A stretch of 64,000 bases of DNA from an uncultured Oleiphilaceae bacterium (GTDB taxonomy: Bacteria; Pseudomonadota; Gammaproteobacteria; Pseudomonadales; Oleiphilaceae): contig CAJXUY010000001.1 of assembly GCA_913060665.1 (NCBI GenBank), positions 62,001 to 126,000 of the forward strand, written 5' to 3'. Position 1 is the stretch's first letter, and each line of letters opens with the position of its first letter. Made by a program: the position numbers and the translations under genes. This document shows, one piece after another, positions 1 through 64,000 of the stretch. The notes beneath the pieces are model-generated. The model saw only the letters and a program-made list of their open reading frames with translations. It was not told where the DNA came from and made no database searches.

Positions 1-58
1 ATTCTTACAATAATAACGGACATTAAAAACAATAAAACTTTTTACCCTACGAGATACG

Positions 59-376
59 ATGAAATCATTGATCATTAATTTACTAGCCTTCGTCATCCTG
101 ACGAACTCGTTATCCTGGTTTATGGATGGCGATTTTGAGGCTGTGATTAATAACCATGAAATTCACGAAGTAACACCTGAAAAAGACCACCTTGCAGCTG
201 CTAACTTAGTTGATGATCATCACTGCCAGATCTCTGCACATTTATTATCTGCAATTTTAAACGAATACACCTCCCCCTTTTCAAAAGCACTGGCTCAGTT
301 ACCATTTGATTTAGGTGATAATTATCTTTCTGCTTTTCTGCAAAAGTTAAAACGCCCTCCAATATCAATTTCCTGA
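59..376 (+). CDS. Small secreted protein at the head of the metal-efflux operon (possibly CzcI-like)
   Basis: A 105-residue protein with a hydrophobic N-terminus (about residues 3-22) that looks like a signal peptide or anchor. It is followed by a His/Asp-rich stretch (DDHHCQISAHLL near residue 52) that could bind a metal. It lies upstream of and co-directional with czcC-like, czcB-like and czcA-like genes, the position of czcI in Cupriavidus-type operons. That position, the small size and the HHC motif are the only grounds for calling it CzcI-like; no diagnostic domain is visible. A role as a periplasmic metal sensor or modulator of the pump is inference. Confidence 0.6.
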   Translation: MKSLIINLLAFVILTNSLSWFMDGDFEAVINNHEIHEVTPEKDHLAAANLVDDHHCQISAHLLSAILNEYTSPFSKALAQLPFDLGDNYLSAFLQKLKRPPISIS

Positions 377-591
377 TTCTCCCGTTTACTCAACGAACAG
401 TTACAAACATACAAAATCAGAACACTCGATCCCTCCCTATTTTGGGTTGATTTCAATGTGATGGCTGGTCGGTATGTTATGACTGAGACAGGATATTGAT
501 CACCAGTTCATACAATTCCCTGATGATCAGCCTTAGTTTGTCATAGCCGTCATTCCGGCCAGTAAATAGTTATTATTTACAGGTAAACAAC

Positions 592-852
592 ATGAAAAAA
601 ACAATAGTTCTAATATTAATTGCACTAAGTGTCACTTCTTTTTCAGCCACAGCAGAGCCTAAGTTCAGAAAAGGCGAACGCTTAGATATTGAAGAGAAAG
701 CGCCTCCGAAAGCTTATTATAGTGGTAAATACAAGCTACGTTGGGGGGCGAAAATTGCCGTCAACCCTGAACAGAAAGCCGCACCCAAAGCCTACTACAG
801 CGGTAAATACCGTTTTCGTAACGGAAAGCGTATTTTGCTAAGCCAAGAATAG
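592..852 (+). CDS. Small periplasmic protein with two tandem repeats
   Basis: An 86-residue protein with a clear signal peptide (about residues 1-21, ending SATA-EP). The mature part is almost entirely two copies of a unit of about 36 residues. Each copy contains P-K-A-Y-Y-S-G-K-Y followed by a basic segment (KLRWGAKI in the first, RFRNGKRI in the second). The mature protein is very basic and rich in Tyr and Lys. It sits between the czcI-like and czcC-like genes on the same strand, so it is probably co-transcribed with the metal pump. I do not recognise the family; no function is claimed. Confidence 0.65.
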   Translation: MKKTIVLILIALSVTSFSATAEPKFRKGERLDIEEKAPPKAYYSGKYKLRWGAKIAVNPEQKAAPKAYYSGKYRFRNGKRILLSQE

Positions 853-1030
853 CTTTCGACATAGCACAACAATGCAAAACTAAGTAACTGTTCAATGAGT
901 TGATGGAGAACGATGGAGTGATTAATACCCACTCCATCAACCTCCTTAATTTGGGCATCGTTATATTGTGCCCAAAATTAACGTGAAGCAATTGGCCTCA
1001 CAACGCTAGGCATTATTCTAGGTATAAAAT

Positions 1031-2248
1031 ATGAAACTTTTCCGCATTATTGGTGGCGTATTACTGCTGTCTGGCATTGCCGCCTCAGTAAACGCAAACA
1101 ATACAGAAAACCCACCGATCGAGCGTTTTGTTCAAGACCTGTTGGCATCACACCCACAGATGATAAGCGCTAAAGCAAAATTGGACGCAGCCAAAGCCGA
1201 TGCGATGGCTAAAGAACAACCGTTGTATAACCCTGAGCTGGAAGTAGAGCTAGGGCGAACTACCGAAAACACCGGTATTGTAGGTCTATCACAAACATTT
1301 GATTGGTCCGACAAAGCCGGTGCGTTAGCAACAATCGGACAGAAAACGTTACTAACCGCAAGCGCAGAGCTTAAAGAAGCAGAGCTTCTGCTACAACTAG
1401 ACTTACTCCGCAGCCTTGCGGCTTTCAGCTACGAAAAAAAAAGGAGCAAGTTAGCGAGTGAGTCAAAATTACTCATGGAACGATTTTACGAGATTGCCAT
1501 AGAACGCCAAAAAGTCGGTGAGATTGCACAAGTTGAAGTCGACCTGATTGAGCTAGCACGACTAACTGCCAGCATGCGTACCAACGAATCCAAAGCATCC
1601 CTTTCTTCGAGTGAACAAGCTCTTGAATATTTCACTTCAATGCCAATTACCAATTGGCCCGATATGCCGTCGACACTTCCAGCCATACCAGTAGTCGAAG
1701 ACGTTAATCAACTACTCCTACAGCACCCCTCAGTTAAGAAGCATGAAGCTGCTATTCAGGCTCGTGAGTCAGAGCTAATATTGAGTCAACGTAATCAAAA
1801 AGCAGACCCAACCGTTGGGCTTAGAGCAGGCACAAATGATGGTGATAATTACGTCGGCCTCGACTTCTCCATTCCACTCTACGTACGCAATTCTTACAGT
1901 AGCGAAACACAGGCTTCGAGACGGCGCGTAGTCGAAGCTGAAAGTGCATTTGATGATGCGCTTCGCCAATCAAAATACACGTTAAATTCTGCAGTTATTC
2001 AATACCGCGCCAACTATAACTCATGGCTAGACTGGCAGAAATCTGGCGCGATGACCATTGATCGACGAACCTTCAACTTAGAAGCTATGTGGAAAGCCGG
2101 CGAGCTAGGCACCATGGAGTATCTAATTCAACTAAGAGAATCGCTAAATGCGCGATCAATGGTACTACAAACTGAATATCAGGCCTGGCTTAGTTGGTTC
2201 AACTGGCTAGCTAGCAGCGGAGTAGTAAGCATCCCTGTTTCAAACTAG
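1031..2248 (+). CDS. czcC: Outer-membrane efflux channel, CzcC type
   Basis: TolC/OEP-family outer-membrane factor of a heavy-metal RND pump. It would form the trimeric exit duct through the outer membrane. The 405-residue product has a signal peptide (cut near residue 22, VNANN), then two long helical OEP repeats (about 30-200 and 220-400). These show the usual pattern with PLYNPELEVELG in the first repeat and a matching DPTVGLRAG strand in the second. The length fits CzcC/CusC-like proteins, and the lack of an N-terminal lipobox favours the CzcC side. It is followed by czcB-like and czcA-like genes in the same direction with short gaps, the classic C-B-A order. Confidence 0.88.
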   Translation: MKLFRIIGGVLLLSGIAASVNANNTENPPIERFVQDLLASHPQMISAKAKLDAAKADAMAKEQPLYNPELEVELGRTTENTGIVGLSQTFDWSDKAGALATIGQKTLLTASAELKEAELLLQLDLLRSLAAFSYEKKRSKLASESKLLMERFYEIAIERQKVGEIAQVEVDLIELARLTASMRTNESKASLSSSEQALEYFTSMPITNWPDMPSTLPAIPVVEDVNQLLLQHPSVKKHEAAIQARESELILSQRNQKADPTVGLRAGTNDGDNYVGLDFSIPLYVRNSYSSETQASRRRVVEAESAFDDALRQSKYTLNSAVIQYRANYNSWLDWQKSGAMTIDRRTFNLEAMWKAGELGTMEYLIQLRESLNARSMVLQTEYQAWLSWFNWLASSGVVSIPVSN

Positions 2249-2324
2249 TCACGCACCATTAAACATCATTTATTAATACAAAAAGCTGATTAACGTTAAA
2301 TTTATCAAGTATTCAGGATTTTTT

Positions 2325-3440
2325 ATGAACAACCTAGAAGCTATTATATTACTTCCCATTTTGGCTCTACCTACGTCTTTATTTGCACAATCCATAGCGC
2401 CAGAGAATCATGAAGACGAAGCTGAAGAAAGTGCAAATATTGTCGTATTAGAGAAGAAAGCCAGTGAAAATATTGACCTTCAAGTAAGCAAATTACAACT
2501 ACAAGCACTTCCACGTGAAATAATCGCATTAGGCGAGATTAAACTAAACCGCTATCAGTCCGCTATTATTGCCCCCCGAATATCGGGGCAGGTAGTAAAG
2601 CGTCATGTAAAAATGGGAGAGCACGTCACACTTGGCCAGCCACTTATAACCCTTTCTAGTATTGATATGGCTGAAGAACAGAAAGAATTTATCCTCTCAA
2701 ATAAAGAATGGCAACGCGTCAAAGCCCTTGGTAAAAAAGTGGTATCTGACAAGCGATTTATTGAAACGCAATCTGAATGGAAATTTAGCCAATCCAAATT
2801 ACTGGCAATGGGACTCACCCAAACGCAGCTAGAACAACTAAAGCAATCTCAACAACCTAACGGGGAATATCAAATTCTATCTTCTTTGGAAGGAACCGTC
2901 ATTAACGATGATTTTCTTGAAGGTGAGTATGTTGAAGCTGGCACTCAACTATTAACCATCAGCAATGAGTCAGAACTTTGGGTTGAGGCAGCAATGGCGC
3001 CTGCTAAAGCGGTTCAACTCAGTATAGGCAATGATGCTCGAATAGAGATTGATGGAGCTTTTAAAAACGGATCTATTTCCCAGATTGACCATCAAATCAA
3101 CGAGACAACACGTACCCAAATGGTGCGCATTAATATAAGTAATGTCGAGGATGAATTACATCCTGGCCAATTTGTTACTAGCTACCTTACTGCGGGGTTA
3201 AGCGAACCGACTCTAGCTGTTCCTGAAAAGGCTGTTATCCGAACCGCAGACGGAGATTGGTCAGTTTTTACTGAAATTGAACCAGGCAAGTATCAGCAAA
3301 CTGAAATCGAAATCGTAAACCGAGCGGGAAATCAAGTGGCTATATCCGGGCTTCCGGCAGGCACCAACGTAGTCACCAATGGCACCTTTTACCTGGCAGC
3401 AGAGCTGGCGAAAGGCGGCTTTGACGCTCACGGACATTAA
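2325..3440 (+). CDS. czcB: Periplasmic adaptor (membrane fusion protein) of metal RND pump, CzcB type
   Basis: HlyD/CzcB-family adaptor linking the inner-membrane pump to the outer-membrane channel. It has 371 residues with a signal peptide to about residue 22. A lipoyl-like half precedes a helical hairpin (near 75-105, APRISGQVVKRHVKMGEHV), the second lipoyl half follows, and beta-barrel and membrane-proximal domains come last, ending near the C-terminal GLPAGTNVVTNGTFYL segment typical of the family. There is no extra His-rich zinc-binding domain like that in Cupriavidus CzcB. The start has an AGGA ribosome site about 7 bases upstream. Only 10 bases separate its stop from the czcA-like start, so the two are translationally close. 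Confidence 0.87.
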   Translation: MNNLEAIILLPILALPTSLFAQSIAPENHEDEAEESANIVVLEKKASENIDLQVSKLQLQALPREIIALGEIKLNRYQSAIIAPRISGQVVKRHVKMGEHVTLGQPLITLSSIDMAEEQKEFILSNKEWQRVKALGKKVVSDKRFIETQSEWKFSQSKLLAMGLTQTQLEQLKQSQQPNGEYQILSSLEGTVINDDFLEGEYVEAGTQLLTISNESELWVEAAMAPAKAVQLSIGNDARIEIDGAFKNGSISQIDHQINETTRTQMVRINISNVEDELHPGQFVTSYLTAGLSEPTLAVPEKAVIRTADGDWSVFTEIEPGKYQQTEIEIVNRAGNQVAISGLPAGTNVVTNGTFYLAAELAKGGFDAHGH

Positions 3441-3450
3441 GGAATTCATT

Positions 3451-6400
3451 ATGTTACATAAGATAATCGAAGGAGCCGTGCGAAATCGCTTAATGGTTTT
3501 GTTGGCCTTATTTGCCATTATTGCGGGTACCTTCCTGGTACTCCCCAAGCTCAATCTTGATGCATTTCCTGATGTTACCAACATTCAGGTCAGTATCAAT
3601 ACAGAGACCCAAGGTTTAGCGGCAGAAGAAGTTGAACGACTTGTCACCTACCCTATTGAGGCAGTTATGTATTCACTGCCTGATGTTGAAGAAGTTCGGT
3701 CAATTTCCAAAACAGGTTTGTCTGGGGTTACCGTTGTATTCAAGGAAGGCACCGATATATACCTAGCCCGCCAATTAGTATTTGAGCGTTTGCAAGATGC
3801 TAAAGAGCAGATACCCGAAGGTACAGGAACCCCTGAAATGGGGCCCAACACCACGGGATTGGGGCAAGTATTTCAATACATGTTAAGAACTGATCGTCCT
3901 GAACAATATGATCGATTAGCACTTCGCAGCCTTAACGACTGGGTTGTAAAGCTGTTATTAATGCCTGTCGATGGGATCACCCAAATTCTCTCATTCGGCG
4001 GCGAAGTTCGGCAATATCAGGTTAATGTTGACCCAAACAAATTGCTAAATTACGGCATTACCCTACAAGAACTGCAAGAACGTATTGAAGCAAACAATAG
4101 AAATGCTGGCGGCTGGTACATGGACAGAGGCTCAGAGCAATTGGTTATCCGAGGTGTCGGCTGGGTCAGGTCTGGTGATAATGGGTTGTTGGACATAGCT
4201 AATATTCCAGTAAAGAATAGCGATGGCATCAGCGTTAGAATAGGCGATATGGCTACCGTTGAGTATGGTGGTGAAATCCGACAAGGAGCGGTCACAATCA
4301 CTGTTCGAGATGAAAACGGTAAACCAAAAAACCTGGGTGAAGTGGTAACCGGCATTGTATTGAAGCGCATGGGTTCCAATACTAAAGAGACCATTGATGG
4401 CGTTATGGAACGTCTACCGATTATTCAAAATGCACTGCCTGAAGGCGTCATCATTGAACCATTTTACGACCAGTCTGACCTAGTAGATAAAGCCGTTGAC
4501 ACCGTAGTAAGTGCACTATTTGAAGCATTTGTTTTTATCATCATAGTTCTGATGTTATTTCTAATGAATATTAGAGCTACATTGCTGGTGTTGTTATCTA
4601 TCCCAATTTCAATAGCCATGGCGTTAATGGTTATGGCTTATTGGGGGATTTCAGCCAATCTGATGTCACTCGGAGGTCTTGCAATCGCCATCGGAATTAT
4701 GGTTGATGGCTCTGTGGTCATGATGGAGAACATATTTAGTCACCTCAGTCATCCAGGCAGTCATCACGACGATGCACCCGATGGCTCGTCAAACCCAAAC
4801 CAATTTGAGACGGATCAAGATCAGCAAGGTATCAGTTTAAGAATTCTGGAAGCCGCAAAGGAAGTGGCACGTCCGGTATTTTTTGCTGTGCTGATTATCA
4901 CCGTCGTATTTTCTCCTCTATTCACCTTACAAGGCGTAGAAGGAAAATTATTTCAGCCCATGGCGATTAGTGTCGTATTGGCCTTAATCTCCTCACTGCT
5001 TGTGGCACTTGTCTTCGTCCCGGCAATGGCAAGTTATGTATTTAAAAAAGGGGTTAAAGAACGAACCAGTCCTATAATGAAACCACTGGATAGTGCGTAT
5101 AGACGTACATTACCTTTCGCTTTAAAACACAAAATTAGCGTTGTGGTTTCTTCTCTGCTGCTATTTATTGCTTCCATGGCTTTAGTGCCTTCACTCGGCA
5201 CTCAGTTTGTACCCGAGCTGGAAGAAGGAACCATCAATCTACGAGTCACACTATCTCCCTCATCAAGTCTTGATACTGCGCTGGCATTAGCCCCGAAACT
5301 GGAGCAAGAGTTGATGGCTTTTCCAGAAGTACTTTATGCATCAAGCCGTATCGGGCGAGCCGAACTAGGTGGTGACCCTGAACCGGTATCCAATATCGAA
5401 ATATATCTTGGACTAAAGCCAGTGGATGAGTGGACGTCTGCTCCTGATCGTCAACAGTTGCAAGCATTAATGCAAGAACGGATGGAAAGTTACCCTGGAC
5501 TATTGTTTGCGTTCTCACAACCGATTGCAACACGAGTGGATGAATTGTTATCCGGAGTCAAGGCACAACTCGCAATAAAGCTATTTGGTTCCGATCTTGA
5601 CACCTTAGTTGCTAAAGGTACTGAAATTGAGACCCTAGTGAAACAAGTTGAGGGTGCCCGTGATGTTGCACTGGAGCAAGTTGCAGGCGAAGCCCAATTG
5701 GTTGTTCGTCCAAATCGTCAATTATTGGCACGTTATAATATCCCCGTAGCAGACGTTATGGACTTGGTATCCAATGCCATTGGGGGAAGTTCTGCAGGTC
5801 AGGTTATACAGGGAAATGAGCGTTATGATATTTACCTCAGACTTGCCAAAAAGGCTCGAAACGACATTACAGCTATCCAAAATTTAGTGTTGAAATCGAG
5901 TACTGGAGCGTGGATAAAGTTAGGTGACGTAGCAGAAGTTGTTATTGAAAGTGGCCCCCCTCAAATTCGCCGAGATGACGTTCAACGCAGAGTGGTTATT
6001 CAGGCAAATGTTGAAGGCCGGGATATGGGTGGGCTGGTCTCTGAATTGGAACAGCGTATTGCTAACGAAATTGAGCTGCCAACCGGTTATTCGGTGGTGT
6101 TTGGTGGGCAGTTTGAAAATCAACAACGGGCACAAAAACGTTTAATGATTGTTGTCCCCATGTCGCTAGGATTAATCTTTCTATTATTGTTTTTTGCTTT
6201 TGGCTCAGTATCTCAATCCCTTTTGGTTATGTTGAATGTGCCACTTGCCTTAATTGGCGGCGTTGTTGCGCTTTACATAACAGGGCAATACCTTTCAGTG
6301 CCGAGTGCAGTTGGTTTCATAACATTGTTCGGTGTGGCAGTGCTCAATGGCGTCGTGATGGTCAATGCCATTAACGGACGACTGGAAAGAAACAACAGCA

Positions 6401-6642
6401 TCTATCAGGCTGTGAATGAAGGAGCCAGGTCTCGTTTGAGGCCTGTACTCATGACCGCCACAATTGCAGCCTTGGGGTTAATTCCATTGTTACTATCAAC
6501 AGGGGTTGGCTCTGAAATTCAAAAACCGTTAGCAACTGTCGTTGTTGGCGGACTAGTTTCATCAACGTTACTGACACTATATGTGTTACCAGCGTTATTT
6601 GAAGTATTTAGTAAAAAAGCCTACCTGAATATTCAAAGATAA
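3451..6642 (+). CDS. czcA: Heavy-metal RND efflux permease, CzcA/HME type
   Basis: Proton-driven inner-membrane pump of about 1063 residues, full length for HME-RND. The chosen ATG at 3451 has an AAGGA ribosome site and begins the standard HKIIEGAVRNR N-terminus; an upstream ATG at 3379 would overlap czcB and is rejected. Twelve membrane segments are expected. In TM4 the motif is GIMVDGSVVMMEN with Asp419 and Glu426, but the Asp-Phe-Gly part of the CzcA signature is replaced by Ala-Ile-Gly. The substrate (Zn/Co/Cd, Ni or Cu/Ag) is therefore not certain. A His/Asp-rich cytoplasmic loop (about residues 427-455, SHLSHPGSHHDD) may bind cations. It is the last gene of the operon and precedes a terminator. 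Confidence 0.9.
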   Translation: MLHKIIEGAVRNRLMVLLALFAIIAGTFLVLPKLNLDAFPDVTNIQVSINTETQGLAAEEVERLVTYPIEAVMYSLPDVEEVRSISKTGLSGVTVVFKEGTDIYLARQLVFERLQDAKEQIPEGTGTPEMGPNTTGLGQVFQYMLRTDRPEQYDRLALRSLNDWVVKLLLMPVDGITQILSFGGEVRQYQVNVDPNKLLNYGITLQELQERIEANNRNAGGWYMDRGSEQLVIRGVGWVRSGDNGLLDIANIPVKNSDGISVRIGDMATVEYGGEIRQGAVTITVRDENGKPKNLGEVVTGIVLKRMGSNTKETIDGVMERLPIIQNALPEGVIIEPFYDQSDLVDKAVDTVVSALFEAFVFIIIVLMLFLMNIRATLLVLLSIPISIAMALMVMAYWGISANLMSLGGLAIAIGIMVDGSVVMMENIFSHLSHPGSHHDDAPDGSSNPNQFETDQDQQGISLRILEAAKEVARPVFFAVLIITVVFSPLFTLQGVEGKLFQPMAISVVLALISSLLVALVFVPAMASYVFKKGVKERTSPIMKPLDSAYRRTLPFALKHKISVVVSSLLLFIASMALVPSLGTQFVPELEEGTINLRVTLSPSSSLDTALALAPKLEQELMAFPEVLYASSRIGRAELGGDPEPVSNIEIYLGLKPVDEWTSAPDRQQLQALMQERMESYPGLLFAFSQPIATRVDELLSGVKAQLAIKLFGSDLDTLVAKGTEIETLVKQVEGARDVALEQVAGEAQLVVRPNRQLLARYNIPVADVMDLVSNAIGGSSAGQVIQGNERYDIYLRLAKKARNDITAIQNLVLKSSTGAWIKLGDVAEVVIESGPPQIRRDDVQRRVVIQANVEGRDMGGLVSELEQRIANEIELPTGYSVVFGGQFENQQRAQKRLMIVVPMSLGLIFLLLFFAFGSVSQSLLVMLNVPLALIGGVVALYITGQYLSVPSAVGFITLFGVAVLNGVVMVNAINGRLERNNSIYQAVNEGARSRLRPVLMTATIAALGLIPLLLSTGVGSEIQKPLATVVVGGLVSSTLLTLYVLPALFEVFSKKAYLNIQR

Positions 6643-6661
6643 TAACACGAGCTTCCTTTTG

Positions 6662-6707
6662 CCCTTAGGTATGTCTGGTCAACAGGCCATCTACTTAGGG
6701 GTTTTTT
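6662..6707 (+). terminator. Intrinsic terminator of the metal-efflux operon
   Basis: A 10-base-pair stem (6662-6671 with 6692-6701, including G-U pairs) encloses a loop of about 20 bases and is followed directly by six T residues (6702-6707). It lies 20 bases after the stop of the czcA-like gene. Confidence 0.7.
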
Positions 6708-6900
6708 ACGGCCAGCCTCCTGAAAGTTAACACATCAGCCATAAATAATGATAGATATTAATTTATACGTTCTAAAGCATAGTGCTATTGCTAATTATTA
6801 CAATTACTGAATAGAGTTGATGGTTGCTACTAGTAGCATTGTTACGCGCCACCCATCCCAAACATGAAGACTTTAGCTGCCAGATAAATACCCTACTCTC

Positions 6901-6931
6901 TGATAACGGAGGGATGAGCATTTTTAGCTTA
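6901..6931 (+). repeat. 31-bp direct repeat, copy 1 (att-like)
   Basis: Matches 23868-23898 at 28 of 31 positions. Both begin TGATAACG and end ATTTTTAGCTTA, and a CCTAC lies a few bases upstream in each. The other copy sits just upstream of the recombinase gene at 22766-23782. An attachment or binding site for that recombinase is plausible but unproven. Confidence 0.5.
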
Positions 6932-6937
6932 CCTCGT

Positions 6938-7032
6938 TTTTAGTCATAAGTGCGCCATTTTGAATAAGTTGAGCCGGAGGGGGACATTCAGAGTTCAACC
7001 AAAAACCAATGTGAGAGCACTTATGACTAAAA
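6938..7032. repeat. 95-bp element bounded by a perfect 16-bp inverted repeat
   Basis: The arm at 6938-6953 (TTTTAGTCATAAGTGC) is the exact reverse complement of 7017-7032. A weaker inner stem (GTTGA/TCAAC) lies within the 63-base interior. No reading frame is present. It could be a miniature inverted-repeat element, an IS end remnant or a structured RNA; I cannot choose among these. Confidence 0.55.
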
Positions 7033-7086
7033 TTCGCTACTGATATCTACACCAGTAGCCTAGAATTTAGTTTAACATTATAAACA

Positions 7087-7438
7087 TTAGCGTTTAATAT
7101 TGCAGAACCCCTGTGCAGGGACATCTAGAGCTGTATTGAACTTGCTAGATATATTCTGAAAGGCAATGAGCCCCGTAAGTTCAATAACCTCATCCTCGGA
7201 AAAGTATTTTGCTAGCCATACACGATCTTTATCCGAGACCTGTTTGTTCGAAAAAGTGACAACTTCAGAATAATTTATCGCGGCCTTCTCGCGATCTGTA
7301 AACAAATCACTGTCTTTGAAACGCTCCAGGTCGGTGAGTTTTTCTTCACTGTTCCCACGTTTTAAAACCATCATAGAATTAATATCAATACAGAATTCGC
7401 ACCAGTTAATTTGTGATACACGTACGGTGATTAACGAC
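7087..7438 (-). pseudogene. AhpD/carboxymuconolactone-decarboxylase-like protein, C-terminal part (split by IS66)
   Basis: This is the 3' part of a gene whose 5' part is at 9882-10064; an IS66 element separates the two. Removing the element and one copy of its target duplication joins the frames without a gap. The result is a protein of about 180 residues reading PSLR-SLITVRVSQ across the join. The C-terminal part carries WCEFCID, the redox CxxC of the AhpD-like superfamily (peroxidase-related or decarboxylase proteins), and normal helical sequence to its end at CNIKR. A downstream in-frame ATG at 7374 could start a short product, but it would lack the CxxC, so the gene is regarded as inactivated. 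Confidence 0.8.
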
Positions 7439-7457
7439 CTTAAAGAGTAAGCGGTAA

Positions 7458-9101
7458 TTAAACCCCACCTTTTGGTAGTGTTTCATTCATGAGCAAGGTC
7501 GTCAGCTTCTGATTCCAAGGCAACAACGCCTCTACGTCATCGACATCATTCACGAGCGGTAGCTCGGTAAACAACTGCTTGAGATATGCGTAAGGCTCCA
7601 GCCCATTAGCTTTTGCCGTTTCAATAACACTATAGATCCTTGCACTGGCCTGAGCCCCTCTCGGTGTATCACTAAATAACCAGTTCTTACGACCAATGAC
7701 GAACGGTCGGATAGCGTTCTCTGCTATGTTGTTGTCGATATTCAAGCGGCCATCTTCTAGATAGGTTGTCAGGCGCGACCAGTAGTTATGTAGATAATTG
7801 AGTGCCTTCCCCAGCAAAGTGGTTGGAGGCACAGTCGGTAATGTTTTATCCAACCAATGCCGAAGCTTTTTCAGTATAGGTTTCGCTTTCTCTTGTCTCA
7901 TTTGATAGCGGCTGTCTAACGTTTCTCCTTGATAAGCTCGCTCCAACCCATACAGTTTGCCAATCATGTCGATAGCTACATCAACCTTACTACGCGTTTT
8001 AGCTTTAGCTTTGGGTTGTGCTTTTTTAGCCTCCATAAACTTACGTCGGGCATGAGCCATACAGCAGAGTTGGGTGATCCCTGGTTGTGATGCCACCGCA
8101 TTATAGCCTTCATAACCATCTGTTTGCAGGTAACCTTGATAGCCTGACAACAGACGCAAGGGCACCTGACCGGAACGGCTCTGGTCATAATCGAACAATA
8201 TAATGCGTTGTTTTGGTGGCCCTGTCACCTGAACCCACATATAGGATTGGCTACTGGCCGGTTTATCGGGTTCTTTCAGCACCTTAACCACCGTTTCATC
8301 GCAATGAATGACAGGACTTTCCAGTAGCTGATCTCGCATCAGATTTATCAGTGGCTGTAGTAATTCGCTAGAGCTGATCATCCAGTTTGCCAATGTCTGG
8401 CGTGGAAGATGGATACCTACACGCTTGAACATGCCTTCTTGTCGGTATAGCGGTAAGGCATCTTGATACTTCGACACCGCAACATGCGCTAGCAACCCCG
8501 CACTGGCATTACTCTTTGGAATGGGCTGAGTAGGTTTGGCTGCCGTTTTGACACCTTCTTCGCAGGCCTTGCACGCGTACTTCTTCTGGATATGTTGAAG
8601 TACGCGCATTTTAGCTGGAATAATATCAAGCTGTTCGGAGGTCTCTTCGCCTATTTCCGTGAGCTGACAACCACAAGGGCATTGACGCTCAGATTCGGGA
8701 AGGTCATGGATGATTTTAACGCGAGGTAGTTCAGACGGTAATGGCTTACGGCCACGGGTTTTAGCTTTGGTCTTTGTTTCAGGGCTGGGGCTGGGTATGG
8801 CTTCCGCATCCCATTCAATAATGGGATCTTCTGCAGCTTCTTCGGTCTCATTGAAGAGTTCACCCTGACCTGGCGACTTTTCACTTTGCGAGGCAAATTT
8901 ACGATGTAGGAACAAGCGCCACTGTTCTTCTAATTGCTCCACGCGAGCCTGCTTTTTATCAATCTCGACTTGCTTTGTATCAACCTCGGCTTGTTTTTCC
9001 TCTAGTAACGCATGCTTTTTATCCAGAAGCGTTTGCTGCTCTTGGATTAAAGCCTTAAGGCTTTCGACATCGTTAGGTAGCTTGTTCGGGGTGATTTTCA
9101 T
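7458..9101 (-). CDS. tnpC: IS66 transposase TnpC
   Basis: The 547-residue DDE transposase of the IS66 family. It begins with a long coiled-coil leader (about residues 10-65, repeated KKQAEVD-type heptads). A zinc-binding domain follows (CPCGCQ near 140 and a CKAC pair near 178). The RNase-H-like catalytic core has HCDETVVKVL and LQTDGYEGYNA as the two aspartates, and the glutamate lies in NNIAENAIRP. The IS66 C-terminal element (LFTELPLVNDVDDVEALLPWN region) is present. The length is typical and no frameshift is seen. It is the third gene of the tnpA-tnpB-tnpC order, 24 bases after tnpB. Confidence 0.96.
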   Translation of the reverse strand: MKITPNKLPNDVESLKALIQEQQTLLDKKHALLEEKQAEVDTKQVEIDKKQARVEQLEEQWRLFLHRKFASQSEKSPGQGELFNETEEAAEDPIIEWDAEAIPSPSPETKTKAKTRGRKPLPSELPRVKIIHDLPESERQCPCGCQLTEIGEETSEQLDIIPAKMRVLQHIQKKYACKACEEGVKTAAKPTQPIPKSNASAGLLAHVAVSKYQDALPLYRQEGMFKRVGIHLPRQTLANWMISSSELLQPLINLMRDQLLESPVIHCDETVVKVLKEPDKPASSQSYMWVQVTGPPKQRIILFDYDQSRSGQVPLRLLSGYQGYLQTDGYEGYNAVASQPGITQLCCMAHARRKFMEAKKAQPKAKAKTRSKVDVAIDMIGKLYGLERAYQGETLDSRYQMRQEKAKPILKKLRHWLDKTLPTVPPTTLLGKALNYLHNYWSRLTTYLEDGRLNIDNNIAENAIRPFVIGRKNWLFSDTPRGAQASARIYSVIETAKANGLEPYAYLKQLFTELPLVNDVDDVEALLPWNQKLTTLLMNETLPKGGV

Positions 9102-9125
9102 GACCCGTATTATACCCTAAATTAC

Positions 9126-9485
9126 TTATATAACCGACTGATAATTCAGGGTTTCGTGAGGTTTATTATTCCACAAGTCAAAGCCATCCAACAGCCAGTT
9201 TAGTTCCTGAGTCGTCAGGTTAATAACATCAGACGTTTGTCTATTTGGCCACTTAAACCGTTCTTTATCTAAGCGTTTATACCAGAGACAAAAACCGTTA
9301 CGCTCCCAATACAGAATCTTGATTTTATCACGCTGACGGTTACAGAAGGCAAATAGCGCTTTCTCGAAGGGATTCAATTCCATCTCCGCTTCGACCAAGA
9401 TAGCCAAGCCGTTAATTGACTTTCTAAAGTCCACGGGGTCTTTATGCAAGTAGACGGTAACCGATAAGTCATCAGGCCTCATCAT
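9126..9485 (-). CDS. tnpB: IS66 accessory protein TnpB
   Basis: A 119-residue IS66 Orf2-type protein, recognisable by KDPVDFRKSINGLAILVE, FCNRQRDKIKILYWERNGFCLWYKRL and the terminal region FKWP. These proteins are required for transposition of three-gene IS66 elements, although the biochemical role is not settled. Its start codon overlaps the stop of tnpA by four bases (9482-9485), indicating translational coupling. Confidence 0.95.
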   Translation of the reverse strand: MMRPDDLSVTVYLHKDPVDFRKSINGLAILVEAEMELNPFEKALFAFCNRQRDKIKILYWERNGFCLWYKRLDKERFKWPNRQTSDVINLTTQELNWLLDGFDLWNNKPHETLNYQSVI

Positions 9486-9793
9486 GACAACGGGCCGCCC
9501 GTCGTTATTTGTAAGCGAAACGTCCCCCAGACCATGGACAAAGAGAAAGAGACAGGGTGTGCCCTAACCGTCGCCGTTTTGTGTGGTGGTTTAACGATGG
9601 CTTTTGTAAAGGCCGTTGTAGATTCTGCTTGCAGAAAACCTTTGCGGCGAAGTTCGTGTTTATAGCTGTGAAGCTGTGATACTTTTAGGTTATGTTGATT
9701 GCAGTAAACTGGGGCGGTTAGGTTCTTCTGCTCGCACTGTTGTATATGGTTGAGCCAGTAGGCTTGTTTTTCTGTTAGTGCTGGATTGCTCAT
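9482..9793 (-). CDS. tnpA: IS66 accessory protein TnpA
   Basis: A 103-residue first gene of the IS66 element. It shows the usual N-terminal helix-turn-helix-like segment (TEKQAYWLNHIQQCEQKNLT..YCNQHNLKVSQLHSYKHELRRKG), typical of the small IS66 Orf1 proteins thought to bind DNA. The C-terminus is short and basic. About 60 bases separate it from the right inverted repeat, which leaves room for the element's promoter. Confidence 0.9.
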   Translation of the reverse strand: MSNPALTEKQAYWLNHIQQCEQKNLTAPVYCNQHNLKVSQLHSYKHELRRKGFLQAESTTAFTKAIVKPPHKTATVRAHPVSFSLSMVWGTFRLQITTGGPLS

Positions 9794-9881
9794 GATTTTG
9801 CCTCATAATGAGTGAGACTTGAGCGTATTTGATTAACTTCGCAGATGTTAGATGGGGTTTATTGAGCGCTTACCTTAAAGA

Positions 9882-10064
9882 GGGTTCAATAGGTGATTGT
9901 TTTCGATCAAAGGCACCATAGAGTAGCGCCAAGGCTGCAAACACTTTTGGGGTTCTTCCCCATAGCTTGGCGGGCTCTAACACCTGTCCATAACGTCTCA
10001 TTTGGTTCCAGAAGAATAGTTTCACGTACCAAGGGTATTTCTTCACCACATCTGATGATTTCAT
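9882..10064 (-). pseudogene. AhpD-like protein, N-terminal part (split by IS66)
   Basis: The 5' part of the gene continued at 7087-7438. It encodes about 60 residues (start MKSSDVVKKYPWYVKLFFWN) ending at IEPSLR exactly where IS66 entered. A reading frame would continue only a few bases into the element. It starts 12 bases downstream of the cytochrome c fragment on the same strand, so the two genes were probably one operon before the insertions. Confidence 0.8.
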
Positions 10065-10076
10065 CTCATCGTACTC

Positions 10077-10289
10077 CTAATGTTCATCTTGATGTTCTTC
10101 TAAAAGAAACTGAACCAGGTCATTTACATCTTTATCTGACATTTGCCATCTAGGCATTAGATCATTAAGGTTCTCTCCCGCAGGATTTACGCCTTCAATG
10201 ATTGCTCTTTTTAGTGACGGCTTATCGTAAACAGTATGACTATGGCCATCACTTTCATGATCACCAGTTAAAGGGCTATTTTCGTACAA
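10077..10289 (-). pseudogene. Cytochrome c, C-terminal fragment
   Basis: About 70 residues matching the last part of a class I cytochrome c: SLKRAI-EGVNPAGENLNDLMPRWQMSD, where the Met near MPRWQM would be the distal haem ligand, and the closing helix DVNDLVQFLLEEH. The haem-attachment CxxCH and the signal peptide are missing. The only upstream start is a TTG, and an in-frame stop lies shortly before it. Truncation near 10290 coincides with the beginning of Tn3-associated AT-rich sequence, so the gene was probably beheaded by that transposon. Confidence 0.65.
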
Positions 10290-10353
10290 AAGAGTATTTT
10301 TGAATTTAATGTTTTAGGTTTCTATTGATAAAACAATAGGATACATTAAAAAA

Positions 10354-10399
10354 CAATTCCCAAAAAATACTCTATATGAGAGCATTAATATGGGAATTG
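10354..10399. repeat. Nested inverted repeat downstream of the Tn3 transposase gene
   Basis: CAATTCCC (10354-10361) pairs with GGGAATTG (10392-10399), with a second small CTCT/AGAG hairpin inside. It lies 36 bases after the tnpA stop. It may be a terminator or part of the transposon end; the terminal inverted repeat itself was not identified. Confidence 0.4.
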
Positions 10400-10434
10400 A
10401 TGTTTAACGTGAGACGTTTACTCTATTAGTCGAT

Positions 10435-13400
10435 TCAGCTAATTTTTCGTTTGGAATATTTCACTTTAACTATTGAGGGGTTTAGCATTCTATTGAACTT
10501 AAAATTTCTAGAATCTGAAAGCCGGTCATCTGAAAATATATATTCGCCTTGTATTAGAAAATGTCGCCAAGTTACAGCCGAAGAATCAAGAATTTTGTCC
10601 AGAAGTATAGATTTTTCAAAGTCATCTTTTGCATCAATTAGTCTTTGAGACAGATGCATATAGTTCCAGCAAACTATGACGTTTTTTATCAGACGCTTAC
10701 AACTCTCAGCCATTATCTGATCGTCTTTTTCGATTTCCGTATAGTCTGGGCTGCCAACAGCTAGCGCTCTATCCAAACGATTCCCAGCTTCACCTCTGTT
10801 AAGTTGTTTCCGTATGGCCCGTCGGTACTCTTCATCATCAATATACCTAAGTAAGTGCAGTGTTTTTGGAATACGTCCAAATTCTTTAATAGCATTGTAA
10901 AGAGGGTTTTCTTTTGAATACGAGTTTAACCGCTTGAAAACGCTTGATGCCGTGGTAAATCCCAGCTTAATGGATACAAGAAGTCGAAGAATTTCATTCC
11001 ATTGCTCTTCAATGAGATCAGTTTTAATCTTTCCGCTAGGTAAAACAGGATAGTTCTTTCGTTTGTATTTGGATGCATTATCAAACGAATAAAGTTTGCT
11101 TTTTTTGAAATTTTTTATATGCGGAGCAAACGAAACATCTAGTATGTGAGAGATTCCAAAAACAGCTTCTGTATATCCATGGGTATCTGTGGAATGTATT
11201 TTTGATTTAACCACATTATTACTAAGTATCGAATCAATTACATAGTGTGCTTCACGTTCAGCCCCACTAAACACAGTTGAATGATAAAATAAGTTTCTTT
11301 CATCTATAGACGTATAAGCTGATAGAACTAAATCTTTACCGCCATATTTAAAAGAAAAATTCGCGTTTAATGACTCGTACTTGGATATGTATTTTTGGCC
11401 ATCACTGGATGTGTGTGTGTTGTCTGGAGTGTGAAATAGATTAGCCACTGGCATCAAAGCTGTTTTTTCAATTATAGCATCATTCGCATTTCTGATATTC
11501 TCGATACAAAAATGAGTATTTACTGTTGTTTGAAGTGTAGTTTTATTAATTGTATTTTTTGATAACTGCGCAATCTTTGGTATACCATAGTGATTGCCTA
11601 GCCCAATAATACCTGCATAGAATACTTTATCCTCTGGGCGCTTCTTTTTGTACCTATGTTCAACATGTTGGAATTGTTCAAGAAAGTTGGTGGCCGAATT
11701 TACTGTAGCAAGAGCTTCAGAAACACTTACAGCTAATTCTTTAGGATAGAGCTCAATGTCTTTTGAAATTTCTAGAGTTTGCAATCTCGTATTGCGTTGA
11801 TTAATGACCTTATACCCCCCTTGACCATCAACTATTGCAAATGCATTTTGGTTGTTTATTATTCGGAGATTAGTTTCGCGATACTGCCGTTCTATTTCTA
11901 GTTTCAGTTTTTCTAGTATTCTGGATATGTCTTCATAGCTCGACATTCCAGCTTCTTTTAAATAGTGCTTGATACGTTTTAAAAATGTCTTTCGGTCTAT
12001 TAGAAGACTGTCAAGACTAGCAAATTCATATGAGTTAAGAAGGCTTAGACTTTCGCACTTTAAAGCGTTTGCAACCGTATTATAAAAAAGCACTTTGTAT
12101 AATGTTGTATCAAAGTTAGCTCCTTTTTTTATGTATTTACGGTACTTTTTTTCAATGATTCGTAGGGGGAAAGTACTGTCAATTTTTCCTTTAGCTTCTC
12201 TAAATTTCTGTATGGCGCTCACTAGGTTTTTATCGGAAGGTTCATAATCAAAAGTTAAATTGAGGATAATTCCTTTGCACCTATTTTCGATATTTGTTGC
12301 TTTGCCCTTAAGTTCATGGAGAAAAAGCTCAGTACCACTAACCATTTCAGCACTTTCTGATATTTGTGAGATATTTGTACTTAACTCAAGTGTTTTTTTT
12401 CCAGATCTTTTTATGACCGACAATGCTTTGTTAACTTTATCTGATGACGATAAGTTTTGATCTTCAAGTATGTTTTCTATCTGTTCTAATTGTTCTGATG
12501 CTGATATTGCTTCTTCTGTTAAATTCGATATTGCTTGATCACGCTCGAGTCTGTTTTTGTAATACTTGTCTTTAGCTTTCTTTTCAGCATCGTTAAATGA
12601 TGTTCTCATTACTTGCTGAATGGTGCGGCCTAGAATATCTTGTAACCGATAGAGTTGATTAGCAATGAAAAAAACCAGATACAAATGCCTTTCTTCCTCT
12701 TTCCTTCGTCCAATAGTAAAGGCTTGTTGATATTCAGGTACAGTCGCAAATCCTTTGATTCCTTCAGTGCTCATATCTAGTTTTCTAAATGCAGGCTCTA
12801 TTTGGTGATATAAATTCAATAGCTTATCATGTTCCGTTAGATTCCTATTTACAGCCATTGGTTTTGTTGAGTGTGAGAAACGCTTCGCTAAGGTTAAACC
12901 GTAAGTTGATTCTCCTTCATTATTTTGTTTATTTTTCTGCGTAAGCTGATCTAGCTGAGCTTTAGCTTCATCAGTCAAATGTTTAGACAGCGTTTCTTTT
13001 AAGTCATTACGATATCTCTCATATTCCTTTAAAATTAGCTTTTCTATATCTCTGTAAAGTGGTATCTCACACTTGTTTTCTTTTAGTTCAATTACAATTT
13101 TTCTGAAGCAGCTATATGGTGTTTGTCTAGATCTATAGCTTTTGCGTGCCACTGATAGGCCAATATATTCCCCAGAGCGCTCGAATGAGTTAAAGTCAAA
13201 GTGCTGCAAAATTAATTCACGATGATTAATTTTAGCTTGCTTTCCGTACTTATCTGCTACTAGCTCACTAGTGATACCTAATTGCTTGCAGACATAGGAA
13301 ATATCCTGAGAGCGGGCTGTATCATAAAACTGAGCTGTTTGTTTAAAGTATCCATAAGCTAGTAGAAAATAAGCTCTGTTTTTTTGCCCGCGTACATCGT

Positions 13401-13527
13401 TATCTAATATCTCTTTAAGTTCAGTATTAATATAAAAAGCAGCTTTCCTCTGAGCTGCGTTAAATATAGGTGGTGTATCGTGAAACTCTATTTGGTCTGT
13501 CTGTAATATTGAATTTACGGAAGACAT
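10435..13527 (-). CDS. tnpA: Tn3-family transposase TnpA
   Basis: A 1030-residue DDE transposase of the Tn3 family, full length. The N-terminal half has the DUF4158-type DNA-binding region (residues about 1-160) and a long helical linker. The catalytic residues are visible: Asp709 in SSDGQKY, Asp781 in STDTHGYTEAVFG and Glu913 in LNRGEAGNR. The closing VCWNYM helix is that of the Tn3 family. The coding sequence is AT-rich but unbroken. It lies downstream of a SprT-like gene and a tyrosine recombinase on the same strand, an arrangement recalling Tn4430 (tnpI-tnpA) rather than the serine-resolvase Tn3 group. Confidence 0.95.
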   Translation of the reverse strand: MSSVNSILQTDQIEFHDTPPIFNAAQRKAAFYINTELKEILDNDVRGQKNRAYFLLAYGYFKQTAQFYDTARSQDISYVCKQLGITSELVADKYGKQAKINHRELILQHFDFNSFERSGEYIGLSVARKSYRSRQTPYSCFRKIVIELKENKCEIPLYRDIEKLILKEYERYRNDLKETLSKHLTDEAKAQLDQLTQKNKQNNEGESTYGLTLAKRFSHSTKPMAVNRNLTEHDKLLNLYHQIEPAFRKLDMSTEGIKGFATVPEYQQAFTIGRRKEEERHLYLVFFIANQLYRLQDILGRTIQQVMRTSFNDAEKKAKDKYYKNRLERDQAISNLTEEAISASEQLEQIENILEDQNLSSSDKVNKALSVIKRSGKKTLELSTNISQISESAEMVSGTELFLHELKGKATNIENRCKGIILNLTFDYEPSDKNLVSAIQKFREAKGKIDSTFPLRIIEKKYRKYIKKGANFDTTLYKVLFYNTVANALKCESLSLLNSYEFASLDSLLIDRKTFLKRIKHYLKEAGMSSYEDISRILEKLKLEIERQYRETNLRIINNQNAFAIVDGQGGYKVINQRNTRLQTLEISKDIELYPKELAVSVSEALATVNSATNFLEQFQHVEHRYKKKRPEDKVFYAGIIGLGNHYGIPKIAQLSKNTINKTTLQTTVNTHFCIENIRNANDAIIEKTALMPVANLFHTPDNTHTSSDGQKYISKYESLNANFSFKYGGKDLVLSAYTSIDERNLFYHSTVFSGAEREAHYVIDSILSNNVVKSKIHSTDTHGYTEAVFGISHILDVSFAPHIKNFKKSKLYSFDNASKYKRKNYPVLPSGKIKTDLIEEQWNEILRLLVSIKLGFTTASSVFKRLNSYSKENPLYNAIKEFGRIPKTLHLLRYIDDEEYRRAIRKQLNRGEAGNRLDRALAVGSPDYTEIEKDDQIMAESCKRLIKNVIVCWNYMHLSQRLIDAKDDFEKSILLDKILDSSAVTWRHFLIQGEYIFSDDRLSDSRNFKFNRMLNPSIVKVKYSKRKIS

Positions 13528-13577
13528 AGGGTTAAACCTCTTTTTTCTTATTATGTATAGCTAAAGGTTATTGTTTT

Positions 13578-14453
13578 CTAAGTGATGGCTTGAAATTCGA
13601 TGCCTTCACAATCGATACAGCTAATATTAAGACCAGGTTTTCCCCAAACATTTGAGTGACAAGTAGGGCATGAGTATTTTATTCTTCCGCTTTTAGGTAT
13701 AGGAATAGTAGAATGGAAGTCAGTTATGTTTTTTGGTGTTACTGCATTTGTTTCCCAGGGTAAATTGGCTTCGGGCCGATCAACCCCATCTTGAGCCGCC
13801 ACATCTAATGAGTTGGCTAAAACTGTTTCATCGGCTTCATTATGATTTTTCTTCCTTTTTGCTTTAGGAAGAAAGGAGCTACTTAATTCTACGGGAGAAG
13901 AGTTATCTTTCCTATAAACGACAACAGGTATATCAAGTCTTACAACAGGAAAACAGTCAACCCAAGGGAAACCAAAACCTTCATTAATTAGTTCTTGGCA
14001 TGCTCGCATAAAAGGACTATCCAAAAGCACATAATCCATCATATATTCGCCAGTTTCATTACCTCCAGGAGCTCCGGTAGAAGAAGGCATTAGTCCAATT
14101 TCCTTCATTTTTTCGGCCCACTGCTTATTGTGGTAACCTCTACGACCAGGATTTCCATAATGAGCCTGCCAAAGATGTGTCATTTCGTGGCAAATTGTTT
14201 GAAATATTTCTATTAAAGGGTAATCATCAAAGTATTCTGGGTTGATGGCAATTTCATCAACTCTCTTGCCATTAGGGCTTTTCCATCGTTGGAAAGATGC
14301 ATAACCCATTACTTTTCTTTGCCTATGAAAAGTAATTACACCTTGAGGTAACGCACTATTAAATAGCTTCTTATTAAAGAAATCATATGCGAACTGAATA
14401 GCTCCATAAATTGCGAGGGTCGGATCAATCGTGTTATTCTTTTTTTCAGACAT
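13578..14453 (-). CDS. SprT-like zinc metalloprotease-domain protein
   Basis: A 291-residue protein with the SprT/Spartan-like fold signature. The zinc and catalytic motif HEMTH is at residues 89-93 (CHEMTHLWQ), with a third ligand likely in the following GYHNKQW region. A C-terminal zinc ribbon near residues 262-285 has CPTCH and CIDC. Eukaryotic SPRTN cuts DNA-protein crosslinks; bacterial mobile-element SprT-like proteins are uncharacterised. Its place between a recombinase and a Tn3 transposase, 50 bases from the latter, suggests a passenger or accessory of the transposon, perhaps acting on protein-DNA complexes. That role is inference. Confidence 0.82.
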   Translation of the reverse strand: MSEKKNNTIDPTLAIYGAIQFAYDFFNKKLFNSALPQGVITFHRQRKVMGYASFQRWKSPNGKRVDEIAINPEYFDDYPLIEIFQTICHEMTHLWQAHYGNPGRRGYHNKQWAEKMKEIGLMPSSTGAPGGNETGEYMMDYVLLDSPFMRACQELINEGFGFPWVDCFPVVRLDIPVVVYRKDNSSPVELSSSFLPKAKRKKNHNEADETVLANSLDVAAQDGVDRPEANLPWETNAVTPKNITDFHSTIPIPKSGRIKYSCPTCHSNVWGKPGLNISCIDCEGIEFQAIT

Positions 14454-14848
14454 AATTGTATCGAATCAGAAAATTGGATTGTATGATCCAAAAAGGACAA
14501 TAATTAGTCAATCGTAGTTCAAGTATAAAATTATTACTTATTAAACAGTAGGTTACGTTCATATATTAATCTGGATTCATTGTATGTATTGTGAAAAAGC
14601 TGTGTATATCATGTGTGTAACTCGAAAACATTTTCCAAAAAACATACTATATACCAAAAATAATATCATTAATGAGTGACTGATACATAGATAGATTTAG
14701 GTTATATTCAATAATAATCTCCCCAGAAAATGTTTTAAGCAATTCTTTTGATTGGTTCTGGATAATGTTCGGTTCACAAAGCTCTTAAAGTACTCCTAAC
14801 ACATTGATTTATTAATATTCTGTTGCGTTTTTGTAAGCACTTTTATGG
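14454..14848. other. Gene-free AT-rich stretch with an 11-bp inverted repeat
   Basis: No reading frame is convincing here. AAAACATTTTC (14635-14645) and GAAAATGTTTT (14726-14736) form a perfect inverted repeat with an 80-base spacing. Between them is CCAAAAAACATACTATAT, which resembles AT-rich sequence downstream of the Tn3 transposase (10359-10376). It could hold the promoter of the SprT-like gene or transposon-internal sites. Confidence 0.4.
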
Positions 14849-16111
14849 TTATAAGTTTTTCGATCGTTTATTCTTGCCAGAGGCATGGCGCTCCCGTAAG
14901 TCAGACTCAATGTAGCGATCCGTTGTTTGCATAGACGCATGACCAGCATCATCCCTGACGTGTTCACGGGGTCTTGTTTTAACATCCTCAGAAATTCCTG
15001 TATGCCTAAGCCAATGCACTGTAGCTACTTTCAGTTCTTGAGCGTCGTCTTCTAAGCCATGTTCTTTCATTTTGTTATACGCAATGTCGAAACAATCTTG
15101 TACAACAGACCGAACAATCCGGGTACTAGTAACCGGTCCTTTACCGATTATTTTTGGAAGTATTGGTGTCATATCATCCGTGATTGGTAAAGGTGATTGA
15201 CCAAGGAAACGCCGGTACCGTTTCAGCGATTTCAACATGTCTTCACTCACGGTGACGATACGGCTTTTATTTCCCTTACCAGTCACATGAAGCCACCAAT
15301 TTCCATCAACGTCTTTCCGAAAATCACTCATAACCGGAGTGGATCGCTCATCTGCAACGAGCTCTGAAATTCTGAGGTACATCGTAAAAAGACAGTTTAT
15401 TATGAATAAGGATCTTTCATACTTTTCAGGAGCTTGGGTTGCTAGCTCTTCTATCGTTTCAATAACATATTCCCACTGCAAGTTACTGACACGACGAACT
15501 GGTGATTTGTGTTGCTGCTTTTTCATGTATTTACTTTTTTGCCGAATCAAAGCAACAGGATTCATCGTACAAATTTCTTCTTGTATCAAAAAATTAAAAA
15601 AAGAAGATAGAATTGAAAACGTTGCCTGAATACTGGCCTGAGAGAGTATATAATCTTTTATAGACGGCTTGATTCCTTTTCTTGCTTCATCTTTATTAAC
15701 TGACACGACAAAAGGTCGCCAATCTGGATTTTGAAGCCGCTCACCATTTATTAATTTAAAGCGTGCAACATTCTTAATACCAACCCAATGCTTTGGTGGG
15801 CTAATACAGAATGCTATGTATTGTTCGATATCTTCTCTTTTTAGATCTAAAACTGAATACTCATGTATATGCCACGACCAAAGTAAGATTCGCTCTATTT
15901 CGCGGCGATATGAATTAAAGGTCGCTGAACTGCCATTGTAGCTATATAAAAATTTCCAAGCGTATTCATAATCGACTTCAGATTTCGATAGTATTTTCTC
16001 TTTGCTTTGAAAAAAGATAGATGTATCGAATGCTTTCAAATTAAAAGGGTTATCTAGATGTTCTAAGTTGTCGAAGACTACTTTTGGGATATGGTGTGCA
16101 GCTACGGTCAT
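14849..16111 (-). CDS. Tyrosine recombinase of the Tn3 unit (putative TnpI-like resolvase)
   Basis: A 420-residue phage-integrase-family protein. A SAM-like core-binding domain (about 50-215) precedes the catalytic domain. Visible catalytic elements are the first Arg in MYLRISELVADE, Lys in GKGNKSR, the HxxR box in VHWLRHTG, a GHAS box and the nucleophile Tyr in TTDRYIE near the C-terminus. It lies upstream of a Tn3 transposase gene on the same strand and directly downstream of a 13-6-13 palindrome. In Tn4430 a tyrosine recombinase (TnpI) resolves cointegrates at a site upstream of its own gene, so the same role is inferred. An independent integrase is the alternative. Confidence 0.8.
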   Translation of the reverse strand: MTVAAHHIPKVVFDNLEHLDNPFNLKAFDTSIFFQSKEKILSKSEVDYEYAWKFLYSYNGSSATFNSYRREIERILLWSWHIHEYSVLDLKREDIEQYIAFCISPPKHWVGIKNVARFKLINGERLQNPDWRPFVVSVNKDEARKGIKPSIKDYILSQASIQATFSILSSFFNFLIQEEICTMNPVALIRQKSKYMKKQQHKSPVRRVSNLQWEYVIETIEELATQAPEKYERSLFIINCLFTMYLRISELVADERSTPVMSDFRKDVDGNWWLHVTGKGNKSRIVTVSEDMLKSLKRYRRFLGQSPLPITDDMTPILPKIIGKGPVTSTRIVRSVVQDCFDIAYNKMKEHGLEDDAQELKVATVHWLRHTGISEDVKTRPREHVRDDAGHASMQTTDRYIESDLRERHASGKNKRSKNL

Positions 16112-16170
16112 GTCATTAGTAATTATATTATGAAGTTATCTCTAATAGTAAAGGTAATTTCTAGCATTTC

Positions 16171-16202
16171 AATATTCCGATAATAATATTTATCGGAATA
16201 TT
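16171..16202. promoter_or_regulatory. 13-6-13 palindrome, candidate recombinase crossover site
   Basis: AATATTCCGATAA (16171-16183) is the exact reverse complement of 16190-16202, with a 6-base spacer TAATAT. This geometry (two recombinase-binding arms around a 6-8 base spacer) is that of core sites for tyrosine recombinases. It lies 60 bases upstream of the recombinase start. It could instead be a repressor operator. Confidence 0.55.
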
Positions 16203-16875
16203 TGGTGTGGGTAAATAGATCTATCGATACCTTCATCATATTTGCAAAACGAAACAGCCCATCACTCTCCTCATTAATTAAACCACTTTGATTTTGTAAT
16301 TAGTAATCACTTCGAACTCTAGGCAATTCTTATGCTGCCACGTCATATCTCCACATAGTTATTTACAGAATAGTAGCATAGCTCTTTAACACTTTGGGTT
16401 TACAAGTGGCGAAACAATGAGGATGATGCAGCAAGGGTGAATACAAGATTCTTCTCAAGTAAGTCCATAATGTAACGAAGAAACGCTCGCATCTAGCAAA
16501 AAGTTTCTTTGGCACTCGCCCAATAGGCTTAATTTTGGTCCAAGTTTCCCGCTTGGTCGGCCACCACTAGGCAGGTGACACAGCAACTAGGCATCCATAC
16601 TGCAGAACCGCAATCCTTAAGCTTTTAATTTCTGCGAGTTGCTGAAGCGTATTTTAGATATTTGGTTTCTTGTGTATGTAAGCTTTCTCAAAAAAGCTTG
16701 TGCGATATGGCATACAAAAGAATAAGGATAGATTTGTCACAAAGGCCCTGTTGCGCTTTTTATATAGAAAATTCAACCCGACTCCTCCGAATATAACCGA
16801 GGGTAAAACTGGAACCAAAGATATACCTACTCGTTGCAATGATGACTCTTGCTATTCTTCCCCATTACTTCTGTA
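16203..16875. other. Gene-free stretch between the Tn3 unit and the arsenic operon
   Basis: About 670 bases without a supported gene. Short open frames on both strands near 16654-16885 have no recognisable domain and look accidental. Small palindromes such as that at 16680-16699 (AAGCTTTCTCAAAAAAGCTT) are present. The Tn3 unit must end here or nearby, but I could not match a terminal inverted repeat to the other side. Confidence 0.4.
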
Positions 16876-16915
16876 TTCTATATAGAACACAATATAATAT
16901 TCTAATTGGAATATC
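16876..16915 (+). promoter_or_regulatory. Candidate operator/promoter of the arsenic operon
   Basis: Two palindromes lie just upstream of the first gene: TTCTATATAGAA (16876-16887) and ATATTC-TAATTG-GAATAT (16898-16915). Short AT-rich dyads of this kind are typical ArsR/SmtB-family operators, but no arsR gene is present in the window, so the regulator would have to be elsewhere. TATAAT-like sequence overlaps the second dyad. Confidence 0.4.
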
Positions 16916-16963
16916 TTTTGCCTGTGACGATATTTAGCATTACGTTTATTCCCATTACGTTTG

Positions 16964-17218
16964 ATGACAGTTTTTCGTGGGTTTGTAGATATTATTGTGC
17001 TGGGTAGTGGCTGTAACAAGTGCACTAAGACTGCTGAAATCATCGAAAAGATAGCGAATGAGATGAGTACTGAGGTTTCAGTTAAGAAAGAAACAAGTGC
17101 TGAAGTGATGATGTCTTATGGCGTGATGAGTACACCTGCGGTGGTGATCGATAATGCCTTAGTGCACTCAGGTTCAATTCCTCATAGAGACCAAATTCAA
17201 ACCTGGTTGGAGGCGTAA
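16964..17218 (+). CDS. Small thioredoxin-fold thiol-redox protein of the arsenic operon
   Basis: An 84-residue glutaredoxin/thioredoxin-like protein of the redox-active disulfide type (TM0996/MTH895-like). It starts with a beta strand (VDIIVLGSG), then the redox motif CNKC, helix KTAEIIEKIANE, and the cis-Pro loop VMSTPAVVID. Such genes often precede the phosphatase-gapdh-arsJ set in ars operons, where a thiol carrier for arsenate or arsenite chemistry is suspected but not proven. The start is the ATG at 16964; a TTG just before it is less likely. Two bases separate its stop from the next gene. Confidence 0.78.
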   Translation: MTVFRGFVDIIVLGSGCNKCTKTAEIIEKIANEMSTEVSVKKETSAEVMMSYGVMSTPAVVIDNALVHSGSIPHRDQIQTWLEA

Positions 17219-17220
17219 CG

Positions 17221-17718
17221 ATGAGGCAACATCCTTTTGACACGTTGGCCTTGCCTAATGCGACATCGTTGATATTCACCCCGTGCCCCGGCACGAAAGA
17301 CACGTCCATTAGAGCTGCACTGCAAGCTCTGAAGGAGGCGGGTGCCGATGCGATTATCACGTTACTGTCCGATGCGGAGCTTGCTGCCTTGGCTGTACCT
17401 GCACTGGGTGCAGAAGCCGCCAAACAGAATATAGTTTGGTTTCAGCTTCCAATTGAGGATGATGAAGAACCTTGTGAGCCCTTCAATAATGCTTGGAATG
17501 ACTCAAAAGCAGAACTATTTAGTTTGTTTAATGCTGGTAAAACCATTTCGATTCACTGCCGGGGTGGCTCAGGGCGAACAGGGCTGATGGCGGCGATTTT
17601 GTTACTAGAGTCAGGTGAGAAATGGAAAGACGTCCAATCGCTGATCCAATCACTACGCCCTAAAGCGCTGAAGCATCCAGCACACCTAAATTACTTGAAA
17701 AAATACCATTCGATCTGA
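17221..17718 (+). CDS. Dual-specificity-type phosphatase of the arsenic operon
   Basis: A 165-residue protein of the cysteine phosphatase superfamily. The P-loop HCRGGSGRTG carries Cys113 and Arg119 (HCxxGxxR signature), with an upstream general-acid candidate Asp in the LPIEDDEEP loop. It has a CDKN3-like layout. Homologous phosphatases recur beside gapdh-arsJ pairs, where they might hydrolyse arseno- or phospho-glycerate or act on arsenate; the substrate is unknown. It is tightly packed between the thiol-redox protein and the GAPDH gene in one operon. Confidence 0.82.
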   Translation: MRQHPFDTLALPNATSLIFTPCPGTKDTSIRAALQALKEAGADAIITLLSDAELAALAVPALGAEAAKQNIVWFQLPIEDDEEPCEPFNNAWNDSKAELFSLFNAGKTISIHCRGGSGRTGLMAAILLLESGEKWKDVQSLIQSLRPKALKHPAHLNYLKKYHSI

Positions 17719-17725
17719 GGTAAAT

Positions 17726-18674
17726 ATGACAATTAAAGTAGGAATCAACGGCTTTGGCCGTATGGGGCGCTTGACCATGAGAGCAGCATTTGACTGGGAT
17801 GATATTGATATCGTTCAAATCAATGACCCGGCAGGCGATGCGGCGACATTGGCGCACTTGCTCACCTTCGATTCAGTGCATGGCATTTGGCACCATGAAG
17901 CGAGTCATGAAGGCGAAACCATGCTTGTTGCAGGTAAGCGCATTACCTGTTCTCAAAATAAAAGCATTGCAGAAACCGATTGGTCTGGCTGTGATGTCGT
18001 CATAGAAGCAAGCGGTAAAATGAAAACCAAAGCCTTGCTTCAGTCTTATTTGGATCAGGGCGTGAAGCGTGTTGTCGTGACAGCGCCTGTGAAAGAAGAA
18101 GGCGTGCTAAATGTCGTGATGGGAGTTAATGACCAGCTATATAATAGAGAACAGCATCCAATTGCTAGGCATTGTACATGGCTCAATGACCACCATTCAT
18201 GACATCACCAATACACAAACCATATTGGATGCACCACATAAAGATTTGCGTCGTGCACGCGCTTGCGGCATGAGTTTAATTCCCACCACAACGGGTTCTG
18301 CGACCGCGATTACCCACATCTTTCCTGAATTAAAAGGTAAGTTGAATGGCCATGCAGTGCGTGTACCCTTAGCTAATGCCTCAATTACCGATTGCGTATT
18401 CGAAGTGAGTCGTGCAACGACCCCGGAAGAGGTTAACGATTTCTTACAGGCAGCGGCAGAAAACGAACTAAAAGATATCATGGGCTACGAGGAGCGGCCT
18501 CTTGTTTCAATTGACTATAAGACCGATCCACGATCAAGCATCATCGATGCGCTATCGACCATGGTCGTCAACGGTACTCAAGTGAAGCTCTATGCCTGGT
18601 ATGACAATGAATGGGGCTATGCAAATCGTACTGCCGAGTTAATGCGTATGGTCGGCCAGATGGATAAGGAGTAA
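17726..18674 (+). pseudogene. gapdh: Glyceraldehyde-3-phosphate dehydrogenase of the ArsJ pathway, active-site deletion
   Basis: The N-terminal NAD-binding half (17726 to about 18164: IKVGINGFGRMGRL, VVVTAPVKEEG) and the catalytic-half remainder ([17 protein letters not shown] to the end at 18674, with [10 protein letters not shown]) are both well conserved but lie in different frames. At the junction (about 18161-18166) NREQHPI runs directly into LGIVHGS. The segment of about 20 residues that normally sits there, with the SCTTNC active-site motif, is gone. A deletion of roughly 60 bases explains both the missing motif and the frame change. In the ArsJ system this enzyme makes 1-arseno-3-phosphoglycerate for export; this copy cannot. 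A frame-2 ATG at 18129 could start a useless C-terminal peptide. Confidence 0.88.
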
Positions 18675-18679
18675 GCCTG

Positions 18680-19915
18680 ATGGGATGGCTAGCGCAACTG
18701 TCTCCTGAAATCCGCCAATACATGGTCGTAACGGGTAACTATTGGGCCTTTACGCTCACGGATGGAGCGCTGCGAATGCTGGTAGTGCTCTATTTTCATG
18801 GGCTGGGTTACAGCCCATTAGAAATTGCCATGCTGTTTATTTTCTATGAAATATTCGGCGTAATCACCAATCTAATCGGGGGTTGGCTGGGTGCCCGTTT
18901 AGGCCTGAACCGGACCATGAATATTGGTTTATTTATGCAGGTTGCAGCACTGGGTATGCTGTTAGTGCCAGCAAGCTTATTAACCGTGCCTTGGGTGATG
19001 GCTGCACAAGCTTTATCGGGTATTGCCAAAGACCTCAATAAAATGAGTGCTAAGAGCTCGATTAAGCTTTTGGTGCCTTCAGATGCACAGGGTCAGCTCT
19101 ATAAATGGATTGCAATCCTGACGGGTTCCAAGAATGCGCTTAAAGGTGCAGGTTTCTTTTTGGGTGGCGTATTGCTCACACTGGTCGGTTTTAAAGGGGC
19201 GGTTCTGGGTATGGCAATTATGCTGGCCATTGTATGGTTGTTTAGTATTTTATCGTTGAAGAAAGACTTAGGGAAAGCCAAGAATAAGCCTAAGTTCACT
19301 GAAATATTTTCTAAAAGTCGCGCGATCAACTATTTATCGGCCGCACGTATGTTCTTGTTTGGCTCACGTGATGTTTGGTTTGTAGTCGCTTTACCGGTTT
19401 ATCTGGCCAGTGAATTCGGTTGGGATCATTGGACCGTGGGGGGATTTCTGGCGACATGGGTGATTGGGTATGGCTTTGTGCAAGGTATTGCCCCAAAACT
19501 CACAGGCAAAAACTCTGGTAAAGTACCTGATGGTAGACACGCTTTAGGCTGGGCCATTGCGCTAGGTGTTATGCCGGTACTGATAGCACTCGCGTTTCAT
19601 TTTCAATGGTACACACAGGAAGTGCTGATCGGCGGCTTACTCATATTTGGTGCGCTGTTCGCCATTAACTCGTCCCTCCATAGCTATTTAATTGTGAGTT
19701 ATGCCGGGGAAGATGGCGTATCTCTGGATGTCGGATTTTATTACATGGCCAATGCCATGGGGCGCTTGATTGGCACAGTATTATCGGGTTGGCTTTATCA
19801 GGATTACGGGTTGTCGGTATGCCTGTGGGTTTCCGCTGGCTTTATCTTACTCACATCGCTGATATCCCTCGGATTGCCAAAACATCAACCACAAACCACA
19901 GGCCAACTATCATGA
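18680..19915 (+). CDS. arsJ: Organoarsenical efflux permease ArsJ (MFS)
   Basis: A 411-residue major-facilitator transporter matching ArsJ. It opens with QYMVVTGNYWAFTLTDGALRMLVVLYF and has an ALSGIAKDLNKMSAKSSIK loop, a GSKNALKGAGFF helix and GVSLDVGFYYMANAMGRLIGT near the end; about eleven to twelve membrane helices are visible. ArsJ exports 1-arseno-3-phosphoglycerate made by a partner GAPDH from arsenate. The gene is intact although the adjacent gapdh is broken, so it might still work with a housekeeping GAPDH. It begins 5 bases after gapdh and overlaps the next gene by four bases. Confidence 0.92.
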   Translation: MGWLAQLSPEIRQYMVVTGNYWAFTLTDGALRMLVVLYFHGLGYSPLEIAMLFIFYEIFGVITNLIGGWLGARLGLNRTMNIGLFMQVAALGMLLVPASLLTVPWVMAAQALSGIAKDLNKMSAKSSIKLLVPSDAQGQLYKWIAILTGSKNALKGAGFFLGGVLLTLVGFKGAVLGMAIMLAIVWLFSILSLKKDLGKAKNKPKFTEIFSKSRAINYLSAARMFLFGSRDVWFVVALPVYLASEFGWDHWTVGGFLATWVIGYGFVQGIAPKLTGKNSGKVPDGRHALGWAIALGVMPVLIALAFHFQWYTQEVLIGGLLIFGALFAINSSLHSYLIVSYAGEDGVSLDVGFYYMANAMGRLIGTVLSGWLYQDYGLSVCLWVSAGFILLTSLISLGLPKHQPQTTGQLS

Positions 19916-20238
19916 GTTTCTTTTGGTTTATTCTGGCGGCACTGTTTGAGATAGCTGGCTGCTATGCCTTTTGGATGTGGTATAAACTGGATAAAAGTAT
20001 TTATTGGCTGATTCCTGGCATTATCTCACTTGCGCTGTTTGGCTGGATACTATCATTGGTTGAAGCCTCATTTGCCGGGAGAGCCTACGCAGCCTATGGC
20101 GGCATTTATATTATGATGTCTTTATTATGGGCAGCCCTTGTTGAAAAACACCTACCCAACCTATGGGATGGTTTGGGAGCAAGCTTATGCATCATAGGTG
20201 CACTGATTATTTTCTTTAACGCGCATCAAGCAACCTAA
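19912..20238 (+). CDS. ynfA: YnfA/UPF0060-family small membrane protein
   Basis: A 108-residue protein with four membrane helices, starting at the ATG that overlaps the arsJ stop (ATGA). Family markers are FALLAALFEIAGCYAFWMW-like helix 1 (here ILAALFEIAGCYAFW), the AYAAYGGIYI segment and LWDGLGASLCIIGA. The family resembles small multidrug transporters but its substrate is not established. Translational coupling to arsJ places it in the arsenic operon, an arrangement that hints at a metal(loid)-related task. Confidence 0.88.
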   Translation: MSFFWFILAALFEIAGCYAFWMWYKLDKSIYWLIPGIISLALFGWILSLVEASFAGRAYAAYGGIYIMMSLLWAALVEKHLPNLWDGLGASLCIIGALIIFFNAHQAT

Positions 20239-20252
20239 AGCGAGCAACAGCA

Positions 20253-20639
20253 ATGAGCCAAACAATTAGCAAACTGGCAAAGAAGCTCAATATAAGCGTA
20301 GAAATCGTGCGCTTCTATGAGCGTAAAGGGCTAATTTCGCAACCTGAAAAGCCAACGCATGGGTATCGTCACTACCCAGAAGAAACTGCTGATCGAATCC
20401 GGTTTATCCATCGCTCAAAAGAACTAGGATTCACTTTGGATGAAATTGGTCGCTTGCTCAGTTTAGCGGACTCTCCTTGTAGCCAGGTGCAAGCACTTGC
20501 TGAAGATAAATTAGCTATGGTGCAGTCCAAAATGAAAGGCCTTAAACGCTTGGAAAAGGCACTTGAGGCTTTGCTTTCCCAGTGCAATAATAATGATGAT
20601 GACACTCATTGCCCCATCATCGACTCTCTCCAGCCCTAA
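20253..20639 (+). CDS. merR: Mercury-responsive regulator MerR
   Basis: A 128-residue MerR-family activator. The winged helix-turn-helix (residues 4-70: SVEIVRFYERKGLI, GYRHYPEETADRIRFI) is followed by the dimerisation helix. The mercury ligands are Cys76, Cys111 and Cys120, with exactly the 35- and 9-residue spacings of the three mercury-binding cysteines of Tn501 MerR. The C-terminal CPIID loop also agrees. It is co-directional with merT and merP rather than divergent as in Tn501-type operons. It probably binds the dyad at 20660-20675 just downstream. Confidence 0.93.
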   Translation: MSQTISKLAKKLNISVEIVRFYERKGLISQPEKPTHGYRHYPEETADRIRFIHRSKELGFTLDEIGRLLSLADSPCSQVQALAEDKLAMVQSKMKGLKRLEKALEALLSQCNNNDDDTHCPIIDSLQP

Positions 20640-20653
20640 TTTCATTTTGCGTC

Positions 20654-20685
20654 TTGACTCTGTACCTATGTACGGCATTTATAAT
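20654..20685 (+). promoter_or_regulatory. merT promoter with MerR operator
   Basis: The -35 box is TTGACT (20654-20659) and the -10 box TATAAT (20680-20685). Between them lies the dyad CTGTAC-CTAT-GTACGG, close to the known MerR operator. The spacer is 19-20 bases, longer than optimal, as required for MerR-type activation by DNA untwisting. Confidence 0.85.
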
Positions 20686-20718
20686 CGCTATTAAGGGGAA
20701 TGAATTCTTAGAGCGGAG

Positions 20719-21072
20719 ATGTTTATGTTCAACAACAATACTAATTGGTCGATTGTAGGAGGTGTTGCGGCTGCAATTGGTGCCAGTTTATGTTGCGCAG
20801 GGCCGCTTATTTTACTGTCTATTGGTGTAAGCGGAGCCTGGATTGCTAATCTTACTGCTATGGAGCCTTACAGGCCTTATTTTATTGTTGCGGCAGTAGC
20901 ATTATTTGGTTGGGCAGGCTGGCAAGTATTTAAACCGATTTCGCTGTGTAAACCCGGTACCGCATGTGCTTTACCTGCAACCCGTAAAAAACGACAGTTT
21001 ATATTTATACTTGCCCTCATTGTTGCAGTAGGGTTTGTCAGCAGCCCTTATTGGATTCCGTTGTTTGCCTAA
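20719..21072 (+). CDS. merT: Mercuric ion transport protein MerT
   Basis: A 117-residue inner-membrane protein with three hydrophobic helices. The first helix carries the vicinal Cys pair in ASLCCAGPLILLSIG, and the cytoplasmic loop has the second pair (CKPGTAC), as in MerT. MerT takes Hg(II) from periplasmic MerP and passes it inward, normally to mercuric reductase. No merA follows here. It is the first gene after the MerR-controlled promoter; merP follows 15 bases later. An ATG two codons downstream is an equally good start. Confidence 0.93.
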   Translation: MFMFNNNTNWSIVGGVAAAIGASLCCAGPLILLSIGVSGAWIANLTAMEPYRPYFIVAAVALFGWAGWQVFKPISLCKPGTACALPATRKKRQFIFILALIVAVGFVSSPYWIPLFA

Positions 21073-21087
21073 CTAAAGAGAGACACT

Positions 21088-21378
21088 ATGAAAAAGCTAA
21101 TTGTTGTATCACTCGCGCTCTTGTTTAGTAGTTTTGTGCTAGCAGAAGAACAAAAAGCAACTCTGCATATACCTTCGATGAACTGTACTATGTGCCCCAT
21201 TACGGTCAAAAAGGCACTAGAGAAGGTCGAAGGTGTATCCAGAGCTGAAGTAAGCTATGACACAAAACAAGCCGTCGTTATGTTTGATAACAAGCAAACC
21301 AAGATCGAGGCACTAATCAATGCAACGACGAATGCAGGTTACCCATCTCAGTTAAAGGGGGATATTTCTGGTGAGTAA
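21088..21378 (+). CDS. merP: Periplasmic mercury-binding protein MerP
   Basis: A 96-residue protein with a signal peptide (about residues 1-19, cut after VLA) and a single heavy-metal-associated domain. The metal motif is MNCTMCPITVKKAL, the MerP form of GMTCxxC. It captures Hg(II) in the periplasm and hands it to MerT. It is co-directional with merT and overlaps the next small gene by eight bases. Confidence 0.94.
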   Translation: MKKLIVVSLALLFSSFVLAEEQKATLHIPSMNCTMCPITVKKALEKVEGVSRAEVSYDTKQAVVMFDNKQTKIEALINATTNAGYPSQLKGDISGE

Positions 21379-21586
21379 TTCCGTCGTCTTAGAATCAGAA
21401 TTGACCTGTCCTGAATGTGGTCACAAAAAACTCGAAACCATGCCGACTGATGCTTGTCAGTGGTTTTATGAATGCGAACAATGCCACACACTGTTGAAGC
21501 CGAAAACAGGAAACTGTTGCGTTTATTGCTCTTACGGAACAGTACCTTGCCCTCCAATACAGCAAGAAAAACCATGTTGCTCCTGA
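21371..21586 (+). CDS. GDCCVxC-domain cysteine-rich protein of mer operons
   Basis: A 71-residue protein starting at a GTG that overlaps the merP stop. It is rich in Cys: LTCPECGHKKLETMPTDACQWFYECEQC, then GNCCVYCSYGTVPCPP, which is the GDCCVxC signature with Asp replaced by Asn, and a terminal CC pair. Proteins of this family are regular companions of mer genes; a metal-binding role is likely but unproven. It is the last gene of the mer set here. Confidence 0.85.
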   Translation: MSNSVVLESELTCPECGHKKLETMPTDACQWFYECEQCHTLLKPKTGNCCVYCSYGTVPCPPIQQEKPCCS

Positions 21587-21728
21587 TTTCATATCGATCG
21601 AGGCAGAAAGCTTCAACGATTAATTTCTATACGGAATCTCAAATATCATATTAGCTACCTGAATTTGTGTGGTTAAAAAAGTCTGCTTTTTGAAGACAGT
21701 CGATCAAAATAAAAACGAGAACTTTTAG

Positions 21729-21761
21729 TCAGCTTTGCCTCAATTTGTCATGCAAAGCTGA
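21729..21761 (+). terminator. Hairpin downstream of the mer genes
   Basis: TCAGCTTTGC (21729-21738) is the perfect complement of 21752-21761, with a 13-base loop. No clear T run follows, so it may be a weak or Rho-assisted terminator. Confidence 0.4.
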
Positions 21762-21819
21762 ACTGAGGGAAGATTAAAATTTGGCCAATTATTAAGCAAG
21801 TAACTCTAAGCTGCAATAG

Positions 21820-22668
21820 ATAAGCTGTCACTCATCACCCTCCTTAAACTTATGTGGCAATGATGTGCTGACAGAGTTAGCTGATACTATAAATAGTATG
21901 TCAGCCGCTAACGAATTAATTCGAGAGGAACATTTAGCGACAATTGCAATGCATGAAAAACTTTGCCGGTATGAATATCTGGCTACACTTGAAATTATAG
22001 CAACAGCTTTAGCCAATAAGTTAAATGCCCCACTAAATAATCTGAAAGGCAATGCAAATTATATTGAGATGTCTAGTATTTCATCATTAGATGCCATTCA
22101 CAGTGCTCGCTCAGTACGAGAGGATGCAGAGATAATATCTAATATAATACAACAGTTTCTTGTGTTCACCCGTCAACCCAAACCAATAGTTTACCCAAAC
22201 GATATTAGTGTGCTAACCAGTCAAGTCATAAATAAATTACAACTTATGGCTAACCATCAAGATGTAAAAATTAAAATTACTGAGCATGGAGATTTACCCC
22301 TAGTTGATGTTGATCCAGAACAAATAAAACATGTGTTAGAGAACCTTATCATTAATGGTATACAAGCCATGCCTGGTGGAGGAAGGCTTGAAGTCAATCT
22401 ACAGGTTCAAAAAAGAACTTCAGAATTGGGCCATTTAAAAAAATTGTACATAGTTATTCAGGTTAAAGATGAGGGAATTGGTATAATAGCTGATAAAATA
22501 GAATATATCTTTGATCCATTTATTACCACAACAGAAACAAATCACGGTATAGGTTTAGGCCTAACCATCGCTAACGGAATTGTACAAAAGCATAAAGGAT
22601 GGATAGAAGTGCAATCAGAAATAAATGCTGGCTCTTGTTTTTCGGTTTATATTCCAATAGAGGGCTAG
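21820..22668 (+). pseudogene. Sensor histidine kinase, 5'-truncated and lacking the phospho-acceptor His
   Basis: The frame opens abruptly after a stop at 21817 with the tail of a HAMP-like helix (GNDVLTELADTINSM), then a coiled coil, a DHp-like helix pair and a complete HATPase domain. The HATPase has the N box VLENLIINGIQAMPGG, DEGIGI, and GIGLGLTIANGIVQKHKG. Membrane segments and the sensor domain are missing. In the DHp helix the usual A-H-E-I-N-N-P-L is A-N-K-L-N-A-P-L, so the phosphorylated His and its neighbouring acid are both absent. GTG at 21865 is a possible start. It has no response regulator beside it and is most likely a relic beheaded by the mer insertion. Confidence 0.72.
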
Positions 22669-22765
22669 AAGAAACGGGAGGCAGTTTGACAAAAGAGACA
22701 CACATTATTATGCACCATCAACTCTTATACTCGGATAATCACAAACCGCAACAGAAATTATTCTG

Positions 22766-23782
22766 TTATGATTGATCATTTAACAGACTCGTTATTCGGT
22801 TAATTAATGGATGGCCAACGTTGTCATTAAATAACTGCCCCTCATCGATGTACTCCCAAACTATTGTGTCACTTTTCCAGCCTCCTTGCTTTTTGATCGT
22901 CTCAAAATCTACGTCTTCTCGTGCGGAACTCGTGGCTAACCCTCGACGAAAGCTGTGGCTACTTAAATCAGCTACAAAGTCAAAGCCGCAAGCTTTACCT
23001 ATCACTTTTAACAAATCATTGATCGAACCGGGACTCATCGCTTTCGGTTGCAACTGCCCCCAACGATTTACCGGTCTGAATACGGGGCCTTCTGTAATAT
23101 CTGAGTCAGCAAGCCATTCCTTCAGAGAAGTGACTGGGCAGATAGTTTTATTTCCATAAGGAATAGCCCTTTGCATGCCCTTTCCTTCTTGATCTGTTTT
23201 AGATTTAGGCAGTTCAATAATGAGCCCTTCAGACTCCCAGCTAAGATGCCCTACTTCTATCATTACTAATTCACTGCGACGAAACCCGCCAAAGTACGCA
23301 ATGAGCAGAAGCGCCTTGTCGCGTGTTCTTTTTATTGATGGCGCTTGTTGCTTCAAGTGGGTAAGCATGGTGACCATGTCTTGCAAGCGTAATGCTTGTG
23401 CTTTCTTTTTGGGCTTACCGTGAGTTCTGCCAATGCCCTTTAGTGTTTTTCTTGCTGTTGGGTCTTGGACTGGGTCATTAAAACCCTGAAACCGATGCCA
23501 CTGGCTGAGTGCTGTTAATCTCACTTCTAATGTGCGTGTATTTAAGCTTTCTGCATGTTCAACCAAGTAGCGAATTAAGGTTTCACTGTCTGTGGGGAGT
23601 CGCCCGCCCCATCGTTCAAAGTGGCGAATAGCTGAGCGGTAGGTTTTACGAGTATTGTCTGACGTTGCAGCTTGAAGGTACTGCTGATGTTTTACTTCTA
23701 ACGTTGGCAACGACGAGGCCCCGCCAGATAACAAATCATTTTTACTGCCTAGTTGTTTTGAATCGTTATCTATTTCTTTCAT
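22766..23782 (-). CDS. Tyrosine recombinase/integrase (left copy of the island-flanking pair)
   Basis: A 338-residue site-specific recombinase with an N-terminal SAM-like domain (about 30-115: NTRKTYRSAIRHFERW) and a catalytic domain. Visible active-site elements are Arg in GGFRRSELV, Lys in PKSKTDQEGKG, the HxxR box in SSHSFRRGLA, GGWKSD and Tyr in VWEYIDEG. The gene is intact. A closely related copy, cut by a transposon, lies at 60583-61491 in the same orientation; the two enclose the 38-kb hydrocarbon island. A 31-bp repeat about 85 bases upstream (23868-23898), also found at 6901-6931, may be its binding or attachment site. Confidence 0.92.
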   Translation of the reverse strand: MKEIDNDSKQLGSKNDLLSGGASSLPTLEVKHQQYLQAATSDNTRKTYRSAIRHFERWGGRLPTDSETLIRYLVEHAESLNTRTLEVRLTALSQWHRFQGFNDPVQDPTARKTLKGIGRTHGKPKKKAQALRLQDMVTMLTHLKQQAPSIKRTRDKALLLIAYFGGFRRSELVMIEVGHLSWESEGLIIELPKSKTDQEGKGMQRAIPYGNKTICPVTSLKEWLADSDITEGPVFRPVNRWGQLQPKAMSPGSINDLLKVIGKACGFDFVADLSSHSFRRGLATSSAREDVDFETIKKQGGWKSDTIVWEYIDEGQLFNDNVGHPLINRITSLLNDQS

Positions 23783-23867
23783 GGCGCTAAATCTCTCGTA
23801 TTCTGCTTTTGTACTGCCGTTACAGCGAGTTTGTTAAATAATACTAATTATAACCTACGATAATCAC

Positions 23868-23898
23868 TGATAACGAATGGATGAGTATTTTTAGCTTA
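23868..23898 (+). repeat. 31-bp direct repeat, copy 2 (att-like)
   Basis: Partner of 6901-6931 (28 of 31 identical). It lies in the 5' flank of the minus-strand recombinase gene. Confidence 0.5.
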
Positions 23899-24113
23899 TA
23901 ATATTTGCATTACCTTAATGCGAATGAATATTAATTGCTATACGCCAAAACTACGACCTTTTGGAATAAACCCTAGCTGAGTGATATGTAAATAATTCTC
24001 ATTTGCTAAAAGCAATTTAGTCTGTTTGTTTAAAAATAGCCCTTAAATAAAGATAACTAACCGTGCTTTTATATAAATCGTACACGGTACACAGGGATAT
24101 AGAAGACAAGTTA

Positions 24114-24124
24114 CCCCCCCCCCC
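24114..24124. repeat. C11 homopolymer tract in the promoter region of the desaturase operon
   Basis: Eleven consecutive C residues, 174 bases upstream of the reductase start, within an otherwise AT-rich gene-free stretch (23783-24298). Long homopolymers in promoter regions can vary in length by slipped-strand mispairing. The stretch otherwise holds the 31-bp repeat and the dyad at 24223-24240. Confidence 0.75.
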
Positions 24125-24222
24125 TACTTTATAGGTAATAAAACTAAATATTTACTTCATCTCACACTACGAAATGATAGTTCTCACCCCTTATTAGTCA
24201 AAATAAGCCCTACCATACACTC

Positions 24223-24240
24223 AGTGTACACTTGTATACT
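24223..24240 (+). promoter_or_regulatory. DesT/FabR-like operator dyad
   Basis: AGTGTAC-ACTT-GTATACT is a near-perfect dyad with a 4-base centre. It closely follows the Pseudomonas DesT operator pattern (AGTGAAC-GCTT-GTTGACT), which governs the desCB acyl-CoA desaturase genes. The same gene types lie directly downstream, starting at 24299. No desT gene is visible in the window. Confidence 0.55.
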
Positions 24241-24298
24241 TAAGGTCTTTAAAACATAGAATCTAAACAAAAAAGAAGACTACCAAGGTGTAATTAAA

Positions 24299-25408
24299 AT
24301 GCGAACACTACAAGCCTTTTCCAACAAATTTTGGCAGCATAATGGACAACTACAAAACTATATTGACTTTATATTATGTGAAATAGACCCTCTCTTTAGT
24401 CGCCAGCGCATTGGTGCTGAAGTTTTTCAAATTATCAATGAAGCAGAAAATACAAAAACATTCATACTACGCCCACCTAGTCGCTGGGAGGGTTTCAAAC
24501 CAGGGCAGTATATAAGCGTTGAGCTTGAAATTAATGGCGTTAGAATGCGTCGTAATTATTCTATTTCATCATCTCCCAAGCTATTCAGAGAAAAACAACT
24601 TTTCAGCATTACGGTAAAGGAAATTGATGGAGGCATTGTATCCACTTATTTAAATAATGGCGTTCAAACTAAGGATGTAGTTTATATAAGTGCAGCTAGT
24701 GGTAGTTTTGGTATGGATGATTTGCAGAGTATTGACACAAACGTCCCCTTATCGAGTACGCTATTTGTTGCTGCCGGAAGTGGAATTACGCCTATTATGT
24801 CAATGATTGAGCACATCAAAGAATATAACCCTGACACTGTATTTACTTTAGTTTATTACACCACTAATAAAGAGCAGCAAATCTTTTCAAAGCGATTAAA
24901 TGGGCTTAAGGATTTACTGCCAAACTTTTCATTTATTCCCCACTTAACGGAGAGTGAAGGCTATATAACAAAAGAACAACTAAAATCCGATTGCCCCGAT
25001 ATTACTACACGAAACATATACCTTTGTGGCCCACAAGCTTTTATGGATTCAACTAAGGAATATGCTTCTGATTTAGGCGTTTCTGATACAGCACTAAAAT
25101 TTGAAAGTTTTGGATCATCACCAAATACTTTAACTTATAACTCTGAGAAAGAAGGTGTAGTTAATTTTACACAGTCAGGTAACTCCATCCAGTCAAAGGG
25201 TGATAAAACACTACTGGAACTCGCTGAGCTTTCAGGGCTTAACCCAAAATACGGTTGTCGTAATGGCATCTGCTTTGAGTGTAAATGCAGTCGTATTGAT
25301 GGACAAGTATTGAACAGGTTAACAGGTGAATTAATTCCGGAAGATCAAAGCCAAATTCAATCTTGCATATCTGTACCCGTTGGAAATGTATCAATTAGCG
25401 ATTTATAA
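24299..25408 (+). CDS. Ferredoxin-type reductase for fatty-acid desaturase (DesC-like)
   Basis: A 369-residue electron-transfer protein. The FAD-binding domain carries RRNYSISSSP near residue 83, the NAD(P)H-binding domain has AAGSGITPIMSMI and YLCGPQAFM, and the C-terminal plant-type [2Fe-2S] domain has ligands in YGCRNGICFECKC plus a later Cys in QSCIS. It would pass electrons from NAD(P)H to the di-iron desaturase encoded 20 bases downstream. The order reductase-desaturase and the upstream DesT-like dyad match Pseudomonas desCB. Acting on acyl-CoAs, the pair would adjust membrane unsaturation, useful when growing on hydrocarbons. Confidence 0.86.
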   Translation: MRTLQAFSNKFWQHNGQLQNYIDFILCEIDPLFSRQRIGAEVFQIINEAENTKTFILRPPSRWEGFKPGQYISVELEINGVRMRRNYSISSSPKLFREKQLFSITVKEIDGGIVSTYLNNGVQTKDVVYISAASGSFGMDDLQSIDTNVPLSSTLFVAAGSGITPIMSMIEHIKEYNPDTVFTLVYYTTNKEQQIFSKRLNGLKDLLPNFSFIPHLTESEGYITKEQLKSDCPDITTRNIYLCGPQAFMDSTKEYASDLGVSDTALKFESFGSSPNTLTYNSEKEGVVNFTQSGNSIQSKGDKTLLELAELSGLNPKYGCRNGICFECKCSRIDGQVLNRLTGELIPEDQSQIQSCISVPVGNVSISDL

Positions 25409-25427
25409 ATATTAAAAAGGTAACGTC

Positions 25428-26564
25428 ATGAACAGTAAAGTTAAACAACCAGATTTACTTAATGAATATAAATTCTCTAAAAGCGAACTCAGTTCAAATT
25501 CACTAACTAAAAGTGAGCTTGATGCATTTGGTGATGAAATAGATCAACTTAAGAAAGAGGCCATTGCAGACTTAGGACAAAGGGATGCAGACTATATACG
25601 GAGTATTGTTCGAAAGCAGCGATATAGTGAAATTTCAGGTAGAGCATTAATTCATTTCAGCTTAGACCCCATTTCCTGGGCTGTTGGTGTAGGTTTACTC
25701 TCAGTTTCAAAAATATTAGAGAATATGGAAATTGGTCATAATGTGATGCATGGCCAGTATGACTGGATGAATGACCCAAAACTCTACTCTCAAACGTACG
25801 AATGGGATAATAACTGCGATAGTGATTCATGGAGGAAAACACATAATTATGAGCACCATACTTATACAAATATAATCGGGCAAGATCGAGATTATGGGTA
25901 TGGGATACTTCGCTTAAGTGATGACACACCTTGGAAGCCTAGGCATTTATTTAATTTCCTTACCTATGGTGTTTTAAGTGCATTCTTTCAGTCAGGTGTA
26001 GGCGTACATGAACTTGAAATTGAAAAAGTAGCCAGTGGTGAGGTTTCACTAAAAGAAAAGAAACCCATGCTAAAGGCTTTTTTTAAGAAGGTTAGCAAAC
26101 AAACACTTAAAGATTATATTATATTTCCATTACTTGCTGGCCCAATGGCACTTAAAGTTATAGCGGGAAATGCATTAGCTAATCTAGCGCGTAATTTATG
26201 GACTTCAACAGTTATCTTTTGTGGACATTTCACTGAAAATTCTCATACTTTTCACGATGTTGATTATGAAAATGAAACGCGTGGTGAATGGTACTATCGT
26301 CAAATTTTGGGTTCAGGTAACTTTACAGGTGGAAAATGGCTTCATATTATGTCAGGAAACCTAAGCTATCAAATTGAACATCACATGTTTCCTGATGTCC
26401 CCGCCCATCGATACGAAGAAATGTCACCCAAGGTACAGGATATATGTAAAAAATACGGCATTGCATACAATACTGGAGGCTTTTGGAGTCAATATAAGAC
26501 AGTACTTGCAAGAGTTGCTCGCTACTCACTGCCACCCAGAAAAGCTAATGCACAGCTAGCTTGA
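25428..26564 (+). CDS. Membrane fatty-acid (acyl-CoA) desaturase, DesB-like
   Basis: A 378-residue membrane di-iron desaturase. The three His boxes are present: HNVMH near residue 105, HNYEHH near 142 and QIEHH near 315; an FTENSHTF segment adds a further His. Two long hydrophobic regions (about 70-95 and 230-270) form the membrane hairpins. There is no cytochrome b5 domain, in line with use of the separate reductase upstream. It is probably a Delta-9-type acyl-CoA desaturase by similarity of motif spacing to DesB/DesA3; position specificity cannot be read from sequence. Confidence 0.88.
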   Translation: MNSKVKQPDLLNEYKFSKSELSSNSLTKSELDAFGDEIDQLKKEAIADLGQRDADYIRSIVRKQRYSEISGRALIHFSLDPISWAVGVGLLSVSKILENMEIGHNVMHGQYDWMNDPKLYSQTYEWDNNCDSDSWRKTHNYEHHTYTNIIGQDRDYGYGILRLSDDTPWKPRHLFNFLTYGVLSAFFQSGVGVHELEIEKVASGEVSLKEKKPMLKAFFKKVSKQTLKDYIIFPLLAGPMALKVIAGNALANLARNLWTSTVIFCGHFTENSHTFHDVDYENETRGEWYYRQILGSGNFTGGKWLHIMSGNLSYQIEHHMFPDVPAHRYEEMSPKVQDICKKYGIAYNTGGFWSQYKTVLARVARYSLPPRKANAQLA

Positions 26565-26584
26565 TTATAAATGGAGCTATTAGA

Positions 26585-26881
26585 ATGCCAGATATAGTGA
26601 AGAACCTAAGGGGTACAAATAATTTTGTTTATACCACAGTCGATAGCATTGTCTCAGCAACACAAAGTGTACACTTTGTTATATCAGATACTGGTTATAA
26701 GATACTTAATGAAAGTATAGTTGAGCCCGATAAACTTAATATATTGAAAAAAACACATGATGATATAGCCCACGAAATATATGGTGCTATTCGCGACATA
26801 AACATAACTTTAAATAACTTTGTCAGGAGCTGTATTAAACCACTTAGTAGAGGCGAAAATAATATAACTAACAAAAAATAA
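26585..26881 (+). CDS. Small protein of unknown function in the desaturase operon
   Basis: A 98-residue product starting at the ATG at 26585 with a GGAG ribosome site. The sequence (MPDIVKNLRGTNNFVYTTVD, then a mostly helical part rich in Ile and Asn) shows no signal peptide, no Cys cluster and no motif I recognise. It begins 20 bases after the desaturase stop on the same strand and is followed by a hairpin terminator, so it closes the desCB-like operon. Confidence 0.55.
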   Translation: MPDIVKNLRGTNNFVYTTVDSIVSATQSVHFVISDTGYKILNESIVEPDKLNILKKTHDDIAHEIYGAIRDINITLNNFVRSCIKPLSRGENNITNKK

Positions 26882-26896
26882 TTCATGTTAATGTTT

Positions 26897-26922
26897 AGAG
26901 GCTCTTATTTTTCAGAGCCTCT
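26897..26922. terminator. Hairpin terminator after the desaturase operon
   Basis: AGAGGCTCT (26897-26905) pairs perfectly with AGAGCCTCT (26914-26922) around an 8-base loop rich in T. It separates the plus-strand operon from a convergent minus-strand relic. Confidence 0.6.
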
Positions 26923-26933
26923 GGTACTGATTA

Positions 26934-27293
26934 TTATTTAAGAAAACTGAGTCTTGCTAGGTTTAGAATATTTAAAAACTCGCTGAACCACAGTTGTGTA
27001 TTGATGAAAAAAGATCCCGTATTATAAGGAATACCCTGTTTTTCTAAGACAACTTTTACTTTTTCTGACATTTCCGGATAACGACCTATAACCTCTGAGC
27101 GATAGCCTTCAGTTGACCAGCCAGGTAAAAAAGGCTGTATTAAAGGCTCATAAAATGATGAGAGCTTTGGATTGTTAACTAAGGATTTTGAAAATAACTG
27201 CCAGACACGTTCAAGCTTAATGGAATGAATATCAGTTTTCAGTGATTGTTTATTTCTATTTCCATATGATTTTTTTGTATTCCCTGCTTTCAT
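26934..27293 (-). pseudogene. Fusion relic of a second reductase-desaturase gene pair
   Basis: About 119 residues in one frame. The first part (FSKSLVNNPKLSSFY..GYRSEVIG) aligns with the N-terminus of the reductase at 24299 (FSNKFWQHNGQLQNYIDFI..GAEVFQ). The last part (RYPEMSEKVKVVLEKQGIPYNTGSF) aligns with the C-terminus of the desaturase at 25428 (RYEEMSPKVQDICKKYGIAYNTGGF). Everything between, both catalytic domains, is absent. An internal deletion of about 2 kb that happened to keep frame would create it. The product would be inactive. Confidence 0.75.
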
Positions 27294-27492
27294 AAAACAC
27301 CCTATTTTGATTTTATATTTTTGCTTTAACCGCAATCAAAAACAACAGAACTTTAGATAGGTTTAGACGTAACAATTACTGTAAAACCATACTTTTTTTA
27401 GGGTGTTTATATAAAGAAAATTTATTATATTTAATTTCAGTTAATTCATAAACTAATACAATTTTTGAACAATAAGTTCAGTGGAGGAAATA

Positions 27493-27858
27493 ATGCCAAT
27501 ACATGAATACTTTTTAGGTTCAAAAAAAAATAATAACGTTCCCTACACTTATCATGCACAAGAGCGAGTTATAGAGGGTGAGGATATATTTACAAAAGAC
27601 TGGTTTTGCGACACTTTGTGCGGTCTCTGTAATCACTTATTAAAGTTAAGTAAAGACCCACTGGATATACGGATATTTGAGTGTTTCAACAACGGCCCTG
27701 ATATAGAAATGCCAAAGCACTTTTACATGGATGAAAGTGGAAAATGGCTACAAAAAAAGGAATTATGCAATGCTCATCTTCGATACGGTTCATTCGGTGC
27801 AGGCTCAGAAGGAAACTGCGAATTCATTAATAGAAACATGTTCAAAATAATCTCCTAA
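27493..27858 (+). CDS. Small Cys-containing protein of unknown function
   Basis: A 121-residue product starting at ATG 27493 with a strong GGAGG ribosome site. It has no signal peptide or membrane segment. Notable is DWFCDTLCGLCNHLL (CxxxCxxC), which could bind a metal or form disulfides, and a conserved-looking tail with HLRYGSFGAGSEGNCEFINR. No family is recognised. It lies 21 bases upstream of the OmpW-like gene on the same strand, so they are probably co-transcribed. Confidence 0.65.
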   Translation: MPIHEYFLGSKKNNNVPYTYHAQERVIEGEDIFTKDWFCDTLCGLCNHLLKLSKDPLDIRIFECFNNGPDIEMPKHFYMDESGKWLQKKELCNAHLRYGSFGAGSEGNCEFINRNMFKIIS

Positions 27859-27879
27859 TAATTAGGGAAGGAAAGTAAA

Positions 27880-28623
27880 ATGATCAAAAGAAACATGATG
27901 ACCTCATTACTAGCAAGCACATTACTGTTGAGTCAGTCTGCTCTAGCTTACGAGGTGGGTGACATATTTATAAAAGGGGGTGTCGTTACTGTTGATCCAC
28001 AAGAAAGTAGCTCTGACATCAGAATTACTAGCCCAAATCTGGGTGATGCTACTGGCGCAAAAGTTGGCTTAGATTCTGATATTCAACTTGGTTTAGTTTT
28101 CACTTATATGGCAACAGATCGGGTAGGTATTGAATTATTAGCTGCAACGCCTTTTGAACATAATATTTCAGGCGCAGGCGTTATATCCAGTGCAGGTACA
28201 CTTGGTAGTACAAAACACCTGCCACCGACATTGAGTGTACAATATTATCTGGCAGACCCTGCAGATAAGTTTCAGCCTTACATTGGTGCTGGCATTAATT
28301 ACACTATCTTTTTTGATGAAGATACATCACCAACATTAACGGCGGCTATCGGCCCTTTAGCAGAGCTTGCAGGTGCTCCAGCAGGCGCAGTAGAAGCAAC
28401 AAGCACAAAATTAGCTATTGAAGACTCGATAGGGGCATCATTACAAGTTGGATTTAACTACGAGATTACTGACAACATAGGTTTAAATGCGGCGGTATGG
28501 TGGATGAATATTGATGCAGAAGCTGAAATTACAGCACAAACAAACATAGGAACAGTAAAGGCAAAGGTTGATGTAGAAATTGACCCATATGTTTACATGC
28601 TCGGTGCTTATTACAAATTTTAA
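27880..28623 (+). CDS. OmpW/AlkL-family outer-membrane channel
   Basis: A 247-residue eight-stranded beta-barrel protein. The signal peptide (residues 1-23) ends SALA-YEVGD. Family markers are the opening GDIFIKGGVVTVDP, GLVFTYMATDRVGIELLAATPFEH, PPTLSVQYYL near the centre and the closing aromatic YYKF. AlkL, an OmpW homologue, lets alkanes and other hydrophobic compounds cross the outer membrane in alk systems, and the surrounding genes suggest the same job here. It ends just before a terminator shared with the convergent DUF1329 gene. Confidence 0.9.
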   Translation: MIKRNMMTSLLASTLLLSQSALAYEVGDIFIKGGVVTVDPQESSSDIRITSPNLGDATGAKVGLDSDIQLGLVFTYMATDRVGIELLAATPFEHNISGAGVISSAGTLGSTKHLPPTLSVQYYLADPADKFQPYIGAGINYTIFFDEDTSPTLTAAIGPLAELAGAPAGAVEATSTKLAIEDSIGASLQVGFNYEITDNIGLNAAVWWMNIDAEAEITAQTNIGTVKAKVDVEIDPYVYMLGAYYKF

Positions 28624-28637
28624 ATGTGTTGAAAAAG

Positions 28638-28672
28638 GACCGAGCGTGAACAGAGACAAGTTCAGCTCGGTC
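28638..28672 (-). terminator. Bidirectional terminator between the OmpW and DUF1329 genes
   Basis: GACCGAGC and GCTCGGTC with inner TGAAC/GTTCA pairing form a long stem with one bulged base. On the minus strand it is followed by CTTTTTC, a good intrinsic terminator for the DUF1302-DUF1329 operon. Confidence 0.75.
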
Positions 28673-28683
28673 AAATGCGCTAC

Positions 28684-30036
28684 TTAGCGCTTGCCCGCGC
28701 GTCTAAGCGCCGACGGAGTGTAGTCTTTAGATGACCGCTCTAGATTAAATGTATAAGCTTCATCTCGGCCGTTTTGCAAACCTCTTACCAAATAACGACC
28801 TGAGAGCAAGTCATATAATGTCTCTAGGGTGTACCAAGGTACCATCTCTCTGTAAAAGGTCATGCTATGGGCTTCAGCAACACGCCATAACTCTCCCCTA
28901 CCATCATAGTGATCAATAATAGCGGCCTGCCAGGTATCTTCATCAATATAAAAAGTTCTTTTTGCATAGATATGTCGAGTGTCTTTTTTCAAGCTGGCTT
29001 CAACAACCCAAACTCTATGTAGTTCATAGCGAGTATGCACCTGATTAATATGACCCCGCTTAATAATATCATCGGGCTTTAGGTTACCGAAATGAAGGCT
29101 AAATGAGTTATAAGGAATATATATTTCTTTCTTCCCTATTAATTTCCAGTTGTATCTATCTGGCGACCCGTTATACATGTCTAAATTATCAGTGGTCGAA
29201 AGACCATCCGATGCTGTACCGGGACCATCATAAGATACCTGTGGGGCCCGCCTGACTCGACGCTGCCCAGCATTATAAACCCAGGCTCTTCGTGGCTCCT
29301 TAACCTGGTCAACTGTTTCGTGAACAAGCAGTACATTTCCTGCTAAACGAGCTGGAGACTGAATAAGCTGTTTAAAATAGAACAGAACATTAGCGTCTAT
29401 TTCCGGATCATAATCTTTCAAAGATGTTCGCCAGGTTATCTCATCTTGAAATTGAATTATTGAATACTTTCCGTTAGAAAGTGGAGCGGCTTGCCCAATG
29501 AGTCTTCTTACAGAACCGCCACGGTAGCGAGTAATATGATTCCAAATAACCTCTAACCCATTATGAGGAATAGGAAATGGGATTGAGATATCAAAGGGTG
29601 TTAAGCCATTACCTCCATCCAGCAACTCAACATTAGTTGCATTATTTTTTGCACCATCATAAACAAATTGAGGATATGCAGCAGATCGTCTACTTTGGTA
29701 CACTGGGAGCTTGTAATGAGGATACTTTGTCATCATAGCCATCTGACCGGGTGACAAGTTATCTTTATACTTATGCATATTGCTTTTATCGATCATTAAC
29801 AAAATCTGATCATCAGGGAACGGGTTACCACTTGCAACGCCTGCGCTTTCCACTGTAAGTCCACCCACCCACTCAGGGATAGTGCCCGCTGCATTGCCTG
29901 CTTTCTCTGCACCAATTGGCGTTAACTCTACCCCTAGCTTGGCTGCATCTGCCACCAAAACCTTTGCCAGCACATTCATTGCGAGTAAAGAAAGCGTCAT
30001 TACCCCGCCAGCCATAATTATTTTTATTAGTTTCAT
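28684..30036 (-). CDS. DUF1329 outer-membrane-associated protein
   Basis: A 450-residue exported protein; the signal peptide spans about residues 1-25. It shows the DUF1329 marks: AAKLGVELTPIGAEKAGNAAGTIPEW at the start of the mature protein, YDGPGTASDGLSTTDNLDMYNGSPDRYNWKLIGKKEIYIPYN in the middle and the RTFYIDEDTWQ strand. LolB-like folds are predicted for the family. These proteins occur next to DUF1302 proteins in hydrocarbon and steroid clusters and are thought to help move hydrophobic compounds between the membranes. It is the last gene of its operon. Confidence 0.9.
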   Translation of the reverse strand: MKLIKIIMAGGVMTLSLLAMNVLAKVLVADAAKLGVELTPIGAEKAGNAAGTIPEWVGGLTVESAGVASGNPFPDDQILLMIDKSNMHKYKDNLSPGQMAMMTKYPHYKLPVYQSRRSAAYPQFVYDGAKNNATNVELLDGGNGLTPFDISIPFPIPHNGLEVIWNHITRYRGGSVRRLIGQAAPLSNGKYSIIQFQDEITWRTSLKDYDPEIDANVLFYFKQLIQSPARLAGNVLLVHETVDQVKEPRRAWVYNAGQRRVRRAPQVSYDGPGTASDGLSTTDNLDMYNGSPDRYNWKLIGKKEIYIPYNSFSLHFGNLKPDDIIKRGHINQVHTRYELHRVWVVEASLKKDTRHIYAKRTFYIDEDTWQAAIIDHYDGRGELWRVAEAHSMTFYREMVPWYTLETLYDLLSGRYLVRGLQNGRDEAYTFNLERSSKDYTPSALRRAGKR

Positions 30037-30088
30037 TGATTAACCTCGTTAGAGCAAAACTGTTATATTTATTATTAGTATCAATAAA

Positions 30089-31948
30089 TTAAAATGAATA
30101 AGAAACACTAAGTGAGACGTTATCCCGGTCTTTCAGCATGTTATAAGGCTTGCCGCCAAAGTAACTTGTGTAGCCCAAATTGGCAGAGTATTGGTTCAAG
30201 TAAACTGCTTTCAGTGATAGGCCAACGGCTTGACGACCTTCAACGAAATTACCGCCAGGCTCAGGTGCATAACCTTTTACATCATGAGACCACGAAAGTG
30301 TTGGCGTGAGATTTACGCCGGCAAATACGTCATTGTAGTCCAGTGCTGCGCGCATTCTGTAGCCCCAGGAAAAGGATGTCGTGTAACCATCATTAGTACA
30401 GTTTCTAGAATTTATATTAAATTTACCAGCGGGATCTGAAGAGCCATTACAACTATTTATAATGCCATCACCAGTTGCATCAACAGGGTCAAATGTTCCT
30501 ATACCAAAGGCACCTGAACGGCCGTACCTAGCTTCACTCTTACCCTTCATACCATGGACATAAGTTGCGCCCACTTCACCAACAAAAGTTAAGCGACTAG
30601 CACCTGCGACCTGATCAAAGAATTTTATTAGGGTTGTTTGTACTTGAGATACGCCATAGGTTTCATACCCAGTTATCTCTTCTCCATATAATTGGCTTTC
30701 ATTTCCAGGGCCTCCTAGTTTTGCTAATTCCTGCTGATACAGAAGGCTGTTTGAATAACCTAAACCACCATGGATTAACTCAAAAGAGTTCCACTGTAGA
30801 GGAAGATCTTTTTTATAACTGATTTCACCACCAATTGAATAACCACTTTCTGTACTGGTATTAAAACTCACACCATACATTTGTAAACCTTCAGGGTAAT
30901 CAATGAAATACGAAGGGAAATTTCCACCGTTATCTATATCAGCTACCACACCGCTAATTAATGGCACTCGGCTATGATATTGAACAAAGTAAAAACCAAG
31001 TTCTGTATCATTTAATTCAGGTACATACCAACGAACTGCCAAACCAAACTGATCAGTATCATCAGCTTCTTTATCTGCCAACCTTGGTGCTATATAGCCA
31101 TTATCATAAGCTATCGCATCGGGCAACTGACCCGCCAACAAAACAGGGCCGCAACCATCAGCTACAAAATCATTTGTTGAGAAGAAAGTTCCACAATCAT
31201 CAATTTCTGTTTTTTCCCACTCCAGTTGAACATAACCTTCAACCGTAACGTTCTCAGTAACACCCAATGATGAATAAAACATATTTACCGGCATTAAAGC
31301 ATCTTTAACTTCAGCACCTGGAGCCCTAATGGCACCTACATTAACAGGGTTGATAACGTTAATACCGTTAAAAATAAAGGTACTCTCACCCCAGCTAACA
31401 ACCTGACGACCTAATCGCATGTTTAAGGGCATTTCACCTAATTCAAAATCACCCCAAACATAAGCATCTAATAACTCGCCGCCTGATGCATTTTTATCGC
31501 CATCAACACTTAACAGGCGCTGTTGCCCTGCATCATCAAAGGCCATATTGCCATCTTTAAGTTGAAAGTCATACCAGTAACGACCACGAATAAAACCACC
31601 GTAGTTTTCGTAACTAACTAACAATTCACTCGTACCTTTAACAACTTTTGAGTAAGTATCGCCTTTATCAAAATTCCAGTTACCATCATCAAAGTTGTTA
31701 CTGGAAGATCCTTTCCCTGTATTAACTGCGGAAGGGGTAGACCCGAATGGCTGCATGTTACCCTGAGCTAACTGTCTGTTATCTCTATCCTCAACACGCC
31801 AGCTGGCACCTGCGGTTAGCGTTGTATCGAAGCTCGCTTCGACATCTCCCATGTAGAATTGAAACGCACTAACAGGAGCCGATAGTGGAGCTACTATCAT
31901 TACGGCAGATGTTAACTTATAAAGAGTATTTATTTTATTTTTTTTCAT
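30089..31948 (-). CDS. DUF1302 outer-membrane beta-barrel protein
   Basis: About 619 residues. The start is the ATG at 31948, giving the basic start MKKNKINTLYK and a signal peptide cut near SAFQF. DUF1302 markers are the mature start FQFYMGDVEASFDTTLTAGASWR, LLDAYVWGDFELGEMPLNMRLGRQVVSWGESTF, and a C-terminal strand ending SVSYSF, the outer-membrane assembly signal. It pairs with the DUF1329 gene 52 bases downstream. An uptake role for hydrocarbons is the family-based inference. Confidence 0.9.
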   Translation of the reverse strand: MKKNKINTLYKLTSAVMIVAPLSAPVSAFQFYMGDVEASFDTTLTAGASWRVEDRDNRQLAQGNMQPFGSTPSAVNTGKGSSSNNFDDGNWNFDKGDTYSKVVKGTSELLVSYENYGGFIRGRYWYDFQLKDGNMAFDDAGQQRLLSVDGDKNASGGELLDAYVWGDFELGEMPLNMRLGRQVVSWGESTFIFNGINVINPVNVGAIRAPGAEVKDALMPVNMFYSSLGVTENVTVEGYVQLEWEKTEIDDCGTFFSTNDFVADGCGPVLLAGQLPDAIAYDNGYIAPRLADKEADDTDQFGLAVRWYVPELNDTELGFYFVQYHSRVPLISGVVADIDNGGNFPSYFIDYPEGLQMYGVSFNTSTESGYSIGGEISYKKDLPLQWNSFELIHGGLGYSNSLLYQQELAKLGGPGNESQLYGEEITGYETYGVSQVQTTLIKFFDQVAGASRLTFVGEVGATYVHGMKGKSEARYGRSGAFGIGTFDPVDATGDGIINSCNGSSDPAGKFNINSRNCTNDGYTTSFSWGYRMRAALDYNDVFAGVNLTPTLSWSHDVKGYAPEPGGNFVEGRQAVGLSLKAVYLNQYSANLGYTSYFGGKPYNMLKDRDNVSLSVSYSF

Positions 31949-32129
31949 CAAATAAAATTCCAAAATTAATATTTTTATTAAAATAATAAAACTAAACCCA
32001 ACCTAATGTTAATTACCGGTTGGACTGTAGCAGCATAGTTGATTAGGAGAGCCGTAAAATTACGAAGAGTGTTTCTCGTAAGTCAAGGAAATAAATTTAC
32101 TCAATAGGAGGGATATCTTGCTCGATTGA

Positions 32130-32933
32130 TTATGAATCAATAAAAGGGGCTGATTTTTCTTTATAATTTATATACAAATCCTCTATAAAAAACCATTTAG
32201 TTTGAATTTTTTCTAAAATTACCAGTTCTTCTTCATTAATATCGAGCTCATTAATTGAAGCATCTAATTCAAGCATCCGTTGATTAAATTTTGCAGTCAT
32301 TCTTTCAAGGTCATTGTCCTCATCCCCAATAGCAGAAGATGTAAATTGATTATCAGAGAAATTAGCACGAGATAAATAGATTCCCTGCATTTTTGTTAGC
32401 AATAAGTCCAGTTCAAAACAATTACGAATTAGCTTTATTTGCGGGGTATTCGACACTCTAAATTTATTTAGAAAAAGTGATAAACTCTCAGATAAGACAG
32501 CAGATAATTCAACTGTTTCTTGTAAAATACGCAAATCGGTATAACCATCTTCGACAGAATACTTGATAAGTAATACTACTTTATTCTTAAAATTCTCGCT
32601 GTCATTTTTTAAGCCTTCGTACTCCGAATAAGGAATACCCGACTCATTTAACATGTTGAATAAAAGTGAATTATTTGAATTAAACTCATTTATTCTTGAT
32701 TTGACAGCGATCAATTCGTACGCATCATTTTCAGATGAAACAAATGCATAATAGTTATTTAATATATTAAAGGATGAAGCACGTAGCGTATGTAGCGTAA
32801 TAAACAAATCTGTACGCTGCTGTTCATGCATTTCATTGAGTTGGTTTGAATTCACGTAGCTACTTTGCAGAAAGAGTGAAAACAAAAGAGAAGTAGTAAG
32901 TATAGAAAAGTGATTTATGGCTGTTTTAAACAT
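32130..32933 (-). CDS. Exported helical protein of unknown function
   Basis: A 267-residue protein with an N-terminal hydrophobic segment (about residues 8-28), probably a signal peptide or anchor, then an almost wholly helical body. Helices are spaced like a periplasmic four-helix sensor bundle (LRASSFNILNNYYAFVSSEND, and LLTKMQGIYLSRANFSD). That is only a resemblance to chemoreceptor or NarX-type ligand domains; no signalling domain follows. It sits between the DUF6160-like and DUF1302 genes in the same direction, so it may assist uptake or sensing of the hydrocarbon. Confidence 0.6.
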   Translation of the reverse strand: MFKTAINHFSILTTSLLFSLFLQSSYVNSNQLNEMHEQQRTDLFITLHTLRASSFNILNNYYAFVSSENDAYELIAVKSRINEFNSNNSLLFNMLNESGIPYSEYEGLKNDSENFKNKVVLLIKYSVEDGYTDLRILQETVELSAVLSESLSLFLNKFRVSNTPQIKLIRNCFELDLLLTKMQGIYLSRANFSDNQFTSSAIGDEDNDLERMTAKFNQRMLELDASINELDINEEELVILEKIQTKWFFIEDLYINYKEKSAPFIDS

Positions 32934-32971
32934 ACCGCACCGCCTGTTTTATTATTTTAAAGTTTTGCTTA

Positions 32972-34210
32972 TTAAAATAAGCCTACGCCACGATCTATAT
33001 ATTCAGTCCTTGCCCGTGGTATTCCATCAAGTGATTCTTTAAGATTAAGTGTGAGACCATTAGGGATATTAATAAAGCCCCCCGTCGTTGTATTAATAAA
33101 ATCTTCAACAGCTGGCGTGTCTGTATCAGTCTTCGTTAACCATTTCAGGTTTTGAGTTTGAAACGACAAAAATGATCCGCTTTCCGGGCCGCTTAAATAG
33201 CGTTTTCCATTTGATTCTGTAATTTTCCCAATAGAAAGTGTTTCAAATTGTGTTAAATCGAAGCAGGTATTAACACCTAGAACAGCACAATCTTGTATTT
33301 CAAGATGAGCATCGTTGCCATTCCATGTGATGCCACTCGTCAAAACAGGAGAAAGTACTTTCAGCGCAAGTCGGGTAATTAAATTAACATCTTCTATCAC
33401 TAGCTCCTCACCATTAGGTATACCTATCATGCTTGCCCTTATTGGGTCAGGGTCACCATTGACATCCAAAAGAACCGCTTTTGAATGAAGGGGCTCGCCC
33501 GAGGTTAAAAAGGGCGCTAGTAAAATCACGACCCGATCAAACAAGTTTCCAGAAGATGAAGCGGCTTTTAAACCATCCCCTGTATCTAATATATCAACAT
33601 TAAGATTGCCCGTTAGAGACTTTATAATTCCGGAAAGATGCCCTTGTGCTTTACCCAGGCCTACTCTGGCACCGACGACTTGCCCTGTTACATCATCAAT
33701 CGCAAATTCAATGAATGGATCATCAATTTTAAAAGGTACAATTTCTCCATTAGCATAGCGCGACCCGTCTGCTTTTAAAGGGATAGGGATTAAAGGGTTA
33801 TCATCAAAATATTCGGAGTCATAAATCGTCCCCAATGCAAGATTTTCAATCAATATATCAGAGTCTTGAGCGATCCCATTTGGATCATTTCTAGCATAAG
33901 TACCTACCTCTAACTTATCCATAGCTAATTGTGTCTCAATACTCAGACCCAAATTAATACGGGTGTATGAAATATTGTTTCCAGCTGATGCATAAGTATT
34001 TTTATCTATTGAAATTGATGCTTGCCCCGTAATCTCAGACAGTTCACTATCATCAATGGATTTAAGTTCAGCGTTTGTAGTAAGTGAATAAAAAATTATT
34101 GCCAAAAAAATGGCTAACCGCGAACGCTTTGCTGCATTAATAACAGTAGTTTTATTATTTGTAAGATACATATAAGCCAACTTTGAAATGTTTATATATT
34201 TAAGATACAT
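32972..34210 (-). CDS. DUF6160-like exported protein (pilus-system type)
   Basis: About 412 residues. After a basic leader and hydrophobic segment (about 30-45) the mature protein begins ELKSIDDSELSEITGQASISID, the hallmark of exported proteins often annotated DUF6160 or FilA/FilF-like. The rest is beta-rich, with SLDGIPRARTEYIDRG close to the C-terminus. A degenerate copy of this C-terminus is found at 57042-57137. Homologues accompany DUF1302/DUF1329 genes in hydrocarbon clusters, but the role is unknown. An alternative ATG at 34171 would still leave the signal segment. Confidence 0.65.
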   Translation of the reverse strand: MYLKYINISKLAYMYLTNNKTTVINAAKRSRLAIFLAIIFYSLTTNAELKSIDDSELSEITGQASISIDKNTYASAGNNISYTRINLGLSIETQLAMDKLEVGTYARNDPNGIAQDSDILIENLALGTIYDSEYFDDNPLIPIPLKADGSRYANGEIVPFKIDDPFIEFAIDDVTGQVVGARVGLGKAQGHLSGIIKSLTGNLNVDILDTGDGLKAASSSGNLFDRVVILLAPFLTSGEPLHSKAVLLDVNGDPDPIRASMIGIPNGEELVIEDVNLITRLALKVLSPVLTSGITWNGNDAHLEIQDCAVLGVNTCFDLTQFETLSIGKITESNGKRYLSGPESGSFLSFQTQNLKWLTKTDTDTPAVEDFINTTTGGFINIPNGLTLNLKESLDGIPRARTEYIDRGVGLF

Positions 34211-34324
34211 CAATAGACGGCATTTAAAACCCTATCATTAGTTAGGGCTTCTTTCCTTATGTGTGATATTTATCATTTTAATAACACCCATAAAGAAAGA
34301 AGACCTAAACATTACTACTGTTTC

Positions 34325-35509
34325 CTAGTTTTTATATAGAGGCCTTTCAGCTGCAATTATGAAACCCTTTATGCCACTTCGTAAGTTAGCCGCTTTCGCA
34401 AGCTTTAACTCTTCCTCTGATGCATACTTTTTATCCCATTCAAGCACTTTGGGTGTCATCAGCTTATGCCAAAGTGGTGGGCATAATGCGACTAAAATAG
34501 TCGTTAGATATCCATTAATCATCATTGGAGCATCGGCATACGGCCTAAGCTCTTGATAAGGTACATTCCCGTCAGCATGATGATGGGAATGACGCGTTAA
34601 ATTAAACATAGCCCAAGAGCTAATACGCTTATTTGTATTCCATGAATGACGAGGCTGCACTGCAACTTCTGGATTCCTTACCATTCCGTAATGTTCCATG
34701 TAGTTAACAATTTCCAATAACGCCTTACCAAAGAGAGCACAAGCAATAAAAAATAAAGCACCCACTTCACCACCAATCCCATACGCAATCAGAACCAAAG
34801 CTAAACTCATTAAGTGCCCTCTTATCACACCATTTTTAAATGATAGCGGACCATTTCCAAACTTAGCTAAACGTTCTTTTTCGAGATTCCAGGCACTAAT
34901 ATTGCCTTTGATAGTTGAAGCAATAATATGAAAATATACGTTTCGCCCACGTGGTGCTGTTGCTGGGTCATTTATCGTAGACACATAACGGTGATGCCCA
35001 AAGACATGCTCAATTGAAAAGATAGTGTCAAAACTAAAAGAAAGTAACCAGCGACCTACAAACATAGAAATCGGGTCCCAGGTTCTGTGGGTAAGTTCAT
35101 GAGCAGTAATTGTTCCAATCATACCAGTCATCAAAAAAGTTAAGATAAAAGTGGAGGCATACTGAACCAATCCAGCCTCATCTCTTGCCGCCAGCACATC
35201 ATAGCCGATAAATTCAGAAATAAATGAACCGAACCCCAGAGCATCAGTAGAAGAAACACTCCAAACGGCAGAAAAGACAATAAGTGAAAGCAAAGGCAGA
35301 GCAAGCCAAAGCTGTACAGTTAAAATACCAGGGTGTTTGAAATCAGGGGTAGATATATCATCACCCATTAATCCGTCACCTATCATATAGGCGATAAAGA
35401 CTATAGCAAGACCACCACTAACGTAGTGCCCACCCAACAAAATTGCAACAAGTGCCAATGCACCTATAAAATGAAATAGAAAATATTTCAAATAATGAAA
35501 AAACATCAT
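34325..35509 (-). CDS. Membrane di-iron hydrocarbon hydroxylase, XylM/AlkB type
   Basis: About 394 residues with four to six membrane helices and the full set of His motifs of alkane and xylene monooxygenases: HELTHR near residue 140, EHVFGHHRYVST near 170, NYMEHYGM near 270 and LTRHSHHHA near 310. The companion gene upstream (35515-36552) is a XylA-type reductase rather than a rubredoxin, which favours a XylM/CymA-like enzyme acting on alkyl-aromatics or a reductase-linked alkane hydroxylase. The start is taken as ATG 35509 after the GAGTGAG ribosome-like site; a GTG at 35518 would overlap the reductase stop. Confidence 0.85.
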   Translation of the reverse strand: MMFFHYLKYFLFHFIGALALVAILLGGHYVSGGLAIVFIAYMIGDGLMGDDISTPDFKHPGILTVQLWLALPLLSLIVFSAVWSVSSTDALGFGSFISEFIGYDVLAARDEAGLVQYASTFILTFLMTGMIGTITAHELTHRTWDPISMFVGRWLLSFSFDTIFSIEHVFGHHRYVSTINDPATAPRGRNVYFHIIASTIKGNISAWNLEKERLAKFGNGPLSFKNGVIRGHLMSLALVLIAYGIGGEVGALFFIACALFGKALLEIVNYMEHYGMVRNPEVAVQPRHSWNTNKRISSWAMFNLTRHSHHHADGNVPYQELRPYADAPMMINGYLTTILVALCPPLWHKLMTPKVLEWDKKYASEEELKLAKAANLRSGIKGFIIAAERPLYKN

Positions 35510-35514
35510 ATTAA

Positions 35515-36552
35515 TCACTCACTCGTTGAGTTTATATTTGAATTAACGGAGGTAAACCGATCGGCAAAAATGTCGTTTTTATTTATGCCCACTGTATCTA
35601 ACACCTCTATACAGCTATCAATCATCAAAGGGGGGCCGCAAAGGTACGCTTGCTGATCTTTTTTCGCAAAGGTATGAAGGTATTCTCCAATATACCCTCT
35701 AGGCCCTGACCACAAACTATCCTTAGGTTCATCTGATAATATTTGTTCGAATTCAAAGGTGCCCTTCCACTGTGCAGCAATATCATTAATTTCCTGGGAA
35801 CAATAAAGATCGGATTGTGTTCGAGCACCAAAAAGAACAGTCACCCCACGCGTACATTGATCCTTCAAAGCTTTTTCAAGTACAGCCATTATGGGAGCAA
35901 GCCCACTCCCTCCGGCAATCAGAAGAATAGGCTTAGTAGAGTCTCTCAGATAAAAGTCTCCCATAGGGCTGTCAACCACGACCCCTTCACCGACTAAATC
36001 TTGTTCATTAACCAAGGTTGAGAATTTACCGTCAGGCACATGGCGAATAAAAAAATTAACATTAGTCTGATCTTCATGAGGCATAGACGCATAAGAATAA
36101 GCTCTAGATACATCATTCAACCTTTCTAATGTTAATGTTGCGTATTGTCCCGCTTTGTAAACAGGTGTTTCGCTCAGTGATATTTCAAGTGCTGTAATAT
36201 CATGAGTTAGTTTTTTCTGAGAAATAATTTTTCCTCGAATTTGCCTATTGGTTGCACGAGAGAAATCTACTTCAACAACGACGTCGGCTGACTTGGGAAC
36301 GCTCTGGCAAGCTAAAATATAGCCTGCTTGTAACTCCTCTGCAGATAATAAATAGCTTGCATCGGTGAACTCTTTAACCTTCCCTTTTGTTAATTCACAT
36401 TTACAAGCCGCACAACCACCAACTTTGCAACTGTATGGGAAGCTCAGGCCATTGCGTAATGCTGCATTAAGAATTGTTTCTTTTGGTTTGACCGTTATTT
36501 CTTGGCTGTTTATTTTCACGACCTTAGGGTCGCTTTTAAAAATTGAAAACAT
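35515..36552 (-). CDS. Ferredoxin-NAD(P)H reductase of the hydroxylase, XylA type
   Basis: A 345-residue electron-transfer protein with domains in the order [2Fe-2S], FAD, NAD. The cluster ligands are CKVGGCAACKC near residue 42 and a distal Cys in LACQSVP. The FAD motif is RAYSYASMP, the nucleotide region GGSGLAPIMAVLE, and the C-terminal YLCGPPLMIDSC. This order is that of XylA/CymAb reductases, the partners of XylM-type hydroxylases. It ends six bases before the hydroxylase start and is transcribed from a divergent promoter region shared with the AraC-family gene. Confidence 0.9.
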   Translation of the reverse strand: MFSIFKSDPKVVKINSQEITVKPKETILNAALRNGLSFPYSCKVGGCAACKCELTKGKVKEFTDASYLLSAEELQAGYILACQSVPKSADVVVEVDFSRATNRQIRGKIISQKKLTHDITALEISLSETPVYKAGQYATLTLERLNDVSRAYSYASMPHEDQTNVNFFIRHVPDGKFSTLVNEQDLVGEGVVVDSPMGDFYLRDSTKPILLIAGGSGLAPIMAVLEKALKDQCTRGVTVLFGARTQSDLYCSQEINDIAAQWKGTFEFEQILSDEPKDSLWSGPRGYIGEYLHTFAKKDQQAYLCGPPLMIDSCIEVLDTVGINKNDIFADRFTSVNSNINSTSE

Positions 36553-36610
36553 AAACTAGGCTCCATGTTGATACCTAGGAATATATTAAAGGCTAAGAAT
36601 AATATTGAAG

Positions 36611-36672
36611 GGGGTAAATACTGACAATATGGGGTTATTAAACGACAATGAAGGGGTATTAATTGACAACAC
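36611..36672. promoter_or_regulatory. Three direct repeats in the divergent promoter (AraC-type operator)
   Basis: GGGGT(A/T)A-type boxes start at 36611, 36631 and 36653 with GACAA about 12 bases into each unit. The period of 20-22 bases keeps the repeats on one face of the helix, as in XylS/AraC operators. They lie 59 bases before the reductase start and within 60-115 bases of the AraC-family gene. Confidence 0.6.
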
Positions 36673-36726
36673 CTAAGCTGACAACCCAATATTATCCTAT
36701 AAAAATACAGCCTTACAGGTAATAGA

Positions 36727-37754
36727 ATGAGTTTAAAAAAAGTGCAACTCCCCGGAACTTATTTATTAGCATTATCCGAATGCATGACAGATTTCGGCAT
36801 AGATCACTCAAGATGGTTGGCTGGGTGCGAATTGTCGACAATCGACACCAGTATTGTGCATGAATCAATAGACTTCATTGTATTTAAGGAGTTATTAATA
36901 AGGGCAGTAAAGTTATCTAACAACCCCGCTTTGGGCATTTCTTTAGGTCAAAGACTGTCTTTGCCATCACACGGGGTACTTGGCTATGCACTTATGAATA
37001 GCATGAACTTGCTTTCTGCTGTGAAGCTTTTAGAGCAATACATAACTATTCGCATGCCATTAATTGAGCTAAGAACTTACAATCAAGGAGATGATTTTGT
37101 TTTGCAGTTCGATGAGATGGAACCTCTGGATGATCTTAAAATTGTTATTTTTGATGCCTTACTCGTTACGATTAAAGCGGCATTAGATCAATTATTACCC
37201 AATTTAAAAGCAGACCTTACTTTTTGCTTCCCTTTGTCTATGCATAGAAACACGCCATATGGAAATTTAAGTGAATCTACCCTTCTATTTAATCAATCTA
37301 CAGCTTCAATTAGAATAAATAAAGGTATCATTAATGAGCCTATCCCTTTTGCAAACTTAGCAGCTTATATGGAGGCTGAAGCATTATGCAGAAAGGAGTT
37401 AAAGGCGTTATCTCATGAATCTACTTATAAAAGCAGTATTAAAAAAAGCTTATTGAAGATACAGAACAATTTCCAATGCAAGAAGTAATGGCCTCTTGGT
37501 TTAACCTGACCCCTAGAACCTTACACCGGCGATTAGTTGCAGAGGGAACCTCATATAGTAAGATTTTAGAAGAAGTTAAGAAATCTCTGGCCGCGTCGTA
37601 TCTATCAAACAGCAAACTAACCATTAAAGAAATTTCATATTTTCTTGGTTATGAAGATGTTCGTAATTTCAGACGAGCATTCAAGCGATGGTATGGGGTA
37701 TCGCCCTCTTCTTTTCGTGAAAGTAATTCAATTTTGAATATTGAAGACAAATAG
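36727..37754 (+). pseudogene. AraC-family regulator, split by a one-base frameshift
   Basis: The first 240 or so residues form the arabinose-binding-like N-terminal domain of OruR/ArgR-like AraC regulators (SLGQRLSLPSHGVLGYALMNS; FCFPLSMHRNTPYG). The HTH domain continues in another frame (SWFNLTPRTLHRRLVAEGTSY..ISYFLGYEDVRNFRRAFKRWYGVSPSSFR). At 37469-37475 the frame reads NNFQCKK-stop. One extra C in TTCCAATG restores NNFPMQEVMASWFNLTPRTL, so a single-base loss explains the split. It faces the XylMA-like operon across the repeat-bearing promoter and was probably its activator. Sequencing error is possible. Confidence 0.85.
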
Positions 37755-37786
37755 CCTATAAAAACCAAAAAATAAGGCTTCATAAA

Positions 37787-38639
37787 TCACACGTCGAGTT
37801 GCTTAATCATTTGCTCCAGTTTATCTCCCAAAATATGATTAGCTGACTTCTCCATTGCTCGGGCGAGTTCTGCATGCATAGCCATTTCTGCCAAAGGTCG
37901 CAAACGCCAAATTAAATCGGCTAGTTGAGGTAAATTTTCTATGGGTAAAGCGCTATCATCGTTATATTTTTGTAGCACGTGTGTCGCCACTAATTTTACC
38001 AGCTCATTCGCCACACACTCTACATCTACATTTTGACGTAACATTTTGACTATATTCAAAAGATCTTGAAATGGAATTCCTGTGGATGCAAGCTCAGATG
38101 CGGCCTTGATAGTCTTCATGCTTCGTACATGTACTTGTTCTTTATTTTCATCAAACCTAAAGATATCAAGTTCCTGCGCTTTTTCAATAGAGTCGAATGA
38201 TATCTTGTTATTGAACATGCTCATAAGCTCTTTTACGGGTATTACTGCAGGCTCTTCATCAGTCCAAGGGCTTGTCAAAGCTGTTTCAATGCCAACAAAT
38301 TCTCTTAACTCAAGTCCCTGCTCTAGCGCTTTCAGCAAGTCATTAATGGTACTAAGTGTATAACCTCTTCCAAGTAAATCTGCTATTAGACGTATCCGAG
38401 AATAATGTGCATCAGAGTAAATGCCTTTCCGTCCTCGTAATTTTTGGGGGGGGGAGAATCCCTCGCTCTTGATAAGCTCGAATGTTACGCGTTGTTGTTT
38501 CGGTAACCCTTGCTAGCTCATCAATCGTGTACTCACGGTCTAGTATCTGGCAATGATCCTTATGTAAAGAAGGAAGGTACTGTGCAATAAGGCTCAACGT
38601 TGAATTAGGCGACTTTAATGTCAAAGCAGACACTTTCAT
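37787..38639 (-). pseudogene. MerR-family regulator interrupted at a nine-base G/C tract
   Basis: The N-terminal helix-turn-helix part (YTIDELARVTETTTRNIRAYQERGILPP) is in one frame and ends soon after the tract at 38446-38454. The remainder (KLRGRKGIYSDAHYSRIRLIADLLGRGYTLSTINDLLKALEQG, and a long helical effector domain) is in another. With eight instead of nine bases in the tract the protein would be a continuous product of about 283 residues with a standard MerR wing. The tract lies exactly where the frames change. It is either a phase-variable switch now off, a mutation, or a homopolymer assembly error. Confidence 0.85.
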
Positions 38640-38700
38640 AGTACTTTACCGTTACAAAACAAAGATTAGTCGTTCTATAACCTAGTCTATCATTTAGCGC

Positions 38701-39162
38701 TTATAAATACTTTAAATATCCCTCTGGCTCCATTAACCCCCCCATTAACTTGTTGTATGTTTCAAGTCTTTCGGGCATTAAATCATTAACATCTAATGTA
38801 AGAGGGTTAAAAAACTTAGCCGCTATTAAAGCCACCAATTTCTCGTGTGACTCAGCAACTTTATATCCGCCAGAAGCCGTTTGGTCAGCCACCTCATTTA
38901 TAGCCAAGGTATTTTTGCTAATCTCTACAGTAACTGAACTTTGTTCTTCCACTGCAATTGCAATTTGAGATTTTAAGTCTGATATTATTTCTACCGAGCT
39001 TACAACGAGATCAATTGCCTTGCCCGCCTGATTTTCTTTACTTGCTTGCAGAATCACTTCCTTCACCTGCGGCCAACGCAGTACCGGAAGCAGCATTAGC
39101 TTCTTCACTAATCGCTGTACTCATTTCGCTTATCGAAAAAACAAGCTGCTCAGTTTCTGAGT
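38701..39162 (-). pseudogene. Methyl-accepting chemotaxis protein relic
   Basis: Two pieces of a chemoreceptor signalling domain survive in different frames. Upstream is ETEQLVFSISEMSTAISEEANAAS, the start of the domain. Downstream is LKSQIAIAVEEQSSVTVEISKN with INEVADQTASGG, near its end. The central hairpin tip that contacts CheA/CheW is missing, and a frame change lies near 39080. The region therefore contains an internally deleted, frameshifted receptor and not a gene. The following 150 bases (39163-39315) show nothing recognisable. Confidence 0.7.
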
Positions 39163-39315
39163 TTTAACTCCTTGAAGGGTTTGGCTTTATTCAAATATCA
39201 GCCAGTGCACGCAAAACACCTATACGAGTCCACCCACGGGCGGAGCCGTTCCCTAAAGCAACGCCAATTTTAATACCAGTATCCAAATATCCCTCACTTT
39301 AGCATGGCCGTTTTT

Positions 39316-42300
39316 TTAAACTTTGACTTCAAAACGCCTCAAATACGAATACAAAATTAACGGTACAATAATAAGCGTGAGAATAGTTGCTGCAATGGTG
39401 CCAAAAATAAGAGAAATCGCCAAACCGCTGAACATTGGGTCTGTGAGCATGACCGCAGAGCCAAGAATAATAGCCAACGCAGTTAAAAGGATCGGACGTA
39501 AACGAACCGCTCCAGCTTCGCTAATAGCTTCATGCAATGGCATACCACGCTTTACGTAGTCTTGCACAAAATCTATTATCAATAATGAGTTACGAACAAC
39601 GATACCAGACAAAGCAATAACGCCTATCATTGAAGGAGCACTAAAAGGTTGGTCCATTAACCAGTGCCCGGGAAATACACCCGCTAAACCCAAAGGTATT
39701 GCTGACATTGCAATTAACGGAATAATAAAAGACTGATAATACCCCACCAATAATAAATAAATAAATACTAATGCAATACCCAGTGCAGTAAACATGTCTC
39801 TAAAGGTATCAAGCGTAAGTCGTATTTCTCCATCCCAAAGTAATTGATAACCATCTATCGTATCTGGAACAGTAGATTGAAGGCGTAGATTACCTGTACT
39901 CAATTTAGCTCCATTACCAATATCCATTTGATCTAATCGTTTATCTAAATCAATTACGGCATAAACAGGCGCACTTTGTTTTAGTTCAGCACCAACAAAG
40001 GTCACTCTCTCAAAATCTTTATGTAGAATTGGACGGTCCTCCCAAGCACGAGTTAACTGTGTTAATTCAGATAGGGGGATTTTAATATTTTCGCTATTGG
40101 TTACAAATACTCGAGATAATAATGCGGGATCAATTTGATATTGTCTTGGTATATGTAAGCGAATAGGTATTAACTGCTTCTCGTCTTTAATATGCAGCCG
40201 ACCTAATTCATCACCATTTACAAGGCGCCGAATAGCTTGGGCAACGTCTACAGCAGAGACACCTGAAAGTGCGGCCTTTTCTTTGTCCACTGTAATCCGA
40301 TATTGACGAACACCATCTACTTCTGAATTGTTTACTTCAACTAAATCATAAGTTTGACTAAACGCAGAACTTACCATAGATGAAATTTCACGCAATTTAT
40401 TCAGATCACTTCCATAAATCTCTGCTAAAACTGTTGCGCGTACAGGAGGGCCCGGAGGATCCTCAACTAGCTGAATAACACTTCCTGGAAAACGTTCCTC
40501 GATCGCCTGAATTTCACTTCTGAGCTCTCGAACAATATTAATGGAACTTATCTGACGCATTTTCTTATCTATAAGATTTACCCGGACTTCAGCTATATGT
40601 GAACCACGCTTATTACCCGCCCCACGAAGCAATCCATTAAAATCGATAATACCAGGCTGCCCTATCCACGCTTGATAATTTGTAACATACTGATTTTCAC
40701 GCAATAGACCTCCAACATATCGAGTAACTTGATCTGTTTGCTCTAAAGACGTAAATTCTGGCATATCAATGGTTATATTAAATGTATTTTTATTATCTTT
40801 TGGTAGTAAAGCCAGTGCAACACCACCCGCTGATAATGCACCTGAAACCCCTTCTGAACGAATGAACTGCCAAGCAGGCTGTAACATCGATAAACAAATA
40901 ATCAGCAGGACTGTAAACATGCTGATATAACGATATAAGCGTATATTCAGTAAAGGGGTTATTAGCCAGTGATAGAACTTATGCAGGCGGTCCGTTTTAT
41001 TGTGATCTTCAAGATCATGCCCTTCCCCAGGCTTTAACCAACGGTTAGCTGCCCATGGAGTAACAATATAAGCAACAACCAAAGATGAAATCATTGCAAC
41101 GGGAACATTAAAAGCAATAGGATAAAAATATTGACCAATCATGCCCGTCACTAGAAGCAATGACATAAATACAAGCATAATTGCAAATGTGGCAAGGTTT
41201 GTTGGGTTGCCAATTTCATTGGTTGCGTCAACTGTGACCATACTTTTATCTTGGCCATCAAGGTTTTTATATCGCCGATGGACATTTTCAATAACTACAA
41301 TTGCAGAGTCCACCAGCAAACCTAACGATAAAATCAAACCAAATAAACTAATACGGTTGATGGTCAAACCGGAAAGATAAGCAACACCTAATGTTAAACC
41401 TAAAATCAAAGGAACAGTAATACCAACAATCAATGCTTCTTTAACACCAAGAAAAATAATTATGACTACAAACACCGATAAAACTGCAATCCCCATGTGC
41501 TCTATAAGGTTATTAACTGAGGTGTTGGCCTTTTCACCATCATTCCGAGTAACAATAACATGCACCCCCTGAGGAACGATATTTTTTTTTAGCCTATCAA
41601 TTCGCGCTAAAATATCCTTAGCCACAAGAACAGAGTTTGTACCAGTTTTTTTTGCAAACGCAATTGTGACTGAAGGCATCTCGGGGTCATGTGACATGCC
41701 AAACCGCGAATCTGCAGGGCCGAAAGAAAAGCGTGAAAGTGAAATACGGTCTTGTTGAGGTCCACTAATAACGTTGGCCACGTCATCAAGATATATTGGT
41801 TTATTTTTATAAACACCAACAATAAGTGTCTTTATTTGTTTTACAGACGATAAGAATGAGTCAAGATAAATTCGTGTATTTCGACCATCACGAACCTGAG
41901 TGCTCATAGGGACTGAGATATTTCCCAATTTAAGACTATTGCTTATTTGATTAAGTGTGATATCAAATGCCAATAGACGCTCTGGGTCAAGCTCTATACG
42001 AACCTCTAGATCTCTTCCTCCCTTAACACTTGTGACAGAAATATCTTCAAGGGTGTGCAGACGCTCTACCATTCGGTCGGCTATCCGTTTCAAAGCGTAA
42101 TCATCATACTGCTCTGATACAAGTGCAACCGTTACAATAGGTACATCATCCACATCAACACTTCTTATGAGAGGGTCTGTTGCATCAGGTGGTAGTTGGT
42201 CTCTTTTGCCCAGCACTCGATCATATAGTTTAACCAATGATTTTTCTTTATCTTCGCCTACCTCAAATTGAACAGAAATTACTGCAAAAGAGTTATATGC

Positions 42301-42573
42301 AGCAGCATAAGTATGGTCAACACCGGATATTTCACGAACAATTGCCTCTAAAGGGTAAACAATTAATTGTTCAACTTCTTCTGCACTTGCACCAGGTAAA
42401 CTGACAAAAATTTCTGCGCCGGGAACAACTATTTGAGGGTTTTCTTCTCTAGGTGTCATTAAAACGGCTAACAAACCAAGTAAAATGCAAGTAAGCATTA
42501 CTAATATAGTCAGTTTAGAGTGTACAAATGCCCCCGCTAGCCAACCAGCTAGGTTTAATTTTTTCTTATCCAT
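39316..42573 (-). CDS. RND efflux permease (AcrB-like, hydrophobe/drug type)
   Basis: A 1085-residue proton-driven pump with the twelve-helix RND layout and two large periplasmic loops. The N-terminal TPREENPQIVVPGAEIFVSLPGASAEEVE is typical of the VexH/AcrB-like group found in marine proteobacteria. TM4 carries LILSLGLLVDSAIVVIENVHRRY, with the proton-relay-type Asp and Glu. It overlaps the adaptor gene by eight bases and is controlled with it by a TetR gene upstream. No outer-membrane channel gene is present. In a hydrocarbon island it may expel solvents or toxic intermediates. Confidence 0.9.
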   Translation of the reverse strand: MDKKKLNLAGWLAGAFVHSKLTILVMLTCILLGLLAVLMTPREENPQIVVPGAEIFVSLPGASAEEVEQLIVYPLEAIVREISGVDHTYAAAYNSFAVISVQFEVGEDKEKSLVKLYDRVLGKRDQLPPDATDPLIRSVDVDDVPIVTVALVSEQYDDYALKRIADRMVERLHTLEDISVTSVKGGRDLEVRIELDPERLLAFDITLNQISNSLKLGNISVPMSTQVRDGRNTRIYLDSFLSSVKQIKTLIVGVYKNKPIYLDDVANVISGPQQDRISLSRFSFGPADSRFGMSHDPEMPSVTIAFAKKTGTNSVLVAKDILARIDRLKKNIVPQGVHVIVTRNDGEKANTSVNNLIEHMGIAVLSVFVVIIIFLGVKEALIVGITVPLILGLTLGVAYLSGLTINRISLFGLILSLGLLVDSAIVVIENVHRRYKNLDGQDKSMVTVDATNEIGNPTNLATFAIMLVFMSLLLVTGMIGQYFYPIAFNVPVAMISSLVVAYIVTPWAANRWLKPGEGHDLEDHNKTDRLHKFYHWLITPLLNIRLYRYISMFTVLLIICLSMLQPAWQFIRSEGVSGALSAGGVALALLPKDNKNTFNITIDMPEFTSLEQTDQVTRYVGGLLRENQYVTNYQAWIGQPGIIDFNGLLRGAGNKRGSHIAEVRVNLIDKKMRQISSINIVRELRSEIQAIEERFPGSVIQLVEDPPGPPVRATVLAEIYGSDLNKLREISSMVSSAFSQTYDLVEVNNSEVDGVRQYRITVDKEKAALSGVSAVDVAQAIRRLVNGDELGRLHIKDEKQLIPIRLHIPRQYQIDPALLSRVFVTNSENIKIPLSELTQLTRAWEDRPILHKDFERVTFVGAELKQSAPVYAVIDLDKRLDQMDIGNGAKLSTGNLRLQSTVPDTIDGYQLLWDGEIRLTLDTFRDMFTALGIALVFIYLLLVGYYQSFIIPLIAMSAIPLGLAGVFPGHWLMDQPFSAPSMIGVIALSGIVVRNSLLIIDFVQDYVKRGMPLHEAISEAGAVRLRPILLTALAIILGSAVMLTDPMFSGLAISLIFGTIAATILTLIIVPLILYSYLRRFEVKV

Positions 42574-43660
42574 TTCCCAGACCTTCTTGCTGGTTGCGAA
42601 TGAAATCTCCCTCTCTAATTTGATTATTAACCCCTATTACAATCAATTCCCCCCCCTCTAAGCCTGCTCTTACTTCAATATCATCTGTCTTTTTGACCCC
42701 TAATTGTAGCCAACGGAAGTAGGCTTTATTTTTGTTATTAACAACAAAGACACCTTGAAGCCCACCCCGCTCTATTAAAGCCTTTGAGGGTATTACTGGG
42801 CTGGTTCGAGTTCCAAGTGTAAAATGTACACGCCCAAACATCCCTGAAAGTAACCCCTCGTGACCAGGCAAAGCGATTTTAACTTTGTATCTACGTGTTA
42901 GTGGGTCGCCAGCAGGTACAACCCTGGCAACCACACCTTTAAACGTTCGATGTAAAGCATCAATACTTACTAATGCGGCATCTCCACGATGTATTTTACT
43001 AATTTGACTTTCAGCTACATATGTATCAAATAACAAACCCTGGCTAGACTCTATAGTAAGTATCGAACTACCTGGGGTCGCTAGATCACCTTCCCTGCTA
43101 TGCCTTGCAACAACAACGCCTGTAATATGACTTGCTATTTTAATATATTCGCGTTGCGAAATTGCGATTTTAAGTGAAATTTTTGCTTGAGAAAGTGTGT
43201 CTTGTGCCCTATCACGAAATAACCGAGTTTTACGGATCTTACTTTCTGAGACACTTCCTCGTTTATATAGGTCACTGTAGCGTTTGAGGTCAATATTAGC
43301 ATCTTGAACTACAAGTTTTGCTGTGTTAACGACAGACTCCGCTTCACGGATAGCACCTTCTACGTCCGATTCGTCTAACACCACTAAAGCTTGCCCCTTG
43401 GAAACTTGCTCACCTTCAAGTACAAGGATTTTTCTGATATACCCGGTTGCTCTTGAAGAAACGTCTATTCGCTGGTCTGAAACAACAGACCCAGTTGAGC
43501 TATAATCAATAGGTAGTGATGCAATTTCCACTTCTGCAACAGGCATATCCCACGTTTTTGGTTCTATTTTAGTACTCTTAGTAACGTCTCCACAGCTTTC
43601 TAGAAATACTATGAGTAATAAGCTTGTTGCGATTCGCATGACATTTATTAGGTTTTGCAT
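42566..43660 (-). CDS. Periplasmic adaptor of the RND pump (lipoprotein)
   Basis: A 364-residue membrane-fusion protein. The N-terminus has a signal peptide with a lipobox-like VFLESCGD, suggesting lipid anchoring. Lipoyl halves (SRATGYIRKILVLEGEQVSKGQALVVLDESD), a helical hairpin about residues 100-150 and beta-barrel (GDAALVSIDALHRTFKGVVARVVPAGDPLTRRYKVKI-type) follow. A second ATG seven codons downstream is equally possible. It overlaps both neighbours, so tetR, adaptor and pump form one operon. Confidence 0.88.
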   Translation of the reverse strand: MQNLINVMRIATSLLLIVFLESCGDVTKSTKIEPKTWDMPVAEVEIASLPIDYSSTGSVVSDQRIDVSSRATGYIRKILVLEGEQVSKGQALVVLDESDVEGAIREAESVVNTAKLVVQDANIDLKRYSDLYKRGSVSESKIRKTRLFRDRAQDTLSQAKISLKIAISQREYIKIASHITGVVVARHSREGDLATPGSSILTIESSQGLLFDTYVAESQISKIHRGDAALVSIDALHRTFKGVVARVVPAGDPLTRRYKVKIALPGHEGLLSGMFGRVHFTLGTRTSPVIPSKALIERGGLQGVFVVNNKNKAYFRWLQLGVKKTDDIEVRAGLEGGELIVIGVNNQIREGDFIRNQQEGLGNG

Positions 43661-44286
43661 TTAAAGCCCTCAATTAACAAATCAAAAACTTCTTCGCTAT
43701 AAAACTCAGGGGAGTCAACGAAATCATTAACCTGTGGTAAATACTTCAATATACCTTGGGATTCAAAGAAAAACATATTCATACCCACAAGAATAAATGC
43801 TAGCAATGGTGCATCAATGCCATTGCTTGATTTTTGTACACCCTGACTTTCTTGTACAAGTAAAATAATTTTAGAAAATATCTCAGAGAACAATTCTTTT
43901 GCAAGCAGTCGTCCATCGATTGAGTTGTTATCCATTAACTCTCTTTTAATAAGGTTCGTAGACACGGGGTACCTTAGTAAACACTGTAAATGTTCAGAGA
44001 AAAAAGTCTTTAACCTATCTTCGGGGCGAGCAGGAAGCGACTTTTCAACTGTATTTAAAGAAGTAAAAAGACGGTCACATGCTTCCTCTAATACTTGCTG
44101 ATAAAGACATTCTTTAGATTTGAAGTGGTGATATATGTTTGCTTTACTCACTTCTGCTTTTTTAGCTATTTCATTAATTGATGCAGATTTAAACCCTTTT
44201 TCTGAAAAAAAAGATAAAGCGGCATTAAGAATTGACTGAGCGCCCTTGTGCAAGGCAGGCTCTTTTGTCTTAGTATTGGTTAACAT
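43648..44286 (-). CDS. TetR-family repressor of the RND pump
   Basis: A 212-residue regulator. The N-terminal HTH is clear (ILNAALSFFSEKGFKSASINEIAKKAEVSKANIYHHFKSKECLY) and is followed by a helical ligand-binding domain with a TetR_C-type sequence (NLIKRELMDNN). It starts the tetR-adaptor-pump operon, overlapping the adaptor by 13 bases. A dyad at 44338-44359, just upstream, is a likely self-operator. The ligand is unknown; hydrocarbons or their acids would fit the setting. Confidence 0.9.
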   Translation of the reverse strand: MLTNTKTKEPALHKGAQSILNAALSFFSEKGFKSASINEIAKKAEVSKANIYHHFKSKECLYQQVLEEACDRLFTSLNTVEKSLPARPEDRLKTFFSEHLQCLLRYPVSTNLIKRELMDNNSIDGRLLAKELFSEIFSKIILLVQESQGVQKSSNGIDAPLLAFILVGMNMFFFESQGILKYLPQVNDFVDSPEFYSEEVFDLLIEGFKCKT

Positions 44287-44337
44287 TATTCACTTCATAT
44301 TTTTCAGTTAGCATAAAGAAAGTTCCCACAAACAATC

Positions 44338-44359
44338 ACTGACTAACCGTTCGTTCAGT
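44338..44359. promoter_or_regulatory. Candidate TetR operator
   Basis: A 22-bp imperfect dyad with arms ACTGA (44338-44342) and TCAGT (44355-44359), and an inner AACCGTT core typical of TetR-family sites. It lies about 50 bases upstream of the tetR-like start. Confidence 0.5.
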
Positions 44360-44494
44360 AAAGAATAACAGGCCTATGATAAAAAGCAATCCTATTTTTA
44401 ATTTGACATTACGGACTTGTTAGATCTTTAACGGGAACAATTATATGAGGGGGGAGGTAATCAGGTAACTTGAATAGTATTTTAAGAAATAATC

Positions 44495-44956
44495 TCATTC
44501 CATATAACTTAAAAATGTATCAACAGTTTCCATTATGATTACATCATATGCAGGCCCTTGCATATCCACAAAAATAACATTTGAACCTAGAAGGTCACAA
44601 TACTTTAACCCAAAATCAAGGGATAATTCTCGAGTACCTAATACATTTGCTACTCTCCATTCAAAATATAATGTTTTGTGTATTTTATCCAAAGTAGCAA
44701 CTTTATAATGCCCATATAGAGGATCTCTAGTATCAAGAGCCAAAGAGTCCGCTATTAAAGGAATTACATCTTGATATTTTGTGGTTATAGTTTTATTTTC
44801 AATAAACTCTCCTTCAATATTATAAGATCCAATTACACCGCTGGACTTCAATGCATTGCAATAAACTTGTCGGTCAATATAACCATTAAATTGATAGCGA
44901 TGCTCGACTGCTCTTAAGAAATACAGCTTACAAAACTCCCCTCGACTTGCAATCAT
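44495..44956 (-). CDS. Protein of unknown function coupled to a BtrH-like acyltransferase
   Basis: A 153-residue soluble protein without signal peptide or membrane segment. It is mixed alpha/beta in appearance, with conserved-looking aromatic and acidic positions (YGHYKVATLDKIHKTLYFEWRV) and a closing YDVIIMETVDTFLSYME. I recognise no family. Its start overlaps the stop of the BtrH-like gene by four bases, so the two are translationally coupled and probably act together, perhaps as a substrate-binding or partner subunit. Confidence 0.6.
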   Translation of the reverse strand: MIASRGEFCKLYFLRAVEHRYQFNGYIDRQVYCNALKSSGVIGSYNIEGEFIENKTITTKYQDVIPLIADSLALDTRDPLYGHYKVATLDKIHKTLYFEWRVANVLGTRELSLDFGLKYCDLLGSNVIFVDMQGPAYDVIIMETVDTFLSYME

Positions 44957-45933
44957 ACTAACAATGCCTTTTCACAATACTCTGATTCTTTTTCAATCAC
45001 TTTACCAATGCAATGCTTAACCTGGCTGAAGTCTGGAGTGCCTTGTTCAGATGCATATTTAAAGGCTTGAGATAATTCAAACCATTTATCAGCTGACTCT
45101 ACCATTTTTTCTTGTAGCTTTAAGGTATTAATTGAGGGTAAATACTGTGCAGCTTCACCTAAAAAATGTGCATACATTTTCCTAAATCCTGCCCCCCCTG
45201 TTCCTCTTTTTTCTATTGTTTGATAAGCAAGCCTACAGTTCCACTTCCAGTTTTCATCAAAACGCCATTTATCTAAGTCATCTTGACAATGAGACAGCGC
45301 AAGAAACCCACTAGCTTTGTCTTTGGAGTCGATTAAACGTAAAGCATTTTCAATAATCGCTCTGCTACATACCACATCAAGATTATTGGGTGCCGTTATT
45401 ACCTTTGGCGAGAAAAGGTTACCATTATAAATAAAAGGAGGTGTATTTGACTTGCGAGCCTTTCGCATTGATGCAAAAGATACTGTCTCTATATTTGATC
45501 TTTCTGTATCAGTTACATAAAAACATTGTTTATGCTCATCATAACCCCATACGACAATGCCATGCCCAGGAAAGTGAGTTTTTGTATTGAAATAGTGTAA
45601 GTGGTAAATATCCGTTAGTATTAAGGCTGGGCGATTATTTTTTATTGCTGAGATTAAGTGTTTTTCACAAACACTATCTACAGTGGATGATTCCCACTTA
45701 AAGTTATGAACCCCAATGGCTTTAAAAAACCGCTCTTCATAACCTAAAGACCTAGTATGCAGTATTCGTGAAGGTAATGTAGATGGGGAGCATAAATATG
45801 TAACGCCTAAGCCACCACCTAGGCCAAGGCAAAATGCCTCACTCCAATTTACCCCATGAAACCGCAATAGATCAGATATAGCGGTACTTGAACAATGGTT
45901 GCCAGGGGTATGCGTATGCTCTATTAAGTGCAT
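44953..45933 (-). CDS. BtrH N-terminal-domain protein (cysteine acyltransferase-like)
   Basis: A 326-residue protein matching the BtrH_N domain followed by a DUF4872-like helical half. The start HTHTPGNHCSSTAISDLLRFHG contains the expected catalytic Cys (HCSSTA), and GHGIVVWGYDEHKQCFYVTD gives the His and Asp of a papain-like triad. BtrH of butirosin biosynthesis transfers an acyl-amino acid from a carrier protein to an aminoglycoside. No carrier-protein or antibiotic gene is nearby, so the substrate here is unknown. It lies 52 bases downstream of the AlkS-like regulator, a novel setting for the family. Confidence 0.78.
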   Translation of the reverse strand: MHLIEHTHTPGNHCSSTAISDLLRFHGVNWSEAFCLGLGGGLGVTYLCSPSTLPSRILHTRSLGYEERFFKAIGVHNFKWESSTVDSVCEKHLISAIKNNRPALILTDIYHLHYFNTKTHFPGHGIVVWGYDEHKQCFYVTDTERSNIETVSFASMRKARKSNTPPFIYNGNLFSPKVITAPNNLDVVCSRAIIENALRLIDSKDKASGFLALSHCQDDLDKWRFDENWKWNCRLAYQTIEKRGTGGAGFRKMYAHFLGEAAQYLPSINTLKLQEKMVESADKWFELSQAFKYASEQGTPDFSQVKHCIGKVIEKESEYCEKALLV

Positions 45934-45985
45934 AATATATCCTTATATTATTATATTTTTTAATCACCTTAATAAATAGAAAAGA

Positions 45986-48676
45986 CTATATATAGCCTTC
46001 TTCTTGTGCTATTAAAAGTGCTTGCGTTCTATTTTTTACATTAAATTTCGAATAAATATTGTGTAAATGCCATTTCAATGTACCTTCAGAAATACCAATT
46101 TCATTAGCTATTTGCTTGTTTAGTAGCCCCGTTTCTAATTGTGTAATAATCTCTTGCTCCTTAATTGTTAATTTTACGAAACGACAACTTGGTTCTGTAT
46201 TAAGGCTTTTGAAATCTTTTAACAATAAATTTACAAATGATCTAAACTGACTAGAATGAGCTTTAGATACATAAGAAAGAATTTCAGCAACATTGGCTCC
46301 CTCATCAATATACATACGGACATAGTTTCTTGTTCTAGCAATATCTAGAGATTCTTCAATATATGATAAGGCATTTTTTTTATCATTTGTTTTAAAATAA
46401 GCCACACTTATTAACATTAGCCAGTTAGCAAGCTGTCGCATTTGAGTACGCTGCCGACTTCGATCAATTAACTGATGTAATATATTTATGGCATTGTCAT
46501 ATTTTCCATGAGCAAGTTGTAAATGTATTATTGATTTACTTGCAATTCTATGCTCACTCAAGGCTGCATCGTAACCTTCATTTTTAGAATAATTTATTTT
46601 ATAAATAGCAGCATAACTCTCAGCTTCTTCTAGTCGATCATGAATAACCAGCAGCGATATAAGGTCATCCACTAATGATAATTTTAACCTGATAAGTTTT
46701 GCCTTATCAGACCATTTGATTCCATCCTTTAAAATACCAATACCTTCCTCTAGAGAATCCTCAGCAACACGCACTTTATATCTAGTCTCAAAAGCTGCAA
46801 TTAATATATCCGTTGAGCTTTGTTCTTTTATGTAGGTTAAACCATTCTGAACATATTTTGATGCTAACTTTAAATCTCCGTGCTCATAATGAATTGCACC
46901 AATTAAGGCTGATAGTATATGTCCTGGGTGCGATTCAGCACCTAGGTGCTCCTTAACTTCTTTTAAGCCATCCTTTGCTTCATTTAGAGCCTCGTAATGA
47001 AAGCCTTGCTTAGCGTATAACACGGCCATAATTGCTCTTGACCACCCCTTCCCAAAATAGCTTTCCGCCTCCTCAAAATGGTTTGACGCCTCAACAAGAG
47101 CACTCTTCCCTTCTGAAAAATCAGATATACATTTACAGCTAAAGCCTTTAATTAAGTTCGCTAACGCAAGTTCAAAGTGATAATCATAGCTTTGATCAAA
47201 GTGCTGCCTACTCCCCCATGAATTCAACCATTGAGAAACCCTTGAATTCAGTCCTTTTATATCATCTTTTAACGCGAGCACTATGCAAGAGGCTAATCCA
47301 ACCTGTCTGTCAACCGTATTTTTTGTATTTCCATCGAGCTTATCAAGTTGAGATAAAACAATGCTTGTATTCTCTTTTGCCTTTTGAAATTGTTTTGTAA
47401 GGCAAAGCACTAAGACATAATTAACTCTAAGAAGTGGGTACTTATCTAACTGGCTTTTGGGTAACGCTTTGACCCAGTCAATATATTCATTGTGCCTACC
47501 ATGTCTTTTCACAACATCTGTAATGTTATTCAAAATCCATTGCGATGCTTTATCAAAATCTTTGGCTTCCAAGGCAATATTTATTGCTTCAGTATAATAA
47601 TGGTTATCGTAAAGCCAATTCGCAGAACGGGACTTACATGCACTTAAAGCAGCCGTCCCTAGAGCAAAAGTGGCTTGCTTTTGTAAATATCTAAGATACA
47701 AAGGGTTAAATCTGTACCAGTCATCATAAATTGAATAGATAAAAGTATTACTATCTACTAAATTTGATAGTTTTTCATGTGCATTTTTATCTTGTGTAAT
47801 GTCATAACACAAGGCTAAGTTAAACTGATCAACTACAGAGATTTTATGCATGAAATCTCTAACTTCTTCTGTCTGATTGTTATATGCCCTTTGTGCAAAA
47901 TACAAAGCTAAGTTTATGTGACCTGACTTTAGTTCTTCAATAATAGTTTGAAGACCATCACCGTTTTTTAATGTGGATAAAACAAATTGAACCGCTGTTG
48001 GCCAACCATCAGTCACTTTCACAAGTTCATTAACCAACTGGTCATCAGCTATAGCCAACTGATTCAAACTAAAAAGCGCCCGAACATCGTCAGTAGTAAA
48101 GTGTAATAAAGCATCCTCAATTAAGGTCACATTATTATTTAACAGCAAGTGTGTGTAAGAAAAATTAGGCGGAGAGCTACACGTTACTATGACCCTTATA
48201 GGGTCATCTATATCAGATAAAAAATTGTTAATAACTTCATTTGAAACAGGGTCTGTTAGCAAATCAATGTCATCAAAAAATATATAGTTAATTTTGTTTT
48301 TTTTACACTCAGACACCATAGAGTTTATAAGAGGGCTAAGTGATGGAGTAGGTACAACTCCAAGTTGATTAATAAAAGAGGTATTTATCGTTTCTACGCA
48401 GCTCTCAAGAGCCACAACTATTCTCTCTAGAAAAGTGATGGGATTATTATCTGTTTCAGAGATAGATACCCATAATTTTGGTTGCTTTATTTGTTCAAAT
48501 ATATCAATTAACAGGGACGTTTTACCAAAACCAGGCTGTGATTGAATTATAGTTAGTTTTCGTTCACCAACACGAGGTATAACCCCTCTCAGCGCAGTTC
48601 GATTTATATAACCAGAACGTTTTGGAGGGATGAACTCAGCATAATTATATAGCTTATTTATTCTATCTTTAAACAC
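45986..48676 (-). CDS. alkS: MalT/LuxR-type ATP-dependent activator, AlkS-like
   Basis: An 896-residue STAND-class regulator. Walker A is SQPGFGKTSLLID near residue 46 and Walker B-like YIFFDDIDLL near 130. A winged-helix and TPR-like superhelical sensor region extends from about 330 to 810, and a C-terminal LuxR HTH closes the protein (LTIKEQEIITQLETGLLNKQIANEIGISEGTLKWHLHNIYSKF). AlkS of Pseudomonas putida GPo1 has this architecture and activates alkB when alkanes bind. Location within 9 kb of alkB and the alkJ-H-T genes makes it the prime candidate for the pathway activator. Translation starts at a GTG that overlaps the stop of the DUF2147-like gene. Confidence 0.87.
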   Translation of the reverse strand: MFKDRINKLYNYAEFIPPKRSGYINRTALRGVIPRVGERKLTIIQSQPGFGKTSLLIDIFEQIKQPKLWVSISETDNNPITFLERIVVALESCVETINTSFINQLGVVPTPSLSPLINSMVSECKKNKINYIFFDDIDLLTDPVSNEVINNFLSDIDDPIRVIVTCSSPPNFSYTHLLLNNNVTLIEDALLHFTTDDVRALFSLNQLAIADDQLVNELVKVTDGWPTAVQFVLSTLKNGDGLQTIIEELKSGHINLALYFAQRAYNNQTEEVRDFMHKISVVDQFNLALCYDITQDKNAHEKLSNLVDSNTFIYSIYDDWYRFNPLYLRYLQKQATFALGTAALSACKSRSANWLYDNHYYTEAINIALEAKDFDKASQWILNNITDVVKRHGRHNEYIDWVKALPKSQLDKYPLLRVNYVLVLCLTKQFQKAKENTSIVLSQLDKLDGNTKNTVDRQVGLASCIVLALKDDIKGLNSRVSQWLNSWGSRQHFDQSYDYHFELALANLIKGFSCKCISDFSEGKSALVEASNHFEEAESYFGKGWSRAIMAVLYAKQGFHYEALNEAKDGLKEVKEHLGAESHPGHILSALIGAIHYEHGDLKLASKYVQNGLTYIKEQSSTDILIAAFETRYKVRVAEDSLEEGIGILKDGIKWSDKAKLIRLKLSLVDDLISLLVIHDRLEEAESYAAIYKINYSKNEGYDAALSEHRIASKSIIHLQLAHGKYDNAINILHQLIDRSRQRTQMRQLANWLMLISVAYFKTNDKKNALSYIEESLDIARTRNYVRMYIDEGANVAEILSYVSKAHSSQFRSFVNLLLKDFKSLNTEPSCRFVKLTIKEQEIITQLETGLLNKQIANEIGISEGTLKWHLHNIYSKFNVKNRTQALLIAQEEGYI

Positions 48677-49080
48677 TATGACACCCGCCTATTCCAATAT
48701 TGTGTTCGTATATGCTTAGTCGAACCAACTTGTCCTTTTACCATTAATTTACAACCATTACTGATTAAGGTAAGCGTAACACTGTAAACCAAACAAGTTT
48801 CAGGATCCTGTAAATACCCGCAATAAGACCCATCTGCATTTAATTCAACACCCCATAGATATTCAATTGCATTAACGATAGAGGAAGATTTATTTTGATT
48901 TTTTAACGATAAATATTTAGTTACGATGCCAAAATAAGAATGATTGTTGCGAACTATAGTAAAATAATATTTTTCTTCATTATCCAATTCATCAAAGGTA
49001 ATCCAATCACCTTCGATGCTAGGGCGCTGAAAAATGTTTAGCTTTTTTTTAAAACGACTAACTAGTTCAAGCATTGCCAT
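48676..49080 (-). CDS. DUF2147-like small protein upstream of alkS
   Basis: About 134 residues from the ATG at 49080, which has a GAGGG ribosome site; an ATG at 49110 abuts the hairpin and is less likely. The C-terminal half shows the DUF2147 pattern: GVELNADGSYCGYLQDPETCLVYSVTLTLISNGCKLMVKGQVG ending in an aromatic-rich YWNRR. The usual signal peptide of DUF2147 proteins is not evident. It is coupled to alkS (stop and start share one base). A role in sensing or modulating AlkS is conceivable but unsupported. Confidence 0.65.
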   Translation of the reverse strand: MAMLELVSRFKKKLNIFQRPSIEGDWITFDELDNEEKYYFTIVRNNHSYFGIVTKYLSLKNQNKSSSIVNAIEYLWGVELNADGSYCGYLQDPETCLVYSVTLTLISNGCKLMVKGQVGSTKHIRTQYWNRRVS

Positions 49081-49110
49081 AGTGCCCTCTACCATGAAGA
49101 AACAACCCAT

Positions 49111-49147
49111 ATAGAATGCCCCTAATAAGTTACTTGGGGCATTCTAT
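49111..49147 (-). terminator. Strong hairpin between alkJ and the DUF2147-alkS operon
   Basis: ATAGAATGCCCC (49111-49122) is the perfect complement of 49136-49147 around a 13-base loop. No T run follows, so it may end or stabilise an mRNA or regulate entry to the downstream genes. It is placed just before the DUF2147-like start on the minus strand, although alkJ, also minus, lies on its other side, so it falls between alkJ's end and a separate transcript. Confidence 0.55.
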
Positions 49148-49183
49148 TAAGTATAGGTTGAGTAAGATGAATGGCAACAAATC

Positions 49184-50776
49184 CTAGGCGTTGAGTATCA
49201 TGTCTGCTGCTTTCTCGGCAATCATCATGCTTGGAGCATTGGTGTTTCCCGCAACAAGCAATGGCATAATTGACGCATCAACTACTCTTAAGTTTCTCAC
49301 TCCATGTACTTTCAGTTGGTCATCCACAACAGCCATTCCATCATCACCCATTTTACAAGTACCTACAGGATGATAAATACTTTCTGCTCGTTTACGAATA
49401 TCTTCTTTTATTTGATCATCTGTTTCTACAACACTACCTGGAATAAGTTCACCTCTTCCGTATGGTGAAAATGCTTTTGCATTTAATATTTTCCTGCCAA
49501 TTTTATAACCATTAACAATATTGACCCAATCTTCATCCTCTGTTAAATACCCCGGCTGTATTAGTGGAGCATCGAGTGGGTTAGATGATTTCAAACCAAC
49601 AAAACCTCGGCTCTTCGGTCTAAGATCACAAATATGAAGTGTATATCCATAGCCAAACATTAATTGTCGACCATGATCTTTGAGAAGCGTTGGTAAAAAG
49701 TGAAACTGAATATTAGGTCGCTTTTGGTTTTTGTCGCTTTTAACAAAACCACCTGACTCCGCTACGTTACTTGTCAGAAATCCTTTTTTATTTTTCATAT
49801 AGTCAACTACAGCGAAAGCACCTTTTGCAACTCCAACAGGAGTAACCGCAATGGGGTCCATGGTATCGCCTGCATGAAGTATCGTAATATCTAAATGATC
49901 TTGAAGATTTTTACCAACTCCATTGAGCTCTTTAATTAAAGGAATATTGTGTCGACTTAACTCGTCTGCTGACCCAATACCCGATAATAGAAGTAATTGT
50001 GGGGAGTTAATTGCACCGCCACTTAAAATAACCTCTCCGGTTTCAGTAATTTTTACCGAGTGCAATCCATTATTCTTCGAATATTCAACACCAGTAGCCT
50101 TTTTCCCGTCAAATAAAACTCTAGTTACATGAGCCTCTGATATAATATCCAAGTTTGGACGAGATAGCACGGGGGTCAAATAAGCTTTTGCGGAGCTGCA
50201 ACGCTGCCCACCTTTCTGTGTTACTTGATAACGGCCCACACCTTCTTGATTCTTACCATTAAAGTCTTTGTTTTCCTTGTAACCTATCTCTTTTGCCGCG
50301 TTTACGAATATATCGCTAAGGGGGTTTACTGTCCTAAGATTGTCAACAGATAACGGCCCACTGTTTCCATGTAAACTATCATTAGTAATGGTGTGGTTAG
50401 TTTCTGATTTCTTAAAGTAAGGTAAAACGTCTTTAAAAGACCAGCCCTTGTTTCCCAATTTAGCCCAGGCATCATAATCGTCTTTATGCCCTCTTACATA
50501 GACCATCGCATTTATAGAACTGCTGCCACCACTGGTTTTTCCTCTAGGCCAAAAAAGGTTTCTTTTATTAAGTTCCGGTTGCGCTTCAGTATCAAACTGC
50601 CAATTCAGTTTTTTACTTCTTGAAAGTGCTGCGAGTCCGATAGGTACATGTATAAGCGCACTTTTATCTTCCGGGCCTGCTTCAATTAAAAGAATTTTTT
50701 TACTAGAATTAGACGATAAGCGATTGGCTAAAACGCAACCTGCGGAGCCTGCACCTACTATAATAAAATCGTACAT
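49184..50776 (-). CDS. alkJ: GMC-family alcohol dehydrogenase AlkJ
   Basis: A 530-residue FAD-dependent oxidoreductase of the choline-dehydrogenase type. The FAD dinucleotide-binding motif is FIIVGAGSAGCVLANRLS at the N-terminus. The GMC signature 1 is RGKTSGGSSSINAMVYVRG, signature 2 SGGAINSPQLLLLSGIG, and the C-terminal active-site region has YHPVGTCKMG with the catalytic His and a later NTNAPSMMIAEKAAD. AlkJ is membrane-associated and oxidises medium- and long-chain alcohols to aldehydes, passing electrons to the respiratory chain. It follows alkH by 62 bases on the same strand. Confidence 0.93.
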   Translation of the reverse strand: MYDFIIVGAGSAGCVLANRLSSNSSKKILLIEAGPEDKSALIHVPIGLAALSRSKKLNWQFDTEAQPELNKRNLFWPRGKTSGGSSSINAMVYVRGHKDDYDAWAKLGNKGWSFKDVLPYFKKSETNHTITNDSLHGNSGPLSVDNLRTVNPLSDIFVNAAKEIGYKENKDFNGKNQEGVGRYQVTQKGGQRCSSAKAYLTPVLSRPNLDIISEAHVTRVLFDGKKATGVEYSKNNGLHSVKITETGEVILSGGAINSPQLLLLSGIGSADELSRHNIPLIKELNGVGKNLQDHLDITILHAGDTMDPIAVTPVGVAKGAFAVVDYMKNKKGFLTSNVAESGGFVKSDKNQKRPNIQFHFLPTLLKDHGRQLMFGYGYTLHICDLRPKSRGFVGLKSSNPLDAPLIQPGYLTEDEDWVNIVNGYKIGRKILNAKAFSPYGRGELIPGSVVETDDQIKEDIRKRAESIYHPVGTCKMGDDGMAVVDDQLKVHGVRNLRVVDASIMPLLVAGNTNAPSMMIAEKAADMILNA

Positions 50777-50838
50777 ATGATCCTCACCATTGCCGGTAAT
50801 TAAGTTAATTAAGTTGTGTGAACGCTAATTTTTTTGTA

Positions 50839-52302
50839 TTAAGAAAGATATTTGATGAGCATTTTCACTAAAATTCTTACACGTTTTTTGTAAGGGGGAA
50901 ATAACCAATGCGTAATGCTAAACTTATCTTCAAGCACTGCTCTTTCATGAGAGAATGCCTTAAATCCAAAAATACCATGAGAGCTTCCAATGCCGCTGTT
51001 ATTGACTCCACCAAATGGAAGATTATTATGAAGAAATTGCACAACACTATGGTTAATACATATCCCCCCTGACGATGTCTCCTGTATAACCTTATTGATT
51101 CGCTCTTTATTTTTGCTGTAGATATATAGAGCCAAAGGTTTAGGATAGCCATTTACAATAGCTATCGCTTCTTCTATAGAGTTGTAAGATATAACAGGAA
51201 GAATTGGACCAAATATTTCTTCTTTCATTAGTCTAGAATCAAAGATGTCGCTATCTTCTCCATAAACAACAGTAGGAGGTACAAAACGATCATATTCTTC
51301 AATTAACCCACCACAAATTACTTTTGTTTTCTTGCTTTTCGCATCATCTAAAAGCTCTTTTAAGCGTTTACTATGGCTAACACTTACAATACGACAATAG
51401 TCCTTGGAGTTTTTAATATCTTCATGACATTCTCCGTAAACGTTACTTATTTGTAGGCGAACTTCTTTCAGAAAATCATCTACAATTGATTCATGAACTA
51501 ACACATAATCTGGCGCAATACAGGTTTGTCCATTATTTGAGAATTTTGCCCAAGTTATCTTTTGGACAGCTTTCTTAAGATTAACTTCATGATCAATTAT
51601 TGTTGGGCTCTTCCCACCCAACTCCAAGGTTACGGATGTAAGGTTTTTTGCAGCGGCTGACATAACAGAAGATCCAACCTGCGGACTCCCTGTAAAAAAT
51701 ATGTGATCGAAGGGAAGATCCAATAAAGCTAGCGCAATATCCACCTCTCCTTCAAATACAGCCACTTCAGATGATGAAAAACACTCATTTACAATCTGAC
51801 TAATAACTTTTGATAAATTAGGTGTTAACTCTGACGGCTTTATCATTGCTGTGTTGCCAGCGGCTATTGCAGAAATCAATGGACAAAAGGTTAAGTTAAT
51901 TGGATAATTCCAAGGGGATATGATTAAACAAACACCTTTGGGCTCATATGAAATACTTCCTTTTGTGCCTGTCATAGCGAGTGTTGAACCAACAGACTTC
52001 TTTTTCATCCATTTCTTTAGGTGCCTAACGGTATGATTAATTTCATGAATAACAGGAAATATTTCTGAAATATTTGTTTCCGTTTCTGGTTTATTTAGAT
52101 CTTTTTTTGCAGCATCAATAAGTGATTGTGTATATTTCTGAAATACACGCTTAAACTTAACAAGGGTCTTAATTCGTTCACTAGTATTACTAGATCGCAA
52201 TTTTATTGCATGCTCTGATTGTTGACAGAAGACATTGTTTACCAGGGGGGCACTATCCGCATATAAATGTGCATCTATTGTTTTATTAACTGATGTATTC
52301 AT
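50839..52302 (-). CDS. alkH: Fatty aldehyde dehydrogenase AlkH
   Basis: A 487-residue NAD(P)-dependent aldehyde dehydrogenase. The coenzyme motif is FTGSPQVGSSVMSAAA, the catalytic Glu lies in VTLELGGKSPTI, and the catalytic Cys in NNGQTCIAPDYVL. The C-terminal HNNLPFGGVNNSGIGSSHG is the class-3 fatty-aldehyde type; a hydrophobic tail (WLFPPYKKRVRILVKMLIKYL) suggests membrane attachment. It converts the aldehyde from AlkJ to a fatty acid. It lies between alkT and alkJ on one strand. Confidence 0.93.
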   Translation of the reverse strand: MNTSVNKTIDAHLYADSAPLVNNVFCQQSEHAIKLRSSNTSERIKTLVKFKRVFQKYTQSLIDAAKKDLNKPETETNISEIFPVIHEINHTVRHLKKWMKKKSVGSTLAMTGTKGSISYEPKGVCLIISPWNYPINLTFCPLISAIAAGNTAMIKPSELTPNLSKVISQIVNECFSSSEVAVFEGEVDIALALLDLPFDHIFFTGSPQVGSSVMSAAAKNLTSVTLELGGKSPTIIDHEVNLKKAVQKITWAKFSNNGQTCIAPDYVLVHESIVDDFLKEVRLQISNVYGECHEDIKNSKDYCRIVSVSHSKRLKELLDDAKSKKTKVICGGLIEEYDRFVPPTVVYGEDSDIFDSRLMKEEIFGPILPVISYNSIEEAIAIVNGYPKPLALYIYSKNKERINKVIQETSSGGICINHSVVQFLHNNLPFGGVNNSGIGSSHGIFGFKAFSHERAVLEDKFSITHWLFPPYKKRVRILVKMLIKYLS

Positions 52303-52346
52303 AAACTTTCCGATGAAAAAATTAGTTGCTTATTTTGAATGACAAT

Positions 52347-53525
52347 TTAGCTTACTAACTCAACCTGTTTTGTAAGCACTGGCGACAAACACTCTTTTAA
52401 CAAACTAACTTTTTGGGAAATAGCCTTACCTGTCAGAGCAAAACCAAGTAGTTGGCCTTCTGAGTTTTTATAACGAGCAATCAGGTCATTCGATTCCCCA
52501 TCAACGTCCCACACTCCACCTTGAGTTAATGATGGACACACTACTGTGGGGCAAGTTGATATCTTAACTGCAACGGCTAAGTTAGGAATACTAAGTTCGG
52601 ACACTGTTCCCAATAATGTTTTGGCAAGTGCCTTGGCAGAAAATGTTGCAGGTGCAATAAATGGCAATGTGTAGCCCGATAGTTCGGCGCAATCTCCAAG
52701 TGCATAAATATTTTTATGGCTAGTTCTTAGGCATTCATCTACAACAATACCTCGGTTAACTGATATATTAGCCTCTTTGGCTAATTGTATATTTGGCTTA
52801 ATACCTACAGCCGAAAGAACAACATCAACCATTAGTTTTTTACCTGTTGATAGTGTTACTTCCAGCTTTTCACCCTGCCGGTTAACAGTTACCACCGAAG
52901 CACCAAAATGCCAAGTTAAAGTATCTTCTTTAAATGAATTTCTAATCGAACTACCCAGTTCTTCGGGTAACGACCTTTGTAACGGCCAGTCCCCCATATC
53001 AACTACATCTACTTGATAATCTGAATTAGACAGATCGCTGGCAAATTCTATTCCGACAAAACCTGCACCAATAATCAATACGTTTGTTTTGTCTTTTATT
53101 TCACTTCTGAATAATCTATATTCATCCAATGTATTTACTGAGAGAACCTGATCTGCAGCATCACCATTAATAGGCAATTCAATAGGGGCAGCGCCAACAG
53201 CAAATACAAGATCCTTATAAGCAATACTGCATTGACCTTCTGCTCCATTTATCTTCAAAGAACCATTTACCGTATCAATGCTTTCAACCACAGTATTACT
53301 TACAATTTGGACACCCAAATCTAATTCAACCTGTTCTGCGCATTTCATTACCAGATCATCAGGAGACTTCCCCATAGAAATAGCTTTTGATAGGTTTGGC
53401 TTATAGTATGTGTTTGCCTTATCTTTAGTTATCAATATAACGGGTGTTTTAAGATCAAGTTGACGAACCTCTCTTATTAACGTAACACCTGCATGACCAG
53501 ACCCAATTACTACAATAGGCTTCAT
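52347..53525 (-). CDS. alkT: Rubredoxin reductase AlkT
   Basis: A 392-residue FAD/NADH reductase. The ATG at 53525 is preceded by a GGAGG site and begins MKPIVVIGSGHAGVTLIREVR, the FAD dinucleotide motif; a longer upstream frame lacks this logic. The NADH-binding motif is VLIIGAGFVGIEFASDLS, and the second FAD site IYALGDCAEL. It feeds electrons from NADH to rubredoxin and on to AlkB. The rubredoxin gene ends only 22 bases upstream. Confidence 0.93.
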   Translation of the reverse strand: MKPIVVIGSGHAGVTLIREVRQLDLKTPVILITKDKANTYYKPNLSKAISMGKSPDDLVMKCAEQVELDLGVQIVSNTVVESIDTVNGSLKINGAEGQCSIAYKDLVFAVGAAPIELPINGDAADQVLSVNTLDEYRLFRSEIKDKTNVLIIGAGFVGIEFASDLSNSDYQVDVVDMGDWPLQRSLPEELGSSIRNSFKEDTLTWHFGASVVTVNRQGEKLEVTLSTGKKLMVDVVLSAVGIKPNIQLAKEANISVNRGIVVDECLRTSHKNIYALGDCAELSGYTLPFIAPATFSAKALAKTLLGTVSELSIPNLAVAVKISTCPTVVCPSLTQGGVWDVDGESNDLIARYKNSEGQLLGFALTGKAISQKVSLLKECLSPVLTKQVELVS

Positions 53526-53547
53526 ATATCCTCCCAATAAAATATAA

Positions 53548-53724
53548 TTACTCAACAAGAAAAAAATCAGATTTTGATGCCGAACACTCAGGGCAAGTCC
53601 AATCATCAGGAATATCTTCAAATCGTGTGCCTGGAGCTATCCCCTCTTCAGGAAAACCAATTTCCTCATCATAAATAAGATCACAGGTCACGCAGCAATA
53701 TTTTTTATATGGGACAACATTCAT
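53548..53724 (-). CDS. Rubredoxin (second of two, adjacent to alkT)
   Basis: A 58-residue iron-sulfur protein too short for routine calling. Two Cys pairs bind the iron: Cys11-x2-Cys14 (CVTC, preceded by an extra Cys10) and Cys44-x2-Cys47 (CPEC). The rubredoxin core [32 protein letters not shown] is complete. It carries electrons from AlkT to AlkB. The motif resembles the electron-transferring AlkG2 class; the tail SKSDFFLVE is short. The start ATG at 53724 lies 83 bases from the neighbouring rubredoxin gene. Confidence 0.9.
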
Positions 53725-53807
53725 ACAAACACCTTAAAATATTTAACCGTAAAAATTTATTAACTAAACTTGTATGGCCAACTTGAATGTTAGCCATACA
53801 AATACAC

Positions 53808-53975
53808 CTAACCTTCTTTCAATACAAAATCAGGCTTTTCCCTTACAAAACAGTCAGGGCAAGGAAAATCTTCAGGAAGGTCTTCCCATTTTGATCCGGC
53901 AGGATAACCCTCATGCTCAGCTCCAATAGCCTCATCATAAATATAACCACAATCTGGACACTCATATTTTTTCAT
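53808..53975 (-). CDS. alkG: Rubredoxin (first of two)
   Basis: A 55-residue rubredoxin starting at ATG 53975 with a GGAGAG ribosome site. It carries YECPDCGYIYDEAIGAEHEGYPAGSKWEDLPEDFPCPDC with both CxxC iron-binding pairs and the usual Tyr-Asp-aromatic core. A longer upstream frame exists but would add a non-homologous leader. It sits between a small membrane-protein gene and the second rubredoxin. One of the two probably serves AlkB and the other may be redundant or serve another partner. Confidence 0.9.
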   Translation of the reverse strand: MKKYECPDCGYIYDEAIGAEHEGYPAGSKWEDLPEDFPCPDCFVREKPDFVLKEG

Positions 53976-54013
53976 TATTAATCTCTCCACATCATTTTTA
54001 ATATGCATACTCA

Positions 54014-54361
54014 TCAATTGACTGTAACCAACGAATACATCAAAACACCAATACAAGTTAATGCAAACGTTCCGTGAGCTGCAATTAACATGAAAGGTGT
54101 TCTCCTGCTTTTAAACCATTTACCGAATATCAGGAATGCACCTACAAGCAACAAAGCAAACAAGCCTAATGCAATCCATCCCCAGTCACTCCAATACCCT
54201 CGAACTAGACCAGCCAACAAAATCACAAACCCGAGAACCCCGGCTAGGCCATGCGAGCCAATCAACCAACGGCTTATTTTCTTCCCTTGTTTTCGGCGTT
54301 TAACAAGATATAAACCACAAAAAGCGACCAGCATAAAAACAATAAGCGCCAAAAATTGCAT
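54014..54361 (-). CDS. Small four-helix membrane protein in the alk operon
   Basis: A 115-residue protein with four predicted membrane helices (about residues 2-20, 34-50, 60-80 and 90-112). Conserved-looking His residues lie in helix 2 (GSHGLAGVLGF) and helix 4 (AAHGTFALT), each in an H-G context, which could bind haem or metal. No named family is recognised. It lies between alkB and the rubredoxins on the same strand, so it may help electron transfer or assembly of AlkB; that is inference. Confidence 0.65.
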   Translation of the reverse strand: MQFLALIVFMLVAFCGLYLVKRRKQGKKISRWLIGSHGLAGVLGFVILLAGLVRGYWSDWGWIALGLFALLLVGAFLIFGKWFKSRRTPFMLIAAHGTFALTCIGVLMYSLVTVN

Positions 54362-54385
54362 ACATACCTCTTATTAAAAGTAAGC

Positions 54386-54404
54386 AGTGGGCAGCATACC
54401 CACT
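54386..54404 (-). promoter_or_regulatory. Intergenic hairpin after alkB (possible attenuator)
   Basis: AGTGGG (54386-54391) pairs with CCCACT (54399-54404) around a seven-base loop, and on the minus strand is followed by CTTTTAATAAG. It could lower expression of the genes after alkB or mark an RNA processing point. Confidence 0.4.
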
Positions 54405-54416
54405 ACCAGTGCATTT

Positions 54417-55625
54417 TTACGCTGCCGCTTTAGGATTGTGATAACGCTTAAAAACTTCATCGCGCATATCAGGGTCGATATTTACTTTATTCATATCGCC
54501 TTCTGCCCAGCTAACTACTTTAGGGTTCATTAACGAAAACCATGCTGAAGGAAACATTGATACAAAGAACATCCAAGGGTATCCAGAAGGTAATGCTGGC
54601 ACTTCAGGGAAATCTCTCAACACTTGATAAGGACGCGTTGGGTGAGCATGGTGGTCGGAGTGTCGCTGCAAATGAAGCAAAACTAAGTTAGATGCTTTAT
54701 GATTACTATTCCATGAATGCTTAGGCTGACACCGCTCATATCGTCCATTTTTATCTTTCAAACGAAGCAGGCCGTAGTGCTCAACATAATTGGCACAGGT
54801 AAGCTGCCACCAACCGAATGCCGCTGCAATCATAAGGAAAGGAATCATAATCGGACCAAAGTAAGCTAGCATTAAAGTGTAGGCTGCCACAGTAACTAAT
54901 GCAGGCTGTATAATCTCATTACTCAATGACCATTCAGACTTACCTAAACGATGTAATCTAGCAGTTTCAAGCTCCCAGGCGCGTCTGAAAGCCCCTGGAA
55001 TTTCTCTGCGCACAAACTTATAAATAGTTTCACCGAATTTTGAAGAAGCTGGATCTTCAGGCGTTGCTACATCTTTATGATGACCTTTATTATGCTCTAT
55101 AAAGAAGTGGCCGTATCCACTACAAGCAAGTACTAGCTTTGCACACAAAACCTGGCCTTTATCATTTACCTTATGGCCCATCTCGTGCCCAGCAACCAAC
55201 GCTACGCCATTTGCAATACCTGCACTTAAGGCACCACCCAATATACTAAACCAAGAAAAATCAAACTGTGATACGACATACGCCATACCTACAAGTGAAG
55301 CCCAATGCATAGCTGTTGCACCATACATAACATAAACATAGTATCTACTTGATTGAAGCTCTTCGACCAGTTCATCACTTGGATTTGCACGATCAATGCC
55401 CGCCAAATAATCAATAAATGGCAAAATGGCGTACATCACTGCAACCATAAACCATAACAATAGACCGTAACCCGTTTGCACCGCAAAAAAAGCAGACACT
55501 AGAGGAATTGCAGGGAGAGCTATAGAAGTTAAGTACCAATAACGCTTACTCTTTATCCAAGCACTATCTTGATCACTTACAGGAGCAGAAGCCGCCACTT
55601 CTACCACATTGGGATTTTTTGTCAT
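54417..55625 (-). CDS. alkB: Alkane 1-monooxygenase AlkB
   Basis: A 402-residue integral-membrane di-iron alkane hydroxylase with six membrane helices. All His motifs are canonical: HEMGHK starting at His147, EHNKGHHKDVATPEDPASS with His178-His183, LQRHSDHHAHPTRPYQ around His322, and the NYVEHYGLLR box. It inserts oxygen at the terminal carbon of medium- to long-chain alkanes, fed by rubredoxin. It is the first gene of the alk operon; its promoter lies in the 400-base gap before the divergent LysR-type gene. Confidence 0.96.
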   Translation of the reverse strand: MTKNPNVVEVAASAPVSDQDSAWIKSKRYWYLTSIALPAIPLVSAFFAVQTGYGLLLWFMVAVMYAILPFIDYLAGIDRANPSDELVEELQSSRYYVYVMYGATAMHWASLVGMAYVVSQFDFSWFSILGGALSAGIANGVALVAGHEMGHKVNDKGQVLCAKLVLACSGYGHFFIEHNKGHHKDVATPEDPASSKFGETIYKFVRREIPGAFRRAWELETARLHRLGKSEWSLSNEIIQPALVTVAAYTLMLAYFGPIMIPFLMIAAAFGWWQLTCANYVEHYGLLRLKDKNGRYERCQPKHSWNSNHKASNLVLLHLQRHSDHHAHPTRPYQVLRDFPEVPALPSGYPWMFFVSMFPSAWFSLMNPKVVSWAEGDMNKVNIDPDMRDEVFKRYHNPKAAA

Positions 55626-56024
55626 ACATCACCTATCAAGTATTTAATATGATTATTTGAGCTACCGAACCCAAACTATGCCATACCATAACTTTTTGTA
55701 GACCTAACAAAAGATTGGGTAACAATAATATAAATTAAATATTTTACTAAACACTTTATAATCAGTATGTTATTAATTACTTTTTTTTAAAAATTAACAA
55801 ATTTTACATTTACAGTGCTTAAGAATATTAGAAATCCCTCCCTCAAACCGTCTATCTACCCCACCTTACAATTTAAGCTATTGCTGACAAGCCAAAAAAA
55901 AGATATGACATATGTTTCTTTTCATGATCGAAAGAAGGTAACCTGAGTAGTACCTTAAATACCCTTCAAATTATTTATATTTCTGTAGAGTTGAGACTTA
56001 ATAGTTATAACTGGAGAGCCCAGA
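55626..56024. other. Divergent promoter region between alkB and the LysR-type gene
   Basis: About 400 AT-rich bases without a reading frame. It must hold the alkB promoter (minus) and the LysR gene promoter (plus). GGAG upstream of 56025 is the ribosome site of the LysR gene. I could not assign an AlkS or LysR box with confidence. Confidence 0.55.
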
Positions 56025-56936
56025 ATGCAGTTGCCTCACGATTTGCCCTCATTGAACCTACTCAGAGTATTTGAAACTGCAGGACGCTATTTAAGTTTCA
56101 AAAAAGCAGCTGAAACACTCTGTGTAACCCCTCCTGCAGTAAGCCAACAGGTAAAAACGCTTGAAGGGCAACTAGGCATTCCTCTTTTCATTCGAAAAAA
56201 TCGTGAGCTCGCATTTACTGAAGCGGGAGAACAATACTGGCGGCAAATTAACACTCAACTAAATCAGCTTCGACAAGCAACCGCGACCTTAAGAAAAGAC
56301 TACAGCCATCGCGTGCTTAAAATCAGTTTAATGCCTCCGGTCGCAAGCCGGGTTGTATTACCAAACCTTGAATCTTTCCATAAAGAATGCCCAGATATTG
56401 AGCTTCGCATTGAGACATCATTACGCAATGCTGATGTTTTAACCCAGCAAGTAGACTTAGCCATACGCTTTGGCGAGCCCCCATGGGAGGGATTACTTCA
56501 TGAAAAATTAATTGATGCGTATATTCAGGTAGTTTGCCCTCCCGGAACCAGTGAAAAGTATCAATTAAAACAAGCACCAAAGAATTTCTGTAATGTGCCC
56601 TTGATCCATATGACTGAGCGACCTCATGCATGGCAGCGCTGGTTTGAAATAACCGGGGTTGGGGAACCAACAGGGCAGAAGTATTATCTGGACGATTACC
56701 CGGCTGCAATGGAAGCGGCAGAATCACTGGGTGCAATGCTAGCACTTATGCCAGTTGAACTCCCCCTGATAAACAGCGGACGGGTTGAAGCGCCCTTTCC
56801 TGCTCTTGAGCCACTTGATGAGTCTATTTATGCGGTTTACCACAAGAATAATAAAGATGATATAGCCATTCGTTCGTTCATTAACTGGTTATTGCAGCAA
56901 TTTAACAGCTTAAAGATAAAGCCGTCTCACATCTAA
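56025..56936 (+). CDS. LysR-type regulator (GcvA-like)
   Basis: A 303-residue regulator. The N-terminal winged HTH is LNLLRVFETAGRYLSFKKAAETLCVTPPAVSQQVKTLEGQLGIPLFIR, of the GcvA/AmpR subgroup. The C-terminal co-inducer domain has VASRVVLPNLESFHKECPDIELRIE and a YLDDYPAAMEAAESLGAMLALMPVE segment. It is divergent from alkB, so it may influence that promoter, but the effector is unknown. The ATG is preceded by GGAG. Confidence 0.88.
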   Translation: MQLPHDLPSLNLLRVFETAGRYLSFKKAAETLCVTPPAVSQQVKTLEGQLGIPLFIRKNRELAFTEAGEQYWRQINTQLNQLRQATATLRKDYSHRVLKISLMPPVASRVVLPNLESFHKECPDIELRIETSLRNADVLTQQVDLAIRFGEPPWEGLLHEKLIDAYIQVVCPPGTSEKYQLKQAPKNFCNVPLIHMTERPHAWQRWFEITGVGEPTGQKYYLDDYPAAMEAAESLGAMLALMPVELPLINSGRVEAPFPALEPLDESIYAVYHKNNKDDIAIRSFINWLLQQFNSLKIKPSHI

Positions 56937-57041
56937 GCATACGCCCCAAATATTGACAGAATGAACTCAGGAGCTTGTGTAATAAACGTATTGCCTATCA
57001 AGCTATAGGCAGAAAAACTCGTTTGTCATCGCGACACAGGG

Positions 57042-57137
57042 TGCTTTTTGAATATTCCCAGTGGAGTAAATTTAAATTTGAAAGAATCTCTTGATGGGCT
57101 TCCCCGAACCAGAACTAAGTATATTGATCGTTGTTAA
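57042..57137 (+). pseudogene. C-terminal relic of a DUF6160-like gene
   Basis: About 31 residues, FLNIPSGVNLNLKESLDGLP and RTRTKYIDRC, match the C-terminus of the gene at 32972-34210 (FINIPNGLTLNLKESLDGIP, RARTEYIDRG). The reading frame has no start and no upstream homology, so only the tail survives. It still has a terminator behind it. Confidence 0.75.
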
Positions 57138-57147
57138 TAAGCTACTT

Positions 57148-57193
57148 AAATACAATGTCAGGTAAGTTATTATTATCTGACATTGTATTTTTT
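57148..57193 (+). terminator. Intrinsic terminator after the DUF6160-like relic
   Basis: AAATACAATGTCAG (57148-57161) pairs perfectly with CTGACATTGTATTT (57177-57190), with a T run extending to 57193. It is a strong terminator on the plus strand. Confidence 0.8.
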
Positions 57194-57271
57194 CTCGTTT
57201 GTCAACGCCAAAGTGTTTTCGTATATTGTGCATAAACCAACCAATTATATATATTCAGTATTGGAGAACAC

Positions 57272-57778
57272 ATGACTGCAGTAGCACAAACCCTAAGCTC
57301 CTTTGACCCGAACAGTTTATTAAAACACTCACAAAAAGAGTTAGACGAGTTATTTCAAACACTGCCCTCGCTTAAAGAAGGCGAGCTTAATGGTGTCTAC
57401 CGAGGTCGCTTATTTGCCATTATAGGACTTGGTACTCTACCCGTGTTTTTACGTAATTTGCTTTACCGCCTGCTTCAAACTTTCATTAATCCTTGGAAAG
57501 GGAAGCGATTCGATGGCAAGAGCGGAGCAAATATCTGGTTTTCAAAAAAGGGAACCCTACCCTACGGATACTATACGATTAATTCAGAAGGTAGTGCCGT
57601 AGATGGGGAACCTGTTACTCATTTATCGTATGACATTGATAAGAATTTAAAACTATTACGCCCTGTACGAGGTGAAACAAGAAAGCTTTCAGATGGAGTC
57701 TATCTTGCAAGAATGAATTATCAAACACGTAAGAAGTTAGTTCGAGTTTTATATTTCACCTTAGATAATATTGGCTAG
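57272..57778 (+). CDS. GXWXG/DUF4334-like protein preceding a GMC oxidoreductase
   Basis: A 168-residue protein. The N-terminal part LDELFQTLPSLKEGELNGVYRGRLFAI has the G-x-aromatic-x-G core of the GXWXG family, and the later RFDGKSGANIWF and YYTINSEGSAVDGEPVTHLSYD fit the linked DUF4334 part. Function is unknown; members occur near redox enzymes of lipid or steroid metabolism. It is followed 16 bases later by the GMC gene on the same strand, and the two probably form one operon with the AhpD-like gene. Confidence 0.68.
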   Translation: MTAVAQTLSSFDPNSLLKHSQKELDELFQTLPSLKEGELNGVYRGRLFAIIGLGTLPVFLRNLLYRLLQTFINPWKGKRFDGKSGANIWFSKKGTLPYGYYTINSEGSAVDGEPVTHLSYDIDKNLKLLRPVRGETRKLSDGVYLARMNYQTRKKLVRVLYFTLDNIG

Positions 57779-57794
57779 ATTTCGGAACTTTATA

Positions 57795-59259
57795 ATGACA
57801 AACAAATACGATGTTATAGTAATTGGGAGCGGTTTTGGCGGCTCGGTTTCATCTTATCACCTTGCTAAAGCAGGTGCTAAGGTACTTCTACTGGAAAGAG
57901 GCCCCTGGCGTGATACAGAGCCGGTACGCGCAATGGGGATAGAAAAACGAAGCCCTTTACCTGCGGGGCGACATTTTTACACACACATACTTAATCGTTT
58001 TAGTGCTCCTTGGCTGCCCAAGACCGGAATAAAAATAAACAAACAGGGCTTGTTCGATATTCATTACGATCGGGATATGAGTGTAGTGTGCTCTTCTGGT
58101 GTGGGGGGGGGTAGTCATGTTTATAGTGCAATGAATATGCGACCCGCAGTAGGACGCGTATTGGGATAACCATGTTGATGGTGTTGGTACTGATATGATG
58201 GAGCCACACTATCAATGGATGATTAATAAAATGGGGGCTCGCCCCCCTACCCTTGATGATAATATTCCTAACTTTACAGGTAAACATTATGAAGACTCGT
58301 CACACTTTGTGGCAGATGAGAGTATTCAACAACCTGCAATGAGTATGGATATGTCTTCAAGCCCTGAAAACTTTAGTAATAATAGTTTTTTTGGTTGTAA
58401 GGGTGGGTCTAAAGCGACGTTAGATCAAACCTTATTGTTACCGGCAATTAACGCGGGGCTCGAAGTAAAAGCGTTACAGGAATGTCTGGGCATTTATCGC
58501 ATTGATGGTCCTTCAGCAACTAGTTATCGACTAGATGTAATGGACCACCAAACTAAACGCCATACATATTATCAAACCGACCGTGTCATTTTAGCGACTG
58601 GAACCTTAAATACTCAGCGTTTGTTATTTCGTAGTCGCGATAGTGGTGGTTTGTCAGGAATGCCTGCACTGGGTTGTAACTTTGGTGGTAATGGTGACTT
58701 CCTAGCCTATTGGGCTACGAACGAAAAAAATGCCGATTTTAGTATAGGAACGCCCAGTCATGGCCGGTTTGAACTACGCGATTACCCTTCATGCCCAAAT
58801 CTCACAGAATACGGTATGAGCGGTATAGATGATGTCCCCCTTATTGGGAGTGTTGTGAGAAATCGCTTGAAGCGTGACCTGGTATTAGTCGGCATGGGAG
58901 CAGATCGTGCAAATGGTGCCTTTACTTGGAAAAACGGGCGGCTACGCACCCGTTATATTCAACACAATAACCCCATTATAGGAACTATTTCTAAAGCTTT
59001 TGAAGAAATTACCCATCGCAGCGGAAAAAAAGTCTGGTTCACCAATAAGCGATTACTCACTGTTCATCCCCTAGGTGGTGCAAGACTAGCTTCAAACCAA
59101 AATGATGGCGTTATTAATGAGCAAGGGGAAGTTTATGGTAATCCGGGTTTGTTTATAGCTGATGCATCAGCGTTGCCTGCCGCTCCAGGCTCACCCCCAT
59201 CAATGACCATTGCCGCATGGGCATGCCATGTTTCACAAACCATTAGCAACAAAATTTAA
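57795..59259 (+). pseudogene. GMC oxidoreductase (cholesterol-oxidase-like), frameshifted
   Basis: The first part (57795 to about 58160) has the FAD motif YDVIVIGSGFGGSVSSYHLA and CSSGVGGGSHVYSAMNMRPA. The rest continues in another frame from YWDNHVDGVGTDMMEPHYQW to the C-terminal HPLGGARLAS and GLFIADASALPAAPGSPPSMTI. The frame changes between a TAG at about 58152 and TAT at 58159. A nine-G run at 58103-58111 is upstream of the break and is in frame on both sides, so it is not the cause. Without the shift the protein would be near 488 residues, normal for the family. It may oxidise a sterol or fatty alcohol. Confidence 0.82.
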
Positions 59260-59274
59260 AAAAGGAGTCAAAAT

Positions 59275-59862
59275 ATGACTACATTTAGAAAAAGAGTATT
59301 CACACCAGCTACATTTATAATAAGCCTTTCAAAGGCTGTAATTTACTCTCCCCTATTGATAAAAGCACTAATCAAGCCTGCAACATCCCGCGCATTACGT
59401 GAGAAAGTGATGCTCTCAACAACCTCTGTTAATGATTGTCGTTACTGTTCATGGGTGCATACTAATCTTGCTTTACAGAACGGGGTAGACCTTGATGAGC
59501 TAAACCAAATTCTAAGTGGTGTTACCGGGGATTTAAATAATGATAAAGAAGCGGTGGCTGTTATTTTTGCGCAGCATTTTGCTGAACAACAAGGTAAACC
59601 TGAAACCAATCTAAAAGGACAACTTAACGCAGTATTTAATGGCAAACAAAAACGAGAAATAATGGCTTACATCCATGCGATTTATTTTTCAAACCTTTCT
59701 GGAAACACGTTTGATGCGTTACTCGCGCGTTTTAAAGGAGATAAAGTGGTAGACAGTCAATTTTGGTTTGAGGTCGTTTCCTCTTTGATTAGCTGGCCAA
59801 TATTTACTGCTATTATGTTAAGTTCAAGGAAAAGCAAGGGCACCAAGTTAGATGTATTGTAG
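59275..59862 (+). CDS. AhpD-like/carboxymuconolactone-decarboxylase-family protein
   Basis: A 195-residue helical protein. The AhpD-like redox motif CRYCSWVH (CxxC with a following His) sits near residue 56, within TTSVNDCRYCSWVHTNLALQNG. A hydrophobic segment (about 165-185) near the C-terminus may anchor it. Such proteins are peroxidase-type or unknown redox partners. It follows the GMC gene by 15 bases and would be its partner or protect against peroxide made by that oxidase; that is inference. Confidence 0.78.
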   Translation: MTTFRKRVFTPATFIISLSKAVIYSPLLIKALIKPATSRALREKVMLSTTSVNDCRYCSWVHTNLALQNGVDLDELNQILSGVTGDLNNDKEAVAVIFAQHFAEQQGKPETNLKGQLNAVFNGKQKREIMAYIHAIYFSNLSGNTFDALLARFKGDKVVDSQFWFEVVSSLISWPIFTAIMLSSRKSKGTKLDVL

Positions 59863-60009
59863 GAATCTATATTATAAGTCTAATGTGCTGGCTGCCTCCT
59901 GTTGGAAAGGTAGTGAAGCTTCGAAAAAAAACAAACAACTGCGTATGGAAAAATAAATATTTAAAAAAAGGCCTTCTTCGCATGGAAATGAAGTAAAGTT
60001 TAGGTTCTA

Positions 60010-60575
60010 GGCAGTTAATGAAAAAGCTGCAAGATAAGGCTTTTAGATTGGTCGTGATAAAGTTATTCGTTTGATGGGCAAGCTTGGTTTAAAAGTTAAA
60101 CAGCGTATTGCTTATAAAGTGACAACGATACGCAAGCACAGTTGTAGTGTTGCCGATAATATAGTCGACCATCAATTTAACCCAAAACAAACAAATCAAA
60201 TTTAGGCAGGTGATGTGACCTTCCTCAGAGCAGGTCAAGGCTGGATACACTTAGCGTTTGCTATGGGTTTATTCTCTCACCGAATTATCGGTTGGTCAAT
60301 TCATAAACGTATGACTGTTGATTTAGTTGAACGAGCCATGAAAGTGGTTTTGAACCTCCGCCCCCAATTAAAGTGCTGATATTTCATAGCGACAGAGGGT
60401 CACAATATACCAATCATCGTTTTCAGCAACAGTTAAAAAGTAATAATACCCCCTTAACGAATGGTCGTGTTGCATGCAGGGGTACTGTTGCTGAACGATT
60501 TTTCAGTAGATTGAAAAACGGATGGCTCGCTAAATTATTGACTTGTAGAAATCACATACAAATTATAGTTCGCTA
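60010..60575 (+). pseudogene. IS3-family transposase relic
   Basis: The DDE part of an IS3 OrfB is recognisable but broken by frame changes and stops. GDVTFLRAGQGWIHLAFAMG carries the first Asp, HSDRGSQYT the second and VAERFFSRLKNGW the Glu. The preceding RVIRLMGKLGLKVKQRIAYKVTT piece is the helix-turn-helix. No terminal inverted repeats were found. It lies just left of the recombinase relic. Confidence 0.85.
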
Positions 60576-60582
60576 ATCAATT

Positions 60583-61491
60583 TTAGTGTTTAATTATCTC
60601 TATCATTTGATTAATTAGAGTATGTGTTACATTGTCATTAAATAGTCGACCCTCATCGATATACTCCCAAACTGTAGCATCGCTCTTCCATTCACCTTGT
60701 TTTTTAATCATTTCAAAATCGACACCTTCACGAGCAGCACTCGTTGCTAGGCCTATTCGAAAACTATGGCTACTTAAATCAGCTACAAAGTCAAAGCCGC
60801 AAGCTTTACCTATCACTTTTAACAAATCATTGATCGAACCGGGACTCATCGCTTTCGGTTGCAACTGCCCCCAACGATTTACCGGTCTGAATACGGGGCC
60901 TTCTGTAATATCTGAGTCAGCAAGCCATTCCTTCAGAGAAGTGACTGGGCAGATAGTTTTATTTCCATAAGGAATAGCCTTTTGCATGCCCTTTCCTTCT
61001 TGATCTGTTTTAGATTTAGGCAGTTCAATAATAAGTCCTTCGGGCTCCCAGATAAGATGCCCCACTTCTATCATTACTAATTCACTTCGACGAAATCCGC
61101 CAAAGTAAGCGATGAGCAGAAGCGCCTTGTCCCGTGTTCTTTTTAATGACGGAGGTTGTTGGTTCAAGTGGGCAAGCATGGTGACCATGTCTTGCAAGCG
61201 TAACGCTTGTGCTTTTTTCTTGGGCTTACCGTGGGTTCTGCTAATCCCCTTTAGTGTTTTTCTTACCGTTGGATCTTGGGCTGGATCATTAAAACCCTGA
61301 AAACGATGCCATTGGCTGAGTGCAGTCAATCTCACTTCTAAGGTACGTGTATTTAAACTTTCGGCATGGCCTACCAAGTAGCGAATTAAAGTTTCATTGT
61401 CTGTGGGTAGCTGTCCGCCCCAGCGCTCGAAATGGCGAATGGCTGAGCGGTAAGTTTTACGAGTATTTTCAGACGTGGCAGCTTGCAGGTA
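60583..61491 (-). pseudogene. Tyrosine recombinase, right copy, cut by a Tn3-family transposon
   Basis: A near twin of the gene at 22766-23782, in the same orientation. Residues corresponding to Tyr35 through the C-terminus are in frame (YLQAATSENTRKTYRSA..). The first 34 codons are missing because the Tn3 element begins at 61492. The HxxR box (HSFRIGLA), the WEYIDEG Tyr box and the FRRSELV Arg are retained. A 213-base stretch is identical with the left copy. A start at an internal ATG (61377) would give a 264-residue product lacking much of the core-binding domain. Confidence 0.9.
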
Positions 61492-64000
61492 GGGGTAGTT
61501 ACCTCATAGCTACGTAAAATGCCAACAATTTTACACTAACCGCCTACTCCTTTATCCTCAAGTAAAAAAATGGGTGGCACATATGAAACATTTTTGGGAT
61601 GGTAAAGAGCTAGCTGATCATTGGTCTCTAAGCTTCGAAGAACTTGAACTACTGAAAACAAAGCCATCTCGCCATCACTTGCCGTTCTGTGTACAGCTCA
61701 AACATTATCAATATTCCGGTTCTTTCCCCAAATCATTTTCCGACATTCCTGAAATTCCTTTGCAATATCTTATGAGTCAATTGGAAGTTGTTGAAATTGA
61801 AGAATATGAATGGGAAGGCAGGACAGCTAAGCGACACAGGCTAGAAATACTCGACTATCTCGGCATTAGAAAATCAACAGATTCTGATCGAATAAAGTAC
61901 AAAGAATGGTTGATCAGTGAGTTAGTTCCAAAAATAAACAATATCAAAGAGTTGGCCGCTCACTCAGAAGAGTGGTTTCTATGCCATAAATTAATATTAC
62001 CCTCTAATATCATGCTAGAAAGGCTGATCAGATCGGCAATTATCACTCATGAGGAGCGCGTATTTGAATTAATATCCAGTGAACTATCAGAAACCAGCAT
62101 CGAGGAAATCGACTCGTTTTTGGTAGAAGAGCGTGGAAAAGAAAAAATCACCTTTTCGACCATCAAAACCGACCCAGGTAAAATTGGCATTAACAGTGTC
62201 GTTAAGGAAACTGAAAAGTTACAATTTATTTACTCCCTGAATCTACCAGACAAAACGCTCAAGCAATTGAATGCAAAAGCTCTATCGACTTATAAGATGC
62301 GAGTTGCCAGTCAGTCAGCATGGGAAACCAAACGTCATCCTCCCAAAACACGCTATGCATTACTGGCTATATTTTTATATCTTAGAAAAGCAGAAATAAT
62401 AGATGATCTAGTCGAATTGCTTATCCAAATCGTTCACCGGCTATCCGTTCGAGCAGATAACAAGGTTAAAAAATCAATCCTCAAAGACTTCAAAAAGGTA
62501 TATGGTAAAAACAACATTCTTTTTCAAATAGCAGATGCGGCACTCGGAAAACCGGAGGGATTGATTAAAGATGTGATCTTTCCGATCGCTAATAAAAGCA
62601 CGTTGGACAACCTGATTAAGGAATACAAATCGACAGGTCCTGGTTACAAGTATGAGGTTCATAAAGTGATAAGGGCTAGCTACAGTAGTCATTACCGTCG
62701 TATGGTGCCAAAGATTCTTGAAGCATTACCCTTTCGCTCTAATAATGAAAATCACCAACCCGTTCTTGATGCCTGGGAGTTTGTTAGGGAAAACCGTCAG
62801 TCATCCAAAACATATTTTGATTTAGACGAAGAGATCCCGATCAAGGGTGTAATTCAACCCAAATGGATGGACGTTGTGATTGATACAGATGATTGTGGAA
62901 ATGAGCGGATTAATCGCATTAACTACGAAATCTGTGTTTTACAAGCACTGCGCGAAAAATTGCGGTGCAAAGAAATTTGGGTTGAAGGTGCTGATCGTTT
63001 TCGAAACCCAGATGAAGACTTACCTCAAGATTTTTCAGAAAATCGAGATTTCTATTATCAAGATCTTGGGCATAGCCAAGATGCCGATCAATTTGTACAA
63101 GAACTAAAAACCAATATGTATGCAGCTTTGAATAGCTTGAATCAATCAATGCCTAATAATAAAAAAGTGAAATTAAGAAATACGGATAAAAATCGAATTT
63201 GTATTACGCCACTTGATGAGCAACCGGAGCCACAAAATATCAATCGAATGAAGGGTGAAGTTCAGTCTCAATGGCCGGCCACAAGTTTACTGGATATTTT
63301 AAAGGAAGCTGACATGCAAATTGGTTTTACCGACTGCTTTCAGACTCAGCGAACCAGCGAACGTATTGATAGAGCAGAGCTACAAAAGCGTCTTATTCTC
63401 GGATTGTTTGGTATTGGAACTAATGCAGGTTTAAAGCGCGTTAGTGCTGGTCGGCATGGAATCAGTTATAAAGAGCTATTGCACACCAGGCACATCTACA
63501 TGAATAAATACTCGCTCCGGAGAGCGATAGCAAAAGTCGTCAATGCCACTTTCGAAATCCGAGATCCTAAAATCTGGGGAGAAGGCACAACCGCTTGTGC
63601 GTCAGACTCGACACAGATAGGCTCCTGGGATCAAAACTTGATTGCGGAGTGGCACGCTAGATATAAAGGGCGTGGTGTCATGATTTATTGGCACGTCGAA
63701 AAGAAAAGCACTTGTATCTATTCGCAACTAAAAAGGTGTTCATCATCCGAAGTGGCCTCGATGATTGAAGGTGTCTTGCGTCATTGTACTGAGATGTCGG
63801 TTAATAAGGCATATGTTGATTCACATGGTCAATCAGAGGTTGGTTTTGCTTTTAGTCACATGCTGGGGTTTAATTTGATGCCTCGTTTAAAAAATATAGC
63901 CTCTCAAAAACTCTATGTGCCTGATATTGGTCTTTCAGGGCAATTTGAGAATATTGACTTAATCCTAACGAGGCCAATTGATTGGAAAATCATTGCTGAA
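61492..64000 (+). mobile_element. Tn3-family transposon, left part, running off the window
   Basis: The left end begins GGGGTAGTTACCTC at 61492, the GGGG start usual for Tn3 terminal repeats, exactly where homology to the left recombinase copy stops. AGGTA (61487-61491) is the likely 5-bp target duplication, but its partner lies outside the window. The transposase gene follows in the same direction. Passenger genes and the right end are not visible. Confidence 0.8.
61583..64000 (+). CDS. tnpA: Tn3-family transposase TnpA (partial, no stop in window)
   Basis: An unbroken frame of about 806 codons from ATG 61583 ([20 protein letters not shown]) to the window edge. It is of the Tn3 family but a different lineage from the gene at 10435. 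The DUF4158 N-terminal domain occupies about residues 1-165. The catalytic core is in view in part: first Asp in [10 protein letters not shown] near residue 675 and second in [13 protein letters not shown] near 750; the Glu lies beyond the edge. An alternative GTG start is at 61574. No serine or tyrosine resolvase is visible within the available part. Confidence 0.93.

Follow-up and report, generated by a model that had tools for sequence, protein, structure and literature searches.

Same-direction tnpS genes around a hydrocarbon-oxidation cluster are probably resolvase relics of Tn3-family transposons

Introduction

The Tn4651 subgroup of the Tn3 family, with its TnpS/TnpT/rst system, includes the catabolic transposons of TOL plasmids, and the catabolic transposons Tn4653 and Tn4676 measure about 70 kb. 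TnpS is described as working together with TnpT as a resolvase whose site, rst, lies between their two genes (PMC7157771). A Halomonas tnpS/tnpT pair has been assigned to a Tn4651-related transposon (PMC3606827), and passengers of TnXocp1-type transposons may sit even between tnpS and tnpT, at rst (PMC4619425).

Here, we analyzed a 64-kb window (the whole 64,000-nt stretch, part of contig C1 of an uncultured Oleiphilaceae bacterium) in which two recombinase genes bracket hydrocarbon-oxidation genes. As in the Tn4651 subgroup, a tnpS-type recombinase accompanies catabolic and metal cargo, and a divergent tnpT and a palindromic rst occur at a third tnpS copy; unlike in that subgroup, the bracketing copies have no tnpT, their rst is partial or gone, no cognate tnpA or inverted ends could be assigned to them, and the cargo is alk-type instead of xyl. 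The partial Tn4651-like transposon of pZM3H1 (Halomonas) resembles our locus in having tnpS with metal-resistance cassettes and in missing its tnpA end, but it has retained tnpT as well as a resolution site of the hairpin type, unlike the bracketing copies, and the available part of its description names no hydrocarbon genes (PMC3606827). TnXocp1 and its relatives likewise join a tnpA-tnpS-tnpT set to passengers, but the 18.8-kb TnXocp1 is described with tnpT and both rst palindromes, whereas the bracketing copies here lost tnpT (PMC4619425).

Results

The bracketing recombinase genes

The left gene, tnpS-L (22766..23782, minus strand), encodes an intact 338-aa TnpS-type tyrosine recombinase (PF00589, E 1.3e-16), and the right gene, tnpS-R (60583..61491, minus strand), is a truncated remnant without its first ~34 codons (PF00589, E 1.2e-14, in a 264-aa ORF). 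A sequence-only reading of the window had described two related recombinase genes in the same direction, 37,811 nt apart; our coordinates confirm this spacing, and the copies share 88.8% identity over 887 nt. The left copy is intact and the right one broken. They are the sole family of direct repeats of at least 40 nt detected within the 64-kb window. The residues R, HxxR, W and Y of TnpS-L, which we take to be those of the recombinase motif, align with TnpS of pIP40a and Alteromonas, and its identity to plasmid relatives reaches 60.9% among the matches listed. The remnant tnpS-R begins at about codon 35, abutting a Tn3 inverted repeat at 61492, and adjoins a sequence (60010..60576, plus strand, ORF 60373-60576) that, from its peptide, is presumably a remnant of an IS3-type transposase.

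By their sequences, both genes are of the Tn4651 TnpS type and look like copies of tnpS, the cointegrate resolvase gene of Tn4651-type Tn3 transposons, because their homologues have tnpT as a divergent neighbour, separated from it by a palindromic rst core, and three of these lie within Tn3 transposons bounded by inverted repeats.

Genes between and around the copies

The segment between the copies (23864..60570) carries hydrocarbon-oxidation genes of alkane and aromatic type, regulators and an RND pump. Besides the pump, it encodes three FA_desaturase-fold proteins (at 25428, 34325 and 54417), a rubredoxin, a rubredoxin reductase, two reductases of the ferredoxin type, a GMC oxidoreductase resembling choline dehydrogenase, an aldehyde dehydrogenase, a MalT-like regulator and DUF1302/DUF1329 proteins. 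Since the GMC oxidoreductase was the only one of the nine segment proteins scanned to pass a curated NCBIfam cut-off, the labels "alkane and aromatic hydroxylase" (AlkB, XylM, AlkS) are best taken as putative. Oxidation genes, a regulator and an RND pump do lie between the copies as had been proposed, but the hydroxylase names are tentative and a second RND trio (OEP, HlyD and AcrB families; 1031-6642) lies outside the bracket. The metal genes, MerR and MerT among them, are indeed outside, to the left, as is a tyrosine integrase of another kind (14849-16111; below the Pfam cut-off). The 64-kb window contains no tRNA gene, which ruled out an island at a tRNA.

Left of the metal genes lies a gene for a Tn3-family TnpA of 1030 aa (10435..13527, minus strand; PF01526, PF13700), in the same direction as tnpS-L. 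Relatives of this TnpA, including one on a plasmid, adjoin a serine-type "recombinase family protein", and no tnpS was found in the short flanks of 10 related loci; it was rejected as the partner of tnpS-L. A tnpA partner was shown for neither tnpS-L nor tnpS-R, a point that speaks against taking the two genes as relics.

Resolution sites and tnpT

What remains of the rst core at tnpS-L (23852..23869, minus strand) is the tnpS-side arm (23852-23863) followed by the spacer position (23864-23869). The proximal arm matches at 11/11 positions and the distal arm at 5/11, the latter having been replaced; homology of this locus to the third copy and to the congener G003 stops at 23863. A complete rst core is absent at both bracketing copies, with one arm at the left and none at the right, and so is tnpT, for which a tblastn search of C1:1-226000 gave a match at the third copy only. 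This third tnpS (C1:174903-175913) lies 51 kb past tnpS-R in the same orientation and belongs to a full set of tnpS, rst core and divergent tnpT (C1:174903-177154), whose TnpT matches KfrA_N. Its core is the only one in the genome at two or fewer mismatches. With a complete tnpS-rst-tnpT at the third copy, the intact tnpS-L could act in trans or on other sites, which would count against its being a relic.

A 38-nt direct repeat (6894-6931 and 23861-23898) begins at the rst arm of tnpS-L and exceeds chance (2 found vs 0 in 100 shuffles). Whether it might delimit a metal module of 17 kb was considered, and support for this was lacking: the repeat is real, but it was not found in 150 other genomes of the family nor in viral contigs, and its surroundings gave no plasmid match. 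The rst arm shows one break event only, and the repeat that starts there has no evident explanation, again to the disadvantage of the relic reading.

Among related loci, a tnpT-like gene is divergent to tnpS at 7 of 8 annotated plasmid loci, and the eighth has a tnpT fragment. At three loci, tnpT, tnpS, cargo and tnpA are enclosed by inverted repeats (34/36, 35/36 and 35/36); around the fourth locus tested, the tnpST locus of G003, none were found. The order in related transposons is tnpT<, rst, >tnpS, cargo, >tnpA, contrary to which G003 has tnpA on the tnpT side. The rst core was present at 10 of the 12 other loci that were scored by script and, by eye, at 7 of 10 further loci; three loci were left aside because they offer no usable upstream DNA, L013 and L053 sharing a contig end and L019 being truncated by its contig. 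A pattern search with the core returned 28 sites in 24 of 390 genomes, against a single site for the control. When 24 pattern-found loci were inspected, 21 had tnpS and tnpT on opposite sides (one of them the third copy described above), 2 had tnpT only and 1 had neither. Within the taxonomic order, the pattern picks up tnpS/tnpT loci with little chance background.

Boundaries of the inserted DNA

To the right of tnpS-R, a 14,247-bp Tn3-family element (plus strand) occupies 61492..64000 of the window and continues to window-equivalent 75738; its inverted repeats match at 35/36, its tnpA starts at 61583, and no target duplication was found. The whole window lies in a stretch of 152,991 bp (C1:56583-209573) that is bounded by inverted ends of Tn3 type, some 38 bp long, opening with GGGG and matching at 30/36 positions, and that has a 5-bp duplication, TTAAA. 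The GGGG-anchored scan gave four end pairs at 24/36 or better among 381 x 564, these being one of them, and none for a transposon of tnpS-L or tnpS-R. Joining the flanks restores a 413-aa integrase frame, whose homologues are full length and unbroken; the stretch, flanked by Tn3-type ends and a target duplication, interrupts an integrase gene. In congeners, the left and right flanks gave partial, unlinked matches only, so the empty site is read from the restored frame and these homologues. This stretch is a better-supported boundary than the tnpS bracket.

We lean slightly towards a compact Tn3 of ~3.2 kb having entered the integrase gene and been split later by ~150 kb of other inserted elements, never having moved at the size of 153 kb. 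A 986-aa TnpA adjoins the right end and starts 193 bp inside it, much as in two compact 3.2-kb relatives, in both of which tnpA fills the element; two other relatives span 3.9 and 5.8 kb between their ends, and its relatives differ in their end sequences. Another integrase element has its terminus some 46 bp in from the left end, and this terminus recurs with other outside DNA in G003, in the congener G004 and elsewhere in C1, and several inner blocks occur in G003 without the 153-kb ends (140 kb searched). Against this history, a second terminus for the inserted DNA was looked for near the tnpA stop and not identified, and no shared repeat found there exceeds 9 nt. That the 153 kb, with alkane- and aromatic-type oxidation genes, metal genes, the complete TnpS/TnpT/rst and the end TnpA, was inserted as one Tn3-family transposon that is still mobile seems unlikely; if true, the unit would measure roughly double the 70 kb given above for the catabolic Tn4653 and Tn4676. 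Our literature search found no account of the element, which does not prove that none exists.

Exchange between the copies

A 213-nt tract of tnpS-L (22956..23168) is identical to 60767-60979 of tnpS-R in an otherwise diverged pair, an identity reached by 0 of 20,000 shuffles, and its two flanks are 73% and 89% identical. The two genes have exchanged sequence by homologous recombination, conversion and crossover not being told apart. Recombination between the copies, as had been proposed, is plausible on this evidence, but as ordinary homologous recombination and not as a recombinase-driven event; RecA could possibly delete the 38 kb.

An entry by the same route, in which a circle carrying the hydrocarbon genes and one tnpS crossed into a resident tnpS and created the direct repeat, would leave such a tract as the mark of exchange, with unequal identity at its sides. 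We consider it doubtful: set against the third copy, G003 and G004, the halves do not pair up and no donor emerges, and gene conversion explains the tract equally well. It would be compatible with the relic explanation, as an account of origin.

Distribution in relatives

G003 shares both outer flanks of the hot spot and several inner blocks, but some 80 kb (C1:58125-137971), in which the metal genes, both tnpS copies and the 38 kb lie together, are missing from it except for short blocks that match paralogous parts. The supposition that the copies are the ends of the acquired unit is thus not supported, the strain-specific block relative to G003 being about 80 kb with the metal genes included. 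The whole 38-kb segment was not found in four congeners, which gave scattered homologues only, nor did any congener show the empty arrangement. Relatives with the genes in place and no recombinase had been named as a point against the island; G004 comes partway, carrying 3.6 kb of the segment (56040-59658; 87-89% identity) where a contig ends, and the 15.4 kb examined there contain no tnpS. At E 1e-60, with two candidates scored per genome, the right half was found in two others besides our genome among 390 of the order; the left half was searched within the genus.

Discussion

It is very improbable that the intact left recombinase excises a 38-kb circle and can reinsert it elsewhere, for while tnpS-L retains its catalytic residues, the copies are direct and 89% identical and the congeners searched lack the segment as a whole, the site pair is missing, tnpT is at neither copy and the strain-specific block measures some 80 kb instead of 38. 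Sites for its own recombinase are not present at both ends of 22766-61491, so TnpS would probably lack a pair of sites to act on there. With tnpT and a complete rst missing at both copies and the only core at the third, TnpS-driven excision of the 38 kb is unlikely, and the proposal that the left recombinase drives its transfer or loss fails on the same evidence; the two genes are unlikely to form an island that excises itself.

Most probably, the bracket is made up of two tnpS genes, left over from Tn4651-type Tn3 transposons, that share one orientation within a mosaic hot spot. From the gene order tnpT<, rst, >tnpS, cargo, >tnpA, the metal genes would stand where the cargo of tnpS-L is expected, and the hydrocarbon genes where that of tnpS-R is. 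The left copy kept one rst arm and lost the remaining rst with tnpT, and the right copy was cut where the 14-kb Tn3 element now starts. The copies have exchanged sequence homologously, and RecA might still delete the 38 kb; the whole arrangement sits within the 153-kb stretch with Tn3-type ends, inside the integrase gene.

In summary, tyrosine-recombinase genes repeated directly on either side of a catabolic cluster can mimic an excisable island; the better reading here is that they are resolvase relics from stacked Tn3-family transposons. The analysis also places the alk-type cluster within a chromosomal insertion with Tn3 boundaries, a setting relevant to the gain and loss of oil degradation in this group.

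Results

Two related recombinase genes lie on the minus strand of the window (G000:C1:62001-126000; source genome 4.39 Mb, 34 contigs; C1 marks contig positions, plain numbers window positions), both with PF00589 matches: tnpS-L (22766-23782), which encodes 338 aa, and tnpS-R (60583-61491), which is related but truncated. They are spaced 37,811 bp apart, as the sequence-only reading had reported, and show 88.8% identity across 887 nt; no other direct-repeat family of at least 40 nt was found in the window. Between them are encoded FA_desaturase-fold membrane proteins (25428, 34325, and 54417), rubredoxin, rubredoxin reductase, DUF1302 and DUF1329 proteins, reductases, a GMC dehydrogenase, an aldehyde dehydrogenase, a MalT-like regulator, and an RND pump. 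These genes are of the hydrocarbon-oxidation kind; we infer their substrates, since only one of nine segment proteins reached the NCBIfam cut-off in one scan. The earlier description of an intact left copy and of a hydrocarbon segment with its RND pump stands, except that a second RND trio lies outside the bracket, together with MerR and MerT, the latter in line with the claimed outside position of the metal-resistance genes. An AraC-like regulator recognized by eye (36727-37754) is divided between two frames that overlap, 36727-37488 and 37476-37754, which may reflect a frameshift. LysR, GMC-type, and CMD genes (56040-59658) have counterparts of 87-89% DNA identity at a contig end in the congener G004, where tnpS is absent from the 15.4 kb examined.

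The left protein has plasmid relatives of up to 60.9% identity among the tblastn matches listed. In seven of the eight loci with annotation (Halomonas pZM3H1, Marinobacter, P. putida ND6, Alteromonas, Shewanella, pIP40a, and pADP-1), tnpS is adjoined by a divergent gene encoding a DNA-binding protein; the eighth, in Glaciecola, has none annotated, and tblastn detected a tnpT fragment there. PMC3606827 assigns the Halomonas pair to a Tn4651-related transposon, as its tnpS and tnpT. Inverted repeats enclose the tnpT, tnpS, cargo, and tnpA set in Alteromonas (34/36), Shewanella (35/36), and pIP40a (35/36), and the same test found no enclosing repeats at the locus of the congener G003. The bracketing recombinases are TnpS-type cointegrate resolvases. 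Same-orientation pairs of tnpS homologues also exist in another genome, G013 (L131-L132, 21 kb apart), and in G004 (C53, L049-L051, 53 kb apart), so such direct repeats are not unique to the source genome.

The resolution site rst, according to PMC4619425, combines a core palindrome for TnpS with an accessory palindrome for TnpT. A palindrome of 12 + 6 + 12 nt recurs between tnpS and tnpT: leaving the left copy uncounted, 10 of 12 scored loci carry a core scoring 18-22 of 22 and two do not, and an imperfect palindrome is visible by eye in seven of 10 further loci but not in the other three. Across 390 genomes of the order, the core pattern occurred at 28 sites in 24 genomes; the reversed pattern, used as control, gave one site in one genome. 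Inspection of one core locus per genome (n = 24, including the source genome's third tnpS copy) placed tnpS and tnpT on opposite sides in 21, tnpT only in two, and neither in one. The rst-like core L127 (G183:C3:48304) has neither gene within 1.5 kb.

Recombination between the repeats had been proposed to release the 38 kb as a circle, with the left recombinase able to drive transfer or loss. tnpS-L retains the tnpS-side rst arm (23852-23863), whereas only 5 of 11 positions of the distal arm match; beyond 23863 tnpS-L is no longer homologous to the third copy or to G003. tnpS-R starts near codon 35, without the first ~34 codons, at the onset of a Tn3 inverted repeat (61492). The only rst core in the whole genome, within two mismatches, lies at the third copy (tnpS at C1:174903-175913, whole locus C1:174903-177154), as does the only tnpT found in C1:1-226000. 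The site pair for TnpS excision of the 38 kb is therefore missing, and the proposed mechanism is unsupported; the repeat itself and the genes that it encloses do exist. Had TnpS recombined the left arm with a foreign site, a break at the arm/spacer border would be expected, but a single break proves nothing. A 38-nt direct repeat (6894-6931 and 23861-23898; 33/38 identical, 86.8%, BLAST) has its second copy starting at this remaining arm; it occurs only twice in the genome and was not found in 150 other family genomes searched. The Tn3 element beginning at 61492 (14,247 bp, ends 35/36) has no target duplication, so its insertion was probably followed by deletion or another rearrangement.

Divergence between the two copies is 27% before position 22956 and 11% after 23168, and the 213 nt in between are identical. 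The longest identical run in 20,000 shuffles was 123 (111 with codons kept), and none of the other compared pairs reached 100% in windows of this tract, so tnpS-L and tnpS-R have recombined, conversion and crossover being indistinguishable. RecA-dependent loss of the 38 kb would be possible.

G003 has the outer flanks of the hot spot on both sides. Inside the hot spot, shared blocks lie at C1:56669-58125 (99.7%), C1:137971-142582 (two, 97 and 99%), C1:150009-177150 (86-87%), and C1:195089-199199 (97%). G003 lacks C1:58125-137971, a stretch of ~80 kb with metal genes, both tnpS-L and tnpS-R, the hydrocarbon genes, and the 14-kb Tn3; the exceptions are short blocks that correspond to further copies of these parts, and matches of 72-73% within the 14-kb Tn3. 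This indicates that the strain-specific block is wider than the bracket. A 420-aa tyrosine integrase (14849-16111; second copy C1:56773-58035, in the block 99.7% identical to G003) has the same left terminus (GGTTCTGGA...) with differing outside DNA at two places on C1, in G003, and in G004; this resembles the edge of a further integrase element. An IS66-family element (7448-9871; transposase ORFs 7458-9793) interrupts a block that is contiguous elsewhere on the contig (window-equivalent 89338-90116).

A GGGG-anchored scan of C1:1-226000 for inverted ends (threshold 24/36) gave four pairs, the second-best of which (30/36) bounds C1:56583-209573 (152,991 bp), with the entire window inside. TTAAA flanks it on both sides, and the joined outer flanks form a single 413-aa frame that aligns in one piece, from residue 1 or 2 to 413, with integrases at 69.6% and 70.0%; the alignments run across the junction and have a gap of one residue close to it, a few residues away. 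The gene for a 986-aa TnpA begins 193 bp in from the right end. We lean towards a compact Tn3 element that was later split: two compact relatives of this TnpA have 3.2 kb between ends and two others 3.9 and 5.8 kb, and the terminus of another integrase element lies ~46 bp inside the left end. Movement of all 153 kb as a single transposon seems unlikely.

Discussion

Most likely, Tn3-family and integrase elements would have accumulated in one hot spot. Based on the gene order in Glaciecola, Alteromonas, Shewanella, and pIP40a, from which the G003 tnpS locus deviates, the cargo position of tnpS-L would be taken by the metal genes and that of tnpS-R by the hydrocarbon genes. The setting adds a new case of Tn3-family elements, of the Tn4651 type and others, that carry catabolic cargo.
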